A DNA stretch of 64,000 nt. It comes from Deuterostichococcus epilithicus. Lineage: Eukaryota; Chlorophyta; Trebouxiophyceae; Prasiolales; Stichococcaceae. The stretch's first letter is position 1, and every line of letters begins with the position of its first letter. A program made the translations under genes and the position numbers. The notes below the pieces were generated by a model. It did no database searches, had not been told where the DNA came from, and saw nothing but the letters and a program-made list of their open reading frames with translations. The stretch is taken from positions 186,012-250,011 of the forward strand of contig JAVTLE010000004.1 of NCBI GenBank assembly GCA_033439295.1, in the 5' to 3' direction. Positions 1 through 64,000 of the stretch are shown here, piece by piece.

Positions 1-803
1 TGGCGAAGTGGATAGAGGTCAGCCAGTCGGCGGCACGGGAGGAGGCACCAATGCCATGCACGCCCTCGCAGCTGCTCTGAGCGGTTTGTGAGCTGGGCGC
101 TTGCGCATCGCGGGCGGCAAGGAGTGCACACCGAGCCTGGCAGCCAGTGGCGTGCAAGGCTGGCTGGTGAAACGCGCGCATTTTGCCTGCCGGACATCAT
201 TCGGCGCCGGTCCTGGCGGCGTCCGGCCCATGATGTTTTGCGCGCCCTGCGACAGCAGCTGCACGCGGTGCTGCTCGGTGAGCTCCTACATGGCGCAAGA
301 GAAGCAGGCACCTGTCGTCCTGAAAATTCCAAACTCGCTGGAAATCCCAGCTTTTCGTTGCGACAGATGCCTTTCAGCAACCACACTGCAGTCCGACTAC
401 CTTTCAGGACTCCTTCACACGCCGACCATGATATGGTAGTAGGCAGAAGGTCAGTGATTTAATGCTCCACAGGCACGTTGCCTTGACAGGTCAAAGTCGA
501 GCTTATCTTTTGACCGGTACTGGTGAATAAAGAGAATGACGGCCGAGCAAGGAAAACTGTCGGCCGCCGAAGTTTCCGCGCTGGAACCCCAGCCCACCCT
601 GCGCCGAAACAAAGGTCGACAACGCCTCGCCTTCTGCTTCCAGTCGCGGTCTTGTGCAGATTCCTTGAAGCATCGATCCGCCATCCAGCTTCCTGCCTGC
701 TGGATTGACTCAACCACACCATGCGGTTGTGATCAAAGCACCCTGCCTCGTGTTGCGTTGACGACCTCAGGGCCTGCCCCCGTCTCAGGGCGGTACCGCC
801 GCC
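1..803. other. 5' flank, no gene recognised
   Basis: Several overlapping frames stay open, as expected in GC-rich DNA, but none gives a recognisable family, membrane segment or convincing splice chain. It probably holds the upstream and 5' untranslated region of the ABCG gene, and possibly the edge of a neighbour lying outside the window. Confidence 0.4.
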
Positions 804-3800
804 ATGGCGGTGGACGCAGACGCTCTTCCGGACTACGCTGCTGTCCAGGATAGTGCGGCGGATCAGCTTGAGCAGTCAGCGGTGGATGACACAGCGCTCG
901 ATGTGCACGAAGTCATGCCACCCATCGAGGTGTACAAGCAGCTATTGCTGGACTTCAAGGCAGTCAGCAGTGAGGTGCTGGCTGGTCCTGGCGTCAAGCC
1001 GCTGGTGCCTGGCTGGATGAAGCCGCGCAAGGACGGCGCCATCGTGCAGCCAGCTGTGCGCAAGGTGGGTGAGACGTTCCATGACAGGCGCCGAGGCTGT
1101 CAAGACTCAGCCTTGTTGACACGACACCGATGGTTATACGATACGCAGCGAGCCGTTTCGCTGCCAGGAAGGCCTGCCACGAGGAGTCACGTTTTTCTTG
1201 CACGACGCACCGTACACGCGGTCCGTTCGACTGCTGCGGCTGCATGGTTGCTCGCAGACGCATTTCTAAGGCGCATGTGGTATCTAGGACTTCCACGATC
1301 TCGCTGTGCGTAAGCGCTCAGCTCTAGCTGTCGCCCACGTCTGCACCTCGAGAAACCTAGCTTGAGCAGATGCGTACAACACGAGCAGCGTTGGAGGATG
1401 GCAGCTCGCGAGCAGGATTGCGTGCTGCACAGGACGGTCATACTCTGTTCCGTGTAGTACTGGGCCCAAGTTGATGACTGCAAAGCGTATAGCCATGCGG
1501 TGACTGCAACATCACCGCTGGCTTCTCGGATCAGTATCGGTTGTCAAGCATGAGACGCCTGCTGGGCAGCCTCGCTGCCTGCTAGACCGCTGCGACGAGC
1601 CCATAATAGCTAACCTGTCATGCTTGAGCGACCTGCACGCCTTATGGCATGTAGGCACGTTCAGGCTGTTTGCGCGACAATCCGCCCTGACCAGACGTTT
1701 GTTGGATGCTCGGTGGTGTCGGAACCTTCTTCGATGTGTCTGGACTGCCTCCGCATTGCACCTGGTGACCGTGGCCTGCGTCAATCCCATCTGCAAACAT
1801 GCTAGCACTGGCCCAGCAGATTGTCCGGCATGCGGCTGCGTGGACGATGCTGCACTAAATTGCCTGTTCGCGCCGCCGCAGATCCTGCTCAGCATCTCGG
1901 GCTGCTGCCTGCCGGGCGAGCTGCTGGCGCTGATGGGGCCCAGCGGCTCCGGCAAGACATCGCTGCTGTCCATCATTGGTGGCCGCGTGCCCAAGTGAGT
2001 GCCCGCTTCCTTCGAAATGCGCTGGCTCATCCTCTTGAACCTGTACACGCCAGACAGCATGTGAGCGTAAGGTGGCACTGCCCCTCGGAACTGGGCCCGA
2101 CGTGAAAGCTAGTCGGTCATGCGCACCTCGATGCGACCGTTCCTATGGTGTGCCGTGTGCCGTGTGCCGTCTGCCACACGGCCACCGCGCATGCCGGCCG
2201 TGACCTGCAGCCATGGTTGCGCCTGCTGCACGCACAGCAACGTCACGGCACGAGTTGACGGAGCTCATCTTTCCAAGAGTGACGCCTCACGCCCTGTCCT
2301 GCCTACGCAGGATGATGACAGTAGCGGGCAGCGTGACCTACAACGGCAAGCCGTTGAACAAGCGTGCCAAGCGCCAAGTCGGCTTCGTCCTGCAGGTGGG
2401 GAAGTGGTTGGGTGCGGTACAATTGCAGCTGCATTCCCGAAGGGTTCCACCGACCAGGCGCTGCCGCCCAGCGAACTCCAACCCACCCCGAACCCAGAAC
2501 CTGGACCCTAGCTGCCGTCCAGCATGTCTCGCCTGCATGCCCATCTGATGCCCAGTAGTGCCGTGGCTGGCTGCCCTGCGCAGAGCCACAGGCTGCCGAT
2601 TTCAACATACACCCGACCTGTTCCGTGTCCACCTCAGGACGACCTGCTGTACGAGAGCCTGACGGTGTGGGAGACGCTGTGGTTCGCCGCCCAACTGCGG
2701 CTGCCGCGCACCATGACCAAGGCCGCCAAGCGGGACCGCGTGACGACCGTCATTACGGCATTGGGCCTCACCCGCTGCCGCGACACCATCATCGGTTCGT
2801 GCTGTGTCTGTGCTGCGGCTCTGCGTGCAACGCAGCATGTCAAGATGTCAACTTGGGTTCAGCGCCGTGCCTGACGTGCGCCCCCCGGCTGCCGCCTCAT
2901 GCGCGTGGTGGTGAGACATGCACACAGAGCAGATGCAACACTGAAGTGGTGACGCCGGCAGCTGCGTGAGTGTCCTCGGGGCAGAATCAAACATGCAGGA
3001 AGCTGCCAACATGGTGTCATAGACGGACCAGCAATGGCAGGGCGGTGTCGCTGGCGCAGGCGGCTACTTCAGGCGGGGGGTGTCTGGCGGCGAGCGCAAG
3101 CGCGTGTCCGTCGGCCACGAGCTGCTCATCAACCCCTCCCTGCTGCTGCTGGACGAGCCCACCAGGCATGGGTCTGACTCCTGAGTACATCCTCTGTACA
3201 CACACAACAGCTTGCACTCTTGCAGCACGTGTGCTAAATGTGCTGTGTGAGGCTCAGGCCAATTAATCTGAGCCTGAGAGTCAGTCAACCACCGCAACCT
3301 GCAGCGGCCTGGACTCGACGACGGCGCTGCAGCTCGTCGAGTCCCTGCGCAGCCTGGCCTCAGGCGGCCGCGCCATCATCACTACCATCCACCAGCCGTC
3401 GGCGCGCCTGTACGGCCTCCTCGACAAGCTGCTGCTGCTGGCGGAGGGGCGGTCGCTGTACTATGGCAAGGTGTTCTATTGGTCTGGGCTTATAACGCTG
3501 ATCACTCTCCGTGTCACTCCTATGGTCTCTGTAGAACCTGGTCTTGTCATTGCGGCCTGCTTGACGAGCTGCTGCTGCTTGCGGAAGCGCGGCGGATTCG
3601 CCACGGCAAGGTGGTTTGTGTTGCAAGACAAGCTGCTTCCGATGTCTTCCCGCCGATGCCGTGCTGATGCCGGCCTGTTGGACGACCCTGCCTGTCACGT
3701 TTCTCATTTGGCACCCTGCTTGGTGTCGATCAGTTTATGTGTCTCAGCCTCCAAGCAGAGCTGCACACTTCAAGCGCCTGGCCTGTTGCTGGTGCCCGAT

Positions 3801-6800
3801 TGCTGGCCAGCCCGCGCACCGAGTGCTACCGAGTTTGAGCCGGGTGTCCCAATTCGCCTCACACTGTCAGCAGGAGAACTTCCATGACCAGGCTCTCGCC
3901 AGATCTCCACGGGCGGACATGGCGGCAAATTGCTTCCACCAGCTGAACTACACGCTGCCGGATGCCTGAGTAACGGAGCCTGACAAGTCCTCATTCCCCA
4001 TTCGCTCCTTGCAGGCGAGCATGGCGGCGGACTGGTTTCACCGGCTGGGCTACACGTTGCCGTATGGCACCAACATCGCAGACTTCATCCTGGATCTCGC
4101 GTCTGGCACTGTGGCCGCGCCCAAACGGTGAGCTCTGATCTGCCCCACCTGTGAGGAAACAGAAATGTGTTTGTTTAAAGAGAACGTAAACAAATAAACA
4201 TTCGCAGAGATCAACTTGGGCCTGGCCTCCGGCACTGGGTCGTGCCCAAGCGGTGCACAGGTGTGACATCGCCTTTTGCAGTTCGTCATGGAGGCAGTCC
4301 TTCGGCGCAAGGTGTCCATGACTCACAGCCGTGGCTCATCAGGCGGTCTCTTTGTGCTGTCAGCTTGCGCTCACTTCCGCCAACTTTCGCTCTGACGCCC
4401 GCCTCCCTAGAGCAGCCGTTGCACCTCCTCTCTGCAAAGCACCCGAGGCACAGAGTCCAGCAGTGGGGTCTGCGAACCATTCCCCACATTTGGGGCCATG
4501 TCACCAGCCCTCCATTCACACCCCCTGCAGGAATGGCGCAAACGGTCTGGCTCACCTGATCGACTGCAGCGAGACATTCCTCGCCGGCGGCGCCCGCAGC
4601 CAGGGGTACCAGGGTGACGAGGATCTCGCAGGTGCAACTGCTGGCATCAAAATGGCATGTATGAGCAAAGCAGCGACTGCGCGCTGCATCTGTCGCCAAG
4701 CAATTGAACAAAACATCAGTGTGAGTGCAAGGGCTCCGCACGACTCACACTGAAAGACACGCTATGCCGCCGCAGACTCCGGCATCAGCGTGGTGCAGGA
4801 GCCGCTGGCGTCGCGACTGTCCCTTGAAGGCGGCGGCCTGCCGCCTGCCATGCTGCCGCCGCAGGTCGCGCTGCCGGGCTCGCCTTCCGGCTCCCTGCGG
4901 AAGGTGATGCTCATGCTGCTCGGCCTTCTCCCCCGCTTGCAGGACATCCCTTGCAGCGCCATTGCAGGTGCGACAGGTCTGAGCTGGTGTGCCGCATGGC
5001 AGAGCTGCCGTGCGACTGCGACATCAGCGCCTCAGATGGCAAGCTGCTCAAGAGCCTGGATTGGCTGTGCTTGTGCAGATGTACGGCGTGAGGTCGCTGG
5101 ACGTCGAGGCAGGTGTGGACAGCATCGGTGTGCTGCGGCCGATGCCCGAGGCCGCCGCCCGGCACACATCCTCAGATAGTGACGAGGAGGCGCTGGTGAG
5201 TCTCGCAAAACCAATGCGACCACGACGCAGGCATTGAACCCAGAAGCTTGTATGCGCTTTGGTGCCTGCGAGGCACGGCAGCATTCTGAGCTCTTTCGAG
5301 CTGCTTCAATTGCGGCCCTGTAATGCGGAACTGTGGCACGATGGTGCAGCGCAAGCTGACTTGCTGGGTCCTGCGTCTGGTTGTCAGGCCCAAGCGCATG
5401 TGCGCTGCTTTCGCCAACGCAGCGCAGTCGGCAGCTCCTCGGGCTGGCAGGCCACTGATCGTGCTGCGCGCCCGAGTCCACACCCTAGATGGCTGACATG
5501 CCATCAGCTGTGCGCAAACGTGCCGCAGGACGCTGAGCTGATGGCGACCAAAATGCGGCACACCTGCCCAGAGTGCGGCGGCTCTGCCGCTCGGGGGCCC
5601 GCCGCCAGCGCCCGCACGATCCGGCGGACGCTCACGCGCATGGAGACGTTGACGCCGAGCAAGAGGCAGCCCAGCCGGTGCGAGTGTACATCTCATGCAA
5701 GGTTCCTGACCTCGTCCTGTGCTGGGACATACCGGTCAAGGGCTTTTCAAGTCAGTGCGATGCACACCTGTGCATGTGGACACAGTAGTGCTTGAGATAG
5801 CACCAGGTGCCAGGCAATGTCCCCACCTGTCTTCCACCTGTCGTCTGATATGTGCCGCCTTCCCTGTATGTAGGTGGGGCGCAACCTACAGCGAGCAGCT
5901 GCGCATCCTGTTCGTGCGCAGCATCAAGACGCGCCGCTTCGAGTCGCTGTCAGCACAGGACTTGGCGCAGCTTCTCATCGTGGGGCTGCTGTCAGGCGCG
6001 GCCCTCGCAGCCTGGACCGAGATGCATTTGATCCCGAAGTTGCGCAGGAATTGCCCAACAGGCTGATGGCTGTAGTCCATGGCATGCACCTGGCGCCTGT
6101 GCTGCAGCTCCTACGCAAGCGCTGCCGCAGGCTCCGACATCGATCTGGTCTCATGCTGGACAGGCCTATCGTGGTTGCAAAGTGCACAAGCTGCAGCTGG
6201 TGTGCCAGTCTTGAACCCCTGGGACATGCGCCCGTTGCTCTGGTGTCATCGTTTCCTCTTGCAAAAACGCTGCATTTCGAATGCCGTGCAGGCCTGTTTT
6301 GGTTCAACGTGGGCAAAGGCGAGCTGGTGCACGATGCCAGCAACATCCTGGGCCTGGTCTTTTTTGAGCTCCTGTTTCTCGCCTTTCGCATCATGTTTGC
6401 GGTGCGTCACTTGCCGCCACCCTGGTCGGACTGCAAGGTCATGATGTGTCGCAATTGCAGACCATGGCCATGCCTCAGGAGCGGCATTTCCTTGTGACAG
6501 ACTAGGCCCTGGTTTTTAAAATCATTCTATCTGATGCTAGTGTGCGACAACTGACGAAGTGGATGACCTGCCTGGTGCCCTGCAGGCTCTGTTCACCTTC
6601 CCCAACGAGTACAAGATGATGCTCAAGGTGTGCAGCTTGTTAACGGTCGCCTTGGGACTTTCCGGTCCTGTTGCAACGCCTGCTGCCGCCCATCACACCA
6701 CGCGCTGTCGTCACATGCTGGCTGCCGATGCCCGATGAGCTTGAAAACCAGCCGCGCGCCACAGCGAGCTGATGCAGCATCTGATTTTGCTGTCCCAGGA

Positions 6801-8807
6801 GCGAGCTAGCGGCATGTACCGGCTGTCGGCGTTCTACTTTGCCCGCACAGCCAGTGACCTGCCGATGGTGAGGGCTCTGAACCATCCCAGCTTGGGTATG
6901 CGATTCTATCCAGTTGAGTCCTGATTTAGGCCTTTGACGGTGGCAGCAGTCCTCGCTTTCTGAGACTGGCATCAGTGAACAAATCCGGCTGACAGTGCTT
7001 GCTTCTCCTGGGCTGCAGGACTGCACCATCCCAACAATCTTCATCATCATCGTGTATAGCATGAGCGCACTGAAGTGAGCTCGTCGCATCTGCAATTGTC
7101 ACGCAGTGCTGACGCCGTCTTGAGTCGCCAGTCGCCTGCAGCTGCTGATTGATTGTTTGTGTCTCATTCGGCCAGTGCACGATGCCCTTTGCTAAAGACT
7201 CACTTTGGCCAACGTGCAGGCGCACAACGGGCGGCTTTTTCGCCAACTGGGCGACCGTCATGCTGGTGCAGCTGGTAGCGCAATCCTTCGGCCTGCTCAT
7301 CGGCGCCACTGTCATGGTGCCCAAGACTGCGCAGGTGAGTTTCTTGGTCTCGCCGCAAAGTGCGCCCCGCAAATGTGAGTGGCAGTCTGGAGAAGGCTGT
7401 CGCAGTCATTGCGGAGCACCTGACAGCGACTCCTGTGCCAAAACACAGACGATGACCAGCGTCCTCATGCTGTCGATGATGCTTGTTGGAGGTGGGCCGA
7501 AGGCATGGCTGCAAAAGCCCTGCCTGCCTGTCTGCCTGCCTGCCTCTGCGCGCTTCCTGCAGGCACGTGTCCTCACAAGAATGTCTTGCCTAGCTTCCAA
7601 AGCTTGGCTTACTCAAGCTCTGAATTTGTACCTCTGCAGGCTTCTACATCACGAATTTGCCATCCTGGATCGCCTGGATGAAGGTGCGCTTGCTCGAGGT
7701 TGGGAAAGGTGTTTCATGCCTGCTGGGAAGCCAAGCAATGCCACACTGTTGCCAGAGATGGTGCGGAAGCCCCAGCGTTCGGGTGGTGTCGATGTAGCTC
7801 TGTGCTGGCGAATGTGCGCACAAACTGTGTCATCTGTCCCTGCAAACGAGTGTCTTCTGCCCTGCAGTACCTGAGCTTCATCTACTACGGCTACAACCTG
7901 CTCACAAAAGTGGGGTCAGGCGACAAAGCCAACTGTGCTGACATCGCAAAGCACCACATCAGTGTCCGCATTGATTGCCAGTAGAGCAACAAACGCTGTT
8001 CCGGCAGCCAACTTTGCTAGTATATGTGCACGGTGATGCTTCACCACACTGCTTGCTGACCTTGGTTGACATACTGCCATGCGACCGAGTCACGATGTTG
8101 GTCTGCTGCAGATCCAGTTTGATGGGGCGACACTGTACGATTGCGGAACCAAGTACTATCCGGACGACTACAAGACGAACCCGCGGTGCACCGCCATCTT
8201 GCCGTCTGGCATCCAGGACAAGCTCTCAACGCCGGTGCGCGGCTGCAGCGACGCTACACGATCAACCTATGCACTGGCTGCTGTATTCCGAGAGCTGCAT
8301 CCGTTCTAGCCGCAGGAGTGTGACAGTGTTTTAAGGGCACCATCAACCATCAAGGTTCTGCGCATCACAGAGGGCAGGCTTCTGCAGGGGTTCAGCATCA
8401 AGGACGCAGCTGTGCACTGGACCATCTCGAGCAACTGGAAGAACGCCTCCCTGACCACAACAAGCTGCTCTACACAATGAGATCTCCGCCTGCTTCCCCA
8501 ACCGCAGGCTGATCCACAAGAGTGGCCGTGGGAGGCGCTGGTGCTCATCGCTTGGCTCATCGTGTTCCGCTTCCTGGTGCGCCTGTTCTTATGCATTTGC
8601 ATGTTTGGTTGAGCTTGAGTAAACCCTCTGTTGCAGCAGCTTGATCTTGCATGCAGAGAATCGCCGTCGTGCGTCTGGAAAGGTGTAGGAGCCCCATTGC
8701 CAACGGACCGTATCAGAAAACGGTCACAATTCGGCTCGTCTGGTCCACTTACACGTGTCGTCTGCTTTCAGGTGTACGTTGCACTTCGTGTGAAGACGAA
8801 GACCTGA
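804..8807 (+). CDS. ABCG-family half-transporter (white-brown complex type), 23 exons
   Basis: ATP-driven membrane exporter with an N-terminal nucleotide-binding domain followed by a membrane domain. Exons: 804-1064, 1882-1994, 2311-2395, 2638-2794, 3060-3165, 3305-3470, 4015-4127, 4531-4631, 4776-4903, 5079-5195, 5529-5677, 5874-5995, 6292-6401, 6586-6627, 6799-6867, 7019-7074, 7220-7334, 7449-7491, 7640-7683, 7868-7909, 8112-8234, 8508-8576, 8772-8807. They total 2367 nt (788 aa) with every splice phase matching. Visible are Walker A GPSGSGKT (residues 106-113), signature VSGGERKR (213-220), Walker B LLLLDEP (233-239), D-loop SGLD (241-244) and H-loop TIHQPS (His270). A linker of about 180 residues precedes hydrophobic segments from about residue 535, including FFELLFLAF and the family-typical [18 protein letters not shown]. 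Half-transporters of this kind dimerise; the substrate cannot be read from sequence. Introns 5 and 12 use GC donors (3166, 5996). ATG 804 is chosen because it opens the exon carrying the first beta strand ([12 protein letters not shown]). Confidence 0.95.
3555..3612 (+). repeat. Decayed copy of ABCG exon 6 end inside intron 6
   Basis: This stretch reads [17 protein letters not shown] followed by GTG, against [17 protein letters not shown] and GTG at the real exon 6 end (3420-3473). The copy lies 140 bp downstream and keeps the donor-like GGCAAG/GTG. It is outside the spliced frame and has diverged. Confidence 0.8.
3911..3966 (+). repeat. Decayed copy of ABCG exon 7 start inside intron 6
   Basis: The stretch reads [18 protein letters not shown] and then reaches a stop. 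The true exon 7 at 4015 reads [18 protein letters not shown]. The offset is 102 bp. It is best read as a pseudo-exon made by local duplication. Confidence 0.8.
4222..4256 (+). repeat. Decayed copy of ABCG exon 7 end inside intron 7
   Basis: CTGGCCTCCGGCACTGGG and the following CCCAAGCGGTG match the exon 7 end (CTCGCGTCTGGCACTGTG, CCCAAACGGTG at 4096-4130) at an offset of 126 bp, including the donor-like GGTG. Confidence 0.65.
7521..7545 (+). repeat. CTGC-type microsatellite in ABCG intron 18
   Basis: A short run of imperfect TGCC/TGTC tetranucleotides lies between exons 7449-7491 and 7640-7683. It is intronic, with no coding role seen. Confidence 0.6.
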
Positions 8808-9319
8808 AAGATGCGGTGTTAGAACATTGGACGACCAGCAGTTCACTTGCCGCAGGGTATGTCATGGCTAGCATTCTTTCGTGAGTTTGTCACGGTCTCA
8901 CGTTGTGATCGCAAGTTGACATTCTGTAATCGTTTTCAAGAAATCGATAGAAACGTGGAATTATTCAGTGAAAGCAGCTGAATTCAAGCAGGGACGAGCT
9001 GCCAGGGCAGGCTATTCTTTAGCAAATGCGAATTTACTGACGAGTGATGCACAGCACAGCTCAGCAGAATGTGTCCCAGCACAGGCTTTCTATGAAATCA
9101 GATCCCGGCTGCTGTATATGGATTGTGCCCAGACAGACGCACTTCCTGGGCTGTATCGATGCTCATACCTAGAACGACTGAGGATCTCTCTCTTCGCACA
9201 CGGTCGTTGCCGGCCTCGTTTGAGCGTACGTCTGCACTGCTCAACGTTTGACTGTCTGCCAGCCGATCAGACAGCCAAAAAAAACCGCCAAAAGGCAATC
9301 CCGCGGCGCCATAGCCAGC
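8808..9319. other. Intergenic region and ABCG 3' untranslated region
   Basis: No coding frame with family resemblance is seen. It holds the TGTAA signal for the upstream gene and presumably the promoter of the next (+) gene. Confidence 0.5.
8925..8929 (+). terminator. TGTAA poly(A)-type signal of the ABCG gene
   Basis: TGTAA occurs about 120 nt after the stop codon at 8805-8807. TGTAA is the usual polyadenylation signal in chlorophyte algae, so its position fits. Cleavage itself cannot be seen. Confidence 0.55.
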
Positions 9320-11445
9320 ATGATGGTATTGTTGACGACGACGGGGCTGGTTCTGGCGATGCTGCTGCTCACGGCACCAGCCGTTAATCGCGCCGCAAGT
9401 ACGGAGGTGGCTCCGAGAAAGCCGCTCATTTCAGGTGATTGTGCAGCCGATTACCTCTGCGTGGCATCTTTGGACCCTCACCAAGTATCCAAGCAACGTA
9501 GCACCCGACACCACCCGGATCCGTCCGTGCAATCCAGAATCTTTCGCGGCTCTCTGTCTAGAGCCTGGTTTTGCAGGCTGATTGAAGGCTGCTGCATCAG
9601 GTGCAGGCGCAAGCAGGCGCGACCTGGCCCAAGCAGCCGGCGTGGCAGGCGCAATTGATGGCGGCAGCAGCATTCCCACACGCGGCGGCAGCGCCTCTGC
9701 AGCAGGAGCCGCAGACGGTGGCGCTGACGGTGGCTCCTCTGCTGCTGCCGCCGCTGCTGCTGCTGCTGCTGCTGCCGCCAGAGAGGCGACCACATCCGAA
9801 TCTGCCGCAGCAGGCGCGGCGCTCGTCATTTGCATAATCTTGACGCCGGTGCTGAAGGCTCAAGCGCCGTCATGCGCTACACCCCTCGCAGCTTCGGGGC
9901 TGTCGTCAAGGATCACAAATCAGTCTCCAAATGCCGAGAGTGCAGTTTCGATGACATTTGTAAAGCCACTAACGAATGTGCGATGTCGAGCTTGTCACAG
10001 AAATAAGCAATGCACCAGGGCCAGTGCATTCCGGTTTGTCCTGTCAGAGCTGGCTGTCACTCATAATCATGGTGCCTGCGGGCCGTGCGGTGACGAGTGC
10101 CATAGTTGAATCGTTCCAAATGCGCACAGGGCTGGGCACAGCATCTGTGGCTGCCGGCGGCGGCAGCGGCAGCTCAGCTGTTGCTGTTGATGCCGCCGTG
10201 CAGGCCGCCGCTGCTGCCGCGGCTGCCATACAGCGGGCGTCCGCATCAGCGTCAGCAGGCGCGTTGTGATTAACATGCTCGCGTGTAGCCTGTGATGTGC
10301 CAGTTGCCAGCATGTCATGATACTGGATCTGGATGGCGCGCCGCAATCGAGATCGCACTGCTGCAGCACTTGCGAATGGCGAGTGATGCTGTCGCATGGC
10401 GTTCTAAGGCAGGCAAGCATCCCCAACGGTAATGGCGATGTAGGACCTAGACCTCGGACCTCCCGCTGCCAATCCAGGCACGGCTTCCGCCGGCGCCAGC
10501 GTCGGCGTTCCCACTGCAAACCCCGCGCCCACTGGCGGCATGACTCTCGCTCCCACGCTAAGTTCTGTCACACCGACTGCCGTACCGACCTCGTCTGGCG
10601 CTCCGTTTTTCACAACTACCACTACGCCAAGCAAGGCTCCGACAGCCCCGCCCACCACGCCTACAACCATCCCGACTTCCTCGCCAACAGCATCACCAAT
10701 GGGCAGTCCGACAGCGACCCCCACGGCATTGCCGACTGCATCGCCGACTGCCACGCCCACTGCAACCCCAACAGCCAGCCCAACTGCCACGCCAACTGCC
10801 ACGCCTATAGCGACGCCCACTGCATCTCCAACAGCAGCGCCGACACCACCACAAAGTTTTGGTGGGTTGCAGTGGAACTCGCACATATGTCGTGTTGGAT
10901 GGTGGCAGTCGGACCAGCCTTGTCTGCCCCGAAGTTCGACTTGGCATGGCGCCTCATGCTGGCTGTCGTCGACACAATGCTGGAGACGCACCGTGATGGA
11001 TGACTGCCGAGAGTTCGCTCGGCATGGAAGTGCCCTTTCCACAGGCTTGCAAGCCTACATTTACCCACGATGCGCATGCTGCCGCAGTGTTGTTGCGGGT
11101 CTTGCGTCTGGAGTGCCGTTGCCCTCGCCTGCTTTCAATCCCTGTAGCAAAAGTGTTGAGCTCCTTGCCCTGCCCCGTGCAGCCTGCACCCGTGCTGCTG
11201 GCGTCGACCCCTGCACCCAGGATCCGTGCGCGGCAGCCGACCCTGAAGGCAACGCCTGCCGCTGCCGCCTCAGCTTCAACACCGCCGATGCCTTCTGCAC
11301 CGACGCCACTGGCTTCGACCCGTCGCAGAACTGTGCGGGCAAGACGCCCTGCATGAATGACAGTCAGTGCATGCCTGGGGAACACTGTCAGGCCTCCTGC
11401 TGCCCGGGCACATTTTGCTTCCCAGAGAACAATTGCGCCGTCTGA
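9320..11445 (+). CDS. Secreted modular protein: signal peptide, Ala-rich modules, Pro/Thr stalk, Cys-rich end
   Basis: No family was recognised. Exons 9320-9434, 9601-9813, 10142-10258, 10478-10861 and 11183-11445 join in frame to 1092 nt (363 aa), and all four introns are phase 1. Residues 1-25 form a hydrophobic signal peptide (MVLLTTTGLVLAMLLLTAPA). Residues 39-148 are Ala/Gly/Ser-rich with a run of 13 Ala. Residues 149-276 carry Pro-Thr repeats (PTATPTASPT), likely an extended, O-glycosylated stalk. Residues 277-363 hold 14 Cys (DPCTQDPC, HCQASCCPGTFCFPENNC), suggesting a disulphide-bonded terminal module. Extracellular matrix or cell-wall location is an inference. Introns 2 and 3 need GC donors (CAG/GCGCGG at 9814, CAG/GCGCGT at 10259); for exon 2, GT donors at 9718 or 9730 would also keep phase but lose the poly-Ala. 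ATG 9320 is followed by ATG 9323, so either could be used. Confidence 0.7.
9741..9779 (+). repeat. GCT/GCC run coding 13 alanines
   Basis: An in-frame run of 13 Ala codons lies in exon 2 of the secreted modular gene. It is a likely length-variable site. Confidence 0.8.
10638..10852 (+). repeat. Pro-Thr repeat stalk
   Basis: Degenerate repeats of the type PT-A/S-x-PT occur in exon 4, coded by CCN ACN pairs. The opposite strand also stays open here because of the repeat; that antisense frame is not treated as a gene. Confidence 0.85.
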
Positions 11446-12480
11446 GGGCGCAGCTCCTGTTTGCGACGGAGGCCACGGCACAATTGTGTCTCGGTGATGC
11501 AATGGCAAACCCGGGAGCTTCCTTCTCGGCAAGGGCAGACTCTGCAGCCATGGTGCCTTGACCGTGCTGCAATGGCGTATCCTTGACGAGAATGAAGCAA
11601 CTATCCCGCTGTCAATGGCGACCGCTTATTGCTGCCATAAGGGGTCTGGCAGACAGGTAGACAATGGCGGCACGCAGCAACGCTGGCGAGATTGGACAAG
11701 TTCGTGTGCAGCACTTTAGTTGCAAGGGCGGCTTGTCAACATTGCATGTTTAGGGTTGGTGTATGTGCTCGACTGCATGCAGGCGGCGTTGGAGATGGTG
11801 GAGAGCACCCGGATAAATATGGCTTAGCTGTGATGGCCCTGCAGGGTTTGTCCAAATGGTAATGTTCCGGCGTTGGACGCTGGCCGAGCGTGCTTGACGC
11901 TCACTCTGAAACATCGGTGAACGTTGTGGATGGTTTGTAATTTCCGGTCACTTTTAAGTCTGTTCTCACCATGACGAGAGCCCAACGCCAATATGGCGGC
12001 ACGGTTTCACAGCATGGAAATTGGCCATGTCTGCATTGGCTGCATTGACAACATAGACGCGCTCAGACCGAAGCTGCAGCCGACCAGGCACTCCTGCTAG
12101 CACAATTCTGCATGGCGCCGACAGCTGACTGCACTATGGTCCGTGTCGCCCCTACAATGCCATCAGAGAATTGCCGTCAAAGTCGCAACCGCAACTTCCA
12201 AGCAGCATGAAGCGAACCAACAGCACACTGTAGTCTCTGGAGGCGCATGCAGGTCCAAGGGCATCCCTTCGATGTACCCTCGATGTGCTTTCGATGTGCC
12301 TGCACAACTTCCAGCAAAGCTCTACAACTATCGGCTGGACCGTCGCCACGCGGTTGCCCTCTACAATGCCTCACAGTCTTGCCAATGCAAGCAGATCCCA
12401 CTGGGTGGTGCTGCGCTGGCAGCGGACGGGCTCTGGATACCAGTGACTGGTAGCCCCGGGCAGTGCTGAGCCCCGTGCAG
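11446..12480. other. Convergent 3' region without a gene
   Basis: About 1 kb lies between the (+) secreted-protein gene and the (-) La gene. It includes TGTAA at 11936-11940. The open frames in it have no family features, and I see no further gene. Confidence 0.55.
11936..11940 (+). terminator. TGTAA poly(A)-type signal of the secreted modular gene
   Basis: TGTAA lies about 490 nt after the stop at 11443-11445. A 3' untranslated region of that length is ordinary for green algae. Confidence 0.45.
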
Positions 12481-15400
12481 TCAGTTCCGCTGCCTCTTGC
12501 CGGCGCCATCGCCGCCTCCGTCACCCGAGCGCTTGCGTCCGCCGGCCCGGCCGCCGCCCCGGCCCCGCCCGGCCGCCAGAGCGCCCACCGCCGCCGCCGC
12601 GGCCCCTGCCGCGCCGCCGCCGCGGCCGCGGCCGCCGCCGCGCCCTCCGCCGGAGCCCTCCCGTGCGTCCTTTGCCCTCATTGCCTCTACCGCCTGCAGC
12701 GCAGAGGGTGGGGCAGGTCAGCCGGGACCTGCGCGTCACCATCTGGCAGCAGGCAGTGGACGCCAGCAGGGGGTCGACAGTGCCGCCAGTATTTTCCGTA
12801 TTAGTTTGCGTAGTGATTCCTGCACACCCATCCCAGATTCATAGGGGTAAACTCGCAGCTCCTGATACAGATCGCTGGCCACGGAAGGGTCGCCATCGGC
12901 AGCCGGCACCGACGCCGCCGATGCACAATGCATATGCGTACGCCCACTTGTTTGCAGGGTCGGAATTCGATCCCAGATACAGATATTTTTGGGGCCTGTG
13001 TTCAGGCCGGAGGCATCACAGCACGTCAAGGAAGCTCACCTTGTCGAGCAGCTCCTGCTCCGCATCGCCAGTGACCATCGCAATCTTGGCAGGCACCTTA
13101 TCGTCGCCGATGTGCAAAACGCCATCAGCGTCGCCCCGAGCCAAACCCTTGGCAGCGGCCTCCTCGTTCTCGAAGCGCACGACGCCCTCCGTCGCACCCT
13201 GTCAGCGGGAGGGAAAGCGGCAGGCGTGAGCGCGGCTATGCTGCATGTCGTTGGACGATGTCCCTCGTCGAGAGAGGTCATCGGACAGTGGTGGGAATTC
13301 CGGTGCCAAACTGCTCAGGCTGGCGCATGCAAAACACATGCATGCCAGGACAGCAGCAATGCAGCGCACTGAGGGTGTGCAAGGGCGGCCAGAGGAGCTA
13401 ACAGGGCAAGCACACTCACCGTTTTGAAGTCGACGTGTCGGATGCCCGCGTCCCGACCGCCGAAAGCCTCCCGCAGCGCCGGGAAGCCCAGGCCCTCGCG
13501 CCCCTCGTCCAGCTTGACGCTGATGATGCAGTTGCGCGGGATGTCGTAGGTCTTGCCGGGCGCCGACGCTGTCGGCTCCGTGGCCGCTGCTGCTGGTGCC
13601 GCTGCTGATGGTGTCGCCGCCGCGGCAGCCGCTTCCGCCGCCGCTGGCGTCGCAGCCGCTGCGCTGCCGCCGCCAGCCGCTGCTGGCGCGTCCGCCGTTG
13701 TGGCATCTGCGGGCTCTGCCGGTGTGGCCGCAGCCGCCCCCTCCGCTGCGACCGCAGCGTCTGCAACAGGCCACGAAGCGTGGCCTCGGCAGCTAGTCAT
13801 GATGCTGCAGCCACATCTGTCCATTGCTTCTCCGATGGTGAGCACATCGCATGCCTGCGCTGCCATCCCTGATCAGCATGTGCAGGCACTAGCGATGAGG
13901 GAGGGCGCACAGCCCATGAATAGCGCATCTGACAAATTCCAGTGTGCACAGGCTTTCACGTGGCAGGCCCAGGTGGACAGCAACTTTTGAGCCTGTCGAT
14001 ACCTGGTTGCGCGGCCGTGTCTGCGGCGGCGGTGGCGGCGGCGTTGTCCGGGTTGTGCGGCGACTGCGGCTTTGCATGCCGCTCCTCCTTCTTCTTCTCT
14101 ATGTATGCCGTCTTGGGCTGCATCTGAATGACCGCCCCCGCATGCTCGATGCGCATGCCCATGACCTGCGGCAGCGAGGGAACACGGGTCGTAAGGCAGC
14201 CCAGCAGACGCGGAGGAGCCCCTGAGCTTGCGGGACCGCTGCGCATGTGTGTCGGATGCAAGGGGCGGCTGGAGGCCGGGTGCAAGAGATATAAGACACG
14301 CAGCCTACAACCCTGCACTGGCCCCTCGATGCGCATCTGCAGAGTCTCACTGCAGAGTTCCCAGGCAAGCTGAGCGCCTCTGAAACTTCAGCGTCCACAC
14401 CTTCTCGGCGTCCTCCTTGCTGCCGAACTCCACAAAGACGCTGCCGCGGAAGTCCTTGCTGTTCAAGAAGCGCCGCATGCGCAGGCTGTTGACGGGCGCG
14501 GCCGCCTCGAAGACCGACATGAGGCCGTCGAGCGTGGAGTCGTGCGGGAAGGGCGCCGCAAACAGCGACCGGCCGTCGATCTGGGCCGCAGCCTCCGCCG
14601 CGTCAAGCGCCTGCACGAGAAACGTGGATGTGCGTCAATCGCAGCGGTCCCAGGATCGACATCTGTTGGGCAGAACGCGAGCTTGAATTTGAGTTGTCGC
14701 GCCGAAAGCCGTGCCCAAGAGTTTGTGGCAGTGCCGGTCCGGTCGATGGAGTGCACGCAAGACCGCAGCAGCACGCCCGCGGCAGTGTGCAGCACTGGAG
14801 CAGCTCCCTCCAGCCAGGAGCGGCACACACCTGCCAATCTCTAAGCCCCGCCCACCTGGGTGCGCTTGACGCTGGTGCCGTCCTCGCTGACGGTGATCGC
14901 CTCTGACGCGGCGAGTCCCTCCGCCACGCCCTTCAGCACGTGCTCCGGCACCTGTGCCCGTTCAGTCGCATTGTTGTCGCAAAGAAGGCTTCGTCGTACA
15001 GCCGAGTTCAACGACACTGTGTCACAGCCTGCCGCGGCGGTTGGCGCGCCTCCGCCGCTGCGGCGTGCCTGGCCGCCGCGGTGTGCATTGCCAGTGGCTT
15101 TGAGTTGCTGCGCTCGGCTCCTGAGGCGTATCTGCATATGCATTCGACTTGTTCCCTTCATGCTGTTCGCTGTTCTTCAGCAAAGTGCATGTCGATCGCT
15201 GGGTAGGACAGAAAGGGTAAGTGCCGCGACGCAGCTCCCCACTGCGATGGAATCAGCGATCGCGCCGTGCACGGGAGACTGCGAGGCAGCCTGCGACCGT
15301 GGCGGTGCTGTGCGGCGTTGACGCTGGGACATACGCCATGACGATTCGGCGCCCCTTTTGCGTCAGGTGAGTGCAGGTGGCTAGACCCACAGCCACCCCA

Positions 15401-16058
15401 CCGTGTGCAGGATTGTGTGCAGCACTTTCCTCTGGGTCTCTGCACATGTGACACCTGTGACAGTACCAACCAGAGAAGACGCACGCCTGATGCTGTTGAA
15501 TGCCGCTGCAGCCGCGCACTGCTGTCACCACCAGCTCAACAGTCGCAGCGTCCGCACCACAGGTCGGTTCCCGGCCCGTGACAGCGATGCAAACACTCTA
15601 GGCACGTCAGGAGCTTCGTTGCTCTGCTAGGCTTTAGGATTTGAGCGAGTGAGGCTTGCCTTGTCAGCGACCACTTTGCCATCGCCAAGCCCCAGCAGCG
15701 CGCGCATGCGGCTGAAGGTGCAGATGAGCGCCAGCGACACGAAGCCGTCGGGCGCCTCCTCCACGGCGGACAGCAGGAAGGCATCGCGCGGCAGGTTGCT
15801 GTCCGAGAAGTAGAACTCGACCTGCGAATGCAGCAGGAGGCGGCGCCGCCGTCAGCTCAGGAAGACCATTGCAGCATATGACGCAAATGCGCGTATACAT
15901 GGCCCAGCCTTAGGGTAATGCAGTCTTTTGTGCGACGGCAGATAGGCTGGGCCAAAACAGATAGAGCATCAGCAGCTTTTGCAGGTATGGTGATGGGCTT
16001 CCGAAAGCCGTGCCTGCTTGCGGGCTTTGGCCTTCACGTCGTCGCTGAGCTCCGGCAT
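12481..16058 (-). CDS. La-type RNA-binding protein (LARP3 class)
   Basis: Binds 3' oligo-U ends of RNA polymerase III transcripts in the nucleus and protects or chaperones them. Exons in transcript order: 16058-16014, 15821-15660, 14951-14856, 14610-14401, 14165-14003, 13760-13420, 13198-13040, 12693-12481; 1389 nt, 462 aa, all phases consistent. The La motif spans residues 16-101 (VEFYFSDSNLPRD near the start; ITVSEDGTSVKR at the end). RRM1 follows at 102-200 with RGSVFVEFGSKEDAEK. An Ala-rich linker leads to a second RRM (about 310-392; NCIISVKLDE, GVVRFENEEAA). The tail is GGRGGGRGRGGG-rich and ends in a basic GKRQRN, probably a nuclear signal. Length is close to plant La proteins. The first two introns use GC donors (CAG/GCACGG, AAG/GCAAGC); no GT donor in frame is available nearby. 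A LARP7-type assignment is possible but less likely. Confidence 0.93.
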
Positions 16059-16408
16059 GGCGATGTAAAGATGCTTGAAAGTGGGATGTAACGCCACCAA
16101 AGATCAGGCAAGCTCAGATCGCTGCGTATATCGGGGTGTTTGGCGGCCGAAGAGGTGCCAAGTGCCCAAGATGCAGTTGCAACACAGCGGGCAGGTCTGC
16201 GAGGCTGCGGATGTGTCTTTAAGGAACAAACAATCCGGAATAAACAACCGAACAGGGCTGCAAAGCAACTGCCGCCAGCACGGCACACGAGTTTCTGTTG
16301 ACCTAGTGTGCATCGCCGCCAACTAGGTGCTAATGTATCGGACCAGCGCACCCGGACCTCGCTGCTGCGGTCGCATTCCGTGTTTGTGACCTCCTGCAAG
16401 CAATTGAG
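16059..16408. promoter_or_regulatory. Bidirectional promoter region between La and FCF2
   Basis: Only 350 bp separate the two start codons, which face away from each other, so the region must contain both transcription starts unless one 5' leader overlaps the other. I see no clear TATA box. The location of the start sites is inference. Confidence 0.6.
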
Positions 16409-19400
16409 ATGGTCGTCGCCACGCCGGCAATGCGGCGGTCCACGCGGCTGCGGCGCACCCAGGCGGACCCAGCACAAGCCGCCGAGGCTGAGCCGTCGTC
16501 TCAGGCCACGGGTGGGTCCAAGCTTGCGCCTTTTGCTTTGGAAGTGACTCTGGACTTGCAATGACCGCCCTGGACCCGCGGCAAAGCCTTACGGTATACG
16601 TCGCAGGCTGCGGTGCGCCGCGGCGCCGGCGCTCAGGCCATTTCTCTACTGTACGGATCATGCAACCTCCTTGCCTACCGCGCAGAGGACACCAGCCAGG
16701 CGCCCGGTGGCCTGACCACGCGCCGCGGCGCTACGCGGCCCCAATCTGGCAACAGCGGCCTGTCACAGGAGCCTGCGGCATCTGCAACTCCGGCGACGAC
16801 GCGGCGATCGCGCCGCCGTCCGCAGCAGCAGGACGCGCAGAGCCCGCTGCGCGATGCAGGTGGGGTTTTTGGGCTGAAACCTCAAGTGCAGCCCAGGTGT
16901 GGTAGTCACTGCGCCATTGATCTACGTTCCGATTTGCCAGGCTGAGATGAAGGGTGATGCACAGCTGGTGCAGGCAGCAGGCTGTTGGTGCCACGTTCAT
17001 CTGCTGTTGGTGCTCTGCGCAAAGGCCTCAACGGTGGTTCTTCAGCGTCACTTATGCAACCAATGCAGGTGCTGACGCAGCTGGCAATGCAGCCCAGACG
17101 TCAGAACCTGCAACGCCTGCATCAGCGGACGCCAACACGTCAGACATCATGGCAGCGGCGGCGCAGCCAGCACAACCAGCAGAGCCAGCATCTGTGGAGC
17201 CAGCCGAGCACGATGCGGACCAGCCGGTGACGCCCGCAGCCGCCGCTGCGCACACCAGCGGCGGTGATGAGCAGTCTGACGGTGCCGCCAGAGGCTCAGA
17301 GGATGCTGGTGGTGGCGAAGGCGCCGGCGCCGCCGGTGCGCCTCAGACGGTCGACGAAATTTCGTCGGACGACGAAGACGATGAGGCTGCCGCTGAGGCG
17401 CAGCTGGGAGGTGACCTGCTGCAGCAGCTTGCGGCGGGCATGGCGGCAGCGCTGGGGCCGCCGCGGCAGCCCGCGGCGACGGCAGCGCATCTGCGGGCTT
17501 CTGATGAGGTCGGTGACGAGACTGACATGTCAGATGGCAGCAGCAGCGAGGAAGAGGTGGGCGGATCTGACATGGAGGAAGACGCGGCGGTATCAGGCGG
17601 CAGGCGCGGCGCCGGGGCTGCCGGCCCGCTGCCGGCCCACGCTCGGCTCACCGCTGCAGGTCCGACACCCTTGCTACTTCCCTGCACAGTGCAGGAATCA
17701 CTTGCTCGACATGACCTTCAGCATATCGGGCTGGCCAGCTGCCGTCTGGACGAGACTGGGAGTGCAGCGCCCAGGCAGGCATCGGCAGCAGCGGGCCACA
17801 CCGTCTGACGGTGCACACAGACCGTGCTCAAGGACTCCCGCTGCTGGGCGCGCTGCAGAGAAGACGGCGCTGCGGTGGGTGCCGCAGTCGCAGCTGCCGC
17901 CGCCGGCGGAGGGTGATGAGGCGACGGACGCCTTGGCGGCGGCGGCGCGTCGCAGCCTGCATGCCCAGGCCAAACAGGTGAGAGCAGCCCCTGCACGGGC
18001 CGGTTGCCAGGGCTGCCAGAGTGGTCCGTTACGTTTTGAACTGCGACGGCGCTGATGGCGGTATGTGCTGCAGGACCCGGGGGGCGCTGCGATGTGCAGA
18101 GTCTTGTGGACTGACAGGAACTCGGTTCAAAGATGCTGTGCGCCGATGTCTGTCACTACGCCTTCCGCTCCTCGCATGCCGCGCAGCGCCTTTTGACACC
18201 TTCCCGGCCGTGGCTCGCAGCTGCTGACGTGGCGGACCCGGCGCTGCGCCGTGCGCTTCTTCCATGCCTTGGGTTGTTGCTGCCTCTCCTGCCCATGTCC
18301 ATGTTCCTTTCACATTCGTTCGCGTCTCGGGCGCGCAGCTCCTGGCGCCGCCGCGAGACGAGCGGCGGGCTGCGCGCGAGGCGCGCAAGAACGCCCCCGA
18401 CACCGCAGGCGCCAACTGGTTCGACCTGCCTGCCACGCAGATCACGCCCCAGGTGACACACTCGCGCCGGCTTGCCTTGCTCCCAACCATGTTCCTCGAG
18501 ACTGGGCGTGGCACCTGTCACGAGTGAGCTGTGTGTGCTGGAGCACCGTTGGTCTTTCTTGGGAAGCAGGCGCCCAGCTGGATGTGTTGCTGATGGCATG
18601 TGGGGCGTGATTCGCCTGATCCTGTGCGCTGCTCTTCTCTCTTGGCTGAGCAACAGTGCCGACGACATTGCTGACACGTCCGTTTGCTGGCTCCTTTGTT
18701 GTTCTTAGATCCACAGGTGAGGGGGTCCAGCAGCTGCTCGCAGCGCTTTTGGCCCGAATCGCTCTTACCGGAACTCCTTCTGCATGCGTCCTTCTGTCTC
18801 TCCTCATTCCCTTCCCAAACATTGCTGATACAGGTGCAGCAGGTTCTTTGACTGCTGGCAATGCGGGGGGGCATTCGACCAGACGCGCCTCTCACCGCAA
18901 TAAGCATCAGCCTGCTGTGTGCTCATCGCTGTGGAACCGTCGTGCCGCAGGTGAAGCAGGACCTGCGGCTGCTGGCGCTGAGGGGCGCCTTCGACCCCAA
19001 GCGGTTTTACCGCAACCCGGACGCCACCAAGTTCCCAAAGTACTTCCAGATGGGCACGGTGGTGGAGGGCCCCACCGACTTCTACAGCGGTGTGCCTTTG
19101 GCGGTGGTGTTGTGAATGTTGCGGCCATCTGTAGGGAACATGCTGTTGTGGACGCATGAGGGATGTGTGCAATGGGCAACCAGAGGCAGGCATCTATCTG
19201 CCTCGATCGCTGCGCCACTGGTGTACCCGCACTTCGGAACATTAAGTGACGAGTTGTGCACTGCAGGCCGGATGACGCGGAAGGAGCGGAAGCAAACGCT
19301 TACGGAGGAATTGCTGGCAGATGCGCAGCTGCAGGCGGCGCACAAGCGGCGCTTCGGCAAGCTGCAGGCAGAGCGCAGCCGCTTTGCAGACAAGAAGAAG

Positions 19401-19463
19401 ATCGCCAAGCGGCGGACGTCCAACCCACGGCTCAAGGCGCGGCCGAAGAAACCAAAGCACTAG
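16409..19463 (+). CDS. Fcf2-family pre-rRNA processing protein (TdIF2/DNTTIP2 homologue)
   Basis: Component of the small-subunit processome needed for early 18S pre-rRNA cleavages in the nucleolus. Exons 16409-16511, 16686-16859, 17069-17659, 17859-17977, 18339-18452, 18951-19089 and 19267-19463 join without phase conflict to 1437 nt (478 aa). Residues 1-290 are low complexity, with acidic tracts such as DEISSDDEDDE and EEEVGGSDMEED, typical of nucleolar factors. The Fcf2 domain fills roughly 340-450: NWFDLPATQITP, DLRLLALRGAFDPKRFY, KFPKYFQMGTVVEGPTDFYS, then RMTRKERKQTLTEELLAD. The protein ends in a Lys/Arg-rich tail (LKARPKKPKH). Plant and fungal relatives are shorter at the N-terminus; the acidic extension resembles animal DNTTIP2. 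The ATG at 16409 opens an Arg-rich start that splices in frame to the acidic region. Confidence 0.94.
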
Positions 19464-19947
19464 GAGAAGTGTGCTTGCTGTGGTGGCGGCAACGGTTCGT
19501 AGAAACTGGTGCATGGTGTGCGCGACAGGTTTTGGTGACAAAAACTCGGGTGTTGAGCGCTCGCTCAGACGAGTGTCTACCGCTGCTGAGCTGTGGAAGC
19601 TTAAATAATCGATAAAGCAAACGTCGTGCAGAGCAAATCTGCGTCTCCACTCACCATTGGCCAGCAACAACGAACACGCTCACCAGTAGGAATGCAGATT
19701 TGCCAGCCGAGAAGACACTGTGCGACACAAAGTCTCCAGGTGTCTTCACAGCAGACCCACAGCTAGCATTTCTTTCGCAGCTTGTCAGCCACATTGCCAT
19801 TGTTGCAGTTCACCATCTTCCAGTGCCATGAGGATGGGCCATCATCACCCTTGCACCAGTGGAAGTTGAGGACTCGGGGCGAGATGCCAAGCGCGATGGC
19901 AGTGCTCTCGCCAGTGCAACGCTAGCAGCTGATACACGCTGACCAGT
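19464..19947. other. Intergenic region between FCF2 and COG1
   Basis: About 480 bp between two genes on the same strand. No coding frame with family features and no repeat were seen. It should contain the FCF2 3' untranslated region and the COG1 promoter. Confidence 0.5.
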
Positions 19948-22900
19948 ATGGTGCGCCAGCAGCCTATGAAGGCGCACCGCATGAGCGAGGCCGCTCGCAA
20001 GGCCGAGCTGCTGTTCGAGACGTCTACTGTGGCCGAGATCAGGGAGGCAAGCGTTTCGGAGCGATCCAGCCCTTGCTGCAATCATCTAATTTACCATGCC
20101 ACCATGGCTGCTACATCGATACTGCGATGGGAGTGCGCTGCTCTGCGGATCACGGTCACTGAGCATGTCGGATCCTGTCTGCCAGGCCCCTTGGGGATCT
20201 CTCACATTGAGCTGGCCTCTCGGGCAGGTGGAGACGAAGGCCAATGCGGAAATCGAGGACAAGAAGGTGGCGCTGCGCCAGCTGGTTGGTGACTCCTACA
20301 GGTGGGTGTCAATGCAGAGTCGGCGCATCTGTGCTTGACGGCTCGGCTGCGCCGCGCTGCAGCAGAATTTCTTGTGTCGGTCCGAGCAGCTGCTCGTCGT
20401 GAGCCCGCAGGGACCTCATCTCGAGCGCGGACACCATCCTGGCGATGGCCAACACCTGCACTGCCGTGGTGGACAACATCTCCGGCATCCAGGTGCGGCC
20501 TGCAGCCGGCCTGTTGACGGGGTGCGACCTGTACTCAATTGCCTGCGGTGTCAGACGGCGCCTGCTGACAGGCGTGCTGCTGCACGAGAGCAGCACGACA
20601 CTTGTACAGATGACCCAGATGACCCAGATGACGGTATTGCTGACGTGCATCTGCAGGAGCGGCTGGCGGGGCTTACGGCGCGCCTGGCGCCGACGGAGGG
20701 CGCCGTGCGGCCCACAGCGTCCGTGGGTGCCACGAAAAGAGAGCAGCTGCACGGTGCGGGACTGCTACCCTGTCTGGCGCTAGAATGGTCACAGCTCTGA
20801 TAAGATGGTTACCGCCAATGCACTGCTGGGGTGCGTCGCGCCCATGCCCACCCTTGCGACAGAGTCGCGTCCTTGTGATTGCCCGGACACCCTTTGCTCA
20901 AGTGACTGTCAACCATGCGACCCTGCAGCGATCGGCGGCCGCGTCAAGTACCTCGTCGACACGCCGGAGACGTTGTGGGGGTGCCTGGATGCGGGCGCCT
21001 TCCTGCAGGCTGCGCACCGCTTTCTGCGGGCGCAGGAGGTGCACTCTGTGCTGGGCGCGCCGGCTGCTGCTGGGCCCATGCGGCAATTCCCGCTCGTACG
21101 CACGCAGTGGCCGCTCGTTGCCAAGTTCAGGCGAGCGCCCTTTCTAGCACGAACGTGACGGGGCAGGCTGCAAACTCCGACGGGACCCCACCAGCTTGCC
21201 AAGTTGGGAGGCTCTCGCACATGGCACGCGGACGGCTGCGGCGGGCTGCCTGCACGTTCGGCTGGGTCGCTGCACCGCGCCTTGACTGAGCACTTTGGAG
21301 ACGCTCCTCGCATATGCTGCGCCCCTTGCCACAGGGGCTGGTGCACATCCCGCGTGGCCGCAGCATGACCGGGTTCGCCTCATGTCCAATCTGCAGGGCG
21401 CAGATCCTGGACAGGGCGCGACGGCAGCTGGGCAGCGCCGCCGGGCTGACGGCGAGGGCAGCTGCGGACGCGCTTGCTGCCGCGGCGTTCCTAGAGCAGC
21501 TGGATTCGCAGCAGGTAGAGAAGTTCGGAACCATGCCCTGAACCCTCGTTACATGACGTCAGCTGGCCCCTCCGCCTTACCGGCAGAACTTGCTGGTTGT
21601 GCCAACTGACAGCGACGCACATCTGCAGCTGGCGCAGCAGTTGCAGGTGACATGTTTGTCCGGTAAAGTGGGTGACTGCCATGCCAGCAGCAATCATGCT
21701 GGCAGTGACCGAGAATCCGCATAGCTGGCAATGTAGTATAGCAACAGCGCACATCGCGCGCACTAGCACAAGCTGCACAGATCCAGCACACTGTGCTGTC
21801 CTGTGCTGTAAAGTCAGCCATGTGTGCCGATGTGTGCAACCAAGGCCGGATGTGCTACCGCTGTGCTAGTGCCCACGGGCTATATGGACAAGGTTTAGGG
21901 TTTTACAGCAGCCTCTGCTGTCGAGGCGAGGTCATGCGAGAAGCGTCGCCTGCACGTTTGAGACAACATCCTGGCTTCAGGGGCAGTGCACGGGCGTGCA
22001 CCTGACCTTGCAGAACCCTGGAGCACCTGGAGCGCCAGGGTGTGGAATCTGTTTGGAATGCGTGGCTCTTACTGCACTTCAGCTTGCATCAACGCCCTGG
22101 CGGGAGTGCGCCGTGTGTTTCCTGCACGCCCTGAGCTGCAGCCACCAGGCCCAAACTCCTGTCTGCACAGGCGCATGTCAGGCGACTGTCACACTGCGCT
22201 TGTGCCACAGCTGATTCCCAGGGACCAGGGTTTTCGGTGCCACAGAGAGGCATGTGACATGTTTCCCTCTTGACATTTCGTCTCCATTTTGCAGGCGCTG
22301 GCCCTGTTTCTGGAGTCACGGCTAGCATACCTGCGGGAGCGACTGGTGACCGGCGGCGGCGGCGGTGACGGCGGCACCCCGCTGGCGGCGCTCATGACGG
22401 AGCTTGCGGCACTGGTGCAGAACACCGTCTGCCAGGTGCAAACCTTTTCCACAACGCGTTTGTCAAGGCCTGTGCGGGCGCCTTGCAGTGTGTAAACATA
22501 CCATCCACTTTCGCAAGGGTGGCACTGCCTCACCATTCCACACTGGATGCGAAGGCCTCTCACATTCACACCTCATCCAAGACCAGGGGGCAAGAACACA
22601 GCCGCGCCCGCCTTGCGGCTCCAAGCAAGAGCACTCGCCATCTGATCAGCAGGACGACTTTTGACCGTCCGAAGCATTCCTCTTGCACATGGCCCAGGTC
22701 GGCGAGCTGCTGCTGGAGCCGCCCGGCGGCTGCAGCGGCGCGTCGCCGCTGCTGCCGGCGCTGGCGGCGCCGGCGGAGGGCGCCGACGCTGCTGGCGAGC
22801 TGCTCTTCGGGCCGCTGGCGGGTCTGGAGGGCGAGCCCGCAGAGGCAGACGCATGGCAGGTGAGGCGGCACAGCAAGGCTTCGTCAATGCCCCTGCCGCC

Positions 22901-25900
22901 ATCTGCAGCATGACATCCAAGCGTGACATTTCGTCAGTGCTGGAGGGGCGCATATTATGTAGCCTGCGGCCAGCCTGGCTCTGCGCTAGCTCCAGATGCC
23001 AACCTGACACCTCCAAGGTGGCGACTGCAGCAATTGTTGGAAGGGCGCCTCGGTTTGGCTTTCTGGATCGTTATCTGAACCCGTCCCGGCACGTGATGGG
23101 CACCGCCCCCGCTCCTCACCCTCCCCTGACATCATGCAGGAGCTGACGACAGCAGCTGCAGGGCGGCTGGCGACGCTGCCGCCCGTCGCGGCGGCAGACG
23201 CCACGACGCGGTGGCTCGCCGATGCGGCGGCGGCAGTCGGGGGCGCAGTGCCAGCGCTGCTGGCGACGGCGACGGCCGCGGCCGACCTGGCAGCGGCGGA
23301 GGCGACGGTGAGGGCTGCCATTGCCGGCTGGGCGCCGGACGCCGCGCCGCAGGAGACTGTGGCGGCTTCAGAAGGTGCTTATCCGAGACCACAAAGATGT
23401 CGCGTTTTTAAAAACAACATGCCGGGGGTTTGCAATGGGCTCATGTTGGGATTTCACAACACTAGTACCACGCAAAAGCTTGTGGGCTGCCCAACTACAG
23501 AGCATATGCGTTGCAGCTGCACTGGCTGCGGTCATGTGAGGCAGAAGCAGGGCTGGCGCGGGCACCAGTGCGCATAGCGGTAAGCTTGCCAAGCCAAGGG
23601 TACGCACCACCCTGATTCCACGCCGATGCACACGGTGGCGCAGGTGCCACGTCAGCGACTGCACAGCCACCCCACGGCTGGGCCTTTGTCATTCACAGTG
23701 GGCACTAGCTCGGTGGCAGAGGGAGTGTCAAAACTCGCGGGGGATCCCTGGATCACCTGGGCCACACACTGATGTTTTTCATCGCGCAGGTGCCGAGGCA
23801 GCAGCCACACAGCCGCTCGAGTGGGGCAGTGTGTCGGAGTGGGTGCTGGGCCGGCGGCAGGACGTTTGGCAGGCGGTATTTGAGGCGGCGTTCCTGGAAC
23901 GCAGCAAAGCGCTCATCGCGGCCGCCTTTGCGGGGGTGAGCTCAACGTGTTGCTATTGTCCTCTCAGTGATCCAGGCTTCCAGGATGGGTGCATTGGGCG
24001 CCGCCGCCTTTGCCGAGGTGAGCCTTTTGGACGTGTCTCAGGAGGCGATGCTGCCACGGCCCGAGTGGGTCATGTGTAGGACGGTTCAGAGGCAAGTCTC
24101 ATCAAGGGCACCTGTAAGGTGTGTGTCCAAATAGACCTGCCAAGACAACGAGCTGGCGCTGCGGAGCTGGGCCAGCCATCGCGCAGGCCGCCACATGCGC
24201 ATTAGCACTGCAGAGCCAAGAAGTCACTGCTGATGCCCGAGTCAGCTTTGCGAGGCAGGCCAGTGCGCATGTAAGCCCTGGGGCACTTGCGACACCAGCC
24301 GCCCGCTGTGCAACGGGCTGCTGGTGGCGCTGAATTCTGTATCCACAGCACTTGGTTCGCCTTCAGCTCCTCTGGCATTGCAGCTAGTGATGGGCACACT
24401 GGCACATAGGCTCGCGGTCGAGCTGTACCCATCTGCAATCCCAATATGCAGCGACTTGTGCTGCTCCCATACCCACAGCTACCGGAGCTTCGGTTGCGCC
24501 AGGCCGACTAGACGACCTTTTGATGATCTGGCAGCAGCGCATATGGCTGACATAGCATCAGCAAGACGGCAGCCGCCCTAGTAAGCTCTTTCTGTACAGC
24601 TACCATCGTGCCGAATACCAAACGACTTGTCTTCCTGCACACTCAGGTCGCTGACAATCTCAATGCGCCGCTGGCAGCGGCGGCAGAGGCGGCGTCGCAG
24701 CTTCCGGCGGCACCGCCCGGGGCCTTCTGCTCGCAGTCGTGGGCTGCTGGCGGCGTCGGCGGTGGCGACGGCGGCAGTGGCGCACAGCCAGCGTCGAAAC
24801 GGGCGCGGTTGGACGATGGGGCGGAGGCGTCAGTTGCGCAGCCGGCGCACAAGCCGCCTGAAGGTGCCCTTTCACTGGATCTGCGCCGTGATGTCGAGAC
24901 CAACCCCATCTCTGCAGATACGGCAGCCTGCACAACGATCCGACCTTGAGTGCACGCGCCAACGCATGCGTGTGCAAGGCCATTGTCTTGGCGGCTGCAT
25001 CTTCCCGTGCGGCTGGTCGCTGTTGCTGCGACTCGCGACCCTCGGCGTGCCGCTGCGCCACAGACTGGCGGCCGCGGGTTGAGGACGCACGGGTGGTCTT
25101 TGACGCCGGCGTGCGCTCGGCTTTGGATGGCGCGCTGCTGCTGCTGCAGCCGCCCGCGGAAACCTCCACCGAGGCGAGATTGGCGACGGCGGTGCCGCTG
25201 CGGTACGGCAGCGGAGGCAGCGGCCGGGTGGCGTCATCGCCGCGGGCCGCAGAGCTGGAGCCATTTGTGCAGGAGCGGTGGGCCTTCCATTCCACCAAAG
25301 GCTTGGAAGTGTCACAGTCCAAGGCTGCTTCTGAGTCAGCTCTTCACAACATTCTGCCCACCCGGCAAACACTGCGGCGGCACGATGTGTTTCCGGCGCT
25401 GCAAGCCAACGCAGGTAGCAGCATCAGCAACATGTCTTGCAGCTGCTGGCAATGCACGGTGGGCGCTATGTGAAGCATTGCAGTGCACTGCAATGCTGCA
25501 AGTCGCATTCTGCCTTGTTGACTGCTGATTGGGGATCCGGGGAACAATCGCCCAACTTTTTTATGCAAGCTGAGTGATGCATCTGTTCTGGGCAGATCAC
25601 ATGTGACAGCCAGGCAGCAGGTCAACGATGCACCTTTGAGAAGGTGCTGTGAGTTGCAACAGCTGCGCTGTGGCGGGGCACGACGCAAGCGCCATGCTGG
25701 CGGCGCGGCTGCGCGCGCTGCTTCCTGCTTCCGGCACCGGCGGCGCCACTGCGGCGGAGGCTGGGCCGGCGGGCGCCGCCGCCGCGGAGGGGGCTCTGCT
25801 CGTCGCACGGGTGGCGGCAGCGTTGGGGTCAGACACTCCCGCGCTGCAGGTGCGCGCCGTTCTGCTCTCCCCCCTCACGCAGGGCATGCGTCCAGAGCTG

Positions 25901-28900
25901 CGTCTGCAACGCAAGCTGGAATGCAAGCTGGAGTGCAGCTACCATGCAGTCGCATCCTAGCAGCCAGGAAAGGAAGCAGCATCTTCTGGCTTAGCAGCAT
26001 TGTCACAAGGCTTGAAATGGCCGGACGATGGCCGGGCGCTGCCCTTTTCAGGCGCTGTGCGCGACATTTGGGCAGGGCACGGAGCTGCAAGTGCCCTGCC
26101 CTCGATCCCGTCACGGGGTGTGAACAACGGCCTGACCTGTCGTCGGAGCCGTCCCACAGGTGGTGCTGGGCGAGCCGGATGGCTGGCGGGAAGCCCCCGG
26201 GGGCGCAGCACGCGGCAGCGGCGGCAGCCCGGCAGGCTGGGCTGCGGCCTTGCACCGGACACCAGGACGCAGGTGCAGTGTCTCCCCCTTGTCACTGGCC
26301 TCTTCAACAAGTCAGATGTGCGCGATCCGCACGTGCAGCGTGCCATGCTTGTGGATGTCAAGATTGGGCTTGGCGTTCATCCCCCAACGAGCCGCCGAGT
26401 GCCGCCTCTCGGCTTCGAGCTTGGCTGCGAGAGCTGCTGTATGCGCCAGCCCTCTCATCCAGTGCGTCGCATCCTGTTCAAGCGCACCCTTCCACATGTC
26501 AACCTCAGCTGCTTGTTCGTCTCCTCAAAGGCAATCTGAGAGACAGGGACTGCTTTCCTTCGGCCAGCGCAGGCCGTTGCCGAAGAGTAGGCGTGGGCCT
26601 GCAGGCAGCGCGCCCGCCGCCTTCCGGACGCCCCTCCTCACACTGGGAACTTTCACTCACCGTTTGGAGACCGACAACATATCACCCCCTGCATGCCGCA
26701 GGTCATCGCAGAAGGGGCCCACTAAGCTGGGCGAGCTGCAGGCGGCATTCAGGGGCGTGGCCGCCTCCGCGTTTGGCGTGTGGGCATCCTGGGCCGGCCG
26801 GTGGGTACCTTTCCCCAAAACAGCCGTCACCTTCAAAATCTGAATCCTCGCTGACACACAGAAGTATGTGCACAGGCCAGTGCTGTCGCGGCAGCTGTTT
26901 TGGCCCCGGGCCGTGGCGGCTGCCCCCTGTGTGCATGCGTCAGACCCGGTGTGCATTTCTGCTGTACACAGCAGCTGCTGCATGCCAAGTTGTCGCCCTT
27001 GTGGATTGTCGTACAGCCCTGTCGCTGACGGTGTGTGAGCCATCGCACGACCTGCCACACCACCACGTGCCGTCGTTTGTGTGCAACAATGCCATGGCTA
27101 GCTGTATGCGCACCTCGCGGCTGATTGCTGTCGCTGTCAACTGCTGGTTGTGGGGCTGCTCTGGCATGTGATCGACGCGTTGCAATGCGCGCTGGGCTCT
27201 TATGCTGGTGCGCGTCGCAGATCCCGTCACGTACATGCCACAGCACATCCAATCAGCATGCGCAGCAAGCTTCCGCATCCGATCGTGTATCAGTTTGTGG
27301 TGTGTCTCGGTGGTCAAGCTGCAATGCGACCGGGCCGCAGGAAGACGCAGCGCTCAGGTCCTCCCAATTGCGAGCACGTAAACGGGCAGTAGGTAAACAA
27401 TTCCGTTCACATCTGGCCACAGGTCGCTGGCAGCGGAGCTGGTGACAGGGCTGGAGGCAGACGCTGCGCTGTCGTCGGCTGCGGCGCTGCGTGGCTGGCA
27501 GGTGCACTCTTGGCTCATCTGGCTGAAGGATGCGGGCGGTCACCCATGAAAGCACAGCATCGCTGACCCTGGCAACCTGGAATGCGCTCGTGTTTGGACT
27601 CCAACCCCAGAGGCGTCCTGCCTTGCATCCGAGTTGTGTCATGCAGCCGACTCATCGTAGCTGAGACGAATGTGGCAGGCGAGGCGTGCGAGGCCGGCGG
27701 CGACGTGTGATTTGGCGTCCAGCATCCAGCCTGCGTGTCAGATTCCTGGTCTCACATCGATTTCGCTCGTGATGACCTTCATTACTTGAAGCAGTGGTGG
27801 CGTGGGAGCGCGGCGGTGCAGGTGGCGACATGCACTGCCGGCTGCTGGGCGAGCATTCAAGAAGCGGGTCGCTTCTCTTATCTGTATCTAAATTCTGATT
27901 CCTCACTGAGGTGCCTTTGTACGTTTCAAACAGGAGACGGTGGTCGTCGGCGAGGGCAATGAGGCAGGAGGCGACATGCGCTTCTGGCTTCCGGGCGGCC
28001 CCTCGCCGGCGGCGCTGGGCGCGCTGCTGTCGGCGTGCCGCGAGCTCGACCGCGCAGGTCGGCACCTGCCTGCGCACACTAGAACACCGGACTATAAACA
28101 GCTCAAGTGGCTCCAAGTGCTGGCCATCGCCAAGTTGGCGGTCGCTCGTGCGGCGCCTGGCGAGCTGCTGTCGGCGTGCCGCGAGCTATTGCGCGTGGCT
28201 GAGTCATTTTGAAGCCTCGACGAGCAAAGCGTCTTCTGTTATCACGCCACAGTCCCACTTTATGCCTGCGAGGCTTGTGGTCGCTTCATGCTTCTGCGAG
28301 CACTGGCTCCGAGCTCACCAGCTGCGCCCGTGCAGCTCGTGCATGGAGCTTTGGCCGCCTGTGCGGCACTCCTCGCGCCTGCTCCATACGTTTGGCTTCT
28401 TTGAGTCTCACTTGAGGCGCAGGGTGCCATAAACCGCACAGCCTTGCCAGCCGATACCGCCCTCGGCGGTTGCTGGCCTGTCTGCGGCCTGGCTGCATGC
28501 TGGGCGAATGTACACACGAGTCTCAGGCCGCTGTCATCTCATGCAACTGGATGGTGGAGCTGGAAGTTCGCATTGACATCCTTACAAGCCTCCGTCGGTG
28601 TGCAGGCGACCATGTGCGCGCGTACCAGTCTTGGAGCTTCTCAAAAGGGAGCTGCGCATCGCCAAACCTTTCGATTTTCGGGCTGGGTTGTCTGAGATAG
28701 AGATGCTGAGGCTGTCGCCCTGACTCGGCACATCGCACCCACTGCGCACGCACCCAGCAGCCCAGCGCTGGAGCTGGTGAACAGGGGGCCGGGCGGCGCT
28801 GGACCCCAGCCTGATATCCTTCGATACACAGCCCTCTCCACCCGACCTCTCTAGGCACATCGGGCCACCACCTGCGCGTGTGGTCACGTGATCAGCACGC

Positions 28901-31189
28901 CGGCGCTGGAGCTGCCGGAATGGGACCCTCAGCAGCACCCATCCAAGCTGAAGTTCTGGAATGCACTGCACTACAGCTCACGCGGGGCCCCTACCTGTGC
29001 CGCGCAGGCGGCCACATGCCCAGCACGCCCGCACTGGAGCTGCTGGAGTGGGAGCTCGGCGGTGCAGTCCTGGCAACGCNCGCGCCGCTGCTGCCGCCCG
29101 GCTCGGAATCCGACGCAGCCGTCGGCGGCGGCGGCGCCGGCGACGGCGGCAGGGCGCCGCTGCGCCGGCGGCTGTCGGAGCGGGGCGTGCTGCAGCTGCT
29201 GTTCGACGCGGGGCTGCTGCGCGCAGCGCTGGCTGGCGCGCGGCCGCCGGCGGCCGAGGGGCTGCAGAGGTGGCCCTGCTGTCCAGACTTTGTGCCCCAA
29301 CTGGCGCTTTTTTGCATGCGACTCCTCCATGTATGTTGTATTGCACGAGGATGGTGCTGCTTGAGCCAGCAGCCGCCTCTGTGCACCTGGTAGCAAGGCC
29401 AGCCCCCGGCACACGAGCGGTCATGTGTCAGCGCGCATCGTGTACCTTTGACCTTCAAAGCCGGCTTCAGAGCCGGCTCGATGGCGGCGTGGCCCCGAGA
29501 GGTCACAGTGTGGCGGCGGGCACGGCCTGGAAGCAGCCCTGCAGTCTCACTCCTTGGATTTCGCACTTGGAGTTTGCTCTTGCACCGGCCCCCGAACCTG
29601 GTGGCGCTTGCTGTGCTTCAGGGCGGGCTCGACGGCAGCACCCCCTGAGGTTGCGGCGCGGCGGCGGGCGTGGCAGGACCTGGAATCTGCATTGCAGTCG
29701 CGACTGGACCCCATCGACTGGGCCACCTACGAGCCCTACCTGGCAGCGAATGTGGCGGCCTTTTGCGGTCGGGCAGGCGTGCTGCTTGGCAGTCTGCTGC
29801 AGCTGGCGCGGCCGGCGACTGCAGAGGTGAGGACGGCTTTGAGTCCCGTGGAAACCGTTTGGCACCCCTCCTTGCTTCACAATTGGGTATGACCGGCGTG
29901 CTGCAGGGCAGTCTGCTGGCACGGCCGCGCGCGGCCAGGGGCGAATCATGAACCACACAGTTTCCGGTCCTGGGCACTGGCAAACCAGACTGCGAGATGC
30001 CGAAGGATAATGTTTGCTGCATGTTGCTGCTGCCAAGTTGCCACGCCGGCAGCCACTGCCGGCAATGGATGTCTCGGCTGCACCTGCTGCGGCGACGCTG
30101 CCTGCCCAGCGCTGCCCATTACCTCGGGCGACACAGTGCAGCGGGCTGTCGACCATGCCATGCTCCCTGCGGCCGCAGGCGGCGCAAAAGGCGGCGGCGC
30201 CGGGCGCGGATGCCAACATCGTGGCGCTGGCGCCCCCCGCCGAGCGGTTTGCCTACCTGCCCATCTCCACGCCCTCGGCAGCGGCGGCGGCGCTGCGGCG
30301 CGGCGCAGCCCCGGCGCTGCTGCCGGACGCAGGTGCACCCTGCTTCCTGTTTCCCCTGTATCTACAGCCATCGATGCAGTGCTCTGGCGCTGGCGGCGAG
30401 GCGGACGTTTCATGCACTGCTTGCCGGCGGCCTGGGCGCTGTGGTGCGCCACATGTGCCTGGCATGCCACCACCTGGTGGTGGCACTGTCATCTGCGGCA
30501 AGGCACACGGAGCTGCTCCCCGTATGACGGCAGCAAGCAGCATTCCCTCGTCTTTGTGCTGCAGGGCGCGGCGTCGCCGACGAGGACGACGAGAGCTACA
30601 GCTTTGCGGACCTGGGCGGCCGCTCCGCCGGCTTCGCCGCGGCGCCGGCGGCGGCCGCCGCGGCGCCGGAGGGCTCCACTTTCGAGGTGCGCAGGCAAAA
30701 TTACTGCAGCTAAAACAGTGTTTCAAAAGTCTGCACGCCCCCCTCCCCCCTTCTCTCAGCAGGGCCCTGGCAGCCCCGGGGGATCCAAGCCACGCCTCAG
30801 CGGCAGCTCCACCCGGCGCATTGCGCCGCGTGCGATGCAAAGCGCCGAGCTCAGAGAGGCTCAGGCACGGCACTGGATCACCGAGCAGGCGCATGGGCGA
30901 CGCATTGCTGTGCGAGGGCGCGACCCCGCGACCGCCCTCGGTGCAGGCGCTGCAGGCATCTGTCGACACCCTGCTACCCCCTGCGACGTCGTTCACATGT
31001 TGCGGCCCGCACCTGCAGGGCCTGCAGTCGTCAGCGAGCGCGCGCCTTGGCGCCTTTGGCTCGCTGCTGGGCGACAAGGCGGCGGAGGCGGCGGGCTCGC
31101 TGGCTTCGGCGGCATCGCTGGGAGACTACCTGCAGCCCGCCGCCGCGTCGACGCTGCTGTCCAGCTTCCGGAGCCGCTGGCAGACCTGA
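19948..31189 (+). CDS. Conserved oligomeric Golgi complex subunit 1 (COG1), 22 exons
   Basis: Peripheral Golgi tethering subunit that bridges the two lobes of the COG complex in retrograde intra-Golgi transport. Exons: 19948-20046, 20228-20301, 20411-20492, 20657-20726, 20929-21130, 21397-21514, 22295-22435, 22698-22859, 23140-23374, 23790-23935, 24647-24863, 25064-25277, 25663-25849, 26160-26272, 26702-26800, 27423-27501, 27934-28057, 29008-29269, 29622-29826, 30179-30332, 30565-30686, 31019-31189; 3276 nt, 1091 aa, near the plant length. Diagnostic segments are TVAEIRE, ALRQLVGDSYRDLISSAD, RVKYLVDTPETLWGCLD, SERGVLQLLFDAGLL, RLDPIDWATYEPYLAANV and ERFAYLPIS. The middle is expanded by Ala/Gly-rich stretches. 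Introns 1 and 5 use GC donors (20047, 21131). One N at 29080 lies in exon 18. Exon 22 could start further upstream; the frame is open there. Confidence 0.95.
23993..24023 (+). repeat. Decayed copy of COG1 exon 10 end
   Basis: GCCGCCTTTGCCGAGGTGAGC resembles the exon end and donor GCCGCCTTTGCGGGGGTGAGC at 23921, offset 82 bp, inside intron 10. Confidence 0.7.
28149..28199 (+). repeat. Decayed copy of COG1 exon 17 end
   Basis: GAGCTGCTGTCGGCGTGCCG and the bases after it repeat the exon 17 end (GCGCTGCTGTCGGCGTGCCG at 28021) 141 bp further on, inside intron 17. The copy is nearly intact over about 35 bp. Confidence 0.85.
28756..28926 (+). repeat. Two decayed copies of COG1 exon 18 start
   Basis: STPALEL-type sequence occurs at 28756 (SSPALELV), 28894 (ISTPALELPEW) and in the real exon at 29022 (PSTPALELLEW). 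Spacings are 138 and 128 bp, so this is a regular three-copy ladder ending in the functional exon. Confidence 0.8.
29468..29556 (+). repeat. Decayed copy of COG1 exon 19 start with acceptor
   Basis: TTCAGAGCCGGCTCGATGGC, then GTGGCGGCGGGCACGGCCTGGA, matches the acceptor and start of exon 19 (TTCAGGGCGGGCTCGACGGC at 29617) at an offset of 151 bp over about 80 bp. Confidence 0.85.
29891..29945 (+). repeat. Decayed copy of COG1 exon 19 end
   Basis: GGCGTGCTGCAGGGCAGTCT followed by GCTGGCACGGCCG repeats the exon end at 29776 (GGCGTGCTGCTTGGCAGTCT), offset 119 bp, in intron 19. Confidence 0.8.
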
Positions 31190-32415
31190 TGGGCGCGGTG
31201 GAAGCACGAAGCGCCGGCGGGCGAAGGAGGTGTAGGGGAACGTCAGTGCAGCCCTCAGCGCCGCCGGCTTGAGGGAGCTAGCTGCTTTCAGTTGCGCAGC
31301 ACTCAGCATGCAACGCACGCAAGACCTCATGGAAGAATGTATTCTCGTTGCCGAGCCCGCTCACGGGTTCAACTCTGTATACGCTAATGGTTTTGCGTAC
31401 ACAGTTGAGCCAAGCAACGTACTCGTGCTTCCAGTCTGATACACATATAGTACCGCTGACTCGAATAAAACTGTATATGCACAACCAATCCTTCAGCATG
31501 CATCTATGCTGCGGACCAGCTCATTACACATGGTTGCACGACATTGCACAACTGTCATCATAACATCATTTGTAATTATGAAGCGCCGCGCAGCATCTTC
31601 TTCTTGAGACGCATGCAGGTGTCAAGAGACAAGAGAGGCCTAAAAGTCGCAAAAAGTACCTCTAAGGCACTTGCTGCTGGGGCTGCAGCATGTAGAGAGG
31701 CAGAACTCGCCTGCGGCGGACTCGCAATCCACGTCAGAGATTGCAATATTTGCTGTTTGTGATAGGAATCTCGTTTGCCTACATCGAACCTCGGATGAGT
31801 AGTGGATCCTGCATCCTCGGATTTCGTCGCCCGGCAACTGCGGTTTTGTCATGATATTTTATCGGTCCTCTGATTTGGCCGCCAAATAGCAGGAGCAGTC
31901 TGCGAAAGCTTTCAGGAGCACGAGACGCTTGACGCAGCCACCAATTTGCTGATGGCACAAGTAGTTCGCCACACATCGCATCATGAGCACGAAGGTCAGG
32001 CCCCACGCACCACCGATGCAATTCTCAGCGGCAAGTGAGCCGGCCACATGGCCAGATGGAAATGCATGACAGCCCCCAGTCCACACCATATATATTCATG
32101 TTTGCTGGGAGATGGATACCGTCATCATGTCACTGAACACATCCAGTTCGGTGCTGCTGAGGTGTGTTGTTCTGATGTCCTCGACCAGGTGATCTGTGTC
32201 TATCTGCGGCAGCCGCACACGTGCACTATGCTTCGCTCGGTAGGCAGAGCAACAATCAGAGTGCGGATCCTGGAAGGCTGATTGGTTGATAATTCTCAGA
32301 ACCTCCTCATTCGAATGACTTGCCTTGGATCATCAATGGATGCTGTCAGTTTTTGCATGCCTAGTGTGCCATCAGTGTGCCATCATGCCGTTGGCGACCT
32401 GCTGCTTGCGGGGGC
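31190..32415. other. Convergent 3' region between COG1 and the GT60 gene
   Basis: About 1.2 kb, noticeably more AT-rich than the genes, without a family-bearing frame. It should hold both 3' untranslated regions. Confidence 0.55.
31571..31575 (+). terminator. TGTAA poly(A)-type signal of COG1
   Basis: TGTAA lies 382 nt after the COG1 stop (31187-31189), a normal distance for green algae. Confidence 0.5.
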
Positions 32416-34983
32416 TCACGCAAAAACGTTGATGTTGCGCTTGCCGTAGCGCACGTAGCGGTGGAACACCACAACTTCAGTGGGCGTGTAGACGTCCCAT
32501 CCGTGCGTGAACAGGCGCACGCTGTACAGCACCTGTGTAGTTGCATATCTGACAGGCTAAGATACGAGCTCCTGTGCTGCAGTGGCTGGCGGCTGAGGTC
32601 TAAGGAGCTGCACAAAGATCTGTGCACTGCACTAAAGCAATGCTGCTGGGGAGCAGTCCACCGCTGCCAGACTGCGAACACGTCACGCACGAATATGCTT
32701 GAGCAGGCTGTACAGCGCACAGCTGTTTCGTCATGCAAGCAGGCGGCAGGCATCAGTGGCGGCATCCGCACGGCATCAGTTGCAATTGGCAGCAATCCAG
32801 CAGCGCCACGCGCATGGAAACACTCAGCACTAGAAGCTGAGGAGAGTAGCGAAGGAGAAGGCCAGAAGCATACAGGCATCAGCGCGTCACCGCCGCAAGG
32901 CGCACCTCCTCGCCATCAAACAGGAAGGGTAGCAGCGGGTCCATGGGGACCTCACCCAGGACGGCGCCTGGGGCGAACATGAGGCCCGCTGCACCGTGAA
33001 AACACATTCAAAGCATGGCTGACCAGCAGTGGGCGAGGCAGCTGGTTCCACAGTCCGCCTGCTGCTGCTGTCCGGAGTCCTTGCATGCACACGAACATCA
33101 GGAGGACGAGGAAAGGCGCCCTAGCGCGTGATTCCTGTCTCACGGGCACTCGGCATTGTGGACATGGTATGAGTGTGACGATCAGAACGGCAGGGACGCG
33201 ACGTATACCTTCGCTCGTCAAAGAGGTGCAGTACTGGAGGCCGGTTGTGCACAGGCTTGTGCTGTCGGCTAGCTCACCTGCGGCAAATGGAACCCGCACA
33301 GCGCGCCCCCGAGTGTCCAGGGCCACGGAGCTGAAACGGAAGACGCCGCTTTTCGGTCCGCCACTGAAGCTGCCTGCGCACACACGGTTCACTAGGGCAC
33401 TCCTGGCCAGCAGGCCGCTGCTGCCGCCGCTGCCGCCGCCGTTGCTGGTGGCTGCGGCGGCGCCGCTGCCGCCTTCAGCGGTCCTGGCAGGCGGTACTGG
33501 CCGCGGCGGCTCTGGTATGGCGGCAGGGTAGGTGGAGATGAGGGGCTTTGCGGCGCCGCAGCGCAATAGCGCCGCGTGCATGGCCAGCAGCTTGGCGTCC
33601 CACCCCGGAGCGAATCTACGGTCAGGTGCAAATTTACACTCCGCATCATGCACTGTTGAAGTGGTGTCACCAGCACGCACCTTTGCCGCACAGTGATATG
33701 TGATTCTGGCCACCCTGCAGCAGGTGCGGTGCTGAGGGCTGGAGGGCCACCCTGCTCGATGCGGCAGGATGGTGCAAGTGGCAGTCTGAGGACACTTGGC
33801 ATTCAGGCCCCGAGTCATAAGTAGAAGAGACAACCACTGACGCCCAACATGCTGCAATAGGAACTGCAGCCCTCTGTCGTCAAGCAGCATTCAGCCGCCA
33901 GCGTTTTGGTTTTAGCACGGCATGGTCAGCATCGTGTCATCGCGACATGCATCAGCAGCCTGCCAGGGCGGTCGTCCAGAGCCTGATAGCCATCATGTGT
34001 CTGTGGTCGCTGCCCACTGGCGGTCCATGCTGCAGATACTTGTCCAGGCAACAGTCGCAAGGGCCAGAAAGGTGTTTGATAAAATTGTAATGCACTACCT
34101 GCTGTGGCCGTCGACCTGGAGCCAAAAGTCCTGCCCGGTGTACAGCGCCGTCGACAGCGCGCGCGCTAGCTGCGGGCCATGCGCCTGCGTTGCCATTCAT
34201 GCGGTGCACCCGTACCTGCAAAAGCATCACAGGGTCTGTGTCAGTTGGCTCAATGAAGGCTCGCTGCAACCTCTGGCATCCCAATGGAACTGGAGCTCAT
34301 ATGTGTGGGTACAGGCAGCAGGATAAGGGCGTGTTGAATGGAACAATAGTGTTGGTGGTCCCATGCTTGGCACAGCGCTCGGTACAGCCTAGCGCATCTG
34401 GAGAAGGCTGGACAACTCGCAATGAATGTGGAAGCCCGATCCTCATTGCCTAGTGTCCTTCCAGTAACAATGCTCATGTTGTGCTGCCAATGCGGCGGTA
34501 GCTGCTCTGGCCTGCAGTCCTCCAGACTGCCGGTGGGCAGCATGCGCTGCTCGGTCACGCCGGCAAAGACACGGTGTGGCGCTGTGGCGGCCTCAAACAT
34601 GCTGGCCAGGGTGGCATGGCACTCGGGCTCCCGGTAGGCGATGAGCGATACGAAGATGGTGGGATGGGTGCAAGCGGACCTGCAAGCTGCCAGACGGTGA
34701 GGTTGACGTTGAGCCACAGGGCTGAATTGGCAATGGTGGACGTCATCTGTTCGTAACACATGCAGGCAGGATATGAAGGCGGCGGTTCTCACAGAGGGCG
34801 ATCACCGGCGCCTGGCGGTGAAATCGTAGGCACATCACCAGCTGCAGCCTCTCGTCGGACGTGCGACAGCCGCTGGACGGCCGGGATGAGCAGGGCTGCC
34901 GCAAACAGCCAGAAGGCCAGCAACAGGACGTTCTTGCGCCGATGGTTAATCCGCCGTGCTGATGGCTGCGAAGGCAATGACAT
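32416..34983 (-). CDS. GT60-type GlcNAc-transferase-like protein with N-terminal membrane anchor
   Basis: Glycosyltransferase of the GlcNAc-transferase (GT60) family; members include the Skp1 prolyl-hydroxyl GlcNAc-transferase. Exons in transcript order: 34983-34839, 34686-34469, 34215-34099, 33615-33278, 32988-32891, 32532-32416. Residues 19-36 are a single membrane span (LLLAFWLFAAALLIPAV) after a basic start, the type II layout of Golgi enzymes. Family motifs are TIFVSLIAYREPEC, HRVFAGV, VRVHRM, TGQDFWLQVDGHSRFAPGWD with the D-x-H metal-site pattern, and the C-terminal LFTHGWDVYTPTEVVVFH. Exon 3 contains one surplus base after VRVHRMNGNA: the frame needed before and after differs by one, so the exon is either mutated or mis-sequenced. 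Total is 1033 nt, i.e. 343 aa after one correction. The exon 1 donor and the exon 2 donor (GTTACT) are weak. Confidence 0.84.
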
Positions 34984-35542
34984 GCTGCCAAATCAGCCGC
35001 TACTTTTGGGTGCTTCAACATACAATTTGCCTGACGGCTGATAGTTCAAAGCTTCTGCAGCGCTGTCCACGAATGATCCACAACACTGCCGCTCGCTGCT
35101 AACATAACAACTGAAGCATTTGGAGACAGACGGGAAGACCGCGGGAACATCCTGGGACGAACCATACTGCTGTCTGACTGAGCATAAATGGTGCGTGCAG
35201 AATGCGCAAGCACACAAGGTAGATATGCCACAAGTCTCACACTTTGCACCCGCTGCTGGCAGGTCGTTGCGAAGCATCCACTCGGATGCGGTGGCTTGAG
35301 CGCGTGAGCGCACGCTTCAAAGAGTCAGCAGCAAACCTTCAATGCCTTCAAACTTCTCAACCTTCCATTGAACGAGCAAGCTTGCGCGTTCAGGCGGCAG
35401 CCCGACATTGCACCAACTCAGCGTGTTCAAGGGCGGCCACGGGCCTTTGCCCGTCGCGGCTTGCTGCCGACTGATCCGTCGATGTCCACATGCTGCCGCA
35501 CGATGGAGCGCAGCCCCAGCCATCTCGGATGACGCAGCACGA
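34984..35542. other. Intergenic region upstream of the GT60 gene
   Basis: About 560 bp between two (-) genes. No gene is recognised. It would contain the GT60 promoter and the 3' end of the large FUSC-like gene. Confidence 0.5.
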
Positions 35543-38500
35543 TCAAACAGAGGACTGCGGCCGCCGCCCGTGTTGCCCCTGGCCTCCAGCGGTGCCGTCG
35601 TCGTGGCCGATGGGCCGCAGCCCTAGCAACCCCAGGGCGTGCGCCCAGTCATTGCGCCGCAGGCACCGCCGCACCAGGTATCCGTCAGAGCGGGCGATGT
35701 TTGCTGCCAGCATCACCTGTGGGCGCCAAGGGCTGCAGCTCATACCGATCTGCAGGCAAAGCATTGCCCAGTGCCCATCATCCAGTGTGTGATGGCCTCT
35801 CATGCGCCCACAGCGGCAGGCGGCATGTGCATGGTGCAATGCACCAGGTGCATGGAGTTATAAAGAAGCCGGCAGGACCACGGGTGCGCACAGCAGGGAA
35901 ACCTGATCACACCGCCAAGCTCGGATGGATGGCGTGAAACCCACCTGGCAGGTGGCATGTCTCAGCAGTCTCACCTTGTCGAGGGACACGCTCGTGGCGA
36001 AGGTGAAGCTCAGCCACCTCACTGGGACGCCACAAAACAGAGCCGCCGCTCAGAGCGGCCAGCAGTGCAGCATGGCGCTGCATCGCACCATCTGTCATGG
36101 CACGCCCAGCCGGCTGCAACAGCTCGCACATACAACAGGAACAGTTTCTTCTCCAGCGCGGCTGCCAGCTCACTGCCACTCCCTTTGCTGGCAACTGCTT
36201 GGTTTTCGAGCCAAACATACATGCACTGCGCACCAACGTCGTCGACGGTGCCATCGGCGATCTCCGCCGCCTGGACGCGGCGGTGCAGCTCTGCGATTGT
36301 GCGCAAGTATTGCTCCCGCAACTCCAGCCTGCGGCGCGTGATCGCGAGGCATCTGACCACAAGCAAGCCAAAAAGCGTGTGTCACTACACTCCCATGCGC
36401 AGTATCATTCCCAGCCTGCTGCCTCGCCCTGGCCTTTTTGAGCCGTGTCGTGGCGGCCCTAAGCTGTTTGCTGGCTTAGAAACAATGTGAATTAGGTACA
36501 ATTGGAGTTTCACAGGAAGATAACTGGCGGCATCGACCCGAGGCACATGTGCAGGAAGCCATTTCAGCCTGCAATTGCTGCTTTCGCAGCTGCTGGAGAC
36601 GCTGAAAGGACAGTTCATGCGCTTCCAGCGCGTTTCAACAGCACGCACCTGGCCGCCGTGAGCTCCTCCAGGGCCGCGTCCACCTCTTGCAGCTGCTCCG
36701 CCACGTGGCCGCGCTCGTCGCCCGCCAGCAGCGCCTGCAGAGTGGTGCCCACCGCCATGGCGGCGGTCATCACCCGCTCGAACACCGGCTGCAACGGCTG
36801 CAGATGTTCAGAAATGTATACTCAAGCACAATCTGATGTGTAGCTTGCTAGCAGCACCTGCCGTGCGGCGCCAACACCCTCAGCAGTGCCCGTGAGGTGC
36901 AAAAGCTGTAAGGTTGCGCATGAGTGCACAAGGAAGTTCCTTTTGAATTTGGCCAGCAGCGCCTGCAGGCGGCGCCCAGCGCCTCGGCGGCAGCCATGAC
37001 TCGCTCGAAAATCGGCATCAGCGGCTGTAGAGGCGGGGAACGGCAATGTCTCTTACACTCTCAGACATGCCGCCCGCACAGCACCCAACGCCTTGGCGGC
37101 GCTCATCACCGCTTGCAAGCAGGCTGCAGAGGGAAAATGCTTCCAGGGTGGAGCTGCTGCTGTTGTGCCTTCGTCTGCAGTAGAACCTCGGCAGCGTCAT
37201 AATGCTGGGTGTCAGCTGGCCGCCACCACGACTCGGAAATCCTGCTTGGCGGCTCACACTCAAGCTCCAAGTCGAAGGTCAACCACCGATGGAGGGCGAC
37301 TCTGGTCGTCGAAGCAGACCACCGACCTCGGCAATGTGCTGGTATGTCGTGGCGGTGAAGCGCCCGCTGACGAGCGGCGGCTGCGCCAGCGTCGACTCCA
37401 CGGCAGAGAGTCTCACCAGCAGCACCTCCAGACTGCCCTTGAGGCGCACCACCACCTGTCAAATGAGGGACCGGAACATGTAAGCTGACCCATTGTGGAA
37501 GCCCTGCTGCCCTGCTGGATAGTGCCTGGTCTCCTCTTCAACTGCTGCCGCCGCCAGCCGCACCACGCAGCCCCCCATCGAGGCTTCAACCATGACAATA
37601 GAAACAGCCAGCACTAAGCGGCATACGAAAAATTGTAGTCGCTCGTGGACATCGGGCTGACTGCTGCTGGAGCGCCGTCTTCGATAGACACGATGGTGGT
37701 GATGGCATTCCTTCCCAAGCAGCGCAGCTGATTGCTTCTGCTCTACAACCTGATCGTCACCTGCGGCATGGCCAGCCAGCCGCGGTGCCACAGCACGCGC
37801 TCACGCGCCAGGATGTCCTGCACGCCCACCAGTCGCGCGCTGACGCACTGCTCCAGTGCCCGCCGCAGCTGTGGCGGGTCCGGCAGCGGCTCGCCGTCGG
37901 CTGCCTCCGCCTGCTCCTCCCTGCCTTCCAGCGCTGTGCGCAGCAGCATCCTGTAAGTGATTGATGTAAGCGTTGACGCTGAATCTGCCGCTGTTTCACC
38001 GGCTGGTGGATCCCACGCCAGTGTGGGCTGCATTGCGCAGCTGTGGTGCACGGAGGACGGAGGATTCCTTCCAAGCCCCAGGCAGACGAGTTGACCATGC
38101 GCAGTTCCTCTGGCATTGCTGCAGCTGTAAAAAGCAAAAATGAGTTTAATGGAGTTATGTAGGAGCAGCACCGCCCGTTCTCACTTTCACAGCGGAACTC
38201 ACTGTGGCAGCATTTCTCCAGCACAACGCTGCACTGCAGGACTCCGCAGCCAATGCGCGTTGATTGAAGCTTGACACGCCTGCCAGATGCCTTGTGAAGC
38301 TACTGCCAGAATTGACAAGGTTGGCCTGACCCTCCAGGCTTTCGGCCCTCCAACGACCACGTACAAAACAAACAAAACACAACGTCACGTCGGATTCGCG
38401 CCAGGTCCCCCATGGCACTACTAACGACGCCCACCGGCGCTTGACTTCCAGGTTCTGATGGAGCTGGGTATGTTAGCCGGGGTATGAACGTTGCATGCAA

Positions 38501-41500
38501 GTCGGGCATATTCATGAGATATGACACCAAATCATCTTCGCTAGCATGTGATACCATCGGCAGCATGCTGCATCAAACATCCCTTATATTCCAAAACATG
38601 CTGCTCATTAGGGCTTGGAACAAGATTGCCCCGAGAAGTATTACTGAATACTGGGCAAGGGGTTTGCAGCACCTGGTGCGGCCAGCTCGCGGTAGAACAG
38701 CTGCCAGAAGTCGTGCAGCGTACATGTTGCGTCGCAGAAGCCGGCGCTCAGCAGCTCGAGCGCCGCGTCCGAAGAGAACCTGCAAAAGGGCACATGGTGC
38801 TGTGAAAATATGCTTGCCCAAATTCGCCCTGTGGACTGCACATCTCGACGGTCAGCCCTTTGCGAAGCATGGATGCTGGCTGTGCACTGTAATCCTCACA
38901 GATTGCTCACTGATGGCTAAGCCCTGAAGGCACAACGGGCTCAGCCCCAGCACAAGTAGTGGTGTAAATCAGCGGTGGTGATAAACTCTCTTATGCTGTC
39001 GTCCCTGCCTCAGCAATGGTTCGGTACTGGCAGCTGGGCAGGTTGCACGCTCGTACTGTGTCCGAGCAAGGCATTATGTATGAGGGTGCAGACAGCTGCA
39101 GGTGCATCCGAGCATGCATCAACCTCGTGCTGAGGGCAAATCGAAAATGCGCAAAAAGTGGACACGTATTGCTGGTTTGCAGCAAGGGGGCAGTCTCAGG
39201 TCGGCAGCTGTCCCCGCACCATGGCAGAATCGCGATGTCCCACGCCAGCACGGCCGCCAGGCCCAGGTGCACACAGGCCACCCTGGCATAGAAGTAGATG
39301 TTCTGTCCGTGGTATCCCGGCGGCCGCGTTGGACCCGGCAGGTACTGGCACAGGATGATGGACAGCGCGGAATTCAGTGTCAGGAACACAAGGTACCTGG
39401 AGTGATGGGCAGAGCACACTGAGCAGTAATCTAGCAGAAAGGGCGTTTGCTTCAAAGACCCTCTGTCGGTCGGCTTCTTGCTCGACGCTGTAGCAAGGCC
39501 AGTCCCTGCAGCAGACAGCGGCAGCTGAGACTGTGACAGTCCTCAGTCATCAGATGGCAAATTGCAATGGCAACGGCGCGCACAAGTTCGGCAGCAGCTG
39601 CAATGCCAGGGAATGTTACCACCAGCCCTGCTGATACGGCGCCTTGATGGCATCTCAAGTGTACAGGCATGTTTGATGCTAGGTAGTCGTGCAGGTCCTC
39701 CCTATTGCTGCCATTGGCCGCACCGCTATTGATGACTTCTCATCAGGCCGGAATTGCATTGCACACTTGCGATTCTGCAGGCTACGCTCTGCAATTTAGA
39801 ATGTATGTGATGACGTCACCTGACACGCGCCTTGAGAGACACGAAAGCGCCAATTGCAGTCCAGGCGCAGCAGACGGTAATGAGCACGTATGGGCTGGTG
39901 GCCGACTCCGGGGACTTCATGGCCGCCCAGCCGACCACGCCTGCGTGAGTTTACACCCATTATTCACATACAGCTAAAGCAAGAGGGAGGCATGTCGAAC
40001 ATGGGAGACAAGGATGCCAATGGCAAGTGACAGCGCAAACGCCCTGCATGGAGTCTGCAGCACCTGTGTTGCCTGCGTGCGCATCAAGGTGACGCCCAAT
40101 GCCTGCTGCCTCATTACATAGCAAGCACCCAAAGCAAGCAGGCTCACCGCCGATGACTGTGCCCAGGGAACGGAAGATGGCCCGCTGCACGGTGTACTCA
40201 ACCTACGCAGTGCTGTCCGCTCGGTGTTTGTGACACATACAGTGCAGGCTCGGGTGGCAGAGGCAGCACATATTACGGCTGCAGAGCACATCATTCAGCG
40301 GTAACGGTGTGGGCTTGCACAGGATGATGTCGAAACCGCAGCTCACCCTCTCTGCCAGCACGACCATCACCCTGCACACATGTTTGGCGCCCAGCTGTGA
40401 GTTGCTCGTCTGACGGGCAGCACTCAGGCTGGGGACAAAGGGAGGCATGAGGCACAAGGGCAAGTTTGTTGAATGAGCATACCAGCTCCGATACAGGAAC
40501 ATGACAAAGAGAGGCACCGCGGGGGTTCGAGCGCATCCTCAAAGCGCACGTGAACATGGCATACAGCGGGTTCCAGCGCCGCAGCCCGGGAAAATTGGAA
40601 GTCAGGGCCATGATGACCACGAAGGCGGCGGCGCAGCAAGTGTAGAACTTGAGGAAGAAGTGGTACTTGCGCTGCGTTCTGCACAGAATGTCGCAGGAAG
40701 TTCCAGATCAAATGGCATGACCCAAACGGCCAGCAAGGCAGCGGCGGTGCGAGTGCGAGGCTGATGTCTGCTGGTGTTATGTTGCGAACTACTGGCAAAC
40801 TCACGAGGAGTGTTGCTCCCCGTCACCAGCGAGTCAGTGGCTGCGATCAAGTTGCAAACGATCAAACACGTGCACTCTGACCCTGCTTGCACCTAATGTT
40901 GCGCATCAGCAGGCGCCAGCAGCGGAGACAGGCCGACGTCTCGCGCGTGACGGTCCACAGCGACCGCCAAAAGGGCGCCAGCAGCAGCGCCTGCGCCAGT
41001 GGCACCGCCCAGGCGATCTCGTTCCAGGCCCACTCCCAACTGCAGACCCAGGGCTGCTGCCGCGGCGCCGCTCCCTCGGCTGCACCTGCGGCATCAGGAG
41101 ACTCCATATTTGCTGTCAGTCGTCGTCTGACATGAACTTCTGGTGCTGTCTGGGACTGGGTCCCCTCCTTCTAGGTACTCCCTTTCTGCCTGGTGCCTGC
41201 TACACCTTGTTTTCATCTGCTCTCATCTGCGTGACATGAGCCGTGTGACCTGCCGGCATCTCAGCGGACACCATTTGCGCACCTTACTGGTGTGCAAGAC
41301 GATACCTTACAGCTACTGCATATCAATGCGAGCATCGAGGTGTGCACCCTCCTGTCCAGGAGCTTCAGTCGTCAGGCGGGTTCTCATTCCCTAGCTCAGG
41401 CTCTGCACACACTCGCTCGATCTGCAGCTGCCACAAGCAAATGCCACACCTTTGAAGGTGGATTGGCTCCTGGTACTGCCGACACGCCGCTGGTCCACTG

Positions 41501-44500
41501 TTGCCTGCCGACCCTGCTGCTCCCCGCTGCCGGCTCTGCCGCCACCGCCGCAGCCGTCGGCTGCGTCCGCATCAGAGCGTGCCGCTTCCGCGCTCTGCCG
41601 CCGTGCAGGCTCACGCGCCGCCGCCGCCGCCTGCCCTGCCGCGTGCGAGTCTGCATCCCTAGCCGCCTGCACGACCACCTCTGCCAGCGGCACGCCGGCT
41701 GTGTCAGAGGCGCGCGCCAGCGCCAGGCTCGCCGCCTCCAGAGCCGCCTCTGGTGATGGCGCCGCCACCTCGTCCTTCCTGCACACAGCTGATGGAACTC
41801 GCATCATGGTGGTGGCATCCGGCATCAAGCTGCCGATGGGTCTGCAGACTCGCCAACCCGCAGGTGTATCTCGCTGGTATGAGACACGGCTTGCGGATCT
41901 CAAATGCCATGCACGCAGCATGTCGCCTCAGCTGCCGTGACCATCGAGCGTCGGCGCTCTGGCCGATGCTGCCACTGGAGGCCATGGCGGGATTTGCCAC
42001 AGCGGCACACTGCTTGACATTTGAGTGCAGTCTCCCAGCTGTGAGGCTTCCTGACGCATAAGGAGCTGAGTTGTGCGCCAGGATGCGTGGGACGTCTACC
42101 AACCGGCAGGTGCCAATTGGACGGAAAGCGATATCGCTTGCAGCGCAGCATGGGGCGGCAACGCAAGCGGGCCAGGCACATATTGTCGGCGCGCTCGCAG
42201 GTCGTGCGATTGGAAAGCTGAAGGCTATACCTGTCATGATGATGGAGATGCAGGCGCCAAGAGCGGCGGCGGCGGCACCGCCGCAGTGCGCACAGCGTCA
42301 GCTGGGCTGCCGCCGCCGCTTCCACCGCTTCCTCCGCATCCGCCAGCGCCACCATGGTCTCGTACAGCAACACTGCCACGTACACTACCGCCCGCACCTG
42401 CGCCAAGGAATGACGCAGGGTCGCAAACTCTAGGGTCCGAGAGTCGCACAAACTTTCTAGCAACCAAAAAAGCGTCTGCTCTGTGCATGCGGTAGCGCCT
42501 GCAGCGCCCAAAGTGACACACGCAGAGAGTCGCTCTGCACCCAGATGCGCGGCGTTCTCTGCTGAGCAGCATGACGTCCTGCATCTGTGTGCTCTGTTAC
42601 TGACCTCGTTCGCAGCGTCGCCTTGTGCGACGCCGCACCCCTGGCTTCACTCATCTCACACACGGTGGCAAGGCTTGACAGCAGGCCTGCAGGCGGTGCT
42701 CTTGTCTTGGCTCGCTACACAGAAGGATATGAAAGCTGGACCGCAGGGGCTGCAAGTGCTGCGGCTCCTCCATCCAGGAGCGCGCTCCACAGGTGCCTTC
42801 AGCTCCAAGGGGTACGAGTCGTAGTCAGATCCGAGATTGATTTCCCTCCCAACATTGTTGCGAAAGTACAGGAACCGGCCTGCAGATGCGGCGGACGCTG
42901 CGGCTGCTCCATCCACGCATGCGCGGCGAAGGCCCAGTATCCCGACGAGCCGAGCGCCGCCCGCAGCGCCGCCGCCAGCTGCGCCTCCAGAGCCGGCCAT
43001 GACGGCTGGAACAGCCGGCCTGCCGGCGCCGCATCCAGCTGCAGGCATTGGCCATCGATCATGCCCATTGGCAGCTTTTGCGGATTAGCGGAACGTGTCT
43101 CTGTGTGAACGCGTTCTGCTGTAACGCATCCAGGCCAAAACAGCCTGGATGCGGATGTGCCATTGAAGGTTGCTGACGTCATGTGTGCGAGCACACCAGC
43201 AGCGATGGGGGCAGCAGCCGGACCAGTGAGGAAGGAGTTGCGTTGTGCTAGTGCCGCATCACAGAGCGCCGAGAGAGCAGGCCCAGCACCGAATGAATGT
43301 GATCAGTGGCGGTCCATGGGGACTCCATTATGGTTCACGCAAAGTTTTGGCGCCACAATCGCAGCCCACCTGGCCGCCGACCCTCTGCATATGCAGGCTC
43401 AGCGCCAGCGCCCGGCAGCACGAGGCGACATGTGCAAACGCCACCTTCAGCAGCGGTATCAGGTCCACGCCTGCGCACACAGGCAAGGTGCTGTGTGACT
43501 TTCCAAACTTTATACTCCCGGCAATTGCTAATGAGGCTGGCGAGCGCTGGGACCATTCCTCGTGTTTCTCAATGCAAAGCGTCCAGAGTGCGTGAGGTGC
43601 TCCGCATGTGTGCCACGGAGTGCCCAAATTGCCATAGGCAGCAGCCTTTAAGCTGCGTACCAGCAGGTGCTAAGGCGAAGCTGAATCGTGATGCCGATTC
43701 TGCAGGGTATCGTGTCTGCTCTACATCCGCAAATGCAACCGCCTGAGCGCCACCATCCACTCAGGGTCACCAGCAGCCGTGGCATGGCTGCGCCGTGCAC
43801 AGTCAAGCTTCTGCGGAGTCAGCCATGTGTGAGGGGCACAAGCTTCTGGGCGGGCAATCTCCTGGATGGGCAACACGCACCCAGGATTGCCTGCACTCGG
43901 GAGCCGTCCAGCAGCCTCTCGTCGCTCCACAGCACCGACTCCAGGGACCCGGCGCGGATGATGATGGCCTCCGATGCGTCCAGGGCAGCGCCCCAGTAGC
44001 GCAGCAGCATGCGGCGGGCCTCCAGCTGCGGCGGCTCGTACGCCGCCTGCAGTGGATCTGTGTCCTGCCCAATCGGATGGTTGTTGCCAGCAAAGCGGCT
44101 TCTGCACAGTCAGTGCTGTGCGCATCAAGCACACCAGTGCAGTCCATTGCTCGGGTGTTCAGGTGTCCGCTTCTGGCGGCAGGAGAACAGCGAGCCTGCA
44201 AGGATGCGTGTTTGGTGACCGCACTCGCCGGACACAAAGATTGAGGAGGCACACTCGTCACCTGTACGCCGCAATGTTGACTTCGGCCGACAGAGGGCAG
44301 GAAGGCGCCGGTGAGGGGGCCCACGAAAAAAGCATCAGCATCTGTGCTGCTGCGCTGGGAGCTCTGTTTTACTGGCGGAAAAGGCCAGAGCCCACCTCCT
44401 CGAGCAGGCGCCGCGCCAGCTGCACCCTGGACAGCAGCTCCGAGATCGGCCATTCCCTGTGACCGGCCCCCCCGATCTGCAGAGCGCTTCACATTGCGTT

Positions 44501-47500
44501 GGCGGGGGTCCAGGCGGGTAGGGATCACGGCGGTCCAGGCGGGTAGGGTTTTGATGCAGCAATGCAAGCAGCTCCTCGACTTGCCGGGCCTGTGGAGGTG
44601 TTATGTCAGCTGACGCACGCTGCAGCTGCTGGCAAAAGACCCGCCGTCAGTCAACGCTGCACCTGCGGCGCTGTGGGGCGGACTGACCCTCAGGAATGCT
44701 GTGTGATGGCAGCGAGATGATGGATGATCCGTCACGCATAGCCTGCCTTGCCGAAGAACACACCTTGCAGGGGCCCTGAGAGCGCGAGGGGTCAGTGCTC
44801 TCCCGCATCAGCCGCTGGTACTCTTCCAGGCTGGCGCGCTCGTGCGCCGCCACCACCTCCGCATGGCGCGGCCGCCTCCGGCTGCCGTCGAGCTCGCTGC
44901 CGCTGCCGCTGCTGGTGCCGCGGCTGCAAGCAGCGGCAGCATCGATGCTGCTTCGGCTGGCCCCCTCCGGCCTGGATGCTGGTGAGGCGACTAAGCCGCC
45001 AACGGCGGCAGCCGGGATCTTCTTGGCGGCGGCAGGCGGAGCCATTGCTGTGTGGCACCTGCCGTCAGGCTGCGCGCCTGCCGCTGCCGGATCTGCGCCT
45101 GCGGCTGCCGTTCCGGCTGCATTGGTTGCGACTGCAGGGCTGGCTCCTTTGCTGCCATGAAATGGGGCACTACTGCCATCGACGTCATCATCATCGATCG
45201 GTGCCGCTTCTTCTTCTGGAGCCAGCAGCTGGCTCGCATACCTACAGAACGACGGTGCACTGTAAGCGGTTATCCTTCGAGCTCATGTTGGCGCATGCAC
45301 AATGAGGGCAGGTGAGCGCAGGCCGATGCTTGCCTTTCGCATAGCAGAGGTTGAGACGGGCATGCAACCCAAGCTCAGCAGTCGACCGCCCGGTTGCAGA
45401 TCCAAATTTTGTGCTGCTTGCGGCGACACAATAATGCTGAAGCAGTTGCGGACGTGTAGAAAAGAAAGACTGGCATGTCCTTACTCCGAGACGGCAACGC
45501 CAATCTGCTGCAGGGTGTCCGCTGTCACCTCCTGCATCTGCTGCCGCGCCAGCGATGACATGACGCCCAGCGCTCCGATGCAGCAGGCAGCCGCCGCCAC
45601 CAGGGCCACGTATACTAGCGGCACCACCACCTGTTCATCACACGGTGGCGGGCCACTTCAAAGGCTTCCTCAGCCTCCTCTTGCGTTGCTGTCTGCTGAG
45701 CACCTCGTGGGATCGGCACAATGGTGCTGCTCACAATGGAACGCCCCAACAGGGCGTCGCTCCTGACATCTCCTGCTGCGGTGCTGGCACGACCCTTCTA
45801 AGCAGCCTCAGCTGCCGGCTGTGCAGTCACACAGAGCCATGTGGGCGCCGCAGCAGCGTCGATGTGGGACGAGGGAGGAGCCTCGACCATTGAGTCCTCG
45901 CAAACAACTCGAACATACAGTCTCTGCGCTTGAAGCTCTTTTCCAATGATGGCTCATACAAGCGTATGGAAATAAGACCTTTGGCATCATCTTACCTGTG
46001 ACCACAGCTGGCCGGCACCCCATACGAACTGGCCGCTCAAGACCTGCAAGTAGGTTGCGAGCGCAGCATCAGTCACGCTGGGAAGCAGAGTTTGACGCCG
46101 CCATGAGGGCTCAGGTCAGCCCAGCCCTCAGCCCAGCTGTTCGTCGAGTCACCGTGCAGCGCAATACGCTGCACAGCAGCCGCCGCACCCTGCGTGAGCA
46201 GCAAACATACGAAATGACACTGCAGCAACTGCACTCGCTTATGTCACCCTATAATCCCATCTGCAGATGCACGCCACCAGGAATGACATGTAGCGAATCT
46301 CTGGCAGTCGTCCTTGCTTGTTTGCGGCAGCGTGAAGCGCGGCCGGCGTCGCGCCGCAGCACCTCCAGCTGCAATCTCACAAGCTGTCAGGGCCTGCTGG
46401 CTGACCTTGCAATGCAGTTTGTCGAGGAAGGAACCCCGCCATGAGTGCATGAAGCTGGAGACTAGGTGGACGAGCAAAGCCTCTGGTCCCATCTGCGCCC
46501 GCACCGACGCCAGCAAGCCGTGCCAGACCTTGGTGCTGAGTCGCCTTCCCATGAAATTGAGGCCCAATCTGACGGGCAGCGCCGTTCGCTGACATCCCTC
46601 CAGCTGTCGCTGCGTTTTGGTTCCCTCCAGGTGCGCTGAAACCACATGTGCCTTACCGCGCAGACGTGTCTCGCCAGATTGACGAGGAGCATTCTCGGCA
46701 CCGAATTTTGGAGCCCTTTCGAAGCTTACGGATTCCTTCTACGAGTGTAGCTTGATCCTCGAGGAGGGGCGCCTCACCGTGAAGGTGAGGCCCAGGTTGA
46801 CCAGCAGCGACTTGGGTCCCATCTGGGCCCGCACCGCCGCCAGCGGCGCGAAGCCGGCGCACACGAAGATGCACGCAAATGTGGTGTAGGCCGTGCCAGG
46901 CGCATGCGCCAGCGTGAGCTGCGGCACCAGACAGGAGAGAGAAGGGTTTGCGACCGGCACCTGTGTCGGATGCGATCTTGTTTATATTAGGTGCATGCAG
47001 TCGATGAGATGGGATGGGGTGGGTGCTGTTGGGTACTATATATCTGCTGCGCCTGCCACACATTGTGCATGGCAACAAACTGCGCCAGGGCTGTCACGGC
47101 ACCACCACCTTGCAACCAGCGGCATGATCCTGCAGGCTGCATGATGCACAAGCTAGTGTGCTAGGCGGCAGGCATCAATGCAAACGCTCACCAGCAGGCC
47201 GCCATACAGGATGCCGAGGAGCAGGCTGCCCAGGGTGTATGCCGCGGCCCACAACTGGGTTCCCACATGCTGGTCCTGGCTCAGCACCTGCAGTAGCGGC
47301 ACATGGCAGGTGGCAGCGATTCAGCGGCTGATCGGCAGAGCTTGCAGCGCTACGCATTCCTAGAACCCTGCATGCGTGTGTAGCTGGCTAGCCATATGCT
47401 GGTCCTACTTGGTCGCCACCTGCAGCGGTACATGGCGTGTGCAGGGGCAGCAGCTGGGTGGCAAGGCACGAAAGTTCGCATTCTATTTCAGGCGCACACA

Positions 47501-47787
47501 AGCCGCTTCGAGACCCTCTCACGCTTCTCGATCGCTTCAAAGTTCGAGGCAGCAAGCCACAGGCGCAGCTCAGCAAAGGCGCCGCCTCGTGGCATTTCGA
47601 GTAAGCAAGCTGTGCGCTTACAGGGGCACCTGCATTACAGGTGCGGCAAGGCCTTCGGATTGTACTGAAGCCGTTCCGCATATGCTTTGCCTCACCAAGT
47701 TGGCGGACAGGAAGAAGATGGGCGAGAGGCAGGCTCGTGGGAAGCGCATCGGCCGGACGAAGGTGAAAAGCGCGCAGAAGAACACCC
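35543..47787 (-). CDS. FUSC-like (fusaric acid resistance-type) membrane protein, at least 24 exons, 5' end unresolved
   Basis: Putative efflux-type membrane protein. Exons in transcript order: 47787-47696, 47287-47192, 46918-46778, 45630-45485, 45241-44764, 44476-44396, 44046-43881, 43470-43382, 43038-42876, 42498-42231, 41778-41513, 41085-40893, 40678-40550, 40371-40347, 40202-40148, 39940-39820, 39396-39220, 38779-38645, 37950-37761, 37455-37327, 36788-36649, 36328-36174, 36021-35975, 35716-35543; about 1220 aa, phases consistent. The N-terminal membrane block (CALFTFVRPM, AAAYTLGSLLLGILYGGLL) is followed by an acidic, Ala-rich linker, long helices, then a second block with the FUSC-type core VQRAIFRSLGTVIGGVVGW and ARYLVFLTLNSALSIIL-like spans (the junction reads VRYLVFLTL). 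A soluble helical tail ends in GLLGLRPIGH. The first coding exon is not identified; ATG 47891 (MVWAELPAAVRLERPKL) is a candidate but lacks a clear donor. The family call rests on topology and the RSLGTVIGG core. Confidence 0.75.
36952..37130 (-). repeat. Two decayed copies of a FUSC-like exon (36649-36788)
   Basis: The exon's 5' part (FERVMTAAMAVG, TLQALLAG) recurs at 36952-37030 (FERVMAAAEALGAAC) and, more worn, at 37081-37130 (VMSAAKALGAV). Offsets are 227 and 109 bp. Both copies lie in the upstream intron. Confidence 0.85.
42739..42789 (-). repeat. Decayed copy of a FUSC-like exon end (42876-43038)
   Basis: On the + strand GCTGCGGCTCCTCCATCCA (42758) repeats GCTGCGGCTGCTCCATCCA (42897) at an offset of 139 bp, in the downstream intron. 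Confidence 0.75.
44507..44548. repeat. Short direct repeat, 25-bp period
   Basis: GGTCCAGGCGGGTAGGG occurs twice (44507, 44532). A nearby frame (ARQVEELLALLHQ, - strand) may be an extra exon, but no donor restores phase. Confidence 0.7.
46462..46700 (-). repeat. Cluster of decayed copies of a FUSC-like membrane exon (46778-46918)
   Basis: SVRAQMGPEALLVHL (46485 area) mirrors the real AVRAQMGPKSLLVNL. VRLGLNFMGRR (46540-46576) and LLVNLARHVCAVR (46663-46695) resemble VNLGLTFTVRR and LLVNLGLTFTVR. At least three worn copies lie downstream of the exon in transcript order. Confidence 0.75.
47394..47437 (-). repeat. Decayed copy of a FUSC-like exon start with acceptor (47192-47287)
   Basis: On the + strand ATGCTGGTCCT followed by CACCTGCAGCGGTACATGG at 47396 repeats ATGCTGGTCCT and CACCTGCAGTAGCGGCACATGG at 47267, offset 129 bp. 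Confidence 0.75.
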
Positions 47788-47891
47788 CTGCAGAAGAACA
47801 CCCTGGCCTGTGCCGATGCTTAGAGGTTCAGGAGCCTCGCAAGCTTTGGACGCTCGAGCCGGACAGCTGCTGGCAGCTCAGCCCACACCAT

Positions 47892-49815
47892 GCGTAACAC
47901 ACTGCTGATGCCTCATCAACTGAAGCAGAAAAATGCGCTGCCATGCTGTGCAGCACTTCAGAGCCAATCAATGACGTCGGCGACAGACAAGCCGCAGCGC
48001 ATACCTGTTGTCAGCTGAGCCGCCTGCGCCAAACAAGGAGCCTCTCGTGTCACACAGAAGCCGCTTATGTACCTTGCTTGCCGCTTGCAAGATTGGGGAC
48101 CATAGCGCAACCAATCGGACGAGATGCGGCCTGTGGCGCCGCTAATCTACCGACGCACCTTCTGAAATGCTGTCGAAACGAGGAAAGCCTCAAGCCGATA
48201 CCACAACCCAGGCTTCCAGGGAAATCGCCTTTGTCTGTGGTGTCGATCGAGCAATTGCGATAGCGTCTCTAGTAGCCGCTGCTGCACCATAATCGAAGTG
48301 TGTATTATGTGTTCAGCGTTTAATGCCTCCCTGCCTGTGCCCGCACGGCTGCCGCCACTTATTTATCTACGCTAGGCGCAGGCACCCTTTCGGCAGCCGT
48401 GGTGCATCGGAGACTGAAGAATGCCTTCGCATCAAGTCATTTGTCGATGACAAGGCTCTTATCTCGAAACCTCACTTAAGCTGGTTAGGGCTCGCAATAT
48501 CCCGAATGCAGGTCCTCCGCTGACCAGCAGACAATGCTTGAAGCAAATGACGGTCGGACCGACAACAAACTCGCGACTGGAGCAAAAGGCCGGACAGCCA
48601 GCTCTAGATCCAGTCCTTGCACCAAACCTCAACGGGGCATCCGCAAACAAGCTTTAAGAATGGTGTTCCCGGCAGGTGCGGCATGCTGTATATCACATCA
48701 TGGGGCTGCCGCCGCTGCCGCCGCCGCCGCCATGACAGCCTTATGTGGATACATGTTGAGCGGGTACTGTCGCAGCAGCTGGATCGAACAGCAGGGGCAG
48801 CATCTCGTAACAGTGTCGATGCGGTGTAGCGTGTTCTCTGTCTTACAAGCTCCAAAATTGCCGCATGTTGGGGATTTTGATATGGCGCATCACGCAGCGA
48901 CTGCCGTGCAGGCGTGGCTGCAATGCAGCCGGATTCTGTGTTTGCTCGTGCATGACAAGGTGTTGCAGTGGTGCTTGCATTGCTTATCAACATGCTGCTA
49001 GCACTGCTGCGACGAGCTCGTGATGGTGGCCGTCGGACGACAGGGAAAACACCTCATCAAGCGGCGGCCATGAGTGGGCAACCAGACTGCTGCGGCGCAC
49101 AGTAACACACAACGGCTTGCAGATGCATGTCGACTACGGCACAGACTCAGAACAATGTGGAAGGTGAGCAACGTAGACCTGGAGCGACTGGACTGCAAGT
49201 GGATCTGGCAGCCAAAATTTCTCGCGTACGTCCTGCATGCGGTGGATGCATGTCTGTAGCAGGCTCGTTAAAGACGAAATTTCTGCGGCAGTATCATGTG
49301 CTTGCCAACGAGGACTAGCTTGCAAACAGGTCTGCACCAGTCATTGGCGGCTTGGGCGTTGAAAATATCAAAACACTTAAATCGGCGGCGGCGGCGCTGG
49401 CATGGCATGGCGTAGCAAAACGGGCCTGTAGTTGCGGATACCTTTAATCGTTGTTCTGCACCGTACCAGGCAAACAAATGTAGCGTCTGACACCCTGGCA
49501 TGGGTCCGAGGAATATTGGTGCGATATGATGACATCCGGCAAGATGGCCAGCGGCCAGCTTGGGGACGGCCAAAACTTGGTCTTCGGGTGATCCTGGCCG
49601 ACCATATCATAAAGGTCATCCTACAAAGCCCGTCTCATATCCGCAAAACTGACTCGCTTCTCGCACCACCTCTACCTGCACGATCGCTCGGGAGTGATTG
49701 AGGGCAGCCGAGTCGACGGGCTCCGTGCAAACTGCGAAAAGCCGCCGGGTTCTCCTGCTGCGGTGCCGACCACTGGTCAGTTGCTTGCCGCACCACGTTG
49801 ACGGGCGGGTCAAAT
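47892..49815. other. Divergent region upstream of two genes, no gene called
   Basis: About 1.9 kb between the 5' side of the FUSC-like gene (-) and the first mini-exon gene (+). It should contain the missing first FUSC exon or leader and both promoters. A GCC-rich run at 48709-48733 could encode Ala on the + strand, but no splice context supports it. Confidence 0.4.
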
Positions 49816-52800
49816 ATGGCGCGCACCATGGCGCTTGTCAGCGCACTGCTGTTTGTAGCGATTGCGGGTAAGTCACCCGCGAACGCCCTGTACAGTGTTC
49901 TCGCTTTGCCATCGATCTCCGCCGGTAGGGCAGCTGCATTTAGGCACATGCAATAGCCGTTGCGCTGTAGTTGCCTCGGGGTGAAGACATGCAGAGCCCC
50001 GCAGACGTTGTGAACCGCCAAACGAGGCATTGGCGGTAACGTCTTCCCGCAAAATCTGCTTTTTGCCGCTGCTTCGAGGATCCAGCCTGTGTAGCTGAAT
50101 GGCCAAGCAGTATTGAGGCGCGGCGTCCAGCCAGAATCCGCCGAAGCTGTATGTGTCCCCCAGGGCTGTGGCTGTGAGATGTCATCTCGAACCCTACTAA
50201 CCAGCCTGCGTGAGGCTGGAAAGGTGTAATGAATTATCTTTTTTCTCAACCGACAGAGCGCGTGGGAAAGGGCGCTAGGGTTTACAGGGAAAGTGGCGCA
50301 GTTACATGTGTACCATTGTCGGTGCAGGCGCATGTGCGCATGAGACGAAGCTGCAACACCCGCTGGCCGGCCGCCACTTATTGCAAGCGGCGTCCAGCGC
50401 TGCTACACCTGGAGCTGCCGCAGCAGGTCGGGCCCGCACTTGCGTCCTACGTGATGTCGTTCAAGTTGACGACTGACGCGAACGCCAACCAGCTTACATT
50501 TAGCGATGACTCTATATAACACCGTGCGCGCATGCTCCACTGTGCTGCTGCTGAGCCACCTGCTTGCTGCCCTGACCATGGTGGCAGATTTCCCCACTCC
50601 CTCAGCTTAGACAATATAAAACTTCAAGGTGACGGCCTGTGTTTCTGCTGTATCTGCTCAGGCGCCGCATCGGGCACCGCTGCCGCAGCGGCAGCCGCAG
50701 CTGCTGCTTCAGGCGCTGCAGCAGCAGGTCAGTCCATCCAGCAGCTTTTGCAGACGGATGCAGACATCGCAGAGACCCTATTGCTGGCCTGTCTTCATGG
50801 AGCAGGCACCAAAACACACACATGTGTCGAGAGCATAAAACCATGCATGTCTCATCTGCTGGCTGATTGCTGGCACACTGCTTCGCCGCACTGTTGTCAT
50901 TCGGATCCGATCACCCTGCTCACTGAAGTGACGGCCTCTTTCTACCTTTGGCCGCTAGGCTCTGCATCAGGCTCCGCCGCTGCTGCAGCGGTGCGCCGCA
51001 CATCGACATCCTTCAACTGCTTCGCCTTGTTCCCTGTCGTTGATATTGCTGCCTGTCATTTCGGCCTTCTTCCATTCGCTTTTCATGGCCTTGACTGGAT
51101 AGGTGGTGCCAGCTCTGGCACTTTTTTGGTGGGGGGCGCGTCTGTCGCCACTTGAGGCTCGATTTATTGCATGAACCTGGGATCACTCTCAAAATCAAAC
51201 CTGGGCACTGTTGAACTCCAAATGCAGGCAGCCGCCGCCGCTGCTTCTTCGCCCGTCTTCACCCCAGTCCAAACAACCCCAGGTAGTGGGCGCGACCGGC
51301 TCAGTCAACATCGTGCTACCTGTCTCCTGGCATTGTTGAGACATGTCGCAGCAGAGCGCCCATGTTCGTTCCTGACCTAAAAGCACACACACCGCCGCCT
51401 ATCAACCCTTTGCCGGACTTGCGTCAAGAACATGTGCAACGTGTCACTGCGCTGCCAGTTGGTCGGCTCGCAAAACCATGCGTATGAAACAATGCAAACG
51501 TGGCTGTCATCAACAGTTTTGACATGTGGACACTCGTGCCACTTGCCTTGCAGTTGTCATCCAGGACGACCAGCAGCCGGTCATCTCGGTGTGCACACGA
51601 CCTTGTGCCACTTGTGCCAGCTTGTTTCGGGTGTTGGCAGGGAGAGCTTGCACGCTGCTGCTCAGGCGTATGCGAGATTGGGGGCTGACAGTGATGCTTA
51701 TATGTTTAGTATGGGTGCAGTGGCTAGAGATGCCAGAAGTGACGCACAACCGCGTCTGTCCCTGCACAGGTCCAGAAGAAGCAGCTCTTACCGTTCGCCA
51801 TCCCGCCGCCGCCGCCCGCAAGCATCCTCATCTCGCCTGCAGTGGCCAGCCAGCAGGCCATTTCTGTCGCCACCGCCGCCGGCTTTTCCTCCGCGGCTGT
51901 CGCCGCCGCAGGAACAGGCGCGCTGTCTGCTGACAAGGGCCATCAACCCGTGTCTGGAGTTTCAATGTGCTTTGCACGCTGTTCAGATGTCACCTGTACA
52001 GGCCAATATGTCGGCCAAGTGTGGTGACCAGACTTAGTGACCAGACTTAGTGAGTTGACCAGACTTAGTGACCAGACTTAGTGACCAGACTTAGTGAGTT
52101 GATGGCCATAACCTCGAATCCTGCCACACCTGCATTCGTACACCGTCATCTGATCAAACTGCAGCCGCAGCCGCGGCGGCGGCTGCCGGTGGTAGCGCTG
52201 CCGCTGCCGCCGCTGCTGGAGCTGCCGCTGCCGCTGCCGTCGCCGCGGGCGGCTCTGCAGGTGGGCATAGGTGATCTGAGTTTGATGAGGTGAAGATTTT
52301 GGTCGAGCTTTTCACCAAATGTGACGCGCTTCATAACGAGTATCTCAAAAAATACTGCTCCCTTACACCTCATTATATCCTGTGTAAATCGCGATCATAT
52401 GCTGGCTTTGACATGGAGGTATGTGTTTCAACCGCAGCTGCCGCAGCGGCTGCGGGTGCCGCCGCTGCTGCAGCAGTGGCAGCCGGTGGTTCGGCCGCTG
52501 CTGCAGCAGCCGCCGGCGCTGCTGCTGGTAATTCTTCGACTCATGCGCTGTTGAATGTTCCGAGTAGTTGGGAAGGGCTGCATATTCGTCAACAGTTCTT
52601 GCAATGTATATGCCTGCCCATCCTATAATCGCGTCGTTCCTGTTGAGCTTTGGGTTCCGCATGTTCTGCAGCCGTCGCCGTGGCGGCCGGTGGTTCTGCT
52701 GGTGCGCATGACCATCTGCTGTCTTGGCGGCTTCCAATGCTTCTGCAGCTCACCGTCATCTTTGGACACATTTTTGCCCCTGAATTTTTCTCGGCAAACA

Positions 52801-53506
52801 GAGGCGCGCCTGTGCAGCTCGTCCCAACTCTGTACGCCAATTGTGAGGCCTGACGCTGCAGTAAAAACTGTTCGCAGCCGCTGCTGCTGCTTCTGGCGCC
52901 GCCGCTGCTGCTGCCGTTGCGGTTGCGGCTACTCCCGGTGCGTGTTGCCTGACAGGAAGCGTTGTTCCCTGTGCGTCTGAAGTTGCGGGTGTACAGACAA
53001 GGCATGCTCGCACTTCCCGCTGATGTGAACCCGCTGACGCAACGATGGGGCTCAGTCCCTGCTGCATTATGTAGAGGCTGACATGCGGGTTGGTCTCCCG
53101 CAGCCCCAACTGCGGCCCCTACTAAGGCCACCGGCAAGCCGACGCCCGCCAAGGTCCCGGGCACGCCAACGGCCGCTCCCGTGCCCACTCCTGGCCTGCC
53201 GACGGCCGCCGTTCCCACACCTGGCCTGCCGACTGCCGCCGTCNCCACCGCCAAGGTTCCCACCGCCAAGGTCCCCACTGCCAAGGTCCCCACCGCCAAG
53301 GTCCCCACCGCCAAGGTTCCCACCGCCAAGGCCGTCGCCGGCCTCGTTGTCCCCCTCCTCGCCCCCGCCACCTTATCGCCCCCGTCCTCCCAGAGACGGG
53401 CATCACCAGTGCCGGTGAAGCCTCGTTCCTCCCGGCATTCCACAGTGGAAAACGTCCCAGCCTGTCGTTGTGGTTCGTCTTTGGATCCATGTCTTTGGCA
53501 GGGTAG
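49816..53506 (+). CDS. Secreted Ala-rich mini-exon protein with Pro/Thr-Lys repeat stalk (paralogue 1)
   Basis: No family recognised. Exons supported by frame and by the downstream paralogue: 49816-49867, 50328-50426, 50662-50727, 50959-50990, 51228-51282, from 51770 (3' end uncertain), 52165-52260, 52438-52527, 52672-52701, 52878-52937, from 53104. Exon 1 codes a signal peptide (MARTMALVSALLFVAIAG). Most following exons are short, begin and end in phase 1 and code Ala/Gly-rich cassettes (GAASGTAAAAAA; AVAAGGSAAAAAAAG). One longer exon reads IPPPPPASILISP and ALSADKGHQPVSG. The last exon holds VPTAK repeats and one N (53244). Its end is ambiguous: the repeat frame runs on to a stop at 53745-53747, while the frame conserved with paralogue 2 (IAPV, ETGITSAGEA) stops at 53504-53506 and needs a one-base shift. 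The junction between the exons ending at 51282 and starting at 51770 is unresolved. Probably secreted or cell-wall material. Confidence 0.6.
52026..52095 (+). repeat. Five copies of a 13-bp unit
   Basis: GACCAGACTTAGT starts at 52026, 52039, 52057, 52070 and 52083, with one GAGTT spacer between copies 2 and 3. It lies in an intron of paralogue 1; paralogue 2 has only a single remnant near 57850, so the array expanded after the duplication. Confidence 0.9.
52672..52701 (+). other. Extra 30-nt Ala-rich mini-exon unique to paralogue 1
   Basis: Between AG and GT this codes AVAVAAGGSAG in phase 1-1, the phase of its neighbours. Its sequence copies the middle of the preceding exon (GTGGCAGCCGGTGGTTC at 52477), and paralogue 2 has no equivalent. 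It looks like a duplicated exon fragment that has become a usable exon. Confidence 0.6.
53241..53331 (+). repeat. 15-bp tandem repeat coding VPTAK
   Basis: Six to seven units of GTCCCCACCGCCAAG (V-P-T-A-K) with one N at 53244. In paralogue 2 the matching exon carries a different expanded unit (GTPTAP), so the two stalks have expanded separately. Confidence 0.85.
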
Positions 53507-54652
53507 CCATCTCTCATACACGGTCACACATTGCATCACTACCTGCCTGCAGTTTGAGGCCCAGGCTGTTGCTCGCAGGCACTCCCACGTGAGATCCGAC
53601 TGGCGAGATTCCAAGCATTGTACAATGACCTGGGGCATGCACTGCAGCCTGCGCTTGGTGAGATTTAGACGCTGCGACGCAGCAGGACTGCACTTTGCGG
53701 TAGCATCTTGGCATGCGCCAAGGTCCATCAATGAGGGAATTGAGTGAACATAATTGATGAGGGAGGGAGCTGGTTGACACTTGTGCGATCCCCTCTCCGC
53801 CTGTGCGGGGATGCTGCAACAACCCGAGCACGGAGTTGTTTGCGCCGCACTTGAAAACTGAAACTTCGTGTGTTCTTATTATTCTTATCACTAATGTCCG
53901 GTGCAAAAGTTTTTCGTCCCTTGTCTGACAGCTGGGCTGAAAAGAAATTGAAGCGGCTGTTGCACAGCTTGGCACCCTGCCGCTGAATCAGTCGTGCTAC
54001 TAGACCCTTTCACCGAGCTCCTGTTAGAAGGGCACGGCCAGGGGCGACTAGTCGAGCGAAAGGTGGGCTGCCTGGTGTTACCATTTCAAAGGCTGGTAAC
54101 GACAGATGGTGACATGGCTTGGTTCGGCCGGCAGCGACGCCGCGCACAGCGCGAGGCTGCGGCGGCACCGGCCAACAAAATAGGGACATGAGTGTAAGCA
54201 ACACCTGCAGGGTGGTGGGGGACGCTGCAGCGCTGCCATCACTGCTGGAGCACCACTTTTGGGAAAGGGAACGTTTGCCCTTTCTTTCTGGCTGTCTCCA
54301 ATCACCCAGTTCCGGCTGTCGCGGCTGCGGGAGGCGTTTACTGCGGCGCAGTACCCCACATTCAGGAGTCTGGAAATTATTCTACTGCTGGCTAGGAGGG
54401 CGGCGCCATCAGATTGCTGGAACCGCCACAGGTAGCCCTCAAACATGGGGGTGTGTACCACAGGGCGGGCACACTTCTGTCTATGTTGTCTATCAAAGAA
54501 ACCCTCCACGTTGGACAGGGGATTCATGCCCCATGTGTCCGGAAGTATTCTCCAGTGTCAGGGCTTTCTGGCACTGGGCGGGTAACAGCCAGATCTAAGT
54601 GCTATGAATTTGGCAAGTCAGGACGAAAACTTTTGCACCCCACTATACTATA
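53507..54652. other. 3' flank of paralogue 1
   Basis: No gene called. Segments near 53577 and 53789 match the 3' flank of paralogue 2 (59684, 59901), so the tandem duplication included the downstream region. Confidence 0.55.
53794..53811 (+). other. Small stem-loop conserved between paralogue 3' flanks
   Basis: TCTCCGC CTGT GCGGGGA can fold as a 7-bp stem with one G-U pair and a 4-nt loop. The same site after paralogue 2 is a perfect stem. Confidence 0.55.
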
Positions 54653-54686
54653 CTAGTAGTAGACCGAAACAGGTGAACCTGCATCA

Positions 54687-54770
54687 CTGGCTGGCCATCT
54701 GGCTGCCATTTGGCTGCCGTCTGCCTGCCACCTAGCTGCCATCACATTGCCATCTGGCTGCCAGGCAGCT
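54687..54770. repeat. Minisatellite of about 11 bp (CATCTGGCTGC)
   Basis: Imperfect repeats of CATCTGGCTGC/CATTTGGCTGC. On the - strand they read MAARW-type repeats at the end of an open frame, probably not protein. Confidence 0.7.
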
Positions 54771-54779
54771 GACGTGGAG

Positions 54780-55510
54780 CACATATACAAAGCGCCCGGA
54801 GCACCCCACGCAGCTGCACAAGAAGCGGCACCAGCAGACGGCTCGCCGGTGTAGCGCCTTGGCCACAGCATGGCAAGGTACTCCAGCTCGATCGCCAGCC
54901 GTGCTGCGAGTAATCGGGCCTCCGACACCGCTCTGGCCTGCCGCACGCACAGCGCCGTCAGGCGGTGCTGGCGGACTGTTCTTGGGCTGCTCGCCAACCC
55001 GCTGCCGCCTGCCGGAGGCCCGCTGCCTGCCCTGGCTGGTGCAGCCCGGAGGCAGCGGCTGCGGCTGCTCGTCGTCGTCGCTGTNGCTGGGGGCGCCGCC
55101 GCCGCCGGTGCTCTTNCNNGCGGCCGTCTGGACAGGCGCGCCGGCGGCAGCGTTGGCAGCCACGTACGACAGGCTGACGTTGCGGGCCGCCAGCACACGG
55201 AGCGCCTGCAGGGCGGCGAAGTGCATCTGCCGCCTGCCCCAAGTGGTGGGTGCGGGTAGACTGCATACCGCAGCCTGTCAGCGGCGCCGTCAACAAAGAC
55301 AGCGCCGGACGACGCCCTGCCGGGCATCTCCACCTTATGTGCCCCAGTGCATGGTGCTCGGCAGGCAGCGGCAGCAGCAGCAGCCGAGCTTGCAGAGGCA
55401 TCCGCCACAGGCGCACGGCGGACCGCTGACAAACCCTGCAAAGGCAACACGGGCGCAGCAGCTCCCCCTTGCGCGTGCGCCGCAGCCTGCTGAGAGCCCA
55501 ACCCTTGCAC
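54780..55510 (-). CDS. Possible gene of unknown function between the two paralogues
   Basis: Not recognised. Two (-) stretches look coding by composition: ALQALRVLAARNVSLSYVAA (near 55145-55215) and ARAVSEARLLAARLAIELEY (near 54880-54940), both helix-like. Between them are a Gly/Asp-rich stretch and four N bases (55085, 55116, 55118, 55119) that break the frame, so the order of frames cannot be fixed. No start or stop is reliable. It could be one exon with sequencing gaps, or not a gene. Confidence 0.3.
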
Positions 55511-55866
55511 AAGTGGAGGAAGCGCTCAAGGAGCCGCGTTGCTGATGGACACAGTGTCAGGCGTGCTGGTGCCGAGCACGGCAATATCAAAGCAGTCGCT
55601 TGTGAATGAAACTGGTCGCCTCTTGGCCAGCGGGCCAGGCTTGGGGCGTAGGTCCCAATAATTTGGTCTGCCGGTGATTGTAGCTGACCAGAGCAAGCCG
55701 ACTCACATTCGCACTTGCCTGTCGTACAATCTCTGGCTGCACGGGCGGTAGTGATGATTGGGGACATCGCAGACGAGTCGACGTGCTCCGTGTAAACAGC
55801 CGCCGGCTTCTCCTGCTGCGGTGCGGACTCCTGCTCATCAGTTGTGTGCAACGGGCGGGTCAAACC

Positions 55867-58800
55867 ATGGCGCGTACAAGGGCGATTATGAGCGCACTGC
55901 TCTGGGTAGCGTTTGTTGCAGGTGAGTTGCCTGCGAACGCCCTGCAGGTTTCTCTCTCTGCCATCTCCGCTGGCAGGGCAGCTGCATTTATGCAGCTGAA
56001 AGGTGTACATTAATATCGTTTTCTCTTAACCGCCAGCGCGCGTGTGAGTGCACATTTGCTGCTCCCTTACCAGGTATTTACAATCTGCACCACTGCCAGT
56101 GCAGGTGCCTGCACGCATGAGACGAAGCTGCGACACCTGCTGGCCGGCCGCCATCTTTTGCAGGGCGGCGCGGCGGCCGCCGGCGCTGCAGCCTCTGGTG
56201 CTGCCGCAGCAGGTCGGACCAGCGCTTGCAACCTGAGTGAACTCCCTCCTGCTGACAACTGGCGCAATTGCCAGCCGGCACATCTTCATCGATGACTCTG
56301 CATGACCTTTTGTGTGCATGGCCGCACGCTGCACTGAGCCACCTGCGTGCTGCCAGGCCGTATTGTCGCTTTTCTCCTTCCCCACCTACCTTGATTGATG
56401 CCCATATGTCAAGGTGACGGCCTGTAATTGTGCTCTGTCCGGCCAGGCGCCGCCTCGGGCAGCAGCGTCGTAGCAGCAGACGTGGCAGCAGCAGGTCAGT
56501 AGTATGTCCAGCAGCTTTTGCACAGGGATACAAACATCTGACACCCTATTGCTGGCCTCTCTTCGTGAAGCAGGCACCAATGAAAACTACCTTTGTTGTG
56601 AGATCAACACCATGCATGACTCACCTGGCTGCTGTGCCGGCCGCCGCACCGCCGCACTGCAGTCGTTCGGATCCCATTACTCTACTCACCGAGATGACGA
56701 CCAGTCCCTACACCTTTGGCGGCTAGGCTCTGCAGCATCAGGCGCTACAGAATTGACCTCCTCCAGCGACGCTACTGCAGCGGTGCGCCGCACATCGACA
56801 TCCTTCAAATGCATGGCCTTGTTCCCTGTCTCCGACATTGTAGCCTGTCATTTCGGGCTTCTTGTGTTCGCTTCACACGTCCTAGACTGGAAGGTCGTGC
56901 CCACTTCTGGCACTTTCTGCAGGTGGGGCGTGTACGTCGCCATTTGATTATCAAGCTATTGCATAATAAACCTGGGATCATCCTTGAAGTTCACAGTCTA
57001 AACTCCAAATGCAGGCTGCCGCCACCGCCGCTTCTTTGCCCGTCTTCATCCCGGTCGAAAGCAACCCAGGTAGGGAGCCCAACCGGCTCAACTGATAACA
57101 GTGCACCCTGTCGCCTGGCACTCCCGAGAAGTGTTGCAGAGCGCCCATAGCCTGGAGATGTAGTTGTTGCTTGACTTAGGACAGCGCATAACCGCTGCCT
57201 GTCAACCCTTTGGTGGATGCGCCAAGAGAGCATTTGCAACAAGGCGCTGCGCTGCCAATTGGTCGGGTCACACACACGTGCTTACCTGATGACGCACACG
57301 TGGCTGTCATCGAGAGCTCTGATCTGTGGACCCTTGTGCCATTGATTGGCAGCCCTCGTCATCCAGGACGACCAGCAGCCGGTCTCGGTGTGTACATGAC
57401 CCGACCTCTACTGGTCGCTTTTTGCACGGCCAACCTGTTTCACGAGTTCACTGTCGTCAGAGTCTGCACGCTGCTGCTCAGGCGCACGCAAGATGGGGAA
57501 AAGGGGTGTGGGGTGTATATTGGCAACCTGGCTTGCGCGTTCATTAGGAGTGCAGCGGCTGGGAATGCCAGAAGTGACACACAGCCACGTCTGTCGCCGC
57601 GTGGCTGTGCAGGACCAGAAGAAGCTCGTCCTGCTCGCCATCCCGCCGCCGCCGCCTGCAAGCATCATCCTCATCTCACCTGCAGAGGCCGGCCAGCAGG
57701 CCGTTTTTGCCGCCACCGCCGCCGGCTTGTCCTCCGCGGCTGTCGCCGCGGCAGGAACGGGCGCGCTGTCTGCTGACAAGGGCCATCAACCCGTGTCTGG
57801 AGTTTCAATTTGCTTTGCACGCCGTTTACTTGTCACCTGTTGGCCGAGTTTGGTGACCATACATGTAAATTTGTGAGCCAATGGCTATGATCTCGGATTC
57901 TGCCACGCCTGCATTCTTACACCGTCATCCGAACACACTCTGCAGCCGCAGCCGCGGCCGCAGCTGCCGGTGCCAAGGCTGTCGCTGCCGCCGCCGCTGG
58001 AGCTGCCGCTGCCGCTGCCGTCGCCGCAGGCGGCACCGCAGGTGGGCACAAGTAGCCTGACTTTGATGTGATGAAGCTTAAGCTCCAAGTCGAATCTGAC
58101 TTGGGTCGAGTGTGTCGCGCTGCAGTGCATGAACTGTGATGAGCGGTGACCTTGCTTGAAGCGTATGCTGAGACTGCATGCCTCATGTCTAGATTTTGAC
58201 CTGCTGGTGCTTTGCTTCAAATGCAGCGACTGCAGCGGCTGCGGGTGTCGCCGCTGCTGCAGCAGTGGCAGCCGGTGGTTCGGCCGCTGCTGCGGCAGCC
58301 GCCGGCGCTGCTGCTGGTGACTCTTCGACTCATGTGCTGCTGGATGTCTGCAATGCACTGAACAATCAATGGATTGCAGTGCAAGCTGTTTGCCTGCCTA
58401 TCCGATGACCAATCCGTTCCTCACTGATGTCCACATCTTTCTGGTGGTGAGGCCTGACGCTGCACCACGTGCATTGGCTCGCAGCCGCTGCTGCTGCTGC
58501 TGCTGGAGCCGCTGATGCGGCTGCTGCTCCTGGTGCGTCTTGCCTGACAGGAGGCTTCGTTCTCCTTTGCATCTAAAGTTGAGCCTGATAAACGGTGTCT
58601 GTTCATACTTCCTGTCGCTGTGAAGCAGCAGATGCAACGCTGGGGCTCAGTCCGTGTTGCATGCTGGAATCTCATCGGCAATCACCATATAGAGGCTGAC
58701 ATGCGGGTGGTTCTTTCAGTCCCTACTCCGGCCCCCACCCTCGTCCCTGTCCCCGGCAAACCCACCGCACCGGTCACGCCTACCGGCCCCGGCAAGCCAA

Positions 58801-59554
58801 CTGCTCCTGGCATGCCCACCGCTCCGGTCATGCCGACCGCCCCCGGCACGCCAACAACCGCCGGCACGCCGACTTCCCCCGGCACGCCGACTTCGCCCGG
58901 CACGCCCACAGCCGCCGGCACGCCCACCGTCCCCGTCACGCCGACTTTCCTCGGCACGCCCACAGCCCCCGGCACGCCCACAGCCCCCGGCACGCCCACA
59001 GCCGCAGGCACGCCCACCGTCTCCGTCACGCCCACCGCCCCCGGCACGCCCACAGCCCCCGGCACGCCCACAGCCCCCGGCACGCCCACCGCCTCCGGCA
59101 CGCCCACAGCCCCCGGCACGCCCACAGCCCCCGGCACGCCCACAGCCCCCGGCACGCCCACAGCCCCCGGCACGCCCACAGCCTCCGGCACGCCCACAGC
59201 ACCCGGCACGCCCACAGCCGCCGGCACGCCCACCGTCCCCGTCACGCCCACAGCCCCCGGCACGCCCACAGCCCCCGGCAAGCCTACGGCGCCCGGCAAG
59301 CCGACTGCGCCCGCCAAGCCGACGGCGCCCGGCAAGCCGACGGCCCCCGGCAAGCCGACGGCCCCCGGCAAGCCGACGGCGCCCGGCAAGCCTACTGGCG
59401 GCAAGGGGGGCCAGATTGTTGCCGCCCCTGTCGTCGTCCCCCTTCTCGCCCCCCNNCCGCCCCCCTCGCCGCCCCCCTCGTGCCGGACTCGGGTATCACC
59501 ACGGCCAGTGAAGCTTTGTCCCTTAATGGCATGCGAGCAGTGACAACGCCCTAA
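55867..59554 (+). CDS. Secreted Ala-rich mini-exon protein with Pro/Thr-Gly repeat stalk (paralogue 2)
   Basis: Tandem paralogue of the gene at 49816. Supported exons: 55867-55921, 56105-56212, 56447-56494, 56727-56782, 57015-57069, from 57613 (3' end uncertain), 57946-58041, 58227-58316, 58485-58532, from 58720. Exon 1 codes a signal peptide (MARTRAIMSALLWVAFVAG). Exon sizes of 55, 96 and 90 nt are identical to paralogue 1, and nearly all exons are phase 1-1. Cassettes read GAAAAGAAASGAAAAG, GAKAVAAAAAGAAAAAAVAA and AAAAAAAGAADAAAPG. The last exon has about 35 hexapeptide-like GTPTAP units. Two N bases at 59455-59456 interrupt the end: the repeat frame stops at 59541-59543, the frame conserved with paralogue 1 (VPDSGITTASEA) at 59552-59554. 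As in paralogue 1, an intermediate exon between 57069 and 57613 seems to be missing from the model. Confidence 0.63.
58735..59400 (+). repeat. 18-bp tandem repeat coding GTPTAP
   Basis: Roughly 35 units of GGCACGCCCACAGCCCCC and variants (GKPTAP towards the end). The antisense strand is also open (GAVGVPGAVGVP) as a consequence. Confidence 0.9.
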
Positions 59555-60400
59555 TTCTCATCGTGTTTGGTCTTTCATTTCAAATATTTGGCAGACCAGC
59601 TGAGGACAGCCGTCCCCCACGATCGGTCAGAGAACGCTTCACGACCTACCTTCCAATTTTTGGCTTATTTTTATTTTTCCGCAGGCACTCCCGCGTGAGA
59701 TCCGATTGGCAAGACGCCCAGCCTTGCACAGCGACCTGCGGCATGCATCACCGTAGCCTCTGCTTGGTGCTGCAATGAGACGCTGCAATGCAGGAGGAGA
59801 TTGCGGTAGCATCTCGACATGCGCCAAATTAGCTGAGCGAGGGAACAAAATGAGTTGGCTGATGAGTGAGGGAAACTATTGACCAATGTGGTAATGTGCG
59901 ATCCCCTCTCCGCCTGCGCGGAGACGCAGCATCAGCCCCGGCAGGCGGCTATTTGCGCCGCGCGCAAATAAAAGAATTGGTCAAGGTGGCAGGATTCTTG
60001 TATTTTTTTCAAGCTGGCTAAAGGTAGATACCAGCTGGCACCAACAGTTATACTTAAGGGGAGGGTAAAAGGCCTCATCCCCATGGGCCTTGTAAATCTC
60101 GATGCCACCATAGTTGAACAGGCGCCACAGACGAAGGCGCGGGCGGAGCGCCTGGCTGCTGATGGGAGACTTGTGCGCCTCTTCTGTAATACAGCTGCGC
60201 CATTCGAGGCGAAGGTTTGCACCAGGTGTGGCCACCGCCGGCCAATCTCGGACTACACGTAATCGGTTCTAGGTGATGGATGCCATCTGCCTGCCCAGGA
60301 TGTTCCTTGCAGAAGCTTCGCGTTTTAAACGGCCAACTGCAAGCCACATGACGCCCAACCTGCTGCTTGTTGAACAAGGGCCAAGTGCAATGCATCTCGA
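59555..60400. other. 3' flank of paralogue 2
   Basis: No gene called. It contains the region homologous to the flank of paralogue 1 (59684 onwards) and the conserved stem-loop. Confidence 0.5.
59907..59924 (+). other. Perfect small stem-loop after paralogue 2
   Basis: TCTCCGC CTGC GCGGAGA: 7-bp perfect stem, 4-nt loop. The partner at 53794 differs in loop and one stem base, but pairing is kept by a G-U. Confidence 0.55.
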
Positions 60401-60545
60401 CCGTCTGCTGTGATTGATGTTGGCTGGCGCCGTCTGCTGTGCCGTCTGCTGTGGTTGATGTTGGCTGGCGCCGTCTGCTGTGCCGTCCGCTGTGTGTGAT
60501 GTTTTGATGTTGCCGTCTGCTGTGTGTGATGTTGGCTGGCGCTGG
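60401..60545. repeat. Minisatellite with CCGTCTGCTGTG and TTGATGTTGGCTGGCG blocks
   Basis: Alternating copies of CCGTCTGCTGTG and (T)GATGTTGGCTGGCG, four to five rounds with internal variation. No coding role seen. Confidence 0.85.
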
Positions 60546-60832
60546 CGAGATCATCTTGCGTCTTCACAAGATTTAATACAACTCCCTGTACTAACGCAAA
60601 ATCACTCGACTGGCGCGGGGGCGCGCAGGCGGCAAGACAGGCGCGCAATGCTGCTGCTGCCGATTAGGTGTTTTGGCACACGCCACATTCACAAAAGGCA
60701 TTGCAAGATGCATCGTGAGGACGGCTTTTGCAGCAGCCTCCACACCGTAGGATCGCTTTCGTTTGTCGACTTGGCCTCCAACCACATGAAGAAGAACACA
60801 GGTGCGTGCTGTCTCCACAGGGGCGGCCGGAC

Positions 60833-61132
60833 ATGAAGACTTGCAGCAAGTGCAATGTTCTCAAGCCCGCCACGGAGCTCGGCGCCAGAACGGGCACAGC
60901 GTCTGGCTTGACTTCGCATTGCAGGCCATGCATCAGCCAAACCGCTGTGAAAATTCTGCTATCATGGCTGCCGAGCTGTGTAGCACTCTGCGCATGCCTA
61001 CTCGCCTGGCTGCTAGACGAAGCCCAGAGCGTTTCTTCCAACAACTCTATCACACAATATAGTCTACTGTGTAGGCGGCCAAGAGGACGAAGCGCATTGC
61101 GGCGATGCCGCCGCCCTGCCGGTGCGCCGTAG
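60833..61132 (+). CDS. Possible small zinc-finger protein (CxxC ... HCxxC)
   Basis: From ATG 60833 the frame reads MKTCSKCNVLKPATELGA and, after a Gly-rich turn, GLTSHCRPC, a C-x2-C ... H-C-x2-C arrangement resembling short treble-clef or HNH-associated zinc fingers common in algal genomes. The frame runs to 61132, but the part after the finger (LLSWLPSCVALCACLLAW) may be intron. An upstream exon could join at the acceptor CCACAG just before 60822. The finger is visible; gene limits and function are not established. Confidence 0.4.
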   Translation: MKTCSKCNVLKPATELGARTGTASGLTSHCRPCISQTAVKILLSWLPSCVALCACLLAWLLDEAQSVSSNNSITQYSLLCRRPRGRSALRRCRRPAGAP

Positions 61133-61666
61133 GACCGCTGCGCTTTGCAAATTCAACAGCCGACCTGAAGTGCAGAAACACGGCGCTACAGTAGCCATGT
61201 CACGACACACGCACAAGCTCAAATGCACATGCTTGGCACAAGCTGCACCTCTAGAGTGAACGAGCATGGAATGTAACAAGGTCAAAACACATTCGTATTG
61301 ATGATCCAATAATGGACAATTTCACAGCTCACTTGACACAGTTACCGCACGCTGGGACTTGCACATGCAGGCGCACCACAGAGTGAGTGGCAAGAGGAAA
61401 CGTGGTATCGATTGGTTTTCTTCCATGAGCGCTGGGTCATCACTGCTCGCATTCTATTCATGTCAAGCTGGCATGTCAATGCTAAATTACCGCTGCTCAC
61501 ATTGGCAAAGCCGTGCGCAACTGGCTCCACATTTCCAACTCCAGGCTAGAAAGTTGTCATGAAAGCTCCTTTCAGAACCGATTTGAGCCCCTCTTGCGAG
61601 GAAAAGAAGACATCAACGCTGGCTGCGGCAGCCACTCTCAACTCTAAAACCTCATTCCGTCTCCGC
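61133..61666. other. Intergenic region
   Basis: About 530 bp without a supported gene, between the possible zinc-finger frame and the 3' end of the second FUSC-like gene. Confidence 0.5.
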
Positions 61667-64000
61667 TCACTTGGCGCCACCGCCGCCACCACTGCTGCCG
61701 CCGCCCGCGCCAGGTGGCAAGGGCTGCCCCGCCGAGATGCTGGCGTAGTCGACCGACTGAGCATGGCCGCGCGGCTTGAGGCCCAGATAGGAGCGCAACT
61801 TGATGTCGGAAGGGCCACCCCTGGTGCAGCGATTTGCCAGAAAGAGGTTGGCGCGTGCCGTATTGCTCAGCAGGATGACCTGCCAGACGGCCATGACAAG
61901 CCGTGTCAGGAGGGGCCCTTGGATGAGGCGTTCAGCCTCTCCATCTGCAGGTGATAAAGATGCCGCACAAGCAGCATGCGGCTGGATGGGTCGCCGTCGT
62001 CAAGGGTCGCCCTCGTGCAGGAGGCGGAGCGGGCGTTGCTCGCAAGGTGAGATCTCAAATTAAGGTTGCATATCGAACCAAACAAAACGCGTGCGACGCA
62101 CCGAGTCAATGGCATCGGACATGCAGAAGGAGTAGGATAGCCACCGCACTGCACCAGCATGAAACACGAGCTTCTCAGGAAGTCATCGGCACCGCGGAAG
62201 GCTGTCAGCCACGGCTACGACGCCATGCTGCCGGGCTGGATGCTGCAGGGCAGCATTTCTCAGGACACCGTCCATGAACGGGGACCACAACAGGGCCTTG
62301 CACAGGACGGCAGGCGCACAGCCAAGCCGCACGAAGCTGGGGGTCTGCGGGCAGCGGATGTACGGCCGAGGTTTCTGCGGCTGAGGGTGCGGGTTCAGGC
62401 AGCATCGTGGGGGCCAGCAGACACCGTCCGCGCCAAAGGGTCCGGGGGGAGGCGAGCTGCTGCACCTGCGTCATCGGGGGAGCGGTAGTTGACTGCGCCG
62501 CTGTGTACCGCCGCCTGGTACTCGCTGATGACTTGCAGGTACGACACCCGCAGCTGCAGCCTGCGCAGGAGACACAGGACACAGGACCTTCAATCGATGT
62601 CTGCACTGCTCGGCAGCTGCCGCGTGTGCTCAGCCTACGCAGCGGGCCAGCCTCGGCGATGGACTGCCTGCCAGTGGCCGGCGTCTGCCGATTGGAGTCT
62701 GGCAGCTGCAGCCGCCGCACCCTATGTGTTTGGCCCCGGCAGGAGGCCTGAACACCGGTCACAAGCAGAGGTCCCAGCCGGGCCCCTGTCCCCACACCTG
62801 GCGGCCACCGCAGCCGCAGCGACGCCTCTATTGATGTCCAGTTCCAAACCCCAGCTGTCCGTCTCTCAGCTGCCACTCGGAGAAGTTTTGGATCGGAGCA
62901 GAACATGGGAGCCGGCGGCGCTGCAGGGCTTGTGGTCACCGGGTCCCCATGACGGCGTCCGCCCGCCTTCGATTCCACTGCTTGCGAGGGATCTACAAGC
63001 GGGGGGCCAAGAGAAAAGGGCGCCGACCAGAGCATCCCGCCGCACCTGGCGGCCACCAGGTCACGCATGGCGGCATCCGCCTCCTCCAGGTGCACCGGCA
63101 CATGCCCGCGCTCGTCGCCCGCCAGCAGCACCCGTGTCGTGCGGCCCACCGCCGCCGACGCCTCGTGGATGTCGTCGAACACCTGGCGCAGCGGCTGCGG
63201 ACCGGCAGCAGCGCTCAGGCATCAGCTGGAAGGCCTTCGCCAGGCTCTGAGCCACGCAGCAGGGCTGTCATTGTGCCGCCGAGGGTGTCAGGCAAGCGAC
63301 GCGGAAGGCGCTGCACGTTCAAATGCACAATTCTGCCCAGCCTTTGGAGGCGGCAAGGCTCGGTCCAGTCTCCAAAGGTTCTGCCTAAGGTAAGAATGCA
63401 CTGCCAAATAGCGCGATCCCTGCAAAGTGGCAACAGGGCATCACATGCACGGGACGTGCTGACCTTGGAGTTGTACGAGTAGTGGCAGGGTGCTGCCGGA
63501 AAGGCGTCGGGCAGCGGCGTCTGCAGCAGCAGGGAATGGCGCGGCAGGGTCGCAGTACCGCAGAAATCGCCAGCACCCACCTTGGAAATGTAGTGGTAGG
63601 GCGCTGCGGAGTAGGCACCCGTGAGTAGCGGCTTCTGCAGCAGCATCGCCTCCACAGCCGTCATGCGCAGCAGCAGCGCGCCCATGCGCCGCTGCAGGTC
63701 CAGGACGATCTGCGGGCATGCGTGCAGGTGGTTGCACGTTCTTTCTGCTTTGCAAAGTCTCGGGCAGGCACGCACAGCAGCTGCATAACTGGCTCTGCTA
63801 CAAGTCTGTCCCAGGCGCAGGCGCAAGGCTTTGGCGGGCAGCGCCCTATAAGGGCAGCACCAGCGGCAATTGCTGCCGCCAGACAAGAGGCATCCGCAAC
63901 CAAGGAGCCTTTGTGGGGACGCCATGCATTGGCATGCGAGGCCGCCCGCGGGCGGACAGCGGTGCAACGACACGCTTGGACGCTGAAGTTGGCAGCTACT
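61667..64000 (-). CDS. Second FUSC-like membrane protein, 3' part only (window edge)
   Basis: C-terminal part of a paralogue of the gene at 35543-47787. Exons in transcript order: 63709-63581, (63520-63464, optional), 63194-63046, 62560-62466, 61944-61667 with the stop at 61667-61669. The corresponding exons of the first gene have matching phases, and one has the same 129-nt length. Matching blocks are LLAGDERGHV in both, LRVSYLQVISEYQAAV against LREQYLRTIAELHRRV, and NTARANLFLANRC against NIARSDGYLVRRC. The last exon here is one piece, whereas the first gene has an intron inside it. The tail is Gly-rich (GAGGGSSGGGGGAK). The membrane domains lie beyond 64000, so the transporter call is by paralogy. 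The region 63710-64000 is probably an intron and an upstream exon I could not place. Confidence 0.75.
63464..63520 (-). other. Duplicated 57-nt mini-exon in the second FUSC-like gene
   Basis: TPLPDAFPAAPCHYSYNSK is a diverged copy of the end of the preceding exon (KPLLTGAYSAAPYHYISK), 117 bp away, with its own acceptor (GCTGCAG) and donor (GTCAGC). It is phase 0-0, so it could be included or skipped without shifting frame. Confidence 0.6.

Follow-up and report, generated by a model that had tools for sequence, protein, structure and literature searches.

By what route introns lengthen in genomes poor in transposons is an open question. The window is a stretch of 64,000 nucleotides whose introns carry diverged copies of the ends of neighbouring exons. 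The original prediction had read fifteen such copies ("echoes") in four genes as recurrent short tandem duplication with a pitch of about 130 bp, visible where selection holds one copy.

Sample, repeat scan and gene models

We analyzed 304,427 bp (304 kb) of one nuclear genome, comprising the window and 35 loci; the genome is judged green-alga-like by its composition and the structure of its genes. Removed before counting were L001, which lies within the window, L018 (contig C21, probably organelle) and L028, L036 and L037, which overlap other loci; L023 and L032, sharing about 1.5 kb, were both retained, and no counted repeat lies in their overlap. Self-alignments were finally scored 2/-3 (gap 7) with a main cut-off of at least 32; matches at score 25-30 are singly not above chance. 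A +1/-1 scoring was dropped as over-permissive, returning 695 matches as compared to 347-515 in control bands. Exons were predicted from the DNA sequence by the third of three gene finders, using our own gene models trained on the same sequence; the first had yielded tiny exons only and the second had fused genes. The models employed have flaws of their own: the first FUSC-like model extends antisense into COG1 (28.9-31.7 kb) and mislabels some COG1 echoes (the pair at 29776 as intronic, that at 28874 as exon-exon), and models of 15-18 kb join neighbors, e.g. the Fcf2 homologue and COG1.

Exon-edge copies in the window

Each of the fifteen predicted offsets could be paired with an alignment in the window to within about 1 bp, by offset only, as no positions had been given. 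Eleven of them (140, 102, 125, 117, 82, 141, 128, 119, 228, 139 and 330) score at least 32, while 138, 151, 109 and 129 score 25-30. The assignment to four genes held in part. Pfam matches confirmed ABCG (ABC_tran, ABC2_membrane) and COG1 (VPS51_Exo84_N) and, weakly, the first FUSC-like gene (FUSC_2, 26.7 bits versus a cut-off of 25.6); the 182-aa piece submitted for the second FUSC-like gene gave no Pfam match, and the 117 bp echo belongs to a fifth gene, an Fcf2 homologue (Pfam Fcf2).

In ABCG, the 3' end of exon 3305-3470 (3413..3473, + strand) recurs at 3553-3613 (offset 140, score 52, -3 relative to the donor), where the echo carries a donor-like GTG. Exon 4015-4127 is echoed on both sides: its 5' end upstream at 3912..3964 (+) (offset 102, score 46, -1 relative to the acceptor) and its 3' end, 4072..4130 (+), at 4197-4255 (offset 125, score 42, -3 relative to the donor). 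The upstream echo of Fcf2-homologue exon 18951-19089 copies the 5' end and lies at 18831..18900 (+) (offset 117/115, score 37, -3 relative to the acceptor).

In COG1, the 3' end of exon 23790-23935 (23917..23941, +) is repeated at 23999-24023 with a donor-like GTGAG retained (offset 82, score 35, -6 relative to the donor). Exon 27934-28057 has an upstream echo at 27818..27851 (+), matching 30 bp inside the exon (offset 146, score 38), and its 3' part, 28009..28046 (+), recurs at 28150-28187 (offset 141, score 61, 92% identity over 38 bp). Two serial echoes precede exon 29008-29269 at 28753..28925 (+), forming an array in which offsets of 138 and 128 add up to 266 (links at 28753, offset 266; 28874, offset 128; 28755, offset 138, the last with a score of 29). 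Exon 29622-29826 is accompanied by a weak upstream match at 29464..29488 (+) (offset 151, score only 30), and its 3' part, 29776..29799 (+), by an echo at 29895-29918 (offset 119, score 38).

On the minus strand, the 5' end of FUSC-like exon 36649-36788 (36724..36804) has serial echoes at about 36952-37031 (offset 228, score 78) and 37084-37128 (offset 336, score 43), with weaker links at 105 and 109 bp. A 19 bp echo of FUSC-like exon 42880-43038 lies downstream at 42758..42776 (-) and matches 17 bp inside the exon (offset 139, score 33). Exon 46778-46918 of the second FUSC-like gene is echoed downstream at 46450..46514 (-) (offset 330, score 60) and more weakly at 46542 (offset 228, score 30). 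Finally, 47255..47277 (-) in exon 47192-47287 matches 47384-47406 with a score of only 26 (offset 129).

Direct repeats are in excess and form a broad size class

Self-alignment of the whole sample detected 98 direct repeats at offsets of 30-529, compared to 6, 8, 1, 2 and 4 (mean 4.2) in five equal control bands. A comparison with shuffled sequence, as proposed along with the original prediction, gave the same picture: 66 direct repeats at offsets of 60-179 were opposed by 0, 0, 0, 1 and 0 in block shuffles. Inverted repeats showed no comparable excess in the 304 kb and remained at background level (6 versus 101 direct repeats at scores of at least 32 and distances of 20-619). Independently, an ungapped scan restricted to the window, a small sample, found 17 segments at offsets of 20-2999 (30-bp windows, at least 24 identical, arrays masked), six of which fall at 100-149.

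Protein repeats such as WD40 and HEAT have units of 33-50 aa. A protein-repeat origin was set aside for the bulk of the repeats, since 70 of the 98 pairs are exon-intron. Twelve are exon-exon, with an offset divisible by 3 in seven; some of these may be real protein repeats, others echoes that the gene models took for exons. Few repeats at 60-179 bp lie wholly within introns, and a number of those are part of exon-linked arrays, are minisatellites or reflect a labelling conflict. An assembly artefact was ruled out by reasoning, most copies being 10-25% diverged. RIP-like hypermutation of duplicates was likewise rejected, as transitions make up 56% of the exon-to-echo changes, which lack a C-to-T bias. 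Exon-edge echoes in introns are confirmed as a real observation, which extends beyond the window.

Per opportunity, the repeat rate is maximal at 100-150 bp and drops about ninefold above 175 bp. The predicted size class exists, but it is broad (about 75-165 bp, mostly 100-150) rather than a fixed 130-bp pitch. Nearest-echo sizes in the 304 kb sample reject a uniform spectrum (p 5e-17) as well as a 1/d spectrum (p 3e-5, or 0.003 with introns first shortened by 125 bp) and a 1/d-squared spectrum (p 8e-7).

In ten-base offset bins, two humps near 115 and 145 are hinted at.

Copies adjoin the facing splice sites

Downstream echoes copy the 3' end of the exon and upstream echoes its 5' end; the wrong end was copied by just one downstream and no upstream echo. 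The predicted facing splice site is abutted or crossed in 55 of the 70 exon-intron pairs (strictly abutted in 47, where random placement expects 21.3) and left unabutted in 15. The donor is abutted by 22 of 29 downstream echoes, and the acceptor is abutted or crossed by 33 of 41 upstream echoes (25 by strict abutment). The copies adjoin splice sites in the single arrangement that tandem duplication predicts, the signature of tandem duplications spanning the splice site.

We consider it probable that short tandem duplications across an exon-intron boundary, mostly of 100-150 bp, gave rise to the echoes as their intronic copies. This agrees with the central claim of the original prediction, on account of the splice-site geometry, the duplicated intronic halves and the low coding constraint on the echoes described below. 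With a unit across a donor, it is the first of the two donors that would probably still be used, and the second exon end would turn into intron; with a unit across an acceptor, it is the second that would probably still be used, and the first exon start would become intronic. The extra copy would be spliced out, leaving the mRNA unaltered, and the duplication would therefore be tolerated while the intron lengthens by one unit. Selection would keep the exon copy and the intron copy would decay. Wholly intronic units would decay twice as fast and escape detection, so that echoes appear tied to exons.

Intronic halves and age of the copies

At p<=0.005, duplication of the unit's intronic half can still be detected in 7 of 33 cases (combined p ~1e-6). 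In the other 26 no homology reached this threshold, and these include the COG1 copy at 28009 with its 92% identity (p 0.915). Simulations with 24-32% decay give a power of 5-55%, with which the 7/33 are compatible; this decay level itself derives from alignment lengths. In the remaining 26 the whole unit would, on this reading, have been duplicated as well. Visible copies have a median length of 39.5 bp, and the exonic parts fall short of what randomly placed units would give: a length of 65 bp is attained by 4 of 50 alignments, as opposed to 32-78% of those simulated. Random placement of unit ends in the exon, which belongs to the simplest form of the model rather than to tandem duplication in general, is thus not borne out.

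Just 1 of 50 alignments extends to at least 90 bp, whereas steady whole-unit duplication lets one expect about 27 of 50. This near absence of whole-unit young copies suggests, from alignment lengths, an old wave of duplication, and most events are probably old. However, identities alone fit a steady rate at least as well, and indeed with a small advantage over every single age (-82.6 versus -85.5). Recurrence of the duplications, as originally proposed, is thus compatible with the identities, while the scarcity of young whole units may point to one old wave.

Alternative explanations

It is conceivable, though we think it unlikely, that duplications arise in unbiased sizes and that splicing and selection pass a limited range, as a unit needs the full set of intronic signals and must be shorter than the intron. 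Indeed, the intronic part is rarely below 45-50 bp (range 32-159) and exon parts are short, as if units had to bring enough intron. However, from measured exon and intron lengths such a filter should leave 67%, 43% or 20% of echoes above 180 bp under the uniform, 1/d and 1/d-squared spectra, respectively, and 15% were observed; the 1/d-squared spectrum also places 33% below 70 bp, where only 7% were seen. Moreover, repeats not labelled exon-intron are in excess at 100-139 bp too (9 versus 0.46 expected per bin at scores of at least 28), several of these not being independent. We infer that the size limit is set by the mutational process rather than by selection. Quite improbable in our view is templated insertion, in which break repair (polymerase-theta-like or template switching) would copy an exon edge of 20-70 bp into the intron at a roughly steady rate instead of duplicating a whole unit. 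It would account for the shortness of visible copies and exon parts, and for the flanks devoid of homology, and the fit of identities to a steady rate speaks in its favor. On the other hand, copies of exon interiors should then be frequent and both orientations represented, which is at odds with the abutment of splice sites and the background level of inverted copies; the duplicated intronic halves and the serial arrays also argue against it.

We regard it as very unlikely that selection maintains the echoes as functional alternative exons or as regulated decoy sites. The donor dinucleotide is retained in 10 of 15 echoes, yet neutral decay gives the same outcome; the acceptor AG persists in only 8 of 18. 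Mismatches between exon and echo are spread across codon positions (171/883, 137/867 and 194/867, i.e. 19%, 16% and 22%), and offsets modulo 3 are distributed 16/15/21. The somewhat higher difference at third positions (chi-squared 12.1, p 0.002) is expected if the exon side drifts, and the echo is under little coding constraint. The suggestion that copies serve as new exons thus found no support. Introner-like mobile introns, or insertions with long target-site duplications, would fit the approximately 85 bp of intron sequence flanked by direct copies, but we hold them to be extremely improbable: within the 304 kb, 0 of 52 echo regions matched any other sampled locus at E<=1e-4, consistent with the original argument that the copies are unlike introner elements, and the required contact with the opposite predicted exon was seen in only 3 of 52 echoes. 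The other 49 sit 78-1247 bp from that exon, within a longer intron.

Discussion

Exon-edge tandem duplication may be an overlooked route of intron growth. The 47 echo-bearing introns among 546 have a median length of 432 bp versus 247 bp in the rest, although longer introns also offer more room. Minisatellites are tandem direct repeats in introns as well, and occur here with units of about 58-62 bp in L021, L038 and L040. In contrast, the 100-165 bp class comprises only two or three diverged copies, and Tandem Repeats Finder, whose longest period in the window was 41, did not detect it there. Duplication mutations of the FEN1/Okazaki type are characterized by short flanking microhomology and a replication-strand bias. 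Loss of rad27/FEN1, with failed Okazaki-fragment maturation, yields short duplications, some with internal sequence between the units, according to PMC12633238; the algal copies may resemble these products of a replication defect in their shortness, a likeness that serves as a lead only.

Tandem genomic duplication within genes is described for a potato RdRp gene (PMC4974935) and in a review (PMC3443670). Both sources cite Gao and Lynch 2009 for frequent internal duplication of exon and intron segments, which the algal case shares. Short duplication within a gene is also common to the intron-creating AGGT model. However, that model needs an intron as long as the offset and an echo bordering the opposite exon, which is rarely the case here; in the alga no new intron was seen, and many copies of one size class occur across the sample. 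What is known is short intragenic tandem duplication; what is described here are exon-edge copies, best explained by such duplications of unusually narrow size, which may lengthen introns.

More speculatively, and we consider this doubtful, an ancestor may have passed through a bounded, genome-wide episode of tandem duplication whose unit was a physical length of about 100-165 bp (the scale of a lagging-strand fragment or a nucleosome), perhaps because flap processing or break repair was temporarily impaired. Such an episode would have left tens of thousands of copies and a sizeable share of intron sequence, readable only where an exon froze one copy.

Exon edges act as casts, keeping duplications that pure intron sequence loses. 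A mutational process that would otherwise stay invisible can thereby be sized and, once more data are available, also dated. Should the 100-150 bp class be borne out across the genome, it would point to a process of mutation whose length is built in, whose age could be determined in related species and which could be put to laboratory tests.

Results

Introns of Deuterostichococcus epilithicus carry exon-edge echoes, i.e. decayed intronic copies of neighbouring exon edges. From the genome (46.8 Mb, 21 contigs) we analyzed the window, which covers 186012–250011 of contig C4, and 35 further loci, 304,427 bp in total; 19 of these loci were 10-kb stretches at round positions on 13 contigs, while 16 were gene-centred and taken from 20 found by an ABC-transporter search. 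Following masking of low-complexity sequence and of tandem arrays with units ≤36 bp, local self-alignment was performed per offset band (match 2, mismatch −3, gap −7). At offsets of 30–529 bp, 98 direct-repeat alignments scored at least 32, as compared to 6, 8, 1, 2 and 4 in five control bands just as wide, which began at offsets of 1000, 2000, 3000, 4000 and 5000, respectively. Offsets of 60–179 yielded 66 alignments versus 0, 0, 0, 1 and 0 in five shuffles permuting three-base words inside 60-bp blocks, and direct repeats outnumbered inverted ones by 101 to 6 at distances of 20–619. All 15 offsets that the original prediction had read by eye from the ABCG, COG1 and two FUSC-like genes were recovered, 11 at a score of at least 32 and 4 weakly.

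Exons and introns were assigned by a self-trained gene finder, which was seeded with Pfam-identified ABC exons and refined through three versions. It predicted 47 genes with 546 introns (median lengths 258 bp for introns and 110 bp for internal exons), CAG/GTGCG-like donors and TGCAG/G acceptors; predicted exons and introns made up 23% and 63% of the sequence analyzed. Pfam matches in the window comprised the ABCG transporter, an Fcf2 homologue, COG1 and one FUSC-like gene, and the piece of the second FUSC-like gene searched by Pfam gave no confirmation. GC donors usually account for about one percent of introns; across all sampled loci our gene models placed GC instead of GT at 65 of 367 predicted donors (introns with flanking exons of at least 50 bp), far above this level.

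The 98 repeats split into 70 exon-intron pairs, 12 exon-exon pairs and 16 that were neither. Downstream echoes are copies of the exon 3’ end, 22 of 29 abutting the donor, and upstream echoes are copies of the exon 5’ start, 33 of 41 abutting or crossing the acceptor (25 strictly abutting). The opposite exon end alone was abutted by one downstream and no upstream echo. Abutment thus amounted to 55 of 70 (47 by the strict count) versus 21.3 expected under random placement. Tandem duplication of a unit spanning the splice site leads to this pattern, provided that the mRNA has to remain unchanged. Templated insertion of exon pieces would make exon-interior copies commoner.

Size was assessed using the nearest echo per exon end (n = 61), 33 of which lay at 100–149 bp. 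Per million placement opportunities, the rate was ~9 at 100–150 bp, 3–5 below 100 bp, 3 at 150–175 bp and ≤1 above. Uniform (p = 5e-17), 1/d (p = 3e-5) and 1/d-squared (p = 8e-7) spectra were rejected, the 1/d rejection weakening to p = 0.003 once introns were shortened by 125 bp. Exon-exon pairs numbered 11 versus 1.2 expected, and repeats that were neither exon-intron nor exon-exon numbered 12 versus 0.9 expected at 100–179 bp (score at least 28). As several of the 12 are exon-echo arrays, minisatellites or a labelling conflict, this excess is a weak indication that the size does not come from splicing alone. Arrays at near-multiple offsets occurred in COG1 (138 + 128 = 266) and at sampled loci L005 (110/226) and L016 (137/267).

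Exon-echo mismatches at codon positions 1, 2 and 3 were 171/883, 137/867 and 194/867 (68 pairs). The third-position excess is mild (p = 0.002), and the pattern is far from that of coding constraint on the echo. Offsets modulo 3 were distributed 16, 15 and 21 (n = 52). The donor dinucleotide was retained in 10 of 15 echoes and the acceptor AG in 8 of 18.

Echoes were uneven among genes (chi-squared 74.3, 44 df); L016 had them in 7 of its 18 introns and L039 in 0 of 26. Repeats at 60–180 bp numbered 9, 7 and 6 in L016, L007 and L008 (18, 17 and 10 introns); none were found in L039, L004 and L012 (26, 17 and 15 introns). The 47 of 546 introns bearing an echo had a median length of 432 bp versus 247 bp for the rest, a difference that is in part opportunity.

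Other repeats in the window include direct copies of ~4.2 kb at 49652–53848 and 55713–59961, which match piecewise at 67–72% identity, each with a repeat-rich open frame; they represent a decayed gene-sized duplication. An 18-bp array of ~36 copies at 58751–59392 lies in an open frame and encodes a PGTPTA-type protein repeat. At sampled locus L010, translations of open frames at 559–4390 and 9242–9998 resemble, by eye, a copia-type retroelement polyprotein.

Discussion

Whether the whole unit was duplicated was addressed with 33 splice-site-abutting pairs, by comparing the intron stretch from exon to echo with the stretch past the echo. These intronic halves were similar in 7 of 33 pairs at p ≤ 0.005, where 0.17 would be expected, with a combined p of ~1e-6; 26 lacked similarity at this threshold. 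Simulated tandem duplications were significant in 5–55% at 24–32% decay per copy, so that the observed 21% fits whole-unit duplication, provided that decay reaches this level. Of individual pairs, the one speaking most strongly against whole-unit decay is 28009–28046 versus 28150–28187 in the window, with 92% identity over 38 bp and no similarity beyond. Exon parts are too short for random unit placement: 4 of 50 alignments reached 65 bp, as compared to 32–78% simulated. Either selection removed longer pseudo-exons because they are spliced in, or units tend not to end inside exons, or copies were short from birth.

Age was fitted by decay simulations of whole-unit duplication, using identities and lengths of 50 pairs at offsets of 70–180. 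Jointly, a single neutral divergence of ~0.24–0.28 was preferred (log-likelihood −121 and −127 versus −162 for a constant rate). The gain comes wholly from length (−50 versus −92 for length alone), since 1 of 50 alignments reached at least 90 bp and ~27 were predicted by a constant rate; on identity alone, the constant rate was marginally better (−82.6 versus −85.5). Duplications of 100–165 bp were visible over 65% of the unit in 3 of 51 cases, those of 55–99 bp in 8 of 15 (p = 1e-4). Either the 100–165 bp copies never spanned the whole unit, or this class is old and quiet, alongside a younger, smaller, minisatellite-like one. The splice-site geometry and the 7 of 33 similar intronic halves incline us towards the old and quiet class. 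At the age suggested by these simulations, purely intronic pairs would be >40% diverged and thus undetectable, which would explain the apparent tie of echoes to exons. A young 82-bp tandem duplication, 95% identical, lies in a predicted intron at L013:9569–9650. Exons from the two FUSC-like genes (36644–36756 and 63041–63153) match at 76%, and these paralogues could serve to date echoes.

Among the matches listed from open-licence PMC literature, no report of a size-restricted, genome-wide exon-edge echo class was found. In one study (PMC12633238), duplications accompanied inhibition of FEN1 in the cells examined, and did so more strongly when XPF was also inhibited, making lagging-strand processing a candidate source of the algal copies. 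Introns here seem to have been lengthened, not created. Roughly correcting for detection, which would be about 50% at the age suggested above, and for units missing a splice site, and depending on the old-age reading, we estimate about half an event per intron, corresponding very approximately to one quarter of the intron sequence.
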